From Hemileia vastatrix (Eukaryota > Basidiomycota > Pucciniomycetes > Pucciniales > Zaghouaniaceae), in the NCBI GenBank assembly GCA_030280995.1, contig JASXTE010000010.1:27520823-27584822 (forward strand): DNA of 64,000 nucleotides, written 5' to 3'. Positions 1-64,000 of the stretch are shown piece after piece. A model generated the notes under the pieces. That model saw only the letters and a list, made by a program, of their open reading frames with translations, did not search any database and was not told where the DNA came from. The translations under genes and the position numbers were made by a program. Numbering within the stretch: position 1 is the stretch's first letter; each line of letters opens with the position of its first letter.

Positions 1-1984
1 TTGATTGTTGAGCTTCACTAGTCTTGCCACTTGATATTGTTGCAGCACAATATTTTGATTTAAGAATGATAATTGACATAATTATATCAATGATAATATT
101 GCTGATTTGAAGAAGAGTTGACATTGATATATCACGGGTTTGAAGTGCAGTGGGACCAACTTCTAAGCCATCAGAAATCGGACTCTTCAGATTTGAAAGG
201 TGAGCTAGAAGCTGAAGACCACGTTCAATTGGACAATCTGAGTTAATGTTTTGATGTGATGGAAGCTGGCTGAATTCATGTGCGGTCAGATAAAGTGAAG
301 ATGATATAAGAGATACCCATGAAGAACGGCAGTGGTCACTTGGGATCATTAATCTCATGAGCATTCGGATAAGATTGGATTCAGGGTGATCCGTTTTCTT
401 TGTTGAGGAAAGAATTTCAGTATTTAAACCATCAGGATCACATAAATCTTCCATTTTTTTGAAATCAATATTATCGAGTACCCATAGCTGTGAGCTATCA
501 ATCTCTAAAAAAATATTTGCTACAAAAGGAAAAAAAAAATAAGTAAAAGAACAAAAGTCAAGACTAAAAATTATGGTAACTTACATAACTCAGTAAGTTT
601 TGAAAGCCAATCTTCTCCACAAGATTTTTCCCAATGAAAAGTAAACATTGGAATATTTGACATGGGTTCTTGGGAATAAGTAGAAGAGCGTAATTCGAGG
701 AGAGTAACAATTTCCAACCACGACCTTAGGACCTTTTCCGTGCTGATTCTACCTTTATAAAAATTATGAATTTTACAGAATTCCTCCTGCAAATCAGATT
801 CTTTTAGAACTGAGGGTGAATAAGTTAGAGGTTTTTTCGATATCTTGATTGGAGTTGATTTCATTGGTAGAGAAGCTTTCAAAGAGGTCAAAGTAGGTAA
901 TTTAGGAGGTGATGGGTATTGCTTCTTAGAAATGAAGGAATTCGGTGATGAGCTGTTTGAATCATCATCTTTATCAAACATATCAACATGTCTTGAAGAA
1001 GATTTTAAACTTTGCTTTTTTTGATGAACAAGCATAGCTTCATATTCTGATAGTTGATCATCGCTATTTTCATTGCTCTTTTCATCATCTTCATCAGGGA
1101 GAGGGCGTTTATGGATGGAACAATCTACAGCAGGTGAGTTTCTGGTACAAAATATCAAAAGAAAGATAAAAAGTACAATATGTAAGCAATAAAAGAGATA
1201 TATGATTGAATTTTAAAGATAAAAGAATAACAATAAAAAAAAAAGGAAACAAGAATATACTCATTATCAAAACCTTTGCTTTTTTTTTGAGATTTATTAT
1301 TTGATACATCAGAAAATTCATTAGCAGAAGCCGGTTTAATACGTCGAACAAAAGAGGAGCCTTGGGATAATCTCTTTTTCTTGGAGCGGATAACAGGTGT
1401 TTCAAGATTTTCCTTAGAAGTTGAAGCATGAGTTGAAGCTGATGGTTCATCTGTCTCATCATCATCCCTAATGACAATGACTTCATCAGGAGGAATCATA
1501 CCCTCCTCATAAGCTACAAATATATATGAAGAAAAAAAAATATTAACAATCTTATCTACTAATTTAAAAGGAGACAAAAAAGGTGATGAACATACATTTT
1601 TCAAGGCTTTTCACATATTGGAGTAATTCATTACAAGGGTTAGATAAATATGAAGGAGAAGGATTATTGTTAAGGATCTTGACAAGCTCTTCTGTTTTAT
1701 CTCTAGCCAATTCAAGTAAATTGCGATACTGAACTCTCGTTATTTCCTGCCTCTCATTGCTAAGTACAGGAGGGTTAGGTGCCATGCCATGTGGCAGACA
1801 TGGTGCAAGCTCAAAAGCTTCAAAGCGAGTATCAATCAGAGAGTGGGATGAAACACATTTGGGTGCTGGAAAATCAAATTTTTGAAAAAAAAAAGATATA
1901 GAACATAAGTGAAATATATAAATTAAGAGAGAGGAACATGATATACATACAAAGTGGAGGTGTAGGATTTTGTATACTAGACAT
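1..1984 (-). CDS. Family D protein, copy D1 (uncharacterised; partial, 3' end outside window)
   Basis: I do not recognise the product. Five exons can be joined with consistent phase: 1984-1951, 1865-1596, 1513-1261, 1141-585 and 519 down to the window edge, with donors GTATGT, GTATGT, GTATAT and GTAAGT and AG acceptors. The start is the ATG at 1984. The frame is open through to position 1, giving about 544 residues and continuing outside. The protein has a Ser/Pro/Lys-rich middle with an acidic patch (DDDETDE) and basic clusters (KKKR, KKSKK), then a more ordered C-terminal half. It is homologous to the decayed copy at 37211-39789: both have W-x(4)-C-x(3)-W-L before the same phase-1 intron, then a tryptophan about 12 residues later and an S-W-x(2)-L-I segment. 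Its 5' end faces the palindrome array at 3021-4956, as in the other copy. The function is unknown; a nuclear, possibly DNA-binding role is a guess. Confidence 0.8.
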
Positions 1985-3020
1985 ATTGATTAATGAATAT
2001 TAAAAAAAAGTATTCGATATCAAAAAATTATGATGTAATATGATGAATAATTATAAGAAACTCTATTCTAGAAAATTGAAGTTGATATTTTAATAGGATA
2101 AAAAATTGAATAAGATTAAAATTAAAGTGAGGATGAAAGAAACAGAAAACATAAAGAGGGGGATTTTATATTATTTGAGCTTTTTTTAACATGTATTATT
2201 CATAGTGGGGTAAACTGAGTAACATGCTAAATCACAATCTGTTTATATTGAAGCGAAATTTGATGTAGCTAACAGAAAATACTAGTAATTCTTTGGGGAC
2301 TTTTAGTGTGAAAAACAAATAATAACAAATTTATATCCCATATTCAAATTGCCACGGGTAAATACAAAATTTTTTAAATTAGAATTTACTCCTAAACAAT
2401 GGAGATACACTTAATTAGTATATTATATGAAAAAAAAGGATAATCCTTTATGAATATTTGTTAAATTTAATTTCAGATGACAATGCGAGATTCACATATA
2501 TACTGATATGCCTCATCAAACAAGAAATGAATTATAAATATAAAATTGGTAACATTAGAATTTAAGATAAGAATTTGTTTTTTAAGTGACAGGAGGAGTG
2601 TCAGGCTAGGGTGTGGGCACCGTGACCAAACCTTTGATAAACTTGGATACAACTAAGGGAAAAAAAAAAATTGAATAGTTTTATTTTGCAATATATCTTA
2701 GTCTGCACAAGATATTGCATTGTTGTCCCTAACTATACCAAAATTGTTACTTTTCAAAAGTTATAGGACTACTAAGTTGATAAAATATTATTATGAATCA
2801 CCCAATGAAATACCTTAAGCAACATTCAAAATTATTAAAATATTAATATTCAATTTGAGATTTGGATTAGCTAATTTTTCACAACTTACCACAGTTTTGA
2901 TTAATATAATAAAACTTGAAAAAAATTGTTGAGATAACCTAGAAATGGGTGCAAGAAAATGATGAAACATATGACTTGAAACTTAACTCATACACTATTG
3001 ATAAACTTCATGGATCCTGA
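1985..3020. other. AT-rich gap upstream of D1
   Basis: No convincing reading frame is seen. It should contain the promoter of D1, which is transcribed leftwards from about 1984, but no clear TATA or motif stands out in such AT-rich sequence. A short GC-richer patch at 2585-2635 has the look of an eroded LTR end (TGTCAGGCTAG), but no partner was found. Confidence 0.5.
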
Positions 3021-4956
3021 TTAATTTCTATCGAAATTAATTTTGAGACTAGCATATTGAATTTTAGCTATGACCAAGTACTGTAAGTGCCATGGTTTGT
3101 ATTCAATATATTGGTGTTGAAATTAATTTTGATAGGAATCAACAAGTATCAGATGGCACCATGCATGAAACACTGACAGAAACCATCAAATTTATGAGGC
3201 AATGAACCTCATAATTTCGATCGAAATTAATATAGACCCCTGCATATTGAATACAAGCCATTTCACATGGACTACACAGACATAGATAAAATTCAACATG
3301 CATGGCTTAATATTAATTTTGATCGAAATTAACCAAGGCATTAAAACATCAATTTTTATATGGTGTACTTGATCAAACCAGTTTATCTAACTGCTTAGCT
3401 TACCTATACTTATAGGAATTTTATGCATAGTCCATGTCCATATTAATTTCGATCGAAATTAATGTTGACTAATACATAATGAATACATGCTATGCCACTT
3501 ACACTTTCCAGGCATAGCTACCATTAAATATGCCAGTATCAAAAATTAATTTCGATCGAAATTAATGAGCATGATAATCATGAATTTCTGGAGTCAACTG
3601 CTTATTTTTATGCATGGTGCCTTGCCAACATTAATTTCGATCGAAATTACTTTTGATACTGGCATATTGCATGTATATATGCCTGGAAAGTGTAAGTGGC
3701 ATAGTGTGTATTCATTATGTATTGGTCAACATTAATTTCAATAGAATTTAATATTGACATTTTCATATTGAACCCAAACCAGCAAACGACCCAAAAAATT
3801 CTTCATAAAACTGCTCATTAATTTCGATCGAAATTAGTGAGCACCATATACATATTGAATGGTAGTTATATCTGGTGTGTGTAAGTTGTAAAGCTTGTGT
3901 TCAATGTTTATTGGTCAACATTAATTTTGATCAAAATTAATGAGCATTTTGATCATGAACTTTTTCAGTCAGTTAGTTGTTTCAATGCATAATGGCATTC
4001 CAACATTAATTTTGATCAAAATTAATGTTGAAATGATATAATGCTTTTTTGCATGACATGTAAAGGACGGCAAGTATTTTTAAGTATTGAAATTTACTAT
4101 ACATGTTGAGGGTAAATATAAAATTTACATATCCATATTAATTTCTATAAAAATTAATGTTGACCAATACATAATAAATAGTAAATATGCCTGGCTAGTG
4201 TAAGTGGCATAGCTTTTTTTCAATCTGCACTTGGCAACATTAATTTCGATCGAAATTAAGGTTCATGATTATCATCAATTTATTCAGTCAGTTGCTTACT
4301 GTTATGCATGGTAACATGTCAACATTAATTTTAATAAAAATTGAATTTGACATGCTACCAAGCATTTTTATGTAAGATGAAAAGTAGGGCACTCTATTGT
4401 TAAGTAAACACATTACAATGCATATTGAGCATGTAAATATCATTTACACATTAATATTAATTTCAATCAAAATTAATGTTGACCAATAAACATTGAACAC
4501 AAGCTTTAAAACTTACACACACCAGATATAACTACCATTCAATATGTATATGGTGCTCACTAATTTCGATCGAAATTAATGAGCAGTTTTATGAAGAATT
4601 TTTTGGGTCGTTTGCTGGTTTGGGTTCAATATGAAAATGTCAATATTAAATTCTATTGAAATTAATGTTGACCAATACGTAATGAATACACACTATGCCA
4701 CTTACACTTTCCAGGAATAGACACCATGCAATATGCCAGTATCAAAAGTAATTTCGATCGAAATTAATTGTTGGCAAGGCACCATGCATAAAAATAAGCA
4801 GTTGACTCCAGAAATTCATGATTATCATGCTCATTAATTTCGATCGAAATTAATTTTTGATACTGGCATATTTAATGGTAGCAATGCCTGGCAAGTATAA
4901 GTGGCATAGCGTGTATTCACTATGTATTGGTCAACATTAAATTCGATTGAAATTAA
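3021..4956. repeat. Nested palindrome array 1 (about 20 short palindromes forming one large palindrome)
   Basis: About twenty copies of a 20-bp self-complementary motif (consensus TTAATTTCGATCGAAATTAA) start at 3021, 3120, 3211, 3313, 3443, 3546, 3631, 3732, 3818, 3921, 4006, 4138, 4240, 4325, 4457, 4560, 4645, 4748, 4834 and 4937, at 65-130 bp spacing. Several are perfect; others carry TC/CA or TT/AA changes. The spacers are also mirrored: 3443-4150 matches the reverse complement of 4250-4956, so the motifs pair symmetrically around about 4198 (for example 3546 with 4834, and 3818 with 4560). The block is therefore a roughly 1.5-kb imperfect palindrome made of small palindromes, extended to the left by a few more copies. 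No ORF lies inside it. It sits between D1 and B1, about 1 kb upstream of the D1 start. Confidence 0.9.
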
Positions 4957-5172
4957 TATGGATACATAAATGTGACATAAAGAGGTATGGACCATCAATT
5001 TGTTGAAAATACATTTTTATATCTCATACATTATTTGTTTTTCTTAAATAAAATGTTACTCTCTCTCAATATCACTTTATAACATTTACCAAGCTGCTTT
5101 GAAAAAAAACAGAATACATAAAATTCAATATAAGATAGCTATATTACACAGAAGATCACCGTTATACCTAAG

Positions 5173-6838
5173 TTATGATGATGTTGATGCTCTATTAATT
5201 GATTCCCGAATCTTTACCAGATCAATATCAGCTCCAACCCCAAGTGACTCACGTTCATTCACAGATAATCCTTGCAAAAATGTTGCTGAATAGCAATTCT
5301 TGGGGAGGTATTTGGGAACATTGAATATACCATTTTGTGCAACTGTCCTTTCTGATGACCGTGAATATGTTTTTAATGTTGATTTTTTTTGAGCTGGTGT
5401 ATGGGCTAAGTCCTTTGTCATCTTATCCATTTTTTTAAACAAATCATTGAGTTCAGGATTTCGCCATCCAGGAATAGCTCGGATAGGTGCAGTTGGGGCT
5501 GGTGCTGGGCCTTCCTCGATATCAGAGATGCACCTAGTATCATGAAAAAGCACAACAAAACCTGGCACATCACTGCAGAGATCTCTTGCTAACTTGTAGC
5601 GTGCACTAGCAATCTGAATTCCAACTAAATCAGCTTCATAATAACAAAAAGCAAAGTAAAATTAAAAACTTACCTTGGTCCGATAACGTTTTACTTGTGC
5701 CCTTGCCCTCTTTTCAATCTTTTCTCTTGCTACCCTTTCCTCTTCTTGCCCAAACAACCTTATCATCTCCTTCCCCTTATTAACTACCCATTTCTCAATA
5801 ACACATTGAGTGAACTGAAGCTTTGACTGATCGATTGTATTCAAGGTGGTGAGCCATCTGGTACAGTGGTCGCATACTATGCTTCCCATGACTTGATTCC
5901 AAGTTGATTCTGAAAAATCACGGCAAGTCCAATCAAACATGAATCTCCGAAAACCTTTTTCTTGCAATTCACGCTCTAAGTTTCTTTTGACAGAAAGTGG
6001 GATCGGTGCTCCTCCTTTTAGTCCTCGAGGCTCAGGTGCTGGAAAAAATTCGGGTAGTCGAATTTTGGATCGCAAGAAGGCTATAGAATTGGTTATCAGA
6101 AATTGTCGATCAGCTGCAGAATTGGCACGGTTAGAAGATTGGACTTGGGTTAGGACAGTTTGAATGGTTTTTAGTTTGAATTGGCTCCAATCTTTCCAAT
6201 TTTCAATCTCCAAAGGTGTTGGGCTCGCAGGATATTTTGATATTTGTGTTGGTCCCCCAAGACAATACTTCAGAAAGTGGTAAATATTTCTATTTAGACT
6301 GTCCGAGCTCCTGGGAACATCATTCCTTCTAACTAAGCCTCTTACAGCCCTTAACCCCCGTTCTCCCTCATGAGACTCTGCTGAATTGAGTCTGTGGTAA
6401 TCACTGATACCCATAATGATTGAGGGATTCACTAACAATTCAAATAAGTTAATTAAATTGGTTATTTTTCAATAAAAGAATACACTACAAATTTTACTTA
6501 CCTGCTCCACTTGTGCTTGCTCCTTGGTTAGGCTGAGCAGATGATGATTGGTCTCTGAAAAATTCCCTCAATACTTCACTAGCCCAATCTCTTCCTAGCT
6601 GATCAGCACTTTCAGAAGCAGAAGGATGATTGGGATTAAAATTTCTCGGTTCTGAATGAGACTCTTGGCCTGGATTGGGATTAGGTGGTGGGTTAGGATT
6701 AGGTGGTACAGATTGAGATGCATCTGGAGGTGGATCAGCAGAGGGTGGTGGAGGAGTATTTCCAGTATTAGTATGTTGAGGCAGAAAACAATCAGAATCG
6801 GTTGGGTCAACAGACATCCCTTCAAAATTATCATCCAT
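5173..6838 (-). CDS. Family B protein, copy B1 (uncharacterised, intact)
   Basis: Three exons join in frame: 6838-6502, 6431-5674 and 5613-5173, with donors GTAAGT twice, giving about 511 residues. The N-terminal exon is a Pro/Asn/Ser-rich low-complexity tail. The second exon holds the conserved core: a short FLKY helix-like segment, then a block starting RFMFDW followed by W-N-Q, and a third block with E-K-W-V before a very basic Arg/Lys/Glu-rich stretch. The last exon has G-W-R-x(2)-E-L and a C-terminal block (LPKNCYS, then ADIDL). The same order is found in B2, B3 and B4. I do not know the family; no catalytic motif is visible. It lies 0.4 kb downstream of the transposase A1 on the same strand. 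By analogy with two-protein CACTA systems it could be a transposition accessory or DNA-binding factor, but that is inference. Confidence 0.8.
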
Positions 6839-7255
6839 AATGAACTGTAATAAAATAAAATAAAATAAAAATAATCAGTTGTTAAAATTTATACCTATCA
6901 AAGCTAAAGTAAAAAAAGATACTATGTATATAGTCTTGTAAACGTGTATGTTCTCTTGTCGAAAAATAAAGTGAATAATATATAGCTATCAGCTAAAGTT
7001 GGAAGGTCAAACTATTTATAGTAGATGAATGAGCAAGAAGATCATTCATTAAGTAAAAATTTTATCATATTTCTCATTATCATGATTTTATTTCTTTCAT
7101 TCTTACATTTAAGATAAAAATGACTCATTGAAAGCATGGGTTCTCTCGCAATAAAAGCAACCAAAGTAATTGTTCACTGGTTTATGATAAGGTAAGTTGG
7201 ATGCATTGCATTTTTTAATCGAGCATTGAATTATTTCTTTCACCATTTACAAATA
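6839..7255. other. Intergenic gap between A1 and B1, with TAAAA microsatellite
   Basis: This 0.4-kb AT-rich spacer holds a short (TAAAA)n run at about 6849-6873 immediately before the B1 start. No ORF or clear motif is seen. It probably contains the A1 3' end and the B1 promoter. Confidence 0.5.
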
Positions 7256-10200
7256 TCACCAATCCTACAAATTTCCCGAATCCCAAATTAACACAAAGAT
7301 GTTAGTCAACAGAAAATAAATTTGATTAATTTTTTCACTCACTACTGTCTGCAGTCCAATGGCAGTGACAACCTCATCTTTGATTCCAAACATTCCTTTT
7401 TTGTGCTCGACAGTAGCTGCATGTCCAATTATTGCATCTTTCTTAATCACAATTTGAGTTGCTTTGGCTACTCTTACTAACCGACAATGCACTTGTGGGA
7501 AAAGCTCATAGGGATCCTTTGATGTTTCTTCTGGACGGAGCTCTTTGAAAGGACTTACTATTAAATATATTTGATCAATCTCTTCCTTTGATCTGAAAAG
7601 ATCATCAATTTGCCCAAACTGGCTATCTTTTCCATAGTAGAATTCAATTGTTGAATTAGCAATGTGTCGATGGTAACTAGTAAACCTCTTTCCATGTATC
7701 AATATGCTTGCTACATTTTCAACTACCCGATCCCCACTTTTCTCCGATGGTGTCAAAGCCCGTCTTGAAGTTTCTTTTCCCATTCGTGCCCTTACCCATT
7801 TAGTAAATAATGCCATACTTAGATGGATCCATTTGTTTTGTTTATCGAGATCAATATGGATTTTTTTAGTCTCACATTGATCATTATCTTCAGCTTCACC
7901 AAGATCTAATACCCTAGACTTCCGATACCAATGTTTGAGCATTGTTAGCGGTATCTCTCCTGTGGTAAATATTAATAAATTAGCACAGCTGAGTTTTTAA
8001 ATCATTTCTTACAAACATTACATACGTGGATGGTGATTGTTTGGAATTTCAGATAATATATGATTCACCCGCTCTCCAGACCAAGTAGCTGTACCTGATG
8101 GTGGACCAAGACGCTTTATCATTTCAGGATAATGTTGAGTGATATGCAGATTTGGCTTTGCATTAATATTCTTCCAACCCTCTTCAAGGCACTCACGATA
8201 CTCTAACAGAAATTGATCTAGATCTTTAAGCTCATTAGTCTGTATATTTTTTAATGTCAAAAAATTGGTGATCGAGCATAATGTTACAAGTGACTTGAGA
8301 AGATAATATTCTCTTGGTTTATCAGCTGAGGAAGCTGAAGATTCAGATTCTTTAAATTTTTCAAACCAAAGGGGTATAAGTGACAAAGGGAAGTAGAGAG
8401 TATACAGCATGTGCCATTCTGCTGCCTTGAGGGATCCTGCCTTTTTAGATCCTACTGATTTTGGAACTCGTGTTAGCCAGGAAGGTCTTCTTACTTGATC
8501 AATCATCTTCCATACAACCTGTAGCTCTGCTGCTGTGATTCGTGGATTACTACTACCTTCATTTTCTTTCTCCTTACCTTTCCTTTTATTTTCTTCATCT
8601 CTAGCTGTCTCATTTGATGAGTGAGATCCTTCACTCTGTGATATGCTAATGCTTCTTTGCCTTAAGTTATACAATGAATTCCTACTGTCACTGCTTTGAG
8701 ACTGTACTGAGGCCACATCGCTATATGGAGGAATAAATTTGGAGCTGGATGACCTACTCTGGCTTCTTGATCGATTTGTTCCCAATCCTTCATTATCTAG
8801 TCCATGATGACTTGATGACTGTCTTGAACTCGTACGTCTTTGCCGCTTGTGCTGTCTCGTGTGTCCTGTATCATCATCATCATTATTCGTGGTGCTTAAG
8901 CTACTTCTACGTTTTTTCGAATGTTTGTGCAGTGAAGTATCAGAAAAGAAATCATCATCTTCTTCTCTTACATGCCAATTTTTATCCTTTTCCAGCTTTC
9001 TTTCTAGATCTTTTGCTGCATTTTGGATTTGAAAATAGCTTAGACTGTGATCTTTTAGGTTGCCAAGCATATGTGAATGCATAACATCAATTGAGCAATA
9101 TTCAGTTGGACGCCAATATTCAAGGTTATTCAGCTCACTCCATCGTACCCCATGATTTTGAACAATTGATACACGCTCCCAATGTGACTTAGAATTTTTC
9201 CACTTTGTTGCCCAGCACATATGATCCTCATGATTCCGTAATGAAAAATTTCCCACATTCTTTTCACTAATTTCATCTTTAGAGATATTACAGAAAGAGC
9301 AGAACATTTTTGCAGAGTGACTCGAAAAGCCAGCCAATTTTCGTATTGCAGGAATGTCACCTATCAAAGAGAACAATGCAACTCTTAATTTCCGGCCTCG
9401 TGGATAAAGATGTGTCTTTTCAATCAATATACCATCCCATAGAGTTTGTAGATCATTAACCAGTGGTTTTAGAAGGTGATTAAGCTGTTCACTTGTGGGT
9501 TCTGTTGGTCCGGGTATAATAGAATACAAAAAAAGATTTTCCATTTTGTATCTATCTTCTTGAGGTAGGTTCATACACACCATCATAATATTGCCTACAG
9601 ACTTCTGATGACCTCCAATCCTATTGCCACCAGGCCTAAACCAGTCGACATATAAAGTAAACATTAAGTTGCCTGAAGTTATTGTATATTCATCATCATT
9701 GCTATCCAGAGCTGGAGTGGTTATGGGAAAGTTTTTCCAAATTGAACCATCACAAACATCCTTCATCAAATCACACTCTACACGTTCTGCCACAGGGGTT
9801 TTCTTCTCAATCAGAAGCTCAAATTTGAACAGTTTGATCTTTTCCTTAAGCCAGTCGATAAAAGAATGGTGATGAAATGTTTTAAGAGATAAGTATTTTA
9901 CATGTTCTTGATGTTCCTCCATCAAATACAGCCTTTCATCACATTTAACTGCAATTTGTCCTGCTCCAAACATTTTTAAATAGCGCTTTGATGATGAAAG
10001 AAACGGTTGATTGCAACATAGTATAGATGGTTGAGATTCAGAGTTATACTCATAAAGAGCAAAGCATTTAGGACAGCATGTTTTAGTGAAAAATGATTGA
10101 TTGAGCTTTAATCGACTAAAAACTGTATCTATCGAGCGTGGGACCAGGCGGACAATGCTATCAGAATCCAGTATTCCACTATCACCTAGAAGTTTGAGCT

Positions 10201-10643
10201 TCTTAATTTCTTCATCCAAAAATTGAGTACAACCTTCTTTGCTCAAATGATGAATCAGAGAAAGCTTTGCTGCCTGCCACATAATTATTTGGCTATACCG
10301 TTCCCCGAGATTTGAGTTTCTAGAGACTGTTGAAGATACTTCTGCCCCCAATAGCAACTGCCCCTATGTAATAAATCATTGAAACATCATAAAGACTTTA
10401 ATTCTCACATTGAACTATAGATATACAGCTTACTGTTTCTGTGGAGCGGGAACTTCCAATGTTAAGTGGATTGTTGGAAGAAATAACCATCTGGGCCTTC
10501 CTATTTCTTTCCTCTTGATGTTTTGCATAAGAATTAGAGCTTTTGAAAGCCATACCAACTTCAAAGGACCCAGAAGAAGTTTGATACTTTCTATTGACAC
10601 ATCCAAGATCTTGACATTGACATACATGAAAAAATGGAGGCAT
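7256..10643 (-). CDS. Tnp2-type (Plavaka/CACTA-like) DNA transposase, copy A1, intact
   Basis: Exons 10643-10434, 10363-8026 and 7959-7343 join in frame, and a tiny last exon (7264-7256) is inferred from a good acceptor; total about 1057 residues. Exon 1 encodes a Cys-rich finger-like motif (CQC then GC, and a downstream KHQ) typical of basidiomycete Tnp2/Plavaka proteins. Exon 2 carries the Transposase_21 core: DGSIWKNF, the first conserved acid in YVDWFRP-GNR-GGH (about residue 311), GDIPAIRKLAGFSSHS with a CSFC motif (about 406), and the DVMH-LGN block (about 496). A Ser/Arg-rich basic insert of about 150 residues follows, then R-P-S-W-L-T-R-V-P and KAAEW, also found in A2. Family knowledge: cut-and-paste DDE transposase acting in the nucleus. 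No stop or frameshift is seen, so it may be functional. It lies between B1 and the divergent gene B2. Confidence 0.9.
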
Positions 10644-11718
10644 TGTAATTGTGATAATTGTAGGAATAAGTTAGCTATTCGAAGTTACCGATTGAAGGTA
10701 TTCCTTTTTTTGAAAGGCACTAGCTAATATAAGCTACATTTTTTTATCAAAAGAATATGATGGAATATGTGTTGAAATTATTTAAGTTTAAATGTTTAAT
10801 TTTTAATCGGATAAATTATATATTAATTTAAAGTTATGCAGTCTACTTTATTTGTATTCTGTATACTCTCTGCATTTGTACAACAATGCATGCATGTTTA
10901 TCAGAATATTTTCTATCATAGAAAAAATTCTGTTGTACGCACAAGCATCTTAATTATTTTTCTATCAAATGCCTTCTGAGTTATATCTAACTACCCTATA
11001 ATTATTTGATTTTGATAAAAATTCTTAGTTATGGACTATAAGAAAAGTAATCCATATTTTTAACATAATTATTTAAAAAATTACCCCAAAAATCAAAGTT
11101 AAACCCAAAAATAAGTTTAATATTTTGTAAAAAACAATCACAAACATATTTCTTTCAACTTGAAAATTGGTCTGTACTAGGTAGAATTTTCTATAAAGAA
11201 AAAATCAAAAATACTCAAATAATAGATGCTACAAAAGTGTAAACCTTAAAGAATTACATAAAAGCTGAAACCTTGTATAACTTTTCATACATAAATGCGA
11301 TGAAGTGACACTCTAGTCTATTTATTCAGGTTGAAAAAAATTACTCAAAAGAATATGTATTACTATCATATTGGACCAAAAATAATTTTTTGGTAATCAA
11401 AAAATGAACATAGCCTCACATTTAACAAATTATTTTTGTGGAAGAATTTTTTGAAAAGAAAAAAAAATCCGTTTCTTAAATGAGTCTGCTTTTATCACAT
11501 AATCATTCTCTTTATTTTATACCGTTCCTTTTGAGTTCAAGTTGCATATAAAAATATAATTTATGCATATTATAATTCCATAAAGTCGAAATATTTCTTA
11601 TTCTTAATTTTTGTGATATTTCTCCTTAAATCAACTTTGATCATAAAGTTTTGGAGCTCAACAATTTATCCTTCCTCTTTGTTTAATTTAATTGAACACT
11701 TTCTTAATCTTATTATTT
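10644..11718. promoter_or_regulatory. Divergent promoter region between A1 and B2
   Basis: About 1.07 kb of AT-rich noncoding DNA separates the divergent starts of the transposase A1 (leftwards) and B2 (rightwards), so both promoters should lie here. I see no palindrome array of the kind found upstream of the D genes and no confident TATA element. Confidence 0.45.
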
Positions 11719-12840
11719 ATGAACCCTAGTAGCTCTTACTTTCCTCATGGAAACCTGCCCACAAACACAAGAACACTTAATAGAATTTTTAATGAGACTT
11801 TGCCTCCATTCAATTCTCACTTTTGTAGATCTATACACAATTTTTGTCGTTCACTTTTGGATATGTCACCAGAATCAAATGGATGGAAACAAAACCCTAC
11901 TGAAGAGCAATTAGACAGATTTTCATCATTCGACATGAATTCTTGCAACATTGCCTTTGAACTACCTCATCCAGAATCAAATTCAGCGGTTTCAGAAAAG
12001 TTTCCACCAATTTTCCGTGAATCTTTTATTGAGCACCTTCGCATGTGTGGTTTCCCAGGATCAACTTTCGCTTGGAACCTAGATTGGTTTGACAAATGGA
12101 ACCAGGTCTTGGCAAATATTCTCATTAAACACTGGGACAATGCCTTAAAAACCAATAATTTGATTGCATATCCAATTGACTCAACTCAAATTAGCTTCTC
12201 AAATCAAATAGGAGTTCTTCACCGTTGGTTTTTAGGTCATGCTGATAGATTAAGACTTGGGAAGGATTCTCATAGCTCTCAAGAAATAATCAAAGTGAGA
12301 AAGCATAAATATAGAATAAAAAAAAAAGTATGAAAATCCCTTTTTTTTCAACCGTTTTTATTTATGACCTTTATTTCAAATAACAAAGATTCTTAGAATT
12401 CAGTTAACCGAACTAAACTTCTTAAACAACTTCCACATTGTGAAACTTATCACAACCTTTTCACAAACATCAAATGTTGTTCAGACACCGAAATTGATAA
12501 TGATGGATCGTTAAGACGTATCTTAATGCAATGGAGGTCTGAAGATTTTTCTAAAGTTGCACAATATCTTGACCAACAACACTTTGATATTCGAGATAAT
12601 TCAACCTACTCTGGCAGTGTGCTAAAGGACTTGGCCTTGTACAAAAGAATCAGTTTGGTTTCAACATTATCCCCTAACCTTAATCCTTCTCATGTCCCCC
12701 GGGGTTTGCCGAATGACTGTTATTCTCCCTTATATCTTGCATCTCTAAATCCTCAACAACTCAGACTTTTAAATCCTCAAAATCCCATAAATTTACCTGC
12801 TCTCCTTGAAATTCTTTGTTCCTCTAATGTGAGTGATTGA
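11719..12840 (+). CDS. Family B protein, copy B2 (uncharacterised, intact)
   Basis: Two exons, 11719-12327 and 12397-12840, join at a GTATGA donor and a TCTTAG acceptor in phase 0, the same position and phase as the second intron of B1; total 350 residues. An upstream in-frame ATG at 11692 would add nine residues; 11719 is preferred because it gives the N-terminus most like B3. The core has FAWNLDW-DKWNQV-L and HRWFLGH, matching the tryptophan-containing blocks of B1, and the last exon has QWRSEDF and GLPNDCYSP. It lacks the long Pro-rich head of B1. It is transcribed away from the transposase and ends 132 bp from the convergent helicase C1. The function is unknown; the paralogy to B1 is clear in order and spacing of motifs but low in identity. 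Confidence 0.75.
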
Positions 12841-12972
12841 CAAACTCCCTTAATAATAGGTTTGCACACTCATACTCCTCATTTCCACTGTTTGGGACAC
12901 TTAGCCTTGAAAACAAAAACATAATTTTAATGATTACTATTATCATTAAAATTTATAGAAATGAAATTTGGC

Positions 12973-15252
12973 TTACATTGTTAGCTCCATTTTTTTCCTT
13001 TGAATCTTATACATGCTGAATTCTATACTTCCTTGTACAAAATAATTCAAAACATTTACTTCATTTTGCTGCCCCATTCTATACAGCCGATCAACAGCCT
13101 GTTGCTCAACTGCTGGATTCCAATTTGGCTCCTATTTCAACATTGAACATATAAAAAATTTAATATTTTTGTTCTTAATATGAAATAAAAGACATTGAGC
13201 TCACCATTATATATACATTTTGAGCACACCTGAGATCTATACCCACTCCTGCAGCCTGAATCGTTCCAACCAAAACTTGGCAATTTTTATTAAAATGGAA
13301 TTCATGCATATTTTTGTCTCGCTTTGTCCGGCTGAGTTCACCCGTAAGCTGGGTATACCTAATATTGTGGTCATCTAAAGCCATTTTTATTCTATTTTGA
13401 AATATTAGAAAATTGTTTTTAATAAGCCAACACAATTTTGTAAAACAATTCATTATAGAATCACTTACATCTGCAAAAAGTCTGCAAAGTTGGAGAATAT
13501 AACAGCTTTTGGAAAATTTATATCCCTTTCACCAGACAAAAAGTTTTTTAAGTGGCCTATAAGATGACAAATCTTTGCGGAATGCTGCCAGGTGAAATCA
13601 AAAGTTGGAGTTTCATCCAGATTTTTGTAGATTGGATGGTTGCAGAATTTTCTTAAAATCATCAGCTCTCTTAGAAACTCAGATGAGTCCCAAGGGAAGT
13701 CAGTGCTTCTGGAGGGCCCATATCGCTCAGTGAATCCTTCTTGAAGCACATCAAGTTTAGACCTCCATGGATCTGCTAATTGAACCGATATCCCCCTTTG
13801 AATCTTTTTTGGAAGAGACAAAATTGCATCCTTTGTTCTACGTAGGCTTATGACTTTCATTAAGTGATTGATTGATTTAATAGAATTAGCCTTTCCTTTT
13901 TGCAAACCTGGAAAAAGGAAATTCTTCCATAACCAGTCTTCTTGCCACTTTTCGATTCTAAGAAAAAATATGAGACTTTGAAGGTCAGTGGGCCTGTTCT
14001 GAAGTGGAGTTCCAGTCAAGCATAGTCGGTGTTGGGATTCCAAGTCAAATATTGTTTGAGCCCTCTGCGAGTAAGGATTTTTAATGTAACTAAAAGAATA
14101 TTTATAAAAATTGATAATAAAAATTAAGTTTTAAGTTTTAGATATAGAAATGGGCACTAACTGAGCTTCATCTAAAACAACTCTATACCAAAAGAGCATT
14201 TGAGTCACCGGTATCTTTTTTTGGCTTTGATTTTTTGACATCGTTGGGCTAGCTATTTCATAGGTCGTTAAAACAATAGCAGTGTCCTGTAGCTCATTGA
14301 CATTAGTATTTTGACAATCCTTCCCATAAAGAACCTTGAAAGGAAGTGCATTATCTTCAAAGTGCACACTTATTTCATTGATCCAATTCGATAGTGTTGC
14401 CAGGGGGCATATAATCAGTGTGGCTGAACTCCGATTAATACCTTCTTGATTTTCTGATACCTGGAATTGTCTTGCTTCACCTTGAGTTGCACTTATAAGA
14501 GAAAGAGTTGAAAGTGTCTTTCCCAAACCCATATCATCAGCAAGTATTGACCCGTTTCCTTCAGGCGGCAATTGATTGTTAGGAAACTGATCTTTATAGT
14601 CATCGAATCCAGTTCTAAGCCAATGGTTGTCCTGGTGCCTCCACATGATATCCAACTTTTCCTTTAACATTCGTTCATTGTCAATCATAAAATTTATTGC
14701 TTGAAGTTGATGTGTTTTGAGAACTGTTTTGATTCCTCGGATAAGTTGATCAGCTTTCCAATCTTGAGTACTCTGAGATATTTGGAAAGAGCCTTCAAAA
14801 ATTACATGCGGGATATTAAAAAAGATAGTGGAGTCGTAGTTCAGGATTGGACATAAATCGATTTGTGCAGAAGAAAATGCTTCTTTAGCAAGACTGATTA
14901 GTGTACTTGAAGAAAAGAGGCATCCCCAAAGTTGATACTGATTACCAAAAACTGGAACCAAGTAAGCATGAAAATAGAAAGGCTTCATAGGATTCAAGGC
15001 ACTTCTTTGGTTTAAATGGTGAGATCCAGAGCCAATGTCACCCAATAGTGGTCCAATGTGCTGACTCTGCACTTGAGAAAGATTACCAACAAGGGTTGGT
15101 TTTCTTTCTTCAAATAGTCCAAAAATATGAACATTCGAATGGCCTCGCTGTAAAATTGTGGGGGTCGGTGAGTTTTGAAATCTTGAAATTACATTCATAT
15201 AAATTTGATCGATTGTTATTGAGAACTGTCCAACACATCTGAGACTTGACAT
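12973..15252 (-). CDS. SNF2-family helicase-like protein (Rad5/ULS1-like), copy C1, intact
   Basis: Four exons join in frame: 15252-14162, 14089-13469, 13391-13205 and 13131-12973; total 685 residues. SNF2 motifs in order: motif I ADDMGLGKT (about residue 239), a DEAH box whose last codon is completed across the first intron (about 364), LTGTPLQN (about 390), QAAGVGIDL (about 619) and AVDRLYRMGQ (about 650). The two RecA-like halves are joined directly: I see no RING finger or HIRAN domain, unlike Rad5/HLTF, and the protein is short for that group. The N-terminal 180 residues are unlike any domain I know. Family knowledge: ATP-driven translocation on duplex DNA, remodelling nucleosomes or displacing proteins. 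Its placement in a transposon gene set suggests a role in the element's own chromatin access or repair, which is inference. Confidence 0.88.
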
Positions 15253-16107
15253 ATTAAGTAAGAATAGTATCTGAAGATAGTGGTTGTTAAAAGATGAATT
15301 GAAGCAAAAAATGAAGAATCAGTTTTGAATAAAACGACAAAATAACTTTTTAGCATATGCTATGCTAAGCTCATAATTCTTTCACATGTATTATTATTAT
15401 CTTTTTAATAAATATTGGAAGTAAATCAATGATAACTGAAATGAATAATATGTCTTAAAAATAAATCTTGAGCCTATAGAGTAAATTTTGGTTTGTGGAG
15501 GAAGAAAAATTTTCTCAATAAAAATGTGCATTATTGTTACATCATAATCACAAAATAGAATAATTTCACTCTTATTACACTTATTTATGTTTCTGTCTAA
15601 TAGTAAAATGCTTTAGATGTCAGTTCAAAATCCAAATTGAAACTACTACCTAGAACGATATCTTGATACTAACATACTTTTTGTAAGTCTTTGGAAAGAC
15701 ACTTATGGTGATCTCAATAATATTAAAATTGATTTGAATTGTATGTTTTATCAAATATCTATGTAGTCTAGTGTAATAATTGAGATACTACAGTTTAACC
15801 TTCTGTTACCAACTTGGCAAGAAAATATATGTAGATATTCTTAGAACGAATATCAAATTTTGCTTTCCACAAGATGGGAAAGTGAATATTATGATATGTT
15901 AAATGATATGTTCAAGCTTTGCTCAATCTGTGCTCAGCTCAAAATCAAAGTAATCACCAAGCTCCAAGAAACCTGTGATTGAGTTTGGTTGAACCTAGGT
16001 CTAACTGATTACCAAATCTTTGTCCAATTAATTTAAATCTGGTTTCACAATGAACTCCCAACAGCCTTCCAACAGCTTTCCAACCACTTCCCAACATTTT
16101 TAAATGA

Positions 16108-16129
16108 GGGGTATTGCTAGCAATACCCC
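16108..16129. repeat. Perfect 22-bp palindrome
   Basis: The sequence GGGGTATTGCT followed by its exact reverse complement gives 11-bp arms without a loop, in AT-rich surroundings. Nothing in the neighbouring genes explains it. It could mark an element end or a protein-binding site. Confidence 0.8.
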
Positions 16130-16278
16130 CCCAAATTTTCTGTGGTGCTACAAGTAAATAAAATCCCTAGAGAAATATTTGGATAATTACAACAGGTTGG
16201 TGTCACTTATATAGTGATTTCAGAAAAAGAAGCCCTGTTTTATAATAAAATTGTGATATTGAATCAACAATTTTAGCA

Positions 16279-16440
16279 CTAATTTAACATATAATTGTTA
16301 TTAGTGGGAGTCTGTCAATAGAAAAATTAATTTTGTGATCTTTGCAGATAAAAATGTTTACCACTAATTTAACATAAATTGTTATTGGTGGGAATCTGTC
16401 AATAGACCAATTGAATTTGTGATCTTTGCAGATGATAAAC
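16279..16440. repeat. Two-copy tandem repeat in the Ty3-I leader
   Basis: Two similar units of about 80-85 bp each contain TGTCAATAGA and TTTGTGATCTTTGCAGAT. They lie about 320 bp upstream of the gag start of Ty3-I, the position at which the related elements carry arrays of short leader repeats. Confidence 0.6.
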
Positions 16441-16888
16441 CAATTAAACTGATTAATTGTTTTATTTTAACAGGACTCTTAATACCTTTTTATTGGTTTG
16501 TAAAATTCATTTAATATTTAGAAAGAATCTTACTGACAGATTTTCTTTTTTAAATATAAAAACACAGCTACATATTGTAGACCAGTTAAATCAAGTGACC
16601 ACATAAAAGCATATTTGACTTTTGGCACTTATAAATTCACTTCATACCTACAAGTAAGCAATAAAATTGATTTCAGTGGTATTGATAAATACTGATAAAA
16701 CTCTTTTTTGAAGTTTTCAGATCTCAAATTTCAATTCTTCGATTAAATTCCATGAAAAATGTGTGACAACAATGATATTGTGATTAATAAGGCAAAACCT
16801 TATATCTTAAAACCTAGAGCTGAAAGACCTGTTACAGGACATTCAAATGGAGAGCTAGGATTCCCCCACAAACAGCATCACTCCACAA

Positions 16889-17299
16889 ATGTCTCTGGAA
16901 GAAAGGGAAAAACTATTTAAACAGGTATCAATAAAGAAAACAAGAAATACCTTACAAGAGCAAATTCACTTCCTCTCCACTCTACTAAACACCTTGAAAA
17001 TAAGAGTCAAAAATATAGTGGACCAGATAAACAATCTGGAGAAAAGATCAGCTCAGGTTTTTGTAGAAGTCAATCAAGCTCTTGTAGAAATAAAGGCTCA
17101 ACCACCAACAGTGGCACCCAACAGTTCCATAGCAACACCTCCAGCACAAGAGGAGGACCAAAAAATTACTGTAAACAAATTGAAGTGAGATTGGTACGCC
17201 CAAAACTACAACAACCCTCAACAGCAGGGCTCCAGCAGTCACCCTTACAGGGGAAAGCCAAGGAGAGGAAGGGGAAATGGAATAAGACCTTGGTGAGTC
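16889..17299 (+). pseudogene. Overlapping second frame in the Ty3-I gag region
   Basis: In a different frame from gag, a reading frame starts MSLEEREKL at 16889, runs through a Leu-rich predicted coiled coil and ends with SSHPYRGKPRRGRG and a terminal PW before a stop. One TGA at 17186-17188 interrupts it exactly where the relatives have tryptophan (SKWQWDW). The same frame, with the coiled coil, W-x-W-D-W, HPYQGG, basic patch and PW order, is open in the copies at 58692-59252 and 52401-52508/61273-61602. This suggests a real overlapping gene, possibly a small basic RNA-binding protein; the function is unknown. Confidence 0.55.
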
Positions 17300-18006
17300 A
17301 TCCATCTTCTCAGGATCAATTATATAATCCTAACAATGAATTACTTATAGGTAAAGAAATTGATAGAGAATTAATGGATATAATTGATAAGAATTTAAAA
17401 AATTATTCATTTAAAAATAACATGTTAAACTTGTCTTTAAATGATGACAATGTAAATAGTTTTATTGACCACCAGGATAATGCTATTAATATCAAAATGG
17501 AACCAAATCAATTAAATCTTGAACCTGATGATGAGTCTTCTGAATTGGACACAGAAAAAATTGAATATTTTCTAAAAGAAAATCCAATGGAATCAAAAAT
17601 AATTAGTAAATAATTATTAAGAATTGAAAAATTGGAAGAATTCTCTAGAGAGTCAAATAATAATACAGAAAGTGTATTATAAAACCTCACACAATCATTG
17701 AGTAAAATAGCCAATAGGTTAAAAATTATTGAGAATTTAAATAATGAATTAATTAATGAAAACAAAAGATTAAACTCTGAGATTCAAAATTTAAAAAATA
17801 AATTGGAACATTCTCAGAATATTATGGCTACCATAGAGGGACATGTAAAATTGTCTTTTTCAAATGTGAATGATACCTTAACTCATGTGCCTGTAATAAA
17901 AGATAGGTTACAAAGAGTAGAAATTGAAATTTCTAACATTTTTAAAAATACTGATAAAGTAAAAGATAATACCTCTTATGTGGAAAGAGTACCATTTTTT
18001 ATGAAA

Positions 18007-18012
18007 CACCCA
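18007..18012. repeat. Target site duplication of the 26.5-kb transposon, left copy (CACCCA)
   Basis: CACCCA directly precedes the left terminal inverted repeat and recurs at 44525-44530 directly after the right one. The two copies encode the same His-Pro of the interrupted gag frame. Confidence 0.85.
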
Positions 18013-18050
18013 CACGGGGAAAAAAATGAGGACTTGTAGGCAACTCGTTT
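18013..18050 (+). repeat. Left terminal inverted repeat
   Basis: It begins CACGGGG, then an A-run, ATGAGGACTTGTAGGC and ACTCGTTTTT. It matches the inverted sequence at 44488-44524 with small differences in the G- and A-runs and three substitutions. A CAC start is characteristic of CACTA/EnSpm-type ends, fitting the Tnp2-type transposase inside. Confidence 0.85.
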
Positions 18051-18245
18051 TTTTGTATTTCTGACTAACCTTGCTGTAACCTGGTTAGAACTTCAAGTGA
18101 TCCATATTCAAAACTGCCTCTCATGAATCAGGGAGTGAAATTTGGAGTCCATACTTTTTACTTTAATTAGTTAGCCCAATCACTGGCAGTAAATATTTGT
18201 ATATATATTTATTGTCCACAAAAAATATACAATTCTAAAACCACA

Positions 18246-21200
18246 TTAAAAATCAGAATAGCTGCTGGCTATATTTTTTAATGATATCATACAACAAGTA
18301 TTTGAGAAAACATTTTCAAAACCACTAGGATGTGTAGTTTTTGAAACATGACCAATAATTTCCTTGCTATTCATAACTACTTTTTTTGACCATTTATCAT
18401 AACACCAAAAAACATTAAGCCCAGCTTTTAAATAAGGATTTTCAATTTTAGGATCCACAATGTCATATAAGCCAACTAAAATAAAATTTTGACCTGAAAA
18501 TGTTGTTGACTGTCACATTTTCAATATAACCCCAACAACATTTCCTTTTGATGAATTTACCTCAACATTGCCATTTCCTTGATTTGTTGAATATAATCAG
18601 TAGTTTTTTCCATCCAGTAAAAAGTTATCTACTTTAATAATTTGAGGTGATAGAATTTGAGATGAAACAGATGGTTGATTTTTCGTAAAAATACTGGAAA
18701 ATATTTTTTTGCCATCAATCATGTTGAGATACTCTATCCACAATTCATAGTCTTCACACAGTAGTTGAGATGATTTTGAGGGAATTTTTCTTTTCTCTGA
18801 ACTGAAGACATTTTTCATTTCATTCTCAAATCGATCATTAGTTCTGTCCCTTAATGATTGAAGCTGACCAGTCAAAATAAACCTTTTCATAATGGTCTTG
18901 TCTATTTGATCTTTAAAAAAAATGAAATTAATAAAGTTAAGTAGCTTTAATTAAGGAAAACATACATTTTTTCTTATTGGTTGGAATGGAGCTTAACACT
19001 CCATTTATACGCTTGTGGGCCCATGCTGCAGTTGATGGTGCTGGCCCAAATCTTCTCAGAACTTCAGGAAAATGTTATGCTAAGTGGATGTTTGGCTTTA
19101 TATTGATATCAGGCCAAAATTCCTTAAGACACTTCATATAATCTTTTAACTGACCTTGAAGAGATGAAATTTGAGCTTCACGTATCTCCAAGGAAGTCAG
19201 AATATTGATTATTGAAACCAGAAGTGAAAGACATTTAATCAACTTCTTCTCTCGTGCGTCAGAATTTTCAGTAGCCCAAACTGGTATCAAAGCTTCCACA
19301 TAGTAAATTTTACATAGTAAAAACCATTCAGCAGCTTTAAGATTTGTACCAGCCTCTCCTAGACTACTAGGAACACGGGTTAGCCATGAAGGGGTCTTAG
19401 TGTTGCGGATACAGGTTTGAACAATTAACAATTCACTCGATTGTAGACACAAATTATCTGTTGATGCATCTGGGTTTTGTGCTGGTTTCAAAGTGACTAT
19501 GAGTCTTGATAAATCTGAATATTTCTGAAAGGTGTGATCTACAAAAATATTTTGAGATACAATTTTCATCTAATAATAGCTCATTTTAACTTACTTGAAC
19601 TAGAAAAATTGGATCTATAATCATTTTCATCCAAACAGATATCTTTAGGAAGTTGATTGTGAATTTTTGATGGACCAGCCGTTTTTAATTTCTTGACCTG
19701 ATCATGAAAACTATCTTGATGAGAAGGTTTACGTTCAAAATTTTTTCGCCGAGGTAGAAGTACACAAACAGAACTTTTTGATTTATTAGATTTTCTCAAA
19801 GGTTGAGAGGATGAATGAGGGTAAGAAGGAGACTTTGATTTTTTCTTTTCAGTTGAAAACAAATATATAAAATTACTAGAGGCACTAGAAAATGAATTTT
19901 GGCTTGATATGGAAGGATTTGGATCAAAATCATTAAAGCCTCTTTTTGCTCTATTTTTCTTTGTTTTTGAATTCTTTCTCCAGCCACATGTATCTGAAGG
20001 TACGTTTTTCTGAAGTCCTTTGCCATTCCAAGGAGTAAGCAGTGCATCAACTCTATTCCAATATGGAAGCTGTTGAAGTGATGAATATCGTAAACCTTTA
20101 CTCTCCAAGATTTCTTTCATTTCTTGTGCAGTGGAAGCAGTTTTCCATTTGAGAGCGTATGTGCAATGGTGAGAATCAGTCCAAGAAAGAAATTCAGAAG
20201 GAGTTTTGCCAGATTTCAGTTCCTCCTTTGAAATGTAGCAAAAATGGCATGGGATGTTAGAGCTATAGCTGGAAAATCCTGAAAGCTTCTGGATAGCTGG
20301 AAGATTGCCCATCAAAGGAAATATCGCTGCATGAATTAACCGTCTATTTGGGTGATTATAAGTCTTGGAGAAAAAAAATCCTTTCCACAAGGCAAGAAGT
20401 TTGTCCAAAAGTGGTGTAATAACGTGATTACAATGGTCCAAACTGGGTACATGAGGCCCAGGTGTAATTCCGGCCAAAAAGACATGTTGCTTTTTATATC
20501 GTAAATGAGGTGGGAGATTGAGACAAATAAGTATGATTGAACCAAATGATACCTTATTATGACCACCGATTTTGTTCCCAAATGGATTAAAACCAATCCA
20601 TATACAAACTAAAAACCAAATTCCCACTTTTCTTTGTAAAATAACCTCCACTAGAATCTTTAAATTCTTTCCACACTGACCCATCCCATACGTCACACAT
20701 TTTTCCACGTGTCTTCCGTGGTCTTCTCAAAGAAGTGTCAAGATCATCCTCAAACCCAGGAAGAAGTAGAAGACGTGCAAGGCAAGATATAAGGTACTGA
20801 GTTGTATAAGTTTGTGCTGGTAAGGATTTATTATTTTTCACTTTGAACAAGGGGTAGTTGCATATCAGAAAATCTTCATCCTTCTTAGAAATGGGATTTA
20901 GTAGAAGTTGTTTGAAGTGACTATGATCATAGTTGTACTCATTGACTGATTTGAAAGGTTGATGTAAGCAATTCGGACAACAGAGTAACGTTTTTAAAGG
21001 GGCTTTGAGATTAAGTCTCTACATAATAGTGTATATATCGTGTTGAAGTAATTGATATTCTCATTCAAAACTAGCAGGATTTCCAAAACTTCTGGAAATT
21101 AGTTGAATTTTGAAAAATTCAGCTTCAATTCTTATTTCAATTTGGTCCCTAGATAGGTTTTGTACCAAGTGGCCATGAGCGATTTCAATGAGGGTAATGA

Positions 21201-21336
21201 AAATATAAGGTGAGAGATGGACAAGAGCAGGTGGAGAAAAATCAGAGGAATAAACACGTGTGAAATTCGAGTTTGAAGAACTAGATGATTTTGATATATT
21301 AGTTTTTCTTAAAATAGGGGTAGTTGAGTCGGTATT
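18246..21336 (-). pseudogene. Tnp2/Plavaka transposase A2, main part (decayed)
   Basis: This is homologous to A1 along its length: DGSVWKEF and MDWF-NPFGNKIGGHNK, a MGNLPAIQKLSGFSSYS block with CHFC, the MHCLLLGMAKDF block, TPSWLTRVPSSLG with LKAAEW, and a C-terminal KEIIGH motif. Damage includes a frameshift in the MDWF block near 20590, a small deletion that shifts frame at the expected D-x-MH motif near 20040, and stops at 21061-21063 (TGA where the context suggests TGG) and 19075-19077 (TAA where A1 has CAA). The gene is transcribed towards the left inverted repeat. Its exon 1 and the start of exon 2 lie 8.4 kb away at 29764-30154 because a Ty3 element landed in exon 2. Confidence 0.88.
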
Positions 21337-22143
21337 TGTCACTGGACAACCTACGCACAAGGTCGAGGATGTTCCTGTAAGTGAGATGAGGAGTTTAGAT
21401 ACTTCTTTGAAGCACAGAGGGATGGTTCGAGGAAGTGATTCGAAGATGACTTGAAGGAAGAAATACTGCTTTTAGATATTTTCAAGAAGAATTCCAATAT
21501 ATTTTAGAGGTAATATTGAAATTCTTAATATCTCACAAATGATTGGAAACTCAACAATCAAAGATTTAGGATTTAGAAATGATTATTGAGAAAATAGAGA
21601 AAGATACAATAATAATTATTTAACTTAAAAGCTTTTACCACTATTAACTATAAATACATTTTATAATTTAATTCTCAAGAATATCAAACCAAAAACCCAA
21701 CCCCTTTTATATCCTTTACTCCTCCTTGCATTGACCTCATACTCATCCACTATTCGGCACACCACAGAACATTAAAAAATACATCCATTACACCTTGACC
21801 CTCCTCACTAACATCCGTTAACCCTTTAATCCTCCACTATCCATTCCGTCCATGCTCACTACCCCTTTTAATAATTCACAGACATTTAATAAACATTTTA
21901 GTGCACCATTACATTGACTATTGCGCTGTGCGTTGCTTATTGAAGAAAAGACTGAGACACACTATTGAGATATTGACTAATTTAGATTTAGAGTTTAGAC
22001 TAGCGCGGTTGAATAGCGAGTACACAAAGGAAAGCTGCAGTTGCTATGGAGAATTGCTTTCTGCGCTTCAAGTATGGATTTAGACCTCTGTATTATTGAT
22101 TTAATGAGCTGCTTTTGCCTCAAGTGTCACGTGGCGGGTGACA
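21337..22143 (-). repeat. 3' LTR of Ty3-II
   Basis: 807 bp with TGTCAC/GTGACA ends. It is the 3' LTR because gag and pol read leftwards towards it. Confidence 0.9.
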
Positions 22144-22245
22144 GATTCCCGGGTATAAGAACGCGAGCTCCGTTGAGTGTAAGACATACTTCCCACACCA
22201 ATTTCCCTTCCTTCTTTATTTAATTATTATTTTTTTTAACTCACC

Positions 22246-23114
22246 ATGACAGATTTCCCGACACCAACTCCCACACCTCCACACCCTAAAGCGGATGGGG
22301 GTATCGTTACACGACAGTTTTCCAAGATTTGCACAGCCTGCGAGTTGATGGAATATTTTTGCCTAGAAAGCACGGAAACACAAGGGCCTCGCCAGAAGTG
22401 CCAATTTTGCCGATGGAGAAGGGTGGCGTGTGATGCCTTGTCAAAGAATGCCGATATTGAGAGTCGGTTCACTAAGACAAAATATTGGGTAATCGCTAAG
22501 ACAAAGGAAGTAGATGAAGACATTTGGGACATCTCAATTGGGGACAATCAATTGGTGGGGGAGAGTGAAAAGGAGGTTGTGGATGATGTGGCAACCTGGG
22601 TGACTCGGGCTGCGAGCAAGAAGCGAGTAGTAGAAGAGGAAGTCGACGAGTTGGTCGAGGAGGAAGAGGAGATTTCCATCTTGAGGAGGACCCCAAAAAA
22701 ATGACTGGTGGTCATTGAAGATGACAAAGAGGAGAGTGATGTGGCGGTGGAGTTCACTCCAAAATTATTTTTGGAGGCTGACCCTATTTTCGAAGTAAGT
22801 CTATTCCCTGATATTTTAGAAATTTAGGTACTGATGGTCTTGTTTTAGAATTCAGAAATCAACATTGAAGTCCCTACGGTGGAAGCAACCCTTGTGGAAC
22901 CTACTGCTGTGGAAGTGGCAGTGTCGGTCAAAGATAGATTACTGGTGGTTACCTCAATGGTGGAACACAAAGAAACCCTTGATCAGGTATGGTCGAAGAA
23001 GCCTCGTCAGGTTTGACGAGCAAAATTTATTGAAGAATTGAGAGGTGAAATCAATAAGATTGTTGATGCCGCTTCCTTCGACGTAGCTGAGGAGCTACTG
23101 AAATTGGAGAAGTG
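22246..23114 (+). pseudogene. Antisense ORF between pol and the 3' LTR of Ty3-II (Cys-rich, acidic)
   Basis: On the strand opposite to gag-pol a 152-residue frame begins MTDFPTPTPTPPHP and has two CxxC-type pairs (C-T-A-C and C-Q-F-C-R-W-R-R) followed by an acidic Glu-rich tail. The frame continues past a TGA at 22702-22704 and plausibly through an intron with a GTAAGT donor near 22794, then another TGA near 23016. Both stops can be explained by CGA to TGA changes. A TATA-like GGGTATAAG lies at about 22150, 95 bp upstream of the ATG and just inside the LTR. It may be an extra gene carried by the element in antisense orientation; the function is unknown, perhaps zinc-binding. Confidence 0.5.
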
Positions 23115-24120
23115 ATTCTGGTAGGAGAGGGGGAAGTCTTGGAGAAATGTAGGAAGGAAATAAGGGAAATTTTAGAGAAGATGAAGGGATTTGTTCGGGA
23201 GAAAATAAAAGAGAGAATTTAAAATGGGAAAAGAAAAGTAAAACAATTTGTATTTAGTTATTTTATTTTGTTGTTTTATTTAGAATTTTATTTTATTATT
23301 TTTTTATAAGGTTTTGAGAGAAAAAAAGGAAAAGACAGAAAAAAAATTTAAATAGAATTTGTTTTAAAATTTTGAAAGAAGAAGTTTAAATGAGAGAAAA
23401 AAAGAAAGAATATTTGATTGAAGCAGTTTTAATTTTAAAGTTCGAAAAGAAAAGAATTGAGTAAGAAGAAAGAAAGAAGAAAGAAATAATTGATTGAAAT
23501 AATTTTGGTTGTGAAAAAAATTTAATGGAAAGAAACAATTTGTAATTTATGAAAGTTTGTTAGATTTGAGGATTTTTGTTTTTTGAAAAAGAAAAGAAAG
23601 AAAAGAAGAGAAGAAATAAAAATTTAAAAGAATTTTGAAAGAAAAAGTAATTTATTCAAAGAATTTAAAAGAGAGATTTAGTGGTTGAATTGAATTTTGA
23701 GAAGATGGTTGTGTTGCGTTTGTGAAAAGTTTTGATAGTTCGAAGAAAAGAAATTTTTAAAGAAAGAATGTATATAGAAAATTTGAGAAGGAAAAAAAAG
23801 AAAAAGAAGTAAATTTTTAAAGAAAAAAGATTTTAATTTTATTTGTTTTATTTTATTTTATTTTAATTTGGTTTTATTTTTATTTTGTTATTTTTTATTT
23901 TATTTTATTTATTTTAAAGAAGGTTGAAAAATTTTTAAAAAGAAAAAGGATAAAGAAGAAAACAAAATTTAAAGAATTTTTTAGAAGTAAAGATGTTTTA
24001 TATTTTAGAAAGAAGAAAATAAAAGAGAAGAAAGAAATAAAAAGAGAAAGGAAAAATAAAAGAGAGTTTTAAGGTTTTGGTTTTAAAGGATATTTAAGAT
24101 GAAAAGACTTTAGGAGTTCA
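23115..24120. repeat. Long purine-rich, low-complexity tract
   Basis: About 1 kb of the plus strand is dominated by A/G runs (GAAAGAAAAGAAG-type) with short TTTTATTTTA blocks. It has no ORF. It lies between the antisense ORF and the pol end inside Ty3-II. Confidence 0.7.
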
Positions 24121-27100
24121 GGGGTGTTAGAAACATTGATGGCTGGTTCCCAGGATGTTTTTTCTGAGTCATCAAGGAAGCCTTATCATTCCAGGAGGTA
24201 TTAAAGTTTCCCCTTTCACATTCTTGAATCAAGGATATGGCTTACATCCCACTCTAGATGGTCTTCTACTTCAACTGGTTCCGGAGGAGGTTTGTTCTTG
24301 CCCAGGTATGTTTCTCGAGCCAGTTCCAGGAGAGATACGTGAAAAAAAGGGTGAAAAGCCTGCCATTTAGGAGGCAGCTTGAGTCAAAATGCAGTTTTAG
24401 AGACTTCAGAGTTAATTTCAAATGGCCCCAAGCGTTTTTCAGCCAATTTCTTTGATGGTCAAGTCGTTCGAATGTTTCATGTGTCGAGCCATACTTTGTC
24501 GCCTGGTTTAAAAGAAGGAGCAGTTTGTTGATGTTTGTCAGCCTGTTCCTTGTACCTTCGAACCGCTAATTCCCAATTTGATTTAAGTTCCTCTTGGAGT
24601 CGTGATATGGTTCGAAGATAATGTTCTGCAGGATGACTAGTTCCTACATGGATTGAGTTGAATCGAGGATGTCTTCCATAAACAGTTTTGAAAGGAGATT
24701 TTTGTGTCAAAGAATGAGTTGAGTTATTATAAGCAAATTTGGCCAATGGTAACCATGTAGTCCAATCGTCTTTTTGGTAACTAACATACTTTTGAAGATA
24801 TTGTTTGAGGATTTGGTTGACCCTTTCCGTTTGCCCATCAGTTTCAGGGTGATAATCTGTGGAGAGGTTCCTTGTGATATTGAATTGTTGACACAGTTGA
24901 GTCCAGAATGTGGATACAAACAATGAGCCTTTATCTAAAATAATATCATTAGGTAAGCCATGTTTGGAAAATACATATTCTAGAAACAATTTTGACAAAT
25001 CTTCTGCAGTAGCAGTAGTAGTGGTTTTAATAAAAATAGAAATTTTTGAAAATCTATCTACTATTAATAATATAGCATCAAAATTATTAGAAAGAGGAAG
25101 TTGAGAAATAAAATCCATCGATAAAGATTCCCAAGGTTTAGAGGGAATAGGAAGTGGTTGAAGAAACGCATACTTCCGTTGACAGGGGGCCTTATTCCTA
25201 TTACATTCGTAACAAGCTTTTATATAGGCCTTGATTTCCCTGGTCATACCTGGCCAGAAGACATTCCTCGCTATTAACTGGTAGGTTTTATCAACCCCAA
25301 AATGACCAGCTAATGGAGAATCATGTCAACTATTGAAAATCCATAATTTTATTTCATTGTTGTTGGGTATGACTACTCTACCCTTGAAAACCTGATTCAA
25401 AACTAAATCTTTTGGCCCCTTGCTTCGAGAGTATTTTGTCTTTTAACCCTAAACAATAATTGTCCTTTGACTGAGCTTCAAGGATGTTGGATAGTGGATT
25501 TTGAAAAGATTGAATTGTCACCGAATTAAGTTGATGAGTTGTTAACATTGATTCGTTGAAAATTGATTTCACATTTGCTGGGTTCTTGTCAGCAAATGTG
25601 TCCCCCCGCTGTGGGTAAACGTCCTCCCAACGTGAAAAGATATCTGAGACAATGCAGTTCTTACTTGGGTGATAGGAAATAGAAAAAGGAAATTCAGACA
25701 GAAATTCAGCCCACCTGGCTTGAAGCCTGTTTAACACTTTGGAAGACATAAAGTATTTCAAAGCATTATGGTCTGTTAAAATTTGAAAAGGACTATCTAA
25801 GCTGAGAAGAAAAGAGCGCCATTTTTTAAGACAATGAATAATAGCTAAAAGCTCTTTGTCATGAATTTCATAATTTAATTCTGCTGCAATGAGTTTGCGT
25901 GACTCAAAAGCAACAGGATGAAACAATTTTGTTTCAGGATTTAATTGAGAAATGGCCCCTGCAATAGCATAATCGCTCACATCTGTCTCAACTATTGTCG
26001 AAGCAGAAGGATCAAAGTGTTGAAGAATTGGAGCTGTGGTGAATGCCGTCTTCAATGCTTCGAATTCCTTCCGTGCTGTGGAAGTAAAAACAAAAGGAAT
26101 ATCTTTTCTAAGAAGAGAGGTAAGATTGGAAATAGTTTTAGAGTAATCTTTAATAAATCTTCTATAGAAATTTGCAAAACCCAAAAATCCCTGGAGGGAT
26201 TTAACGGATTTGGGCTCAGGCCATTCCAGGACTTTTTGGACTTTTTTGTCGTCCATGACTAAACCATCAGTGGATAACGTAAAACCCAAAAAATCAATAG
26301 ATATTAGGTGGAATTTGCATTTATTATGCTTGGCATAGAAACCGTGATCTTGAAGTTGATTTAGAACCTGTTGAACATGATGAATATGTTCATCTAGTGT
26401 CTTTGAGAAAATTAAAATATCATCTAAATAGACGACAACATCTTGAAAGATGTCATTGACAAAAGTTTGAAAAGTTGATGGTGCGTTACACAATCCAAAA
26501 GGCATAACTAAATATTCAAAACTACCAAATCTAGTGCGCATTGCAGTCAGTGGTTCATGACCTTCCGCAATGCAAATAAGATTGTAAGCGCCTCTAAGAT
26601 CAATTTTATAAAAAAATTAGCACCATTAAAGAGGGTAAGAAGCAATGACATAGGAGGAACTGGATATGCATTCTTCTTAGTGACTGTGTTGAGCTTTCTA
26701 TAGTCAACACACAACCTAAGACTTCCATCCTTCTTTTTTACAAAGAGAACAGGGAAGCCGGTTGGAGATTTACTGGCTTTGATGAAACCTTTGGCTACAT
26801 TCTCTGCAATGTAGTCTCGAAGAACTTGAGATTTCTCCTTTGACAAAGAATAGACAGGACCTGCCAGAGGTACTGGACCTATTAACTCTATCTGATGGTC
26901 GTAGGGTCGATGAGGTGGTAACTTATTGGCCTTGCGGATTGAAAAAACATCAAGGAAATCATGATAGATTTCTGGTAGAGTTGATTTAATGGCTTCAACT
27001 TCAATTTGGTTGTTCTCATCATCTTTGAGAGAATCTGTTGAAGGAAGACCAGCATTGAGAGAGCATAATTCAATTACTTCAATGAAATTTAAATCCTCTT

Positions 27101-27677
27101 TGAGTGAAGTCATCAAGCTAGAAGGGTTAGCCAATTTCTCATTTAAAGAAAGATCAGATGCTTGCAAGTCATCTGGCAGAGATTTGTCCTCTAGCAGGAC
27201 GTTGTCAGGGGGGTTGTTTAACTCCCTATTGACCTGCATTGAAGAATCAGAAATATACTTAGTACGTGGGGTGATCAATCCCTGTTCCCAATCAATTTCA
27301 GGATTCCAATGCGTTAAAAAGTCATGGCCAAGAATGGTATTGTCCATCCTTGGGGCGTCCAAGACTGATAATTCCCACTCAAAGGGGGGAAAGTTTGGAA
27401 AGTTGAAAACCCATAAAACTTTCTTACTGACCCAATATTTGTGCTCCTCTGATTTGACCAAATAAATTGGAGTTTGATCGATATCTGTAAATGTCAGCTG
27501 TAACTTCTTAGCAAAAGATAAACTGACAAAAGAAATTGAAGCTCCAGAGTCTATAAGACAACTGAAGGGGATATCCTCCTTAAAAAGAATGAATCTCAAG
27601 CGATTTAAGGCAACTCCAGTCCTTAAGGCATGGAGGTTCTGTTCACTGGGAGAAATAAGATAGTTTGCTTTGCACAC
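24121..27677 (-). pseudogene. Ty3-II pol (protease, reverse transcriptase, RNase H, integrase, C-terminal region)
   Basis: From 27677: an aspartic protease motif DSGASISFVS, then reverse transcriptase with FVKKKDGSLR and YLDDILIFS, RNase H with TDVSDYAIAG and TDHNALKYF, and integrase with C-YEC-N-K zinc residues, MDFISQLPLS and DYHPETDGQTERVNQ. The order is Ty3-type. There is a one-base frameshift near 26600 in an A/T-run, a break near 25300 and several TGA stops in the C-terminal region near 24300-24480. Three of those fall where CGA or TGG is expected, again C-to-T changes. The sequence resembles Tf2-like chromovirus polyproteins. Confidence 0.88.
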
Positions 27678-27699
27678 AAGTAAACTATCTACTAGTTTT

Positions 27700-28780
27700 T
27701 TGACTTTGAACTAGTACCTTCTCTTTCCTTCAATTTCACACAATCTTCCAGCTTGTGCTTACCCCCACAACACATACATAACCCATTATCTGCTCGCCTC
27801 TTCCACTAAGCTTCTTTAAGTTCCCCTTTAGGATCCAGTACTTTACTGATATTGCCTGGGGTTGAGCTTTTTGGTCGAGGTTTGTCCTTTCCCTTATCGG
27901 GTTTGGATTGAGTCAAGGAGGATTGAGTTGTTTGTGGGTGTGAAGAAGGTCCCGATTTAAAAGTTAGGCCTTGAGATTTGTTGGCGTATTGACGATGTTG
28001 AAGTCGTCCTTGGTAAACACCGTCAAGTTCAAGGGTTTTATCCATTAAATCCGTTAAAGTAGTCATCTTCTGACCGTGAAGATTTAACTGATCCAGAATC
28101 CTTGAAGGAAGTCCTTTTCTGAAATGATACTTAAGGGTAGCATCATTCCAACCTACTAGAGTTTGAAGCGCTCTGAAGTTCGAGATATATTCAGAGGCTT
28201 TCACATTATCACTCATGCGAAGAAAATCAAGTTCAATTTCTGCATTTTCAGTTTCATTAGGGTCCTCAAACAACGTAAAAAGTTGGTCTTCTAAGTTTTC
28301 CCAATTATTGATAAGTAGGTGGGTTTCTGTCGAAGAAAGCATGAGCAGATAAGGTTTGAACCATCTTGCTGCTTTCCCAGCTAGGAATGAAGAAGCGTAA
28401 ACAACCTTCGATCAGTCGTTATTGAAGGTTCAAGGGTCATTATGGAACAGGAGTTTGCAGGTTTGCAAGAAGGGCCTCAATCTGTCTGGATGTTCTCCAT
28501 CGAATTTATCAGGAGATTTCATAGAAGAAGTTTTGAATTTAGATCCCTCTGAAGACTTTGAATTTAAAAGAGTCTTCATGAAAAGTCTCATGAAATCTTC
28601 CAGAGAATTAGATGGTCCAGGTTCTGAAGGTTGACCAGAAGGGTGATTAGCAGGGGTGGATGGTGCCTTGTGCATTGTATCCTCTCCTTCTTCATTATCA
28701 CTAGAATCATCAAAATCTTGTGCGATGTCTTCTACAGATTGGACTGAATGTTGCCGTTCCCTAAGGTCGAGTGGCTCCAA
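27700..28780 (-). pseudogene. Ty3-II gag
   Basis: Frame pieces 28780-28430 and 28342-27806 belong to one gag reading frame interrupted by two nearby TGA codons and a TAG near 27804. The central part has the usual Ty3 gag helices (AARWFKPYL, FRALQTLVGW) and a zinc knuckle C-M-C-C-G-G-K-H-K-L-E-D-C at about 27760 (CX2CX3HX4C). The leader from the 5' LTR is only 176 bp. Confidence 0.82.
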
Positions 28781-28956
28781 GGAGTGAGTGCAGGAAACAG
28801 GCCAAGTGGCTGTTGGCCTGCCCCTGGTGCGAGCTCTAGTAGTAGCGCCCGTAGGAGGAGTGCGTTGAACAGGTGCCTTTTTAAGAATTTAGAGAAAACA
28901 CCTGAAAAGGGACGTAGTAGTGCAAAGAATGAGAACTACGGAGAATTAAATTATAC

Positions 28957-29763
28957 TGTCACCGGACGACCTACACACAAGGTCGAGGATGTTCATGTAA
29001 GTGAGATGAGGAGTTTAGATACTTCTTCAAAGCACAGAGGGATGGTTTGAGGAAGTGATTTGAAGATGACTCGAAGGAAGAACTACTGCTTCAAGATATG
29101 TTCAAGAAGAATTCCAATATAGTTTAGAGGTAATATTAAAATTCTTAAGATCTCACGAAAGATTGGAAACTCATCAATCAAAGATTTAGGATTTAGAAAT
29201 GATTATTGAGAAAATAGAGAAAGGTACAATAATAATTATTTAACTTAAAAGCTTTTACCACTATTAACAATAAATACATTTTATAATTTAATTCTCAAGA
29301 ATATCAAACCAAAAACCCAACCCCTTTTATATCCTTTACTCCTCCTCGAATTGACCTCATACCCATCCACTATTACGCACACCACAGACCATTAAAAAAT
29401 ACATCCATTACACCTGGACCCTCCTCACTAACATCCGTTAACCCTTTAATCCTCCACTATCCATTCCATCCATGCTCACTACCCCTTTTAATAATTCACA
29501 GACATTTAATAAACATTTTAGTGCACCATTACATTGACTATTGCGCTGTGCATCGCTTATTGAAGAAAAGACTGAGACACACTATTGAGATATTGACTAA
29601 TTTAGATTTAGAGTTTAGAATAGAGCGGTTGAATAGCAAGTACACAAAGGAAAGTTGCAGTTGCTATGGAGAATTGCTTTCTGCGCTTCAAGTATGGATT
29701 TAGACCTCTGTATTATTGATTTAATGAGCTGCTTTTGCCTCAAGTGTCACGTGGCGCGTGACA
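28957..29763 (-). repeat. 5' LTR of Ty3-II
   Basis: 807 bp, the same ends as the left copy. It lies upstream of gag. No canonical TGG-type primer-binding site follows it, so the priming mode is unclear. Confidence 0.9.
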
Positions 29764-30154
29764 GTATTCAAAGTATCAGGTGTTAAAATGGGTTGGTGGG
29801 TTTGCTATGATGATAAAAATTATTATGGTGGTTAGAAATGATATAAAATTAGAGAATAATTCAATAGCATACCTCTTCTGAGAGGGGGATTCTTTGTTGT
29901 GAAGTGCTGGCAATTGGATGTGAACTCAAAGTTACTTCAGGATGGGATGTTGAAGGAAGAGAGGATGGAATGTTTGAAATTGTTGGTGATTGTCTTTCTT
30001 GATTTTTTTTAAAGAGTAAAATTTTTTGTTGATGTTTATAAAATGTTGTAGAAGACATTGAAACACCTCTTTCAATTTCACCATTAGGATTAGTAAATGT
30101 CTTTTTATCACATCCAAGTTCAGAGCAAATGCAAATCTTGTACTTAGTTGGCAT
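29764..30154 (-). pseudogene. Transposase A2, exon 1 and start of exon 2
   Basis: Exon 1 (30154-29873) starts MPTKYKICICSELGC and ends at a GTATGC donor in phase 0; it matches the Cys-rich N-terminal exon of A1 (CQCQDLGC, then a KHQ motif), which also ends in phase 0. Exon 2 begins at 29804 after a CATAG acceptor and is open to 29764, where the Ty3-II LTR starts. It resumes at 21336 in the same frame. This links the two separated parts of one transposase gene. Confidence 0.85.
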
Positions 30155-30958
30155 TTTTAAATGGCTTATAAAAATATAATACTTAGGATGGTGGTGATAG
30201 AGGAACAAGGGGGAAATGAAATTTGATGTATTCCATGCCAAAATATGTATCATAACTGATTATTCAATTTGAATAATATACTAAATTGAATTAAAAAAAT
30301 TTTCAAGTTTCATAGGTTTAATATTAAAGGTGTAGGAGCATGAAATTGCATGAACTGCAAGGTAGAAGATACAGATACAAGTAAAAAATTCTGTACCATA
30401 ATCAATCAGGGATATTGAACATACATGTATAAGAAATGGTTGACAAGATACTAAAATTTTTCCATTTAAAAATTAGAGTACTTTTTGTTGTACTGCATGA
30501 TTCTCTGAGTATTTTGGTCAATGAAAAAAGGAATTATAATTTAAAATTTAAAGACTGTAATTTATATTGTTAGGAAAATGAAAAAGGAAAATTTTGTTTA
30601 AAAATCATATTTGTATATTCAGCTTAACCATAGATAATGAACCATATAATTTATTTCTAAAATCACGTTTATGGAGTGAATAGAATTTAAATGAAAGAAG
30701 TTATGAATTTAAAATGATATTTAAGCAATGACATGTCGAAACTTAAAAATTATACCATTCAAAGGTAATCTTTCAGGTGCAATTATGAAAAATGATATTC
30801 AGTGTTTTTTTTTAATTTTTTCATCATTCAAGGAATTCTTGTGAATGGATAAAATTAAAAATTGCAAAATTCATTAATACAGTGAAATAATTTTTCTTGT
30901 TGCTATTGAATGTACACATATTTTAAAATAAATAAGGTTATAAATAATAGAATAAATA
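30155..30958. other. AT-rich gap between A2 and B3
   Basis: About 0.8 kb with no supported gene. It should hold the A2 promoter and the B3 3' end. No clear motif is seen. Confidence 0.5.
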
Positions 30959-32057
30959 TTATAATAAATGTAAAAGAGAGGGTATTTTAAAGGATTGATT
31001 CCTGCATAGCAATAAAAACTGTGATGTAGTTAATGAATCAGTATTATAGCAACACAGTGGAAGATTACTTGGACAAGATGATGTTTCCGACATAATGGAT
31101 GATTCTTTTCTAAGTGAAACAACATGTTTATACAAAGATTTACATTTTCTGGTTCCTCTTAACTTATTCAAAGTAATCTGATCAATCTGGGAATAAAAAT
31201 TGGAAAGTTCATCTGATCGTCATTTCAATTTTCTCTTCCAAATATTTCCTTCCTCATCTTGCTCAGTGTCAGAGTGATAATTTGGGTTATAAAATAAGAA
31301 GAGATATTCTTGATCCAGTACAGATATCGCAGTATGGAGCCGAGATTTTTGTAACTGAAGTAGAGTTTCAATGAAAGTTCCTCTAGAAAAAAAAAACTTG
31401 ACTCACTTTTCTTCTAGTTTCCTTATTTTTTTTCCAGGACAGAAAATTGGAGGTGATCTGGACTGTCCCTGTTGGGTGCGGAGCCATTGTTCTATTATGA
31501 GTGGCAAAAAATCCTCTTGGTACTCATTATGATCAAAGACATAATATCGAAATGCCTGGTTTTTGAAGGCATAGCAATAGTGCTTTGTCAGATGAGAGAT
31601 AACCAATTGATTCCATTCTGTGTCATCATTTATAGAAAAGCATAGTCGAGGTATTCCAACTGCTTTAGCATCATTATGACAAATATGATGAAAAACAAGT
31701 GGAATTGTTTTTTGCTGCCCAGAGGGAAATAACTGCAGTTCCTCCATGGTTTCAGTTGCTTTGGACATTGTTGGAAGGGAAGTAGAAGGTAAAGGATTGA
31801 CAAGAGAAGAGATTTCAGAAACAGTTGGAGAAGATGGATAAGTATCTTCTTTCTTGCATTTCCCAAGGATAAGCTTTATAAAATCAATTATAGAAGCTGT
31901 TGAAGTAGCCTTGGAGTTGGGAACACCTATTCCAGCAAGAATTTTATTGAATTCCCTAGAGCTTTTGAAACCTGTTGCTTGTATTAAAGTAGAATCTTAA
32001 ATTTTACATTAGTGAAAAAATTATAGCCTATCAAATAGGAAACTTACATGAAGACAT
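30959..32057 (-). pseudogene. Family B protein, copy B3 (one in-frame stop)
   Basis: Three exons join in frame: 32057-32048, 31995-31407 and 31382-30959. The core matches B2: G-F-x(4)-F-N-K-I-L near the N-terminus, RLCFSIND-TEWNQLV-SHLTKH, and IIEQWLRTQ. A TGA at 31220-31222 replaces the tryptophan of the conserved W-R-S-D-E-L block (GWRNPEL in B1), consistent with a single TGG to TGA transition; otherwise the frame is open. It lies between A2 and C2 on the same strand. The function is unknown. Confidence 0.75.
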
Positions 32058-32472
32058 TGTTTGTGGTAATTAAAAATATGTACAAATCAGGGGAAATGGG
32101 GGAAAAGAGGGGATAAGTACACCTTATATATCAAATTTTAACATTTTCCCCTTGTTAATAACTTTGAAAGGGCCTAATAATTTTTTTTTCCTTTGTGTAC
32201 TTGTGAACCTAAAAACATTTTTTAATCAAACTAAGAAAATCAAACATTTTATTAAAATTACATGTAATTACAAGATGATTTTGAAGATATTTTGCCCATC
32301 TAGATGCTGCTCTCAGGAACAGCCAAGCTAAAAGTATTTCAAATTCAGTCTCAAAGAATCACAGTTGAAAATGAAAATAGCTTACTCAGCCAAGTACAGT
32401 TTTTTTGATTGAATCTAAAATTTTAAATTATTGAGTAATAATATTGATAAAGATTCTTGGAAAATTACCCAC
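32058..32472. other. Spacer between B3 and C2
   Basis: About 0.4 kb, AT-rich, with no supported gene. Confidence 0.5.
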
Positions 32473-34662
32473 TCATGTAATGTTTTCTTCTATTGTAGAG
32501 GCAACAATATATCTGTAAACATGGACCTCTTTAGTTTGACCTATCCTGAAAACTCTGTCAATGGCTTGTTTCTCCATCAAAGGGTTCCAGTAAGGTTCCT
32601 AAAAATAAGAGTTAGATTAATCATAATTTGAGAAATTGAAATATTACAATTAAGAAAACATGTGATGCCATTGTCAGATTAAGACCTTCTCCTCCAGCCT
32701 TCAAAGACACCAAAAGAACACCGGAATCAATGGTAGAGAATGACTTGAGGACGATTTCCCGTGCACTCATGTCAAGTGAACCATCAAATTTGAGATTTCG
32801 GATATTGTACTCAGAAAGAGCAAATGAAATTCTATTATTTTGAAGGTTAGTTTCAATATTTTTTCATTGAAAGAAAAACTTACAATTTGAGTGTGTCAGT
32901 CCACTCAGAGAAAATGACACATTTCATTTCTTTTTTCAATAGAGTATAATTTGAGAAGGAAGTTGACCAGGTGGACAAATTTTGGACTCTCCTTCCAGTC
33001 CATTTCTTCCACCACAGATATTTCTGAATTGTGTGGGAACTGAGGGTGATTGCAGAAACGTTGCAATGCTGATAGAGCCACTAATCCAGAAGGATCTTTA
33101 GCATGTAAGATGTTTTCATCCATGTTGAGCTGCTTGAATAAGATATTATGCCACATGATGTACATTTCTGAAAGTTGACCCGTCAAATTGATAATGAAGT
33201 TTTGATATTTCACTCTATTTATGAAGTTAACATCCCCCTGATCCAGACATATAGAATTCTTTGTCCTTTGAATCATTATGTCCCCTAAGACAATTTGAAT
33301 AATCTTTTTGACATCGGTAAATTGGCCTTTCTTTGCTGGAGTTCCAACATATTTATTCCATCCTTCAGAGGTTGATAGTGGATCAAGAGGTAAAAATTGA
33401 AAGATGGTAAATAAATCTTGGACTTTGTTCTGGATGGGAGTTCCAGTTAGACTAAGACAGTGAGATGTCTTTGGTGCAGTAACAGATATGGAGGACTTTG
33501 AAGATGGATCACGTATCTGACTATAGGAAAATGAATCAAATTTATTAAATCAATAGTGATTAAAAACTTACTGTGCTTCATCCAGAATCACACGAAACCA
33601 TCTAACATGGAACAAACCTTCCTTTTCTAAACTTCCTAACTCATTTATCATAATATGATATGATGTTAAGTTAATGTCAGCCTCATAAAATCTTATGAAA
33701 TTTTCACTTCTGCCCTTTCTATGATGAATAATCACTTTAATCATCAAATCAGGATCAGTATGCCATAAAATTTTGTGTTCCCATTGTTTCAATAAAGTTG
33801 AGGGTACCACTATGAGTGTTGCCTTCACCTTCTTTGTGCTTGATGAAGGGCTTTGAAGACATGAAAATTCAGCAGCTTCATTTAAAGTACTAACAATCAG
33901 AGCAATTGTTGACACTGTCTTCCCAAGGCCCATGTCATCTGTTAATAGAATTGATTTCAGTAGTGTGTTGGTAACTCTTCCACTCAATTCATTTTTTCAA
34001 GTTGAATCTCCACAGCACCTCCATAAATATGTTTCATTACGCCTTTCCTGAAGTAGCATAAATGCAAGAGCCTGGCTTTGATGGGGTAAAAGGTGTGTTT
34101 TCAAATGTTGGGGTTGAGCCATAGAAGCTGGGTGACTGAATTTGATGGAGAGGAGTTCCTGTATGTGAATGAGTGAACCGTCAAGCTGAGTTGAAAACGG
34201 ATATTGAACTTCACAGCCCAAGTGAAGAGAGGATGTATAGTTAGTTGGTTCAGAAATATCCTCTTTGATAGGAAGAAGGAAGGTGTAGAGGGAATAAATA
34301 TGTGCTGGTAAACAGAAAAGTAATATATTGATTGTTGGAGGAAGGGTGAGATCTAGGTGAGGAACAAGAAGAGTCTCAATGAGTAGAAGAGGTGTTTCTT
34401 GACCAGGCGTCCAACCACCAACTGGAGCTATAGTTGTTGAGGAGGATGGTTTTCCAAGAAGAGTGTAGAGCACCTTTGCATGTGTAGAGATAAGATTTCC
34501 CACACAAAACTTTGGCTTCTGTGAAAATATTTTGATAATATTTTCAGTTTTAGATAAATAAATAGAAACATGCTGTTCCTGAACTGAAGCTGTATTGTGA
34601 CTAGTTGTGGTGTAGGACCTCAAGATGCCAATACAAATGGGTTTGATAGTAGAAACATCCAT
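32473..34662 (-). pseudogene. SNF2-family helicase-like protein, copy C2 (decayed)
   Basis: It starts MDVSTIKPICIG at 34662. Motifs in order: TDDMGLGKT, a DEAH box completed across an intron at exactly the same place and phase as in C1 (donor GTAAGT near 33570), LTGTPIQN, CVIFSEWTD, SLKAGGEGLNL and AIDRVFRIGQ. It has a canonical C-terminal half and again no RING or HIRAN. There are two lesions: a TGA at 33997-33999 before motif I (probably TGG to TGA) and a one-base frameshift in an A-run near 32940. At least five exons are indicated. Confidence 0.85.
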
Positions 34663-36072
34663 GATGGTAAAGAAATAAAAGATGGGACAATTTTTTGAGG
34701 AAGCAGAGCGCTTTATATAGGACTTGATATTTTGGGAACAAATGGAATTTTTTTTTTGGAAGTGTTTTAATTTAATGCAGAAGTATAAAGGGCTAAATTA
34801 ATAATGTAAATCCTTCAATTATATATAAATACTACATGTACTACATAATAAATATTCATTTTTAAATAGTAAAAACTTTCAAGGAACTTTATTTTTAATT
34901 TTTTGGAGGTGCATTTAATAAATTAAATTCATATTTTGTAAAAAAAGGTCAACAAATATAGTTTGAGAGATCAATAATTAAATAATACTGATTTGCCTAC
35001 ATTTACTTTAGCTTACAGCTGCTTAAATAAATCTACATTTACTTTAGCTTACAGCTGCTTAAATAAATTAATAATGATTATATTTTTTCATATTTCACTT
35101 GAATAATCATCTTGCAACATTCTAAGAACCTGTTTCCTAGAAATGGTTTTAGATTTGAAGGCTAGATGTGTTCAGTGTATAGAATAATATCACAATATAT
35201 TTTAGTACATTTGATTAAATTTTACCTTATGAAATACCTTATTAAAATTCAAAAAAAGCTTTTAATTTCCAAATGAAATTTTAAGGAATTTATATGTACC
35301 TTGATATTGGGAATCTTGAAAATTGTTATCTTCAACACCAAAAAATTATACAAAAAATTTGACATAAACAATTTAATTTTATAAAAGCCAAAAAAAAAAT
35401 TTATTATTTTATATTTTAAGAACAGTATATTTTTAATTTTACCTTCATTACCTCTGACTTACCCCTTTGAATCACTTATTTTAAACCTTTGAAGCCCCCC
35501 TTTAGCCCCTCTGTCACCCCCAGTGGGGCCCCCCTGGGGCCAACTGGGGGTGGAAAAGGGGCTTAAAAAGTGCCAGGAAAGGCTGCGCAAAGGTGTTTCT
35601 CTCTAGTAAGATTCTGTTAAACCCCTCATAAAAACCTTTCTCAATTCCATAAACTTAAAATCCATAACCTTATATAAATATTATGTTTAATCTCTGCTTA
35701 CTTTTTTTCTCTCTCTCCATGTTGCCAGTCACGAATTTATATATATGTTATTTCCCATCAAATATGTAGTAAAATTTAGTTGAAAAAAATAAATTTTTTG
35801 TTGATTTAGTCCTATGAAACTCCCCAATTACTCACTTTTTACATTGAAAAAAGAATTACCTATATACTTATTCCAAAGTCATCACCTGTCCCAGTTCCCT
35901 TATTCATGGTTTGATGGACCATAATGTTTAAATTATGGTGCATTGAACCTTTTTTTAAACTCACATTCTCTGATCCCATGAAAAAAAATCCCAAAATTAT
36001 TTTTATTTTCATGGGACCACAGTATTTTAACTCACGTATTTTTGCTATATTAATCGAAAATTCAATTTCTTA
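34663..36072. other. AT-rich region between C2 and palindrome array 2
   Basis: No gene is seen. It holds the C2 promoter, a 35-bp tandem duplication near 34998-35068 (ACATTTACTTTAGCTTACAG units) and a GC-rich inverted repeat at 35504-35563. Confidence 0.55.
35504..35563. repeat. GC-rich inverted repeat
   Basis: Arms of about 21 bp (AGCCCCT...CACCCCCAGT and its near reverse complement ACTGGGGGTG...AGGGGCT) flank an 18-bp GC-rich loop. The block is a sharp GC island in otherwise very AT-rich DNA and lies about 0.5 kb left of palindrome array 2. Confidence 0.8.
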
Positions 36073-36780
36073 TGGCTCATTTTTGAGCCAGGATTGGTGC
36101 CTGCTACTTAGTCACGTGCAGAAAAGTATTGCTGCAACACTTTGATGCATGTGAACAGCAGCTAGCCACCAAAGGCTGGGTCAAATGAACCATATCTGTT
36201 TTATGATATGGTCCATTTGACCTGGCCACCTAAACCATTACTTGTCATGTGCAGCAAAGTATCGCAGCAATACTTTGCCTCATGTGATTTTTTTTTCCTC
36301 GCCTTGGCTTGGTCAGATAGACCATAACTTAATGTTATGGTCTATCTGACCATAGCCAGGGAGAAGGCGCTGTCACTTGCAGCGAACTGTTGCTTCAACT
36401 CTTTGCTGCACGTGACCAGCCTTCTCCTATGCCCCCTTGGGCAGATGGACCATAGTATCAAAGTACTATGGTCTATCTGACCCAGGGTGTGGCCGGAGAG
36501 GGCTGGTCACGTGCAGCGACAGTTCGCTGCACGTGAAAGCGCCTTCTCCTTGGCTATGGTCTATCTGACCAAGCCAAGGCAAGGAAAAAAAAAGGTCACG
36601 TGCAGCAAAGTATTGCTGCGATACTTTGCTGCACGTTACCTAGAGGTGAGACGTGAAAAAAAAGGGAAATAGCTAGATGGACCAGATATTCTGGTTTATC
36701 TAGCTATAGTGTGAGAAAAAGAAATGACCATATGAAAAAAAGTATCAGTGATACCTTTTTTCATATGGCTAAAAAATGAA
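36073..36780. repeat. Nested palindrome array 2 (palindrome of palindromes)
   Basis: At least ten hairpin-forming palindromes occur in 0.7 kb. Two motif types alternate: GGTCAGATAGACCATA (for example 36311-36351, with 18-bp perfect arms around TTAAT, and 36441-36482) and TCACGTGCAGCGA/CAAAGTAT (for example 36507-36536, with 13-bp perfect arms, and 36598-36637). The whole block 36241-36640 is itself an inverted repeat centred near 36441-36482: 36301-36326 and 36555-36580 are a perfect 26-bp inverted pair, and the flanking hairpins mirror each other. It carries no ORF and ends about 430 bp upstream of the D2 start. The sequence differs from array 1, but the architecture and the position next to D are the same. 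Confidence 0.9.
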
Positions 36781-37210
36781 AATAAAAAATAATAAAAAAT
36801 TTAAATGTGCCATTAGGCAAAATAAATAATAATATAGAAAAATTGAGAGTTAATAAAAATTTGAATAGAAATTCAATTAACTTAAGTATGCGTTAATTTA
36901 TAGTAAGCTCAAATTAATCACAAAAAAATCAAAAACACCACAAAGAAAAAACAAAATCAGGCGGGCTGTGAAATAACATGGCTGTGCTATGCACATATGA
37001 GTTCAATTTAATTTTTATAATATTATATTTCAATTTAAATTAATATATATAAATTTGTGCATAAATTAAAATGTATTGTATTCAACTTCAATGTGAATAA
37101 TGAATATGAGATGACCTTCACATTGAGATTCATGCGCAATTACATCTGCAGCTGCTTCTTTCTTCCTTTAACCACAATCAGGCTCAACTCTCTCAACTCA
37201 TTCAGATATT
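36781..37210 (+). promoter_or_regulatory. Region upstream of D2
   Basis: AT-rich 0.43 kb between palindrome array 2 and the D2 start. It is presumably the D2 promoter; no distinct element is recognised. Confidence 0.4.
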
Positions 37211-39789
37211 ATGCCTTCCCATACTTCAACCCCTAGCCAAGCCCCTCCAAGCTCTCCCTCTGTGGCTGAAGAATCAGCATTGCCTGTATCTGCTACAGCA
37301 CAAGTTTCTACTTAAGATAAAGATAATGCTGGAACAGGCAAGTCTAATTTTTTGTGTAATTTTTACCTCTTGAGTTCTTTTTTTTTACTTTGGTCTCTTC
37401 TTGTATCAATTAGAGTCTGGAAAGTTCTCTAAGTCCATGGATATATCTAGCCCTCTCTCCTCTATAAAAGATTCTCAAGAATCAGGTGGAGGCTCTGGTG
37501 AGTTTTTTGTATCATTATTAGTTTTATTTTGAGCTAACAAGCTCTACTTCTGATGGTGCTTCAGATCACGCTCACGAAATGGAAGACTTTGAAGAGCACA
37601 AGGACAGAATTTTGAAGGATGAAGTCATTCAAATCTCAAAGGATGATTTTCTCACATCTGTATCTGAGTTTCAAGCATCAGTGGAGAAACTTGCTGGCAA
37701 AAAGATTCTTTCAGGCAAAATCAAGCAAAAGGTTCAAGAGCTTCTATTTGCATGTGAAAAATCCAAAAAAAGTATGTATTCTAGTATTAATTATTGTTCA
37801 AATAACTAATTTATTCAATTTTAGCTGTTGCTAGTGGAAAACAGCTTCCACCAAATGATCAAATTTTCATCATTGATCTCACGAACGAACCTGAAAGAAG
37901 GTCTTCAAAAAGAAAACAGACCATTAAAGTTTCCATCCATCCTGTTCTATCTGACTCAGAGGATGACTCCCAGCCTCACTCAAAGCTACGTTCACTATAC
38001 AAAAAGGATGCACCCAAGAGGCAAAAGTTATCAGCTAATCTAGATTCTTCACTACCACAAGCCTCAACCTCTGAGATACCTCCTCCCCCAGAGGAAACTT
38101 CATCAGCTCCCTGTATCCCCAATCCTTCTGTCTCTATTCCTGAACCTGCTAAAAATATTGAAGCTTCATCACTCCCTTCAAAGAAACCTGCTGGTTCTAA
38201 AGCATCTGTTACCAAATCTATCATCCAATTAACCCCTTCTAAACCTCCCACTTCTAAACCTCCCCCTGCTAAATCTCCCACTGCTACATCTCCCCCTGCT
38301 TCATCTCCCCCTGTTCAATCTCCTGCTCTGTCCCCCTCAACTCAAACTCCTGTTAATGCTCCAGCTGAAAAATCTATCCCTGATTAATCCTCAAGACCCT
38401 TATCTGCTTCAACTTCATTGCAACTGGCTGGCCCTCCAGAATCTTCTTCAACTTCAAAAGAACAAAGTTCTATCCCTGCTTCAGTTCATACACCTGCTTC
38501 CTCTACATCTTTCCCTCCCCAACCCACTTCAGCTCCCATTGCCTCATCTTCAACTGCCGTTCCTTTCACTGCCCCAGCTTCTACATCCAATCCAGATAAT
38601 AAGGCATCATCATCTACTGCTAAATCAAATTACCGCTTTGTCTTGGCCCAGCATAGAGAATCTGTGGAAAAAATTTGTTCCACATTTTCAGGTAGAATGG
38701 ATCGAGATGCCTGGAGGAAAATGGCATTAAATTCTTACAGTATATTGGAGTATCATCACTCTATCAAGGTTGATTCCTCTATTGAAACAAATAATTCAAA
38801 AAACTGTGCATGGCATCAAGAAAGCTGCTCTATAGGGAAATGGCTTCAGCAGGTTTTGACTTTAGGTATGTTATTTCATATTTTCATCTGAATCATAATA
38901 GCAGTGGTTGACATTTTTTACAGCACCTTCTTACCTCCTTCCCTCAGAATCTGAAGTATGGTATCAACATGACATCTTCCATACAGGCTTTATCAACAGT
39001 AAATTCAAGAATTCAACCTACTTATTTACTGCTCTTCTCCAGATAAATGAGCCATCCAAGGGTCAGAAGAATTCTTGGGCTCATCTTATAATGGAAGCAA
39101 TCAGTTTATCCGGACCCCGATTGAATTCTTCAAGAGAAACTTTTCAGACTGGCAGCACTGAAGATAGTGTCCTAGATGCTATCTCATACTTGGAGAGCTT
39201 GAAGATACAGAAAGATGTCAACAATGAAGAGAAATCAGATGCACTGTCAACTAGTAAAAAGGTTTCTATTGGACATCTCACTCTTCTTCATGACCAAATC
39301 CTTGTTATGCTTCAATGTTTGACTATGTTGAAGGGATACTCCAAAAAACCTGACTTTTTGTTGGAAGAAAAAACTGGGGATACTTTGGTTAAATCAAAAA
39401 CAAACACAGAACTTCAGCCAGAAAACCAGGATAAAAACTATTCTTATATAGCTTTTTTCTTAGCTGGTGGGGTAAGAGGTTTTTTTTTGTGCAAGGATGA
39501 TATCAGGAAGGCAAGATATGTTTTTTGTGCTGAGCTAATTGAGGTCACCAATTGGCTCAAGAAGAGTCACAAAAACAGGGATAGAGTCAAGTGGCCCAGG
39601 ACACATAAATACATTGTTGATATTATTTTTACCTGTCTTGGTTCTGACAATTTTTTCAATAAGTTTAGTATGAGTATTGAAGACATTTCAATGGCTATTG
39701 TTTTAGATTTTTTAGAGAAATGGTCTGTAGATACTAAAAACCAGGAACTTCCATGGATTGGAAAGGGGGGAAAAAGATCAGCCTCCTAG
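37211..39789 (+). pseudogene. Family D protein, copy D2 (two in-frame stops)
   Basis: The gene begins MPSHTSTPSQAPPSSPS. After several small exons the sequence NDQIFIIDLTNEPE aligns with PDEVIVIRDDDETDE of D1 at the same phase-1 intron. A long Ser/Pro-rich stretch follows (37930-38620), then a conserved part with C-x(4)-S-C-x(3)-K-W-L, a phase-1 intron (donor GTATGT near 38866, acceptor near 38923) and a 290-residue C-terminal exon ending at 39789. TAA codons at 37313-37315 and 38385-38387 interrupt it; both would be CAA after reversing one C-to-T change. It gives the C-terminal end that is missing from D1. No known domain is recognised. Confidence 0.8.
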
Positions 39790-40246
39790 TATAAGCTTGT
39801 AAATACATTGCTTTATTTTTTTAAATAAATATGATCTGATTATCTTTTTCATGTTTTCTTGTGTGAATCTAAAATTTTTTCCATCTTAATATATTTTATA
39901 AAAAGATCAATTGATGGCTATGAATTACTAATTTCCATTTCCATGGAAGAGTGAAATATATTTTACAAATTAATAATATTGAGTAAAAGTTCATATTTTT
40001 GACAAGAAAGAATCAATTACAATTTTTTTTACCTAATGGCTATCTTATTATGGATTTTTTAAAATTCTTGCTATAAATTTATTTCTTCTTGTCAGATATA
40101 ATGAATAATGCATATTATAATTATTTTGTTCTAAGAAGGTTCTATGATATTTCAAAACTTGCCTTATTTCCTAATAACAACCACATTCAACATCTACCTT
40201 CAAGAGTATCAAATCTTTTTTTTACTAAGCCAAGTTATCCTCAAAA

Positions 40247-42149
40247 ATGGACATCAGTACAGATGGTAATTTTTTTTCATGTTAGTGATCTCAACTCTTG
40301 TACTCACAGGAAAAAAAGTTCCAATGGTTGATTCTCCAAGAGATAGTAGAGACAATTCCCCCCAAGCCAACTCATCACATGCATCACCAAATAGACAAGA
40401 AGAGGAGTGTACGGCACCCCCACCTGCTTCACCCTTGCGTGAGAAATCACAAGGACCCAATCCTGAACCTGGAGAGAGTGAAAGAAGTAACCCTTCTGCA
40501 GGTAAATAGCTCTACCTTATAACAACATGACATTACATGTTTTATACTCACAATTTCATCAATATTTATTTTTTTCAAATCCATTTCGTGGTGGTTGTAG
40601 CAGGTAAGTAAATGGGAAATCCAAAATTTTCATTTGCTTATTTCAAATGATTTTTATTTAACCAGAAAAAGAAAAAAGGAACATCGAGGATTTTCTTCAA
40701 GGTTCATCTGGTGATGATGATGGTAAGTACAAATTCATATATCTATTGTTTCATTTTATCTTTATTAATTGAACTTACAGTGGAGTCAGCTTTGGATCCA
40801 GAGTCTTATATTCAATGGCATCAGCACAAAGAATCACAGGCAAAGAAGAGAAAGTCTGAAAATTCCTCCAGGAGACAAGTCACTTCTTTAGCCAAAAAGA
40901 ATCAAATTCCATCTGCATCCTCTCCCTTAGGACAATCTGTCATCATGTTTGCAAGATTTCTTTTAGGCTTTGACCCCTCAAAGCAAAAATTTTTGCTGTG
41001 CCCTGAACCAGGGCTAGTCAACAAAAGGAGAAGCCTGCACCAGAAAAGGGAAAAAATGACTTAAGAGATTCAAAATAAGCCCTGTCCTAGCCTGGAGTTT
41101 GCTCAAAAAAAATTATTATCAAATCCAAACTTGATCAGCTTGTTTCTACCTTCAAAAATCCTATCTTTACACCCACTTCTGACTTCACCCTTCCACCAGG
41201 CCAGAGCATTAAAGTTGTTTGGAAACGTTAAGCTGAAGCTAAATTGGCTCAAACTGGGATCTCTTGCTTCTTGTATGACTGGGGAAAAAGTGATGATGAT
41301 GATTGGAACTCAACCATCCTTACTCAAATTGTCTCTGGATGGATGGCTTGTTATCAGGGCAAAGGTTTCCAAAATTTTCCAATTTCTCAAGACATTTTCA
41401 GTAATGAAGCACTTTTAAGCATTCTTCAGCGATGGATATCTGGACAGGCCAAAATTTTCAGGGATAAAGCCAAAAAAAACAATCTGATTCTGATCTTGCC
41501 CAAGTGCAGAAGATAAAAAGTGTGAAACACCAGACTTCTAAAATGAGAAGAGAGGTAAGTGAACTACTTTATCACAGTAGTTTATAAATAAATTGATTCT
41601 TGACTTATATAGTTGCATGACCGTCGAACTGAGATTGCTGCTTCATTCTTGGTTCCTGATAAGGCTGGGCTTTTCAAAGATGCTGAGCTTCATCCAGACA
41701 CAGAGGTAAGTGCTAGTAGAACTCACACTAATAGAATAATTCCTTGGAAAATTCCAGCACTTGTCTGATGTTTAGACTCAATCAATGAAGGCTGGGTCAA
41801 GAAATTAATGATGAAAGCAAAATCATCAACAGCCAAAGCTTCTGTGAGGGCCAAGGTCACTCGACCTCTAAAACAAGTTTTACCACCAACAACTGAGTGA
41901 AATCAACCTGAAGAAGGGCCTAGCAATTGTCCCATTAAATATGAAATTGATGATAGACCTCTTCACAATGGTATTTCTAAAGCTTATGTTGATGATGAAT
42001 ATTATAGAAAACTCAGTGTAATAGAAAAATTGTGTGTAGATAATAAAAGTGATATTGATTTGAAGGAGTTAGCTGAAGTTATTGAGTATTACTGTTCTGG
42101 TAGTGAGATTATGTTAACTCCTAAGCAAATAGAATATCTGAAAAGATGA
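40247..42149 (+). pseudogene. Family B protein, copy B4 (decayed)
   Basis: A small first exon (MDISTDG) and a Pro/Ser-rich second exon (40310-40502) precede a core with FARFLLGFDP, ISCFLYDWGKSDDDDWNS, LQRWISGQA and, after an intron, LHDRRTEIAASFL. The last part has NGISKAYV and SDIDLKELAEVIEYY, matching the C-terminal block of B1. TAA at 41062-41064 and 41229-41231 and TGA at 41898-41900 break the frame, plus one shift in an A-run near 41475. All three stops can be explained by C-to-T changes. It follows D2 on the same strand and is the last gene before the right inverted repeat. Confidence 0.72.
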
Positions 42150-44487
42150 TTTTTTTATTTTATTGATATTTGAATAATTTTTACTGCATTGGAAATGTGC
42201 TATTTAAAATTTTGTTTTTTTATTTTTTGAAAAAGATGGATATATAGTATATACAAGGGCTAGAGACATTAGTTTGAAGAAATACAAACATGGATATCAC
42301 CAATATACAATTTCTTTTACTATCTCAATCATCCCTCATTAGGCTCCAATCATTTTCCATTCTCTATTTACAATCATTTTCTCCCCATCTCTTAATTTTT
42401 TTATATCTATATTCCACTATATAATCTATGGTGGGTTAAAATTGCTCTCCATTATTTTGTTAAATTTTTTTGAATTTTTAAATTCAATTTTTTCAGTCTT
42501 CTACAATTTTCTTTCACTGCCTCTATTGTTTTTCATAGCCTCAACTATCTTTCCCAGCCCTAAAAATTCAAATTTTATTTCACAACCATCATTATCACTC
42601 CTTTCACTGTCACTAGTAATTCACTATTTTTTTCCAAATTGTTAAAAATTTTATCTTTGAAATTTGAACAAACAGTTGAATTTTTTTTGTCCCCATGACA
42701 TTTTTAAACCCACTACATCAACAATAGTACATCTACATAAATCGTTTTACAATAATATTCCACGTAAAATGGAAATTTCCTATTTTGAGAAAGTAGAATT
42801 GATCATAAGAGCATTACATAGTTGTAAACCATAATAGATTTTTTTTTCTTTTTCTACTTTTCTGAAAAAGTCAAAATCTACCTGTTGTAGGTTTCATAAG
42901 ATTTTACTGATGTGATCTTTAATTTTGTTAATTCTTCAAAATAAATAATACATTTAAATTTTTCAATAAAAAAATCCTGATTATGTGAGCCAAAATCAAT
43001 TTTTTGTAGTTGTAAAATCTAATGATAAGAAAATATAGCTCAAAATTTTGTACAAAATTTTACTGGAGCTTTATTCAGAGTATTTAGCTACGCTTGAATT
43101 TTCAAGAGCTATTTTATTAATATTTGATTTATCAGAAAAACAAATATATGTAAAATTAAGTTATTTCCTAATCTAGATCTGAAATATATTTTAACTTCAA
43201 AAAAAAAATTAACCAGTTGTAAACATAGCCTGATGGGTAAACATGAATGATTTACAAAAAATAAAAAAAATAAAGAATAACTACGTAATTCCAAAAATAG
43301 TTGAAGCTTAGAAGAATTATTGCTGAGAGAAAGGTGAAAAAAAGATGATTATTTTTTCCAGGTCTGAGTGAGATAATAAAGAGGAGAATTATCCAAACAC
43401 TAAGGAGAGTGATATGAAAAAAAGGTTTAGATCAAATAAAAAGTCTATAATAGGAGCATCTATGAAGAAGAGGAAGAATTGCTCTTATTTCAAAGCCATT
43501 AGTCTTTATATGAAATAGTGCATCAATTTCCATATCAAAATCATTTCTGCTTTTGATATTTTATATTTTGGAAATTTTTTTCTGAGCTTCTGATGTTTCT
43601 GTAATCTGTTTGTGGAAGAAATGCTTTTTTTAAAAAAATTGTTATATTTCATATATTATAAGTGAAAAAAGGAAAAATAAATCATAAAAAATAATATTCC
43701 TAACATAAATTTTGAGTTTCATATTAATAATGATAAAGACTAATCTATATCTATATTAAAAGTACAAACAATTTTCAGTTTTATTATTAATCTTACAAAA
43801 CAAAACAAAAAAAAAACTTCTGAAGTTGGAGAAATAATGATATCAAAAAATTTATACTATCATTTGACTGAGGAAAAATAAAAAATTTCTAACCTTTTGA
43901 CATTAGCTGAAGGCAAATTGTCTTGATTAGAATAATAAAATTAATCTTGATCAAAATTATAAAATAGCTCTTTGATTATGCTTGCTAGTTTGCAATTTGA
44001 AAACACTTCAAATATTACTTAACACCAAATAAACTTTAGAAAAGATGTGGACATGGTCATTTTTATGGCTCAGATATAGTAAATTCAGTGCACAAGAATC
44101 TCTACCTTAATATATGTAATACATTTGTTTAATGAAAAAATAATAATAGTGCAAAATACATTACGACAGGCTATAATATTTGACTTTTTTTTCTAATAAA
44201 TCATAGCGTGGCACTTTTTCCTGTTATTGGTCTTTTGATAGAAATAATTTGTGTTTTTCATGAAGAAAGTGCAGAATATTATTTGAACTTGTCTGAAATT
44301 TGATGATATCTGTTTTTTAGAGTTTCAAAGATTTTTCCATTCCAAAATCTGCATCCAAGAAAAAAAGTTTGGTTGTAGAGATTTCCCATAAATTATCATA
44401 TATTGATAACAAATTATACACCTATATCTAGACATCAAATTTAAAATCAAGAGATTACTCCACAGATTACTCCAGGAAACCTGAAAA
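42150..44487. other. AT-rich right-end region of the DNA transposon
   Basis: About 2.3 kb without a supported gene; only short spurious frames. It probably represents the subterminal region of the element. No clear repeat array was seen. Confidence 0.5.
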
Positions 44488-44524
44488 ACGACTCGCCTAA
44501 AAGTCCTCATTTTTCCCCCCTGTG
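44488..44524 (-). repeat. Right terminal inverted repeat
   Basis: Read from 44524 inward on the minus strand it begins CACAGGGGGG, then AAAAATGAGGACTT and TAGGCGAGTCG, matching the left end at 18013-18050. CACCCA follows at 44525-44530. Confidence 0.85.
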
Positions 44525-46000
44525 CACCCAGATGATAAACCAATGATTGAAAATGAAAATAGGGTCATGGGCACTGAGAATACAAAATCAGTAAAGGATG
44601 AAATAAATGATGATCTTTCTAAAGTAAGTCAATTACTCAATATTCCTCAGGTTAGGGAAGCAAAAACTAGCCAAAAGAACTGGCCTAAGTTAAATCAGTA
44701 CCCTTCTTTTGATGGGGATTCAAAATCTGATTGGCAACAATTCATTCAAAGAATTAATAACTTAAAATTTTCATACAAATTACCTGATGTAGAAATTACA
44801 TCAAAATTGATATATTTATTTAAAGATGTGGAGTTATTATGGTTTGAATCTGTATTGAGTGAGGGGATTAACTACTCCTAGAATGAATGGAAGGCAATAA
44901 TTGAAAGGCAATTTGGTGGCTCAAAATTTAGAATCACTCAACAAAGATTGTATGTGAAAGCCAGATATAATCCAAATGCTGGAGATAAACCCATGGTATT
45001 TTTAATGAATTTAATAAAAATCATGAAAGCCACGGATTCAAAAATGGACTATGATGAGTGGAAAGAAAAAATAATATATAAATTGCCTATATCAGTCAGA
45101 GACATTATTGTAGCTAGAACTGAAACCATCAGAGATACTTCTGTGTTTATTAATATATGCAATGAAATATAATTGAACCACAAATATGAAACCAGGTATA
45201 ATAATTACAAGCAAAGTGTTTAGGTAGTAAAACCTACTACAAATAGGTTACCAGTGGAAAAGAAAAAACCTTCAGCTCCCCTTGTCCCTAAAAGACAAGT
45301 AAATAAAACTTGCTACAAATGTAATGAACCTTGGGCTAAAGGTCATACTTGTAAGAAAAGAATGAATGCTATTGAGAAATCACAAGATTCTGAACAAAGT
45401 AATCACAAAGATGAAAAGGAGGAATCTAGTGAGGATTGTAAAAGAAACATTTCATACAGTGATGATGAAAAATGAGATATATGTATTAGAACAGGAAATT
45501 ATGTTCCTGAATGATGCAATAACTCATACAGATACATCTTTAACTTCCATTAAAGAGGCTGAAATAATTAAAGATGTATCTCATGATACTTACAAAATAA
45601 CACCTATTAGAGCGCCTGTTATTATATGTGGAAAAGAAATGAATGCCATTCTTGACACTGGGGCTGCAGGTAGTGTAGTTTCTATTAATACTTTAATGAA
45701 ACTAGATAGTAAGTATAAGGAAAAACTAGAACCTTTACAGACAAAGAACTGGAGGTGTTTTGGTTCAGTATAAAATCCAATTGGCAAATACAAAGCAGCT
45801 GTATTCTTTAAATATCATAATGGATATGTAAGAGCAGTGTGTGAATTTGAGGTAATGGATAATAATAATTGTAGTGATTGGTTTATTATTGGCAATGACT
45901 TATTGACCAAATTTGGCATCAATCTAGATCCTGCAAATTGTTGATTCACTATAGGCCTAAATGGGAAAAGAAAATTCAAGATTTTCTCTTAAAATTCAGT
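44525..46000 (+). pseudogene. Ty3-I gag 3' part and protease
   Basis: This continues the gag frame cut at 18012. It matches the intact gag at 57870-56560: KNWPKLNQYPSFDGDSKSDWQ, a zinc knuckle C-Y-K-C-x(7)-H-T-C at about 45320, and the protease motif DTGAAGSVVS at about 45660. A TAG at 44879-44881 replaces the tryptophan of YSWEDW in the relative, and further stops follow. A TAA ends the frame near 45990, close to the equivalent stop in the young element. Confidence 0.8.
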
Positions 46001-49000
46001 TTATTCCATTACTTCTAAAGAAGAACAAATGCTAGGTGGAAGAGCCACCTCTGAAGTGGTAGAATTGTAAAATGAAATCCAAAAAGCCTCTTTAAGTCCT
46101 CAACTCTCAAAAATTGAAGAAAACAATATTTTGAGATTGATAAAATCTTATCCTATGACATTTGCTCATGGTTCAAATGAACTAGGATTGTTCAGAAACC
46201 ATTAGATGATGAAATCTCTTTAAGTTGTGATTTGGATAATATTCCTGGCAACTTGAAAAAGAAACCTTACCCAGATTCTCCTGCAAAAAGGAAAGACATT
46301 AAAGACAACATTAAAATGTTGTTAGAAATGGGTATTGTTGAAAAAGTAGACACAACACCTAATTATTGTGTTATTTCACCAGTTTTAATCTCTTATGAAA
46401 AAGATAAGGCAAGATTATGTGGTGATTAAAGAGCTCTGAATACATTTACTCTGGATGATATTTACACTCCACCAAGGATAGCTTCTATCCATGCTACCTT
46501 ACAAGGAGCAAAATATATTTCCTGTCTGGATGGAAACAAAGGTTACCACCAGATTCCTGTGGAAAGAAATTCTCAAAATTACTTATTAATAACCACACAT
46601 ATGGGTATATATAAGTATGTGAGAATGCCATTTGGCCCAAAGAATGTGCCTTCAGTCTTCCAAAAATTGATGGATAGTGTTTTTCATCAGGAAATGGTTG
46701 AAGGATGGCTATTGGTCTATATTGATGACATCATAGTGTTTTCAAAAACATATGATGAAAACTTTTAAATCACCTGAAAAGAGTATTTCAAAAGATGGAT
46801 GAAATTAATATGACAATTGCATTGCAAAAATGTAAGTTTGGGTTTCAATCCTTGAAAGTACTTGGACATGTTGTATCTGGATTAAAAATTTGTGTTGACC
46901 AGAACAAAGTGGAAGCAATAAAAACATTAGTATACCTAAAAATGTGAAAGATGTTCAAACTTTTTTTAGGTATGTGTGGATATTATAGGCAGTATATAAA
47001 AAACTACCAATTAATTGCAGCCCCTTTAACAACATTAATCAGGAAAATGAAGCTTTCATTTGGAATAATGAAAGACAACACACCTTTAATAAATTGAAAG
47101 AGTGTTTAATGTCAGCTCCAATATTGGGACTGCCAGATTTTAACCTACCTTTTATCTTGTACACTGATGCAAGCTTCATAGGGTTAGGTGCTGCCTTACA
47201 GCAAAAAGAGATAATAAATGGAAAATTATCTGAAGTAGTTTTCTGTTATATATCCAGAACCCTAAGAAAGATAGAATTAAGGTATAGTTCCACCCAACTG
47301 GAATGTTTAGCCATTGTGTGGGCCTTGGAGAAACTTCATTACTATCTGGATGACTAGAAGTTTGAATTAATGACAGATTGGAGTGCAGTAAAATAATTAC
47401 TAAACATGAAAACACCTAATAGCCACATGTTTAGATGGCCACTAGCTGTAAAAGAGTACAGAGGAACAATGACAATCACTCATAGAGTAGGAAAATTGCA
47501 TTCTAATGTGGATTTATTATCCCAAAGTCCTTTTCCAAATGATGCTGACAACCCAGCTTATGTACAGGAAAATGAGGTTATACATATATTTGGGATTTAT
47601 ATATTGTATTTAGAGGAAGAGTTTATGCAAACTATATTGGAAAATTATTCATCTGATAAAGATTTGGCTAAATTATCTGAAATTTTAAATGATCTAACTA
47701 ATGCTTCCATGAGTGCATTAATTAAAGTCTTGCCTCCAAAGTATAAAAATGCATTAGAAAAAGGTAAGCTGTGGATTGAAGATGGATATATATATTACAG
47801 AAAAAAGCTAAGTAATGTAATAGTAAAACCACCTTCTATGAAAGAGTTAATTTTTAGTACTTGTCATGATGACATCTTAGCTGGCCATTTTGATTTTAAA
47901 AAAACATTAACCAGAGTTAAAAATACAGCCTGGTGGATAAACATGAAGGAAGATGTACAAAAATACACTGAAACATGTGACTCTTGTCAGAAATCTAAAA
48001 GATTAACTGGGAAGAGAGCTGGGTTGTTACAACCAATAGAGCATCCAAAAGCTCTATGGGAAATTATAAAGATGTATTTTGTCACTGGCTTGCCATTAGC
48101 AGGAAAAGAAAGTTTCAATTCTTGCTAGGTCATTGTGCATTGATTAACAAAAATGTGTGAATTTATCCCTATCAATAAAGAGGTATCTGCAAAAGACTTG
48201 GCATTACTATGGTGAACTCAAATGATGAATACTGCTGTGTTCCCCAAAGCGATAATCTATGACAGAGACCCTAAATTTACTTCAGATTTCTGGACATCTT
48301 TTATGGAAGTATCAGGTTTTCAATTGAAATTGTCTACAGCACACCATCCAGAAACTGATGGGCTGGCTTAGAGAATGATACAGACTCTAGTAGATATGAT
48401 AAGAAGATATTGTGCCTTTGGATTGGAATACAAAGACAATGAGAAATTCACATATGACTGGGTAACATTAATTCCTAGCCTTGAATTTGATAATAATAGT
48501 ACAACTCACTCTGTAACAGAGAAAAAACCATTTGAACTCTGGCTGGGATATGTACCAAATACCCCAGTAAATCATTTAAATAAACTAACAAAGTTAGATA
48601 TACACCCTGGTACTAAATCCATTATTCATATGCAACAAATATGTAGAAAGCATGCAGAGGAATGCATCCAAAAACCATTTGAATATGAAAAGAAAAGGTG
48701 GGATAAATCTCATAAAGAATTTGAATTCAAAAAAGGAGATGAAGTCCTAATTTCAACACTACATTTTAACTTACAAGGTAATGTTAAATTGAAGGATACC
48801 TTTGAAGGAACTTTTTCAGCACTCAAAATGATTGGTTATAATGCTGTGGAAGTCATATTATATGCCCCATATGATAGGAAACATCCAGTTTTCCCTATCT
48901 CATTATTAAAAACTTACCATGCAAATGATCCTGACTTATTTCCAAAAAGATAAGGAAGGCCTAAAAAGAAACCTGAATAAATTGTGGAAAAGGCAGAGAT

Positions 49001-49153
49001 TGAAAAAATTCACAAGAAAAGATCTCTTTCTAAATAGAAAGGTACTGAGTATTTATTAAGATTTAAGGGGAAATAAAATGAATTTGATAAATGGAAACCT
49101 GAAAAAGAAATTTCAAATCTATCCTCCCTTCTTAAAAAATTTAAACAGAAATA
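46001..49153 (+). pseudogene. Ty3-I pol (reverse transcriptase, RNase H, integrase)
   Basis: The match to the young element's pol is collinear: reverse transcriptase with YKYVRMPFGPKN and VYIDDIIVFS, RNase H with LYTDASFIGLGAAL, and integrase with CDSCQKSKR and HHPETDG. At least six stops occur relative to that copy, including TAG for CAG near 47357 and a stop for Glu in the integrase A-R-M block near 48370. It is a dead, old copy. A polypurine-like tract lies at 49314-49332 before TGTCAGCC. Confidence 0.85.
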
Positions 49154-49332
49154 AATTACTTTAAAACCAGCTGAGAGGTTAAAAAACCAGTACTCATAAT
49201 ACTCTTTTATGTTTTATTTCTTTAAAGAATTAATCTTTAATGCTACAGAATTTTCTGAATACCTTAAAAATAATATAAAATAAAAAAAGTGTATAACTTA
49301 TCATTTTTTTATTGTTTTTTTGGGTGGGCAAG

Positions 49333-51230
49333 TGTCAGCCTAGAAATTCCCAGTACTTAGTAAAAAGTACTTATAAGTTATTTTAAACGCATGGACTATA
49401 CATGGGAGCAATAAATTAGAGTACACAAACAGTATACATAAGTAAAATTATGATAATACACAAAAAATGACATTATAACACCTTATATACACACATATAT
49501 CCACCTTTTATAAGTCTTATATACTTAAAATTTAGTTGGAATATGTTAGGGTAATCTTAAGAACCTTAAATATAAGGCTACATAATTTTTAAGTACACTT
49601 TAAGCTGTTATTTTCATTGTTTTATGTAAAAAAAAGAAATGTGCTTTAAATCACTTAAAAGTTGATTATATGGGCTATAAACTTAATAATATTTAAAATA
49701 CGCTTTGACAGATCAATTTTTCTTGATAAGGACTATTGATTTGGCTACCCAAATGCATAAAAATAACACTTTTCAAATTTGGTGTTTTTTATGCCAGAAA
49801 TGGCTTCTGTGTACTGGCCACATACTGCCTGCATTTTTCCTATGTGAATAGCTTCATTTTTAAAGAATTTAGCTTTTTCACACTATAATTACCCCAAATT
49901 CTATGCCAAATGTGGGGAAAAACACTAAAATAGGCAAAAGGCGCTTATTTAGTGTCCTAGCTTAATTATAAATGCATTGACCCTCTTTATATGCACTAAT
50001 TTCATTAATAACCTCATTTTTGGCGCTTTAATTCACTACCACGCTTAAATTTGCCTAAGTTAGTCAAGGATTTACCCATGCAAGTGCCTTCCAAGCACTT
50101 CATGTAGTTACCCCACATCTCACGCACTTTTTTGGGTTTTTTGGTGGTTTTTCAGTCAATTTTGGTTATTTTTGAATGGGGAATTCACGTAGTATAATGT
50201 CATTATTAGCCCCAAAATTTCTAAAGTGAATCCCCTTTATCATTATGTATTAATTAGTCTTAATTTTCTCTTTATTGGCCTTTTATATTAATGTATAATA
50301 TGCATATACTCTCTTTTTTGCTTATTCTTTATTTTTGATGAATTATCCCTATTACTACAGGATTTTGGCGGGTGATATCATTCTAATTATGTTACTAGTC
50401 ACTCTTTTTGGTTCTGAACATGTCTATTTGATAGAATGAGGTGTCATGAACTGTGTGTTGGGCTTGTAAATCATAGGGGGCAATGGGGAAGTAATTGTGT
50501 ATAATAGGAGGAGGTTTTTGGTCTTTTTTTATTCATTCTTTATCATTACAATTTAAACATATAAACAATACAATTACAATACATATCAATAGTGCTTTTA
50601 AAGTCTTTGAAAAGTATCTTAATTTCTTAAATCTATTTTTCTACCAACTATAAAGATTGTAAGCCATATATAATTAGTGAGATTAGAATTACTGAGACCC
50701 TTATATTGAGTTTTATTTTAACAATTATTTGATTTGTACTACAGTATTCATATAGGACCATTAAAATCTTCTAGACAACTGACTATTCAAGCAAGTTCAT
50801 GTCTTTGTACTTGACCTCAGCCTGACATATACAGTAAATAGACTATTCTAAAACATTCTTTATAGAACAATATTATAATTTCAAATGTTCATCTTCTCCT
50901 TCTGGAAAATTCTTTCCTTTCTCATAAAATTGTATTTAGAATTATTGCTCCGTCATTTGTCTCTCCTTTGCCTATATAAGGCCTCCCTATCTGGTTGTTT
51001 TTAATCCATTCATTACTTACTTACATTAAACAAACACTTATTCTATTTAATTACTTATTACTATTTATTATTGTTTTTAGTATTTACATTTACGAAGTAC
51101 TACCTTATGAATTTATAATAGTAATTAAAGTTTCTTACCTCTTAAAATTGAGTAAAATAAACAAAAGATAGATAAAAATAATCTTAACTTTAAGATCCTA
51201 AAATACCCCTATCACCACTTTTTGACCTCC
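49333..51230 (+). repeat. LTR (3' of Ty3-I and/or 5' of Ty3-III), end uncertain
   Basis: It starts TGTCAGCC directly after a GGGTGGGCAAG tract, the same start as the sense strand of the young element's LTR. Its right part (50930-51010) contains TTTGCCTATATAAGGCC, matching the TATA region of the young LTR (TTTGCCTATAAAAGGCC). The leader of Ty3-III follows. Whether 49333-51230 is one 1.9-kb LTR shared by two tandem internal regions, or two LTRs, I cannot decide by eye. Confidence 0.5.
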
Positions 51231-51599
51231 ATTAAAAACCTTCTAGACCTGAAAGCCCCCTTGGTAATTGAGGCCCTTTCTGAATAGTTGATGGTGCATT
51301 GATTTCTTGAAGCTGGTGACGGAAGGCCCATTGAAAGAGAGGTATTAGTAGGACAAGTATACAAAAAAGACGACAAACGTCATCAGCCATGTGACCTACT
51401 TTTTTGCTGCAACCGGGAATCAAACTTCCCTCCAAAATTTAGATTCATATATCGACAATAGTCATATATATTTGTGGTAATTATTTGATTAATATTTTTG
51501 AGTTATTTTACACATTTCATTATACACATACATCTTTTGTTACTCAGCACTATGTAAAGTGGCATTAACTTTCTCAATTTACAGGGGGAGGTGCCTGGA

Positions 51600-52140
51600 A
51601 AAAAAATTCTAGTTGACAAAGATAGAACTATTTTTTTCTTAGTCCTAGAAGTGATAAAAAAGTTAAATTATTTATATTATTTTTTTTAATTATTTCAGTT
51701 GACTTCTGCCCTGATAATTAGAAATTTATTTTATTGTTTCAGTGGGCAAATTTTTCCTGGCAGTAAATTAATTATATTATAAATTAATTAAGTTAATTAT
51801 ATCAAATTATTTCAGTTGACATTAAGTCCTGGTAATTAAAATTATTTCAGTTGACAATAAGTCCTGGTAATTAAATTATTTCAGTTGAAAATAAGTCCTG
51901 GTAATTAAATTATTTTCAGTTGACTTCTAGTCCTGATAATTATCAAAATATTACTAATTATTAAATTATTTTATTATTTCAGTTGATTTATTTTAAATCC
52001 TGGTTATAAAATTGCCTTAAAATTAATAAAATTGTGATTGTTATTTCAGTCAATTGTTTGTCCTGATAAATATTATATTTTAATTATTCCAGTTGATTAA
52101 AAGGTCCTGATAATTACTTATATAATATATTTTTTTCCTT
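51600..52140 (+). repeat. Leader array of TTCAGTTGAC / GTCCTGGTAATTA units (Ty3-III)
   Basis: About eight units of 30-60 bp contain TTTCAGTTGAC, a short spacer, then TCCTGRTAATTA. The same units in opposite orientation fill 59544-59980 in the young element, so they are a conserved feature of the untranslated leader between the LTR and gag. Confidence 0.75.
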
Positions 52141-52214
52141 GTTTTTCCTTGAATAAAGTAAAAATAATAAATGGTTAAATATTTCTTTCTCTCAGTTCAG
52201 GTTAATTAAAACTA

Positions 52215-52508
52215 TGACTGATCAAGGTGCTTCTGCTGGCGGTGATGAGGAGCTTCTATTTAATTAATTATGATGAAGCTTCTTCTCTAAGTTCTCCTTT
52301 GACTACAAAATTGGCTCAAATTAATCAATTACTGGACCAATCAGGATGTAGAAATTCAGGAAATGGATTTTAGTAGTGGAGACAACTGCTCAGGAACAAA
52401 AGACTTCTATCAACCCCCCCAGAAGAGCTCCCCAAAGGCTTCAAAATAAAAAAGATGCCCTTAAATCAGCAAGTCAAAAATCTCTTCACTCACATCAAGG
52501 ATCTGAGG
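52215..52508 (+). pseudogene. Ty3-III gag 5' end and overlapping frame (split by the young element)
   Basis: It starts MTDQGASAG at 52215, similar to MTDQSGF of the young gag, and is damaged by small shifts near 52250. From about 52400 two frames are open together: the gag frame and the overlapping frame (PPEELPKGFKIKKMPL). At 52504-52508 TGAGG is followed by the LTR of the young element; both frames resume at 61273. Confidence 0.7.
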
Positions 52509-53328
52509 TGTCAAGGTATACTTTTTGTCTAGAAGATTTTGGTACGTAGTTCTACGAGGATTTAAAAGGCTATAATGGGTTCTCAACAGATTTGTACGTA
52601 TTTCTTAATTCAAGTTGAATTTTTTACTCAATAAAAGAGGTAGGTTTTAAAATATTAATATAAATTATACTTTAGAATTACACTATTGTAAATACTAATA
52701 ATATAGAATATAAGAATAAGTGTTTAGTTGGTTATTGTTGTAATAAAATGAGTTGGTAAAATAGAATGATCAAAAGACAACAAAAAGAGAGGCCTTTTAT
52801 AGGCAAAGGAGAGACAAAGAACGGAAAACAAATTCTAAAAACAGTAGGAAAAGAGAGAGAAAAAGAACATTCCAGAAAAGTATTTCAAATAATAAAGTTA
52901 TTCTAAAAAGAAGGCGTCAAAAAAGATGTATTTACAGAGTATGTCAGAAATACATCAATATTTTTAATATTTACTGTAAATGTCAATTCCAAATAAGAAA
53001 TTTGATTTATTTGTATATATTTAATATTATTTGAATATTTAAATCTTATTTTATCTTTGTATTTTATTTTTTAAATATAAAGTTTTATTTTCCCAACCTG
53101 TCAATTGAGCACGGTGTTAGAGAAAATATAAGGGACAAAATTATAATTATAATTTTACTTATTTATTTAATTAATTAATTTAATTTTAACATTCTGTAAC
53201 TAGTTAATTTATAACTAATTTTAATGTAACTAAATGATAATTAAATAATAATTAAAGATGATAAGGTGCGGCTTCATCCAGTAAATAATTACTTATTTCA
53301 CTGGGTAAGTCTAGTAGCCTGGCTGACA
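52509..53328 (-). repeat. 3' LTR of the young Ty3 element
   Basis: 820 bp; in sense orientation it starts TGTCAGCC after the tract AGGGTAAGGGAG (polypurine tract) and ends CCTTGACA. It contains TATAAAAGG in sense orientation. Confidence 0.92.
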
Positions 53329-53362
53329 CTCCCTTACCCTAAAAAAAATAATAAAAAAAATG

Positions 53363-53911
53363 CTATGATTTTTTCTTCTTATACTTTTTTAGTAGAGTAG
53401 GAAGATTAGATATCTCCTTCCCAGGTATCCAAGAATCATATTCAGATGATTTATTCTTGAATCTCAATAAGTATTCTGTACCTTTCTCAGCAGTGACTAT
53501 TCTGTCATTTAATATTTTTTCAATTTCTGCTGTCTCAGTGATTTCATTTGGGGTTTTCTTTGGTCTACCCCTCCTTCTTGGAAATAAATCACTATTGGAT
53601 GTGTAAGGTTTCAAAAGAGATATTGGAAAAACAGGATGTTTTCTGTCATATGGGGAATACAGAATAACTTCAACTGCATTATCTCCAATCATTCTTCTGA
53701 CAACAAAAGGACCAACAAATGGATCTTTTAATTTGTTATTACCTTGTAAGTTGAAGTGGACTGTAGAAATCAACACTTCATCACCCTTTTTAAAAGTGTA
53801 TTCTTTATGGGATTTGTCCCATCTTTTCTTCTCATATTCAAATGATTTTTCAATACATTTTTGAGCATGATTTCTGCATAGTTGTTGCATTTGAAGAAAA
53901 GATTTTACACC
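53363..53911 (-). CDS. Young Ty3 integrase C-terminus and chromodomain (frame-shifted from pol)
   Basis: The 175-residue frame contains the integrase C-terminal module (FKKGDEVLISTVHFNLQG, then DPFVGPF), a basic RRRGRPKK patch and a chromodomain-like end (EIEKILNDR, EYLLRFKN, YDSWIPG). In the relative at 48600 the same segment follows integrase without a break. Here an extra ATGGT at 53912-53916 (plus strand) shifts the frame, so this part is cut off from pol. The chromodomain places the element with chromoviruses, whose chromodomains can direct integration to marked chromatin. Confidence 0.85.
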   Translation of the reverse strand, partial: GVKSFLQMQQLCRNHAQKCIEKSFEYEKKRWDKSHKEYTFKKGDEVLISTVHFNLQGNNKLKDPFVGPFVVRRMIGDNAVEVILYSPYDRKHPVFPISLLKPYTSNSDLFPRRRGRPKKTPNEITETAEIEKILNDRIVTAEKGTEYLLRFKNKSSEYDSWIPGKEISNLPTLLKKYKKKKS

Positions 53912-56517
53912 ATGGTAGGATGTATATCCAATTTAGGTATTTTGTTATTGAGAATTTGGGCAGGAGTATTAGGAACATATCCAAGCCAGAGCTCAAAAGG
54001 CTTTCTTTGAGTAACAGAATGAACAGTGCTATTATAAGCAAATTCTAACCCAGGAAGTAAGGTAACCCAATCATGAGTGAATCTGTCATTATCTTTATAC
54101 TCAAGGCCAAAGGCACAATATCTTCTTATCATGTCCTCTAAAGTCTGAATCATTCTTTCAGCTAAACCATCAGTCTGAGGGTGATGGGCAGTAGAAAGTT
54201 TCAGATCACAACCACAAACATCCATCAGAGACATCCAAAATTCAGAAGTAAATTTAGGGTCTCTGTCAGAGATTATGGCTTTAGGAAAACCAGCAGTATT
54301 AAACATATGAGACCACCATAAGAAAGCTAATTCTTTAGTGGAAACATCCTTGTGGGTAGGGATAAATTTACACATTTTTGTGAATCTGTCCACAATAACC
54401 CAACAAGAGTTATAACTGTCTTTACCAGCAATAGGTAATCCTGTTACAAAATCCATGTTTATTATTTGCCATGGGGCATCAGGAGGTTCAATATGTTGCA
54501 TTAATCCTGCTCTTTTACCAGTTAATCTTTTTGATTTTTGGCATGAGTCACAGGATTCAACATATAATTTTGTGTCTTCAGACATATTAGCCCACCAAGC
54601 AGTGTTCTTAATTCTGATCATTGTTTTGTCAAGATCAAAATGTCCAGCTAATATGTCATCATAACAAATTTTCAAGATGATTTCTTTCATAGAAGGAGGA
54701 ATAACAATAACATTACTCAACTTTCTTCTATAATATAGATATCCTTCATCAATTGAAAATTTTCCTTTTTCCAAACCTTTTTGGTACTTTGGTGGAAGGG
54801 TTTTAATTAATGCTTGTATTGAAGCATTCTTTGGATCATTTAATATGGTGCATAACTTTTTCAAGTCAGTGTCCTTATCATATGATTCCAGAATAAGCTG
54901 TAATAGCTCTTCCTCCATATCAACCACATATATCCCATGGATATGGATAATTTCATCCTCAGGATCATATGCAGGATTTGAGTCATCATTTGGTAAGGGT
55001 AACCTTGATAACATATCCACATTTGAGTGACCAATACCAGCTCTGTGAATAATTGTCATTCTCCCTCTGTACTCTTGAACAGCCAGCTGCCATCTAAACA
55101 TATGTCTATTAGGTGTTTTCAAGTTTAAAAGGGATTTAACTGCACTGCAGTCAGTGACAAGTTCAAATTTCTGGTCATCTAGGTAGTAATGAAGCTTTTC
55201 TAGAGCCCATACTACAGCTAAACACTCTAATTGAGTAGCACCATATTTCAATTCACTATTTCTCAAGGTTCTTGAAATATAACAAATTACTACTTCTGAA
55301 ACTTTATCATTTATCACTTGTTTTTGATGGAGGGCAGCACCAAGACCAATGAAACTGGCATCAGTGTACAAAACAAATGGTTGATCAAAGTCAGGTAAAG
55401 CAAGAATTGGTGCTGACATCAAACAGTGTTTCATAGTGTCAAAGGCTCTTTGTCTTTCACTATTCCAGACAAAAGCAACATCCTTTCTAGTTAATTGGGT
55501 AAGGGGTAAAGCTATGACTTGGTAATTTTTAATATACTGTCTATAGTATCCACACATTCCCAAAAAACTTTGGAGCTCTCTTACTGTTGTAGGAGCTTTC
55601 ACCTGTTGTATGGCTGCCACTTTGTTCTGGTCAACACATATCTGTAAGCCTGAAACAACATGACCAAGAACTTTTAAAGAATGGAAACCAAATTTACATT
55701 TCTTCAAAGCAAGTGTCATATTTATTTCGTCCATTTTCTGGAATACTTTACACAGGTGTTTAAGATGGTCCTCAAATGTTTTTGAGAATATAATGATATC
55801 ATCAATATAAACCATCATCCAACCTTCAATTATCTCTTGATGGAATGTGTTATCCATTACTTTTTGGAAAACTGAAGGGGCATTTTTAGGGCCAAAAGGC
55901 ATCCTAATATACTTATAAATACCCATATGAGTGGCAATCATCAGAAAGTTCTGAGAATTTTTCTCAACAGGTACCTGGTGATATCCCTTATTACCATCCA
56001 AACAGCTGATATATTTAGCACCCTGTAAAGTAGCATGTATAGAGCTGATTCTAGGTAAAGGATAGATATCATCAACAGTATAAGTATTTAGTGCTCTATA
56101 ATCACCACATAACCTGGCTTTATCTTTCTCATAAGAAATTAGGACAGGTGAGATAACACAATATTTAGGTGTTTCAACTACCTTTTCAATAATATTCATT
56201 TTTAAAAGGGTAGAGATATTATCTTCAATATCTTTTCTCTTTGTGGGAGAAGCAGGATAAGGCTTCTTCTTTAAACTAGGTGGTATATCAGTTAATGGGC
56301 AAGACAATGAAAGTTTCATTTCCTCTTTAACTAATCCCAGTTCATGTGACCCATGAGCAAAGGCCATAGGAAAAGATTTTATCAAGTTAATGATGGAATC
56401 TTTATCCTCACCAGAAAGTTGTTCTCCAAAAGAGGCATTGTCAATTTCAGACATAAGGGCATGCATTTCCTTTGTAGATCTTCCTTTATATTGAACCACA
56501 GAATTACATGTGTTCAA
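53905..56517 (-). CDS. Young Ty3 pol: reverse transcriptase, RNase H, integrase
   Basis: 870 residues. Reverse transcriptase: LISYEKDKARLCGDYR, MPFGPKNAPSVFQ, VYIDDIIIFS. RNase H: LYTDASFIGLGAALHQ, ATQLECLAVVWAL, and VDMLSR, where most Ty3 elements have ADALSR. Integrase: GHFDLDKT and CDSCQKSKR zinc residues, catalytic MDFVTGLP, SDRDPKFTS and HHPQTDGLAERMIQ. The frame is the same as gag-protease, separated by one TAA at 56551-56553, so expression would need readthrough, or the ATG at 56517 could be an internal start. Confidence 0.92.
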   Translation of the reverse strand: MNTCNSVVQYKGRSTKEMHALMSEIDNASFGEQLSGEDKDSIINLIKSFPMAFAHGSHELGLVKEEMKLSLSCPLTDIPPSLKKKPYPASPTKRKDIEDNISTLLKMNIIEKVVETPKYCVISPVLISYEKDKARLCGDYRALNTYTVDDIYPLPRISSIHATLQGAKYISCLDGNKGYHQVPVEKNSQNFLMIATHMGIYKYIRMPFGPKNAPSVFQKVMDNTFHQEIIEGWMMVYIDDIIIFSKTFEDHLKHLCKVFQKMDEINMTLALKKCKFGFHSLKVLGHVVSGLQICVDQNKVAAIQQVKAPTTVRELQSFLGMCGYYRQYIKNYQVIALPLTQLTRKDVAFVWNSERQRAFDTMKHCLMSAPILALPDFDQPFVLYTDASFIGLGAALHQKQVINDKVSEVVICYISRTLRNSELKYGATQLECLAVVWALEKLHYYLDDQKFELVTDCSAVKSLLNLKTPNRHMFRWQLAVQEYRGRMTIIHRAGIGHSNVDMLSRLPLPNDDSNPAYDPEDEIIHIHGIYVVDMEEELLQLILESYDKDTDLKKLCTILNDPKNASIQALIKTLPPKYQKGLEKGKFSIDEGYLYYRRKLSNVIVIPPSMKEIILKICYDDILAGHFDLDKTMIRIKNTAWWANMSEDTKLYVESCDSCQKSKRLTGKRAGLMQHIEPPDAPWQIINMDFVTGLPIAGKDSYNSCWVIVDRFTKMCKFIPTHKDVSTKELAFLWWSHMFNTAGFPKAIISDRDPKFTSEFWMSLMDVCGCDLKLSTAHHPQTDGLAERMIQTLEDMIRRYCAFGLEYKDNDRFTHDWVTLLPGLEFAYNSTVHSVTQRKPFELWLGYVPNTPAQILNNKIPKLDIHPTMV

Positions 56518-56550
56518 TTCTGGTTTTAATAATTTTTTAGGGGAGGAAAT

Positions 56551-59391
56551 TTAAAATTTTCTCTTCCCATTCAACCCCATTGTGAAACATTGGTTTGAAG
56601 GATCCAATTGTATGCCATACTTGGTTAAAATATCATTCCCTACAATAAACCAATTGCTCAAGTTATCATTTTTCATGACAACAAAATCACAAATAGCTCT
56701 TACAAAACCATGGTTATATTTAAAAAACACTGTGGCTTTGTATTTACCAATGGGGGACAAAACAGAGCCATACCCTCTCCAATTTTCAGAAATGATAGGC
56801 AACAGTTTAGATTTATAGTCTTGATCTACTGAGGCAAGTGCTCTTTCAGATACTACACTTCCTCCAGCTCCAGAATCCAGAACAACTTCAATGCTGGTTC
56901 CATTAATCAAGACTGGTGCCTTAAGAGGGGCAATAACAATTGAGTTATCCTCAATGTTCTTTATGATCTCAGCATCCTCAACTGTAGATAAATCATTATT
57001 ATCAATGTCAATAGTATTTAAATAATGAATATCTTCTTCCAGAATCAAGATTTCTTGTTGAGATTCATATGAAATATTGCTGGCACAATCACTTGATGTA
57101 TCATCCAGTGCCACTGTGTCATCAGCATGCTCCTCTGTTTGTTCCACAAGATTTATCTTCTTGTCACAAACATGGCCTTTCTGCCAAGGCTTGTTGCACT
57201 TGAAGCAAGTGTTTGTTGCATACTTCTTTGGTGCAACAGGGGCAGAAGGTTTACCAACCTTTTCCAGAGGTTTTTGTTGGTAAGTGGAGGGTTTCTCCAA
57301 AGGGGTCCTAGGAATGAATCTTCTTGCATCATACTTATTGTTTAGAAGTATCTCATTGCAAGTATTAATGAAAGAAGAGGGTTCTTTGGAGAACTCAGTC
57401 CTAGCCACAATCAAGTCTCTCAGAGACATTGGTAATTTATAGAGGATCCTGTCCTTCCATAAATCAAACTCCATATTTGGGTCCATTGCCCTTAAGATTT
57501 TTACAAGTTTCATTAAAAACTCAATAGGTTTATCAGTAGAAGAGCTATATCTAGTTTCCTCATACTGCCTTTGTTGAGCCATTCTGAACTTGGAGCCACC
57601 AAATTGTGCTTTAATTAATTTCTTCCAATCCTCCCATGAGTAGTCATTCCCATCCAGGAGAACAGATTCATACCACATCAGGGCAACATTAGTGAACAAA
57701 GAAATTAATTTGGACACAATTTCCTCATCTGGGAGTTTGTAAGAATTTTTTAAATTATCAATTCTGCAAATAAATTGTTGCCAATCAGAGGAAGAATCAC
57801 CATCAAATGTTGGGTACTGGTCAAGTTTTGGCCAATTCTTTTGATTTGAAGGAGTCTCCTTAGTACTAGCTTGTTTCTGAGTAAGAAGCAGCTGTAATTT
57901 CTCTAATTGTGCTGAAATCTCATTGTTTAATCCTTCTGTTGCAGATCCTGGTGCATCATCAGTTTTTGATGGAAACTCAGTGTTATCAACAGGTATTTCT
58001 GGATCAATTTTTATTTTAGATGAACTAGCCACAGGTACTGGTTGAGAATCCTGCACTATATGTTCCTTCACAGAAATGTCAGAATATTTTTGGTCATTCA
58101 ACAATGAGTTCAATTTTTCTTTAATGGTTGTTAGTCTTGTTTTCATTCTTGGAAGACTAGATAAACTTTCATTGACAGTTGCAAAAGATAATTGGTTTTT
58201 ATGTTCAAAAGATGACAAATGGTCACTCAATCTTTTCAGATTTATCTTATCTATTTCTACCTCCTGGCAACAGGCAGATACAGTATCTTTTAGTTTAGAC
58301 AAATCATTTTTTATATTTTGCCATAAAGCAATTTTCTTTTCATGGGTTGCTTTGTAATGAGACAATTCATCAGAGACTCTCTGTGCTTCACTTTTTAATG
58401 CTTGATAACCCTGATCAGTTAACAAACTATTATATCTCTGAGTCAATTGCATATTGTTCATTATATGATTTTGCTTGGCAATAATATCTCTCAGGTGCTC
58501 ATCATTAATTCTTGCTACATCTGGAGTGTTTCTCAATAATGAAACTGAGTAACTTTCCAGACTCTCATAGAACTCAGGGTCAAGAGTTTCATCAATCACA
58601 GCCATATCAGGATTAATCATTGAGGTAGCAATTAAAAGTAATGGATTGGATACATGAGATAACTGTCTACTATTCCCAGCCTCTATAGGTCTCAAGGTTT
58701 CATCCTGCCTTCCAGATTTACCTGAAGGAACAGAGTCAGCCACAAGAAAAGGCACTTGAGAATCAATAGAGGGACGTACCAGGGTTTGCTGGGTATCACC
58801 ATATTGGGCTTCCTTCTTCTTTTGCCTCCTTGATAAGGGTGGGGAGGAGTGGGGTTTGCCTGGGTGGGCCTTGATGGACCTACCTGAGGTAATTGATGCT
58901 GATTTTGAGCTAAGTATTCCCACTGTGTGTTCAGCCAGTCCCACTGCCACTTGGACACTTCCACCATCTCTTGGGATTGGGGAGCCAATTGTTGTTGATC
59001 CCTGGGAGGAAGAGGTTTTCTTTTCTCTTGGAGAGAAGTATTTATTCTTTTCTCCCTTTCTTCCAAGGCATCTACCCTTACCTTTAGTTTTAAGCTGTCT
59101 GTCTTTAACTCCTTTATGTGGGTTGACAGATTCTTTATCTGCTGGGACAACGGCATTTTTTTTATCTTGAAGCCTCTTGGAAGCTCTTCTGGTGGGTTTG
59201 TCCTGGGTTTCTGATCCTGAGTATTGTTCACTAGGATTTCTACTTCTTCCATTTCCGCATCCTGTTTGGGGCAAGGATTTATTAGTTTGAGAAATTCTTC
59301 TTGTTAAAGGAGAACTTACAGAAGTAGGCTCATCATAATCAATTAAGTCTAGTTCTTCTTCACGTGTAGTAAAACCACTTTGATCAGTCAT
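56551..59391 (-). CDS. Young Ty3 gag-protease polyprotein
   Basis: 946 residues from the ATG at 59391. The first 260 residues are basic, Ser-rich and poorly conserved; the DNA here also encodes the overlapping frame 59252-58692. Then come a predicted coiled coil (about 320-450), a Ty3 gag core (KNWPKLDQYPTFDGDSSSDWQ, about 520), a zinc knuckle C-F-K-C-x(7)-H-V-C (about 730) and an aspartic protease DSGAGGSVVS (about 834). It ends GLNGKRKF before TAA, 34 bases upstream of the pol ATG and in the same frame. Confidence 0.9.
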   Translation of the reverse strand: MTDQSGFTTREEELDLIDYDEPTSVSSPLTRRISQTNKSLPQTGCGNGRSRNPSEQYSGSETQDKPTRRASKRLQDKKNAVVPADKESVNPHKGVKDRQLKTKGKGRCLGRKGEKNKYFSPREKKTSSSQGSTTIGSPIPRDGGSVQVAVGLAEHTVGILSSKSASITSGRSIKAHPGKPHSSPPLSRRQKKKEAQYGDTQQTLVRPSIDSQVPFLVADSVPSGKSGRQDETLRPIEAGNSRQLSHVSNPLLLIATSMINPDMAVIDETLDPEFYESLESYSVSLLRNTPDVARINDEHLRDIIAKQNHIMNNMQLTQRYNSLLTDQGYQALKSEAQRVSDELSHYKATHEKKIALWQNIKNDLSKLKDTVSACCQEVEIDKINLKRLSDHLSSFEHKNQLSFATVNESLSSLPRMKTRLTTIKEKLNSLLNDQKYSDISVKEHIVQDSQPVPVASSSKIKIDPEIPVDNTEFPSKTDDAPGSATEGLNNEISAQLEKLQLLLTQKQASTKETPSNQKNWPKLDQYPTFDGDSSSDWQQFICRIDNLKNSYKLPDEEIVSKLISLFTNVALMWYESVLLDGNDYSWEDWKKLIKAQFGGSKFRMAQQRQYEETRYSSSTDKPIEFLMKLVKILRAMDPNMEFDLWKDRILYKLPMSLRDLIVARTEFSKEPSSFINTCNEILLNNKYDARRFIPRTPLEKPSTYQQKPLEKVGKPSAPVAPKKYATNTCFKCNKPWQKGHVCDKKINLVEQTEEHADDTVALDDTSSDCASNISYESQQEILILEEDIHYLNTIDIDNNDLSTVEDAEIIKNIEDNSIVIAPLKAPVLINGTSIEVVLDSGAGGSVVSERALASVDQDYKSKLLPIISENWRGYGSVLSPIGKYKATVFFKYNHGFVRAICDFVVMKNDNLSNWFIVGNDILTKYGIQLDPSNQCFTMGLNGKRKF
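58692..59252 (-). CDS. Overlapping frame inside gag (coiled coil, W-x-W-D-W, basic patch)
   Basis: 186 residues in a different frame from gag, starting MEEVEILVNNTQ. It has a Leu-rich predicted coiled coil (LSQQIKNLSTHIKELK), SKWQWDWLNTQWEYL, and a basic GGKRRRKPN patch near HPYQ. Equivalent frames are open in Ty3-III and, apart from one W-to-stop change, in Ty3-I; both end at a PW-stop, while this copy runs on for about 30 more residues. Conservation of motifs in both frames of diverged copies argues for genuine dual coding. The function is unknown; a capsid- or RNA-associated accessory protein is possible. Confidence 0.55.
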   Translation of the reverse strand: MEEVEILVNNTQDQKPRTNPPEELPRGFKIKKMPLSQQIKNLSTHIKELKTDSLKLKVRVDALEEREKRINTSLQEKRKPLPPRDQQQLAPQSQEMVEVSKWQWDWLNTQWEYLAQNQHQLPQVGPSRPTQANPTPPHPYQGGKRRRKPNMVIPSKPWYVPLLILKCLFLWLTLFLQVNLEGRMKP

Positions 59392-60447
59392 TTTAAGATT
59401 CTACTGAAATGAAGGAAAAGAGACAAAAATTAATTAGTCTTTATTTTTAATTTTTATTTAACAGAAATAAAAATAAAAATAAAAAAAATCTTTTTAGGAT
59501 AAAAATCAACTTAAATAAAATTAATAAAAAAAAATTTAAAACCAGGATAATGCAATCAACTGTAGAAATAAATTAGAATTTCTATTAATTTTTATTTTCA
59601 GGATTTAAATCAACTAATTTATTACCAGGATTTATTGTCAACTGAAATAATCAAATATGAATCTTTATTAATAAAAATTATTTTAACTGATTAATTAACT
59701 ACCAGGACTTAATGTCAACTGAAGTAATTTAAATATGAATTTTATTACTTAAAAAGATTTATTGGATTACCAGGACTCAAAGTCAACTGAAGTAATGAAA
59801 TGTTAATTATTTATTAAAAAAAATATAATTGTCAGGACAATTTGTCAACTGGAACAATTAATTAATCAGGACAAATGTCAACTGAAAAATTATAATAATT
59901 ATTTTATTTAATAAAATATTTTATTGTCAGGACAGTTTGTCAACTGGAACAATTAAAATTCAAATTAATCAGGACAATTGTCAACTGAAAAATGATAATA
60001 ATTAATATTAATATATACTTATTTTATTACCTCTGGGACTAAGAACAGTTATTGCTCTATTATGGTCAACCAGGAAAAATAAAAAAAAATATAATAATAA
60101 AATTAAATTCCAATTACCAGACACCTCCCCCTGCAAAATGAGCAAATTAATGCCACTTACAGAGTGCTGAGTAAAAGGAAATACGTAGCAAATGAAGAGT
60201 GAAGAGTAACCCACAAATAGTAATCACAATAATTACCACGATATATACAATCTTTAGTCAGTATATGAACTTAAGTTTTGGAGCGCGGTTCGATTCCCGT
60301 TCGCAGCAAAAACTTTTATCACGTGACGTATGACGTTCGTCGTTTTCTTGCCTCCACTCGTCTTTTACAGGTGCTTCTACGCCGATGGTCCTCTCGATTA
60401 CGCCTCAAGTAACATTGCGCCGTCGATATTTCGGAAAGGTTCCCAAT
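59392..60447 (-). other. Leader of the young Ty3 element with repeat array and tRNA-like segment
   Basis: The 1.06-kb untranslated leader contains about nine units of the type CCAGGACTTAATGTCAACTG spaced by about 25-70 bp (59544-59980). Further towards the LTR, 60275-60311 looks like the 3' part of a tRNA on the plus strand, with a perfect B-box GGTTCGATTCC at 60287-60297 and an end resembling CGCAGCA. The sense strand right after the LTR reads ATTGGGAACC, without the usual TGG start of a primer-binding site. Confidence 0.65.
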
Positions 60448-61267
60448 TGTCAAGGTATACTTTTTGTCTAGAAGATTTTGGTACGTAGTTCTACGAGGAT
60501 TTAAAAGGCTATAATGGGTTCTCAACAAATTTGTACGTATTTCTTAATTCAAGTTGAATTTTTTACTCAATAAAAGAGGTAGTTTTTAAAATATTAATAT
60601 AAATTATACTTTAGAATTACGCTATTGTAAATACTAATAATATAGAATATAAGAATAAGTGTTTAGTTGGTCATTGTTGTAATAAAATGAGTTGGTAAAA
60701 TAGAATGATCAAAAGACAACAAAAAGAGAGGCCTTTTATAGGCAAAGGAGAGACAAAGCACGGAAAACAAATTCTAAAAACAGTAGGAAAAGAGAGAGAA
60801 AAAGAACATTCCAGAAAAGTATTTCAAATAATAAAGTTATTCTAAAAAGAAGGCGTCAAAAAAGATGTATTTACAGAGTATGTCAGAAATACATCAATAT
60901 TTTTAATATTTACTGTAAATGTCAATTCCAAATAAGAAATTTGATTTATTTGTATATATTTAATATTATTTGAATATTTAAATCTTATTTTATCTTTGTA
61001 TTTTATTTTTTAAATATAAAGTTTTATTTTCCCAACCTGTCAATTGAGCACGGTGTTAGAGAAAATATAAGGGACAAAATTATAATTATAATTTTACTTA
61101 TTTATTTAATTAATTAATTTAATTTTAACATTCTGTAACTAGTTAATTTATAACTAATGTTAATGTAACTAAATGATAATTAAATAATAATTAAAGATGA
61201 TAAGGTGTGGCTTCATCCAGTAAATAATTACTTATTTCACTGGGTAAGTCTAGTAGCCTGGCTGACA
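60448..61267 (-). repeat. 5' LTR of the young Ty3 element
   Basis: 820 bp, nearly identical to the left copy. TGAGG follows at 61268-61272. Confidence 0.92.
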
Positions 61268-61272
61268 TGAGG

Positions 61273-61776
61273 TCAGAAAACCTCAAGCTGAGGTCAAAAG
61301 TAGACTCTCTAGAAGACATGGTAAGAAAAATAGAGTCCTTCCTTCAAGAGAAGAGTAAACCTCCTCCTCCAAAAGCCCTTCCACAACTGGCCCATCAGCA
61401 ACAAGAAGAGGTGGAAGTCTCAAAGTGGCAGTGGGATTGGCTGAACACCCATTGGGATTATCTGTCCCAACTGCAACAGCAACAAGTACCTCAGGCAGGT
61501 CCTTCAAGAAAAAATCAGTTCAACCAAACACCTTCTCACCCCTACCAAGGAGGAAGAAAGAGAAAAAACAACCACATCCAAGTCTTGCCCAAGCCATGGT
61601 AAGCCCCTATATTAAATCTCAAGTACTATTCCTTGTAACTGATTCAGTTCCTTCAGTTAATTCTGCAAGAGGAGATGAGACTGTGAGACCAGTAGAGGCC
61701 GAGAACAGTAGACAAATTGCTCAATATTCTAATGTATCTAATCCTTTGGTTTTATTTGCTACTTCAATGATAAATC
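61273..61776 (+). pseudogene. Ty3-III gag, continuation after the young insertion
   Basis: Both frames cut at 52508 resume here. The overlapping frame runs SENLKLRSKVDSLEDMVRKI, then SKWQWDWLNTHWDYL and HPYQGGRKRK, and stops after PKPW at 61602. The gag frame has a TAA near 61350 and is open again from about 61425 (MAVGLAEHPLG) to ATSMINP, where another LTR element interrupts it at 61777. Confidence 0.7.
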
Positions 61777-62884
61777 CAGTGTGGTAGCCTAAAGTTTAGT
61801 ATGGCACCTAAGTACGTAAATGGAGTTATTACGTCGTGCAAGATTGGTGTTATTATTTTTTTATAAAAGGGTTTTATTTAATTTATTTGTGTTTTAAATA
61901 TGAAGAAATTGGTCAAGAGCAAATGCCTATGCGAAAACAATTTATTTTACGGAGAAAACTTATTTTTACGGTCTTAAGAGTTTATAAGTATCAAGTCGAG
62001 TCACTCAAGAACCTTGGGAAATTTTCCCAGAATTTTTACTATTTTTATTATATTTTTAAATGAATTTTAAAGTTTTATAGAAATATTTACGTTTTTAGAA
62101 ATTACTTAACTTTGATGAATTTTCACGGGGTGATTAGAGCTGCGCAGACTACGAAAAATTAGTTTGGAATGTAAAGGGGAAGTGGCTCTATCATGTGTAA
62201 TTTTTCCAGATTTTTTATTATAGTTTTAAAGGTTCTAATTGAGTCCGCTTGGACTCCGTTTGGACTCCGCTTCGACTCCGTACGGGCTCCGGATTGACTC
62301 TGGGAGAGCTCTGGAGGGGAAAACTTAGGCGCGTGACTAGGAATACTTAAGCCCCTCTCAAACTCGAAATTGAGAGGGGGGACAGATCATACAGCTTAAT
62401 CATTAACCACCACGGTCTCATTTTTTATTACTCAACAAATTAAATAAGTTATAATACCCTTATAACATTTATTATTCTTACATAACATTTTAGAAATACA
62501 ATTCAAAAATTTAAATCACACTTCATATAGGGTATCTTTAGAAAGGTCTTCATCACTGGGACTTGATTATTGCTGTCTCATAAAAATTCAAATTATTATA
62601 AAAACATAAAAGTCAATCTTTTCAGATCTTTCACTGGTACACCTTAATTGTTGTTATCAGTATTTCTTTTATCAACAGCCACTTTCTTTAAATCTCAATA
62701 AGCGTTAATTATTTTAGAGTTTCATTATTTTCATCAATCAGATCCAAGTAGATTGGTTAGCTTAGTGATTTAGAATTCCCATTTTGTTATTTTTTATTGG
62801 AAGGATGGGGTTTTCAGCTAAATCCACATATCTCCTCCGGATTCTGCTTACAGCAAGGCGACTGTAAGAGTTTACCTTACCATA
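61777..62884 (+). repeat. 5' LTR of a fourth retrotransposon (Ty3-IV)
   Basis: It begins TGTGGTAGCC at the point where the Ty3-III gag breaks off and ends with TACCATA two bases before a primer-binding site. It contains a hairpin with 10-bp arms CCCCTCTCAA/TTGAGAGGGG at 62352-62379 and a string of short GACTCCG-type repeats at 62238-62300. The 3' LTR lies outside the window. Confidence 0.75.
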
Positions 62885-62886
62885 GT

Positions 62887-62903
62887 TGGCGCCCAACGTG
62901 GGG
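62887..62903 (+). other. Primer-binding site of Ty3-IV
   Basis: TGGCGCCCAACGTGGGG follows the LTR by two bases. The TGG start is the complement of a tRNA CCA end, and this sequence type is a standard primer-binding site in Ty3 and retroviral-like elements. Confidence 0.8.
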
Positions 62904-63060
62904 TTCAATTTCTCTAGCTTTCTTTAAAGACTTACTTGGATCAAGAACGTTATTAGCCTGCAAGAGGCTTATTTTCTGGAACTCTAATTGGATTTTTGTT
63001 ATTGGCCTGCAAGAGGCTTGTTATTTTATCGATTTTTAACGCTTTTCATTACTTATTGGG

Positions 63061-64000
63061 ATGTCTTCTTCTGCTGCTGCTTCTGGATCTTCTAACCCTC
63101 TTACTCCCTCAGTTAGAATTGTTTCTTGGGATGGCCCAAAGTTTGATGGGGAGGAGGTTAAATGGTTCATTAGCAGGTATGAAGCTGCTGCTGCTGTTGA
63201 TGGTGCTTCTCATGTGGATATGGTGAAGCAAGTTAGGTTTTTTATTGCTGATAGGGAGGTGGAAAAAGAGGTTATTGCTATGCAGGCATTCAAGGACAAG
63301 GATTGGGTTAAGCTTTCTAAAGCTATGATTGATAGATGGGGTGTTAGGTTTACTATGATGGACCTCAATAAAATTGTTGGAGACTGGCAAGCAAAAGGTG
63401 GAGTTTCTTCTATGGCTGACTTCAAAAAGCTCTGTGTTCAGTTTGATGAAGTGGTGGAATATCTCATACTGGTGGACGAGTTAGTGCATGAGAACCAAGC
63501 AAAAGATTTGTTTTGGACAGCATGCAGCAGGGATATTTGAATGGACGTCTTGAAGGATCTTTCAAGAAAAGATTTGATGAAGGAACTGCCTAATGGTGAG
63601 CAGAAACTGCCAGCTCTGGAGGTTATCAAAGAGAACATTCAGGCCCATCTAAAGTTATTAGCGTTGGACAAATATCAAGAGTCATGCACTCAATATGTTA
63701 GCAAGGTTAGCGAAGTTTTGGCCGAAAACAACGATATTATGGTCAAAGCCCAGGAGGCCAAGAAGGCTCAAATGGGATTACCTGCTGCTAAAGTTGAGGG
63801 TAATGTAGATAATAAGATGGTCGATCACCTGGCCGATTTAACTAAACAATTAAAAATATTTGTTCAAGAAACCCAGAAGGCCAACAAGGCCCCAATCGCT
63901 TCTTTGTCGACGTCAACTTCTTATCAGTCCAGAGGTTATGAACGTCGAAATTATAATGGAAATAATAATGGTAACCGCTTCCCAGGCAATGGGAGAAATG
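63061..64000 (+). pseudogene. Ty3-IV gag (partial, runs off right edge)
   Basis: It starts MSSSAAASGSSNPLTPSV at 63061, 157 bp after the primer-binding site. A typical gag N-terminal region follows (SWDGPKFDGEEVKWFISRYE, then DWVKLSKAMIDRWG). A TGA at 63538-63540 breaks the frame; it continues in the same frame (MDVLKDLSRKDL) to the end of the window through a Gln/Lys-rich region and an Arg/Asn/Gly-rich stretch. A CGA to TGA change would explain the stop. No zinc knuckle is reached before the edge. Confidence 0.75.

What the first reader, a model, noticed from the sequence alone, without database searches (positions are those of the whole stretch)
1..42149. A recurring transposon gene set: transposase, two B proteins, SNF2 helicase and D protein, each with a nested palindrome
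Four unrelated gene families (Tnp2 transposase A; uncharacterised B in two copies; SNF2-like C; uncharacterised D) occur together twice, in different order: D1-B1-A1-B2-C1 (1-15252) and A2-B3-C2-D2-B4 (18246-42149). In both sets a large palindrome made of small palindromes lies directly upstream of D. Set 2 is enclosed by one pair of terminal inverted repeats. This suggests a family of multi-gene DNA transposons in which B, C and D are part of the machinery or stable cargo. I know of no described CACTA/Plavaka family with this content, but I cannot search.
Basis: partly seen in the sequence, partly recalled or inferred. Interest (0 to 1): 0.92.

Follow-up and report, generated by a model that had tools for sequence, protein, structure and literature searches.

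The report
Multi-gene CACTA-like fungal transposons
Two long-diverged jumping-gene elements in what looks like a rust-fungus genome carry the same set of genes besides the cutting enzyme, including a chromatin-remodelling motor and two unknown protein families next to arrays of mirror-image DNA repeats, which suggests, but does not show, that they bring their own tools to work inside silenced chromatin.

Summary
Set 2 is one transposon: 18011-44524 (26,514 bp), with ~72-bp terminal inverted repeats starting CACA, a CACC target duplication, and an empty site where an open gypsy gag frame runs through the junction. It holds a Tnp2 transposase (A2), two B proteins, a SNF2 ATPase (C2) and D2. A later gypsy (21337-29763) split A2; A2, B3, B4 and D2 are broken. 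Set 1 (from before base 1 to perhaps 16144, an unproven end) holds the same four families; the parts of A1, B1, B2, C1 and D1 that I read are open. A1 and A2 are 29-48% identical by piece, so the gene set has long stayed together. B and D match no Pfam family. Upstream of D in both sets lies a palindrome array: 20 copies of one 22-bp palindrome in set 1, alternating longer ones in set 2, unrelated in sequence. I read these as CACTA/EnSpm-type (CMCT) transposons with accessory genes, perhaps for anti-silencing (inferred). Whether B, C and D are linked to Tnp2 elsewhere could not be tested: the collections here are prokaryotic or viral and the genome tool did not complete. Class: new variant of a known kind.

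The parts
1..1984 (-). D1 gene, 5 exons (1984-1951, 1865-1596, 1513-1261, 1141-585, 519-1), 544 aa open, runs off the left edge
   Evidence: splice model; no Pfam family
3020..4957 (.). Array 1: 20 copies of a 22-bp palindrome at spacings near 85-88, 101-103 and 130-132 bp, inside a large inverted repeat; about 1.0-3.0 kb upstream of the D1 start
5176..6838 (-). B1 gene, 3 exons (6838-6502, 6431-5674, 5613 to stop), 511 aa, open
   Evidence: splice model
7268..10670 (-). A1, Tnp2 transposase: N-terminal Cys/His-rich exon (10401-10670), main open frame 8021-10363 with VDWF, GDIPA, CSFC and GERVN; 7268-7996 taken as its C-terminus by position only
11719..12837 (+). B2 gene, 2 exons (11719-12327, 12397-12837), 350 aa, open
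   Evidence: splice model
12976..15318 (-). C1, SNF2 ATPase, four open pieces with DDMGLGKT, DEAQ, TGTP and R-x-GQ motifs (by eye); two of the four pieces were scanned with Pfam, both PF00176, no RING in them
16100..16144 (+). Candidate right end of set 1 (..CTGTG, reverse complement CACAG..); not confirmed
   Evidence: the tests gave no significant support
16269..18010 (+). 5' part of gypsy 1, the target of set 2; the gag part 17683-18010 is clear, the stretch up to 16269 rests on a weak match; continues at 44525
18007..18010 (+). Left target site duplication CACC
18011..18082 (+). Left terminal inverted repeat of set 2, begins CACA
18940..30259 (-).
21337..29763 (-). Nested Ty3/gypsy element, LTRs 95% identical, target duplication GTATT
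30950..31996 (-). B3 gene with an in-frame stop
32476..34797 (-). C2, SNF2 ATPase pieces with DDMGLGKT, DEAQ, TGTP and RIGQ motifs (by eye)
36110..36768 (.). Array 2: alternating palindromes P1 (5 copies) and P2 (3 full copies), then two further palindromes; ends about 440 bp before the D2 start, between C2(-) and D2(+)
37211..39789 (+). D2 gene, broken by in-frame stops in its N-terminal half
40700..42149 (+). B4 gene, broken by several in-frame stops
44452..44524 (-). Right terminal inverted repeat of set 2, begins CACA on the minus strand
44525..44528 (+). Right target site duplication CACC

Best explanation
Two related, long-diverged families of large CACTA/EnSpm-type (CMCT clade) cut-and-paste transposons. 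Each encodes a Tnp2 DDE transposase plus a conserved accessory set: two B proteins, a SNF2-type ATPase and a D protein, with a palindrome array beside D. Shown: one element with TIRs, target duplication and empty site (set 2), the same content in a second, better preserved copy (set 1), catalytic motifs in A1 and SNF2 motifs in C1 and C2. Inferred: the transposase moves the element; a B or D protein (or the Cys/His-rich N-terminus of the transposase) binds the palindromes as a dimer; SNF2 remodels chromatin there so that the silenced element can be transcribed and mobilised. I put the element reading at about 0.85 for set 2, 0.72 for the shared family, and the anti-silencing role at about 0.3.
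For: The TIR pair is the best inverted match in a 3.9 by 6.3 kb search; 0 of 100 shuffles reach it. Both ends start CACA and are flanked by CACC; joining the flanks with one CACC gives an open frame through the junction, 45% identical over 402 aa to the gag of another gypsy, and the left flank alone beats 300 of 300 shuffles. A is 29-48% identical by piece, C 24-32% over its longer pieces and 54% over 37 aa, B 22-24%, D 23%: the set stayed together while diverging. D1 and D2 share two intron positions and phases (my reading). In array 1 the palindrome is better kept than its spacers in 158 of 167 unit pairs (mean 0.873 against 0.736; 167 of 190 pairs kept; pairs not independent, flanks overlap neighbours).
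Against: Only two copies. The left end of set 1 is unseen and its right end unproven. CpG observed/expected is even in set 1 (0.38-0.44) but uneven in set 2 (0.38 in A2, 0.10 in D2 and B4), which could mean pieces of different age; it is a poor clock anyway, since the youngest gypsy (LTRs 99.1% alike) has 0.17. By tblastn the left flank alone reaches only E 1.8, and the right flank carries most of the joined match. No DNA-binding domain was found in B or D by Pfam and the models are poor (pLDDT 51 and 35). The palindromes show no more compensatory change than shuffles (116 of 500 and 317 of 500 reach the count). Two of three D1-D2 parts are weak on their own.
Confidence: 0.7

Rival explanations
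1. Set 2 is one transposon, but B, C and D belong to other transposons nested in it and in set 1; the repeated content reflects how common all these genes are in a repeat-rich genome.
For: Gene order differs between the sets; CpG depletion is uneven across set 2; a gypsy is nested in set 2 for certain.
Against: Apart from the palindrome arrays no convincing inner TIR pair shows at 16.5-43.5 kb (25 of 31 pairs seen); four unrelated families, with B twice, recur in both sets.
Confidence: 0.17
2. The palindrome arrays are foldback or satellite-like insertions with no role in the element; their place beside D is chance.
For: Array 1 lies in a large inverted repeat (arms 95-97% alike) and the arrays of the two sets share no unit; intergenic room is scarce, so two arrays landing upstream of D is not very improbable (my estimate, not computed); no covariation beyond shuffles.
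Against: Regular spacing, the palindrome kept better than its spacers, the same place in two long-diverged elements.
Confidence: 0.3
3. B, C and D are captured host genes carried as passenger cargo.
For: Transposons capture genes; [quoted passage not shown]
Against: All four families are kept in two copies whose transposases are only 29-48% identical by piece; what I read of the set 1 copies is open.
Confidence: 0.2

Closest known systems
EnSpm/CACTA families of Pucciniales (PMC12730594, passages seen)
   Same: Transposase with weak similarity to EnSpm and Plavaka, termini 5'-CAC..GTG-3', accessory genes inside rust transposons; related EnSpm families reported from Austropuccinia psidii
   Different: Theirs have 3-bp target duplications and three families carry TET/JBP; here the symmetric parse gives 4 bp, no TET/JBP appeared among the 27 fragments or gene models scanned with Pfam, and the accessory set is SNF2, B (two) and D with palindrome arrays
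Plavaka A and B (PMC12730594, passages seen)
   Same: CMCT-clade transposase in fungi
   Different: Termini TGT..ACA or CATCA..TGATG there, CACA..TGTG here
Arabidopsis VANDAL with VANC anti-silencing proteins (PMC5735166, passages seen)
   Same: Several genes in one transposon; dense arrays of short motifs in its noncoding DNA; different families use different motifs
   Different: MULE transposase (recalled), plant host, motifs in one orientation in tandem repeats; binding shown there, not here; similarity of layout only
AcademH/KolobokH helicase-carrying transposons (seen through passages of PMC10799480; the AcademH paper itself was not held)
   Same: DNA transposon carrying a helicase-type protein in fungi
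   Different: Transposase here is Tnp2 (PF02992); the ATPase here is SNF2 (PF00176)
Maize En/Spm with TnpA (recalled; the one search, held nothing)
   Same: CACTA element with a second protein that binds repeated short sites and affects methylation
   Different: There the sites are subterminal; here the arrays are internal

Membership tests
CMCT clade (EnSpm, Mirage, Chapaev, Transib, Plavaka and others; definition from PMC12730594 passages) | DDE transposase with C(2)C and H(3-4)H between the second D and E | tested here: met
   A1: PF02992; VDWF, GDIPA, CSFC, GERVN in order; aligned with 12 relatives. The H(3-4)H motif was not checked
CMCT clade | Termini 5'-CA..TG-3' and 2-5 bp target duplication | tested here: met
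   Set 2: CACA..TGTG, CACC; set 1 not testable, left end outside the window
Fungal EnSpm | Termini 5'-CAC..GTG-3' | tested here: met
   Set 2
Fungal EnSpm | 3-bp target duplication | tested here: inconclusive
   4 bp (CACC) if the ends are symmetric; a shifted parse gives 3 bp (CAC); both give the same empty site (sequence)
Fungal EnSpm / CACTA | Subterminal repeated motifs (recalled as typical) | tested here: inconclusive
   No 8-mer of more than two letters occurs three or more times within 449-525 bp of the two set 2 ends and the candidate set 1 end; GTTGG occurs four times in about 45 bp near the candidate set 1 end (seen in the printed sequence, no control)
Plavaka | Termini TGT..ACA or CATCA..TGATG | tested here: not met
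   Set 2
TET-positive transposons | TET/JBP gene inside | tested here: not met
   No TET/JBP match among the 27 fragments or gene models scanned with Pfam; not every open piece was scanned and the left part of set 1 is outside the window
VANDAL/VANC-like anti-silencing system | Element protein binds the motif array and removes silencing | not testable with these tools
   Needs binding and methylation data

The most novel reading that the evidence does not exclude
A fungal counterpart of a sequence-specific anti-silencing system built into a CACTA-type transposon: D or B recognises the element's own palindrome array and recruits the element's own SNF2 motor to open silenced, CpG-methylated chromatin. 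The protein and its array would co-evolve, which would explain why the arrays of the two sets share position but no sequence.
Probability: 0.22. Interest if true: 0.85.

Novelty: new variant of a known kind. Interest (0 to 1): 0.62.

Why it matters
If the set is stable across rusts, it would show that some fungal DNA transposons carry a chromatin-remodelling toolkit besides, or instead of, the TET/JBP dioxygenases already described, and it would give functions to test for two uncharacterised protein families. It could also help explain multi-copy SNF2 genes in rust genomes (recalled, not counted here).

Tried and rejected
Tried and led nowhere: the repeat finder and a first local alignment could not show the TIRs because both stopped at 43500; a wider scan found them. 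A lax-gap TIR test preferred long AT-rich matches elsewhere (best 49 against null maximum 75.5; the TIRs alone 33.5) and is no evidence either way; the strict test is. B against the protein collection: none of 276 candidates and none of 7997 scored at E 0.01. Tnp2 in viral contigs: no pattern match, then 28 pattern matches, none a relative; in prokaryote contigs 20 pattern matches, none a relative. Fold models of B and D too poor; the PDB fold search for B gave nothing at E 0.001 or below; PDB sequence search for B had nothing convincing (best E 0.31). Covariation of palindromes not above shuffles. Rfam and tRNA scans empty. A 5' LTR of gypsy 1 was not found, and homology on either side of the candidate right end of set 1 was not significant. 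CpG depletion as a clock: dropped as an argument for age, since the youngest gypsy is more depleted than set 1.

Considered and rejected: Starship-like element (TIRs and a Tnp2 transposase instead; no tyrosine recombinase among the 27 fragments and models scanned); Plavaka (termini differ); set 2 as a chance cluster (TIRs, duplication and empty site).
Full report
What is there. The window is AT-rich (33.4% GC) and CpG-poor (observed/expected 0.31) and holds several Ty3/gypsy elements. This fits a rust fungus such as Austropuccinia psidii, whose genome is 33.8% GC with CpG-depleted repeats (PMC8063080, passages), but the species is a guess.

Set 2 is one inserted element. A scan for inverted pairs outside the five genes found 18022-18041 and 44495-44514 matching at 19 of 20 bases. 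With gaps the repeats run 18011-18082 and 44524-44452, both starting CACA, flanked by CACC on both sides. In a strict alignment this is the best inverted pair in the 3.9 by 6.3 kb space; 0 of 100 shuffles reach it, and the direct-orientation control scores 16 against 22. The flanks belong to one gypsy: joined with a single CACC, an open frame runs through the junction, and the joined stretch is 45% identical over 402 aa to the gag of the minus-strand gypsy at 52.5-61.3 kb (a stop follows further on, as this gypsy is decayed). Most of that match lies right of the junction; the left flank alone gets E 1.8 by tblastn but beats all 300 shuffles in a local alignment. The target duplication is 4 bp if the ends are symmetric, 3 bp (CAC) if shifted.

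Inside set 2, a gypsy with 95% identical LTRs and GTATT duplications (21337-29763) split the transposase gene; without it the element is about 18.1 kb. A2 is also frame-broken and has N where A1 and all 12 of 12 aligned relatives have the second catalytic D. B3, B4 and D2 hold in-frame stops. C2 keeps its SNF2 motifs in separate open pieces (motifs by eye).

Set 1 has the same families in a different order, and the parts of B1, B2, D1, A1 and C1 that I read are open; D1 runs off the window. Its right end may be at 16144, where the sequence ends in CTGTG beside gypsy 1, but tests around it were not significant, and its left end is unseen. CpG observed/expected is 0.38-0.44 in its five genes, 0.10-0.38 in set 2 genes and 0.02-0.05 in gypsy 1. 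That would fit one insertion younger than gypsy 1, but the youngest gypsy, with LTRs 99.1% alike, has 0.17, so I do not lean on it.

Homology between the sets. A: 43% over 178 aa, 38% over 149, 29% over 172, 48% over 33; C: 32% over 130 aa, 24% over 208, 32% over 65, 54% over 37. B: all four copies are related by shuffle tests, although only one of 12 B4 pieces carries a clear signal; identities are 22-24%. D: one of three parts is clear (0 of 300), the others 5 and 23 of 300; two introns lie at the same place and phase in D1 and D2 (my reading), which persuades me. Neither B nor D has a convincing Pfam match (best E 0.0026 for one D1 fragment to Tim54, far below its cut-off, and 0.22 for the whole D1 model). 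B1 and B2 share an SDxE..WR..LPxxCYS pattern that I recall from large families of unknown proteins in mushrooms; no call shows that.

The palindrome arrays. Array 1 holds 20 copies of ATTAATTTCGATCGAAATTAAT within 6 mismatches, at spacings of 85-88 and 101-103, sometimes 130-132 bp; 3 weak hits (5-6 mismatches) lie elsewhere in 64 kb. Palindrome columns agree in 14-20 of 20 copies, the 45 columns on either side in 6-17; in 158 of 167 unit pairs with comparable spacers (of 190) the palindrome is the better kept part. These pairs are not independent and their flanks overlap neighbouring units. 21 of the 26 CpGs of the array lie in the palindromes, which make up 440 of 1951 bp. Array 2 alternates two longer palindromes, the first seven 61-68 bp apart centre to centre, and ends with two more (coordinates). 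Both arrays fold far beyond shuffles and hold far more palindromes than shuffles. I found no compensatory change above shuffles, so maintenance of symmetry by selection is not shown.

How it probably works. The transposase is of the Tnp2 kind with its D, D and E motifs and C(2)C, so cut and paste with a short duplication is expected from the family. The SNF2 ATPase is a DNA translocase of the remodelling kind; its 12 PDB matches include Rad5, DDM1 and INO80. A palindrome suits a dimeric DNA-binding protein; D or B is the likeliest binder, which is inference. The nearest functional model is the VANC system, where tandem motifs in noncoding DNA of the transposon attract an element-encoded protein that causes loss of methylation, and different families use different motifs (PMC5735166, passages). 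Rust transposons with TET/JBP enzymes are proposed to do something alike by another route (PMC12730594, abstract and passages).

What is known. The listings of my searches of the open-access library held no description of this gene set (two lists cut); Repbase and subscription journals were not searched. Kojima 2025 (PMC12730594) reports EnSpm families in rusts with CAC..GTG ends, some with TET/JBP. So the kind is known and the content looks new: a new variant.

What is missing. Linkage across genomes, the left end of set 1, and any functional evidence. The genome tool did not complete (18 tries) and by its description holds prokaryotes.

Noticed in passing
21337-29763: Ty3/gypsy nested in A2, LTRs 95% identical, duplication GTATT.
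   Followed up: yes
52509-61267: Young minus-strand gypsy, LTRs 99.1% identical, flanked by TGAGG, inserted in what looks like a third plus-strand gypsy (50822-52501, continuing at about 61274).
   Followed up: partly
22240-22701: Plus-strand ORF with a cysteine cluster, antisense inside the nested gypsy; no Pfam match.
   Followed up: no
23001-24000: Extreme GC skew (0.749) at 23% GC inside the nested gypsy.
   Followed up: no
16270-18010 and 44525-49380: Gypsy 1 is almost free of CpG (observed/expected 0.05 and 0.02).
   Followed up: partly
18600-42150: CpG depletion varies strongly within set 2 (A2 0.38, D2 and B4 0.10).
   Followed up: no
62244-62300: Short tandem repeat with an 11 or 22 bp unit (TCCGCTTGGAC-like).
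   Followed up: no
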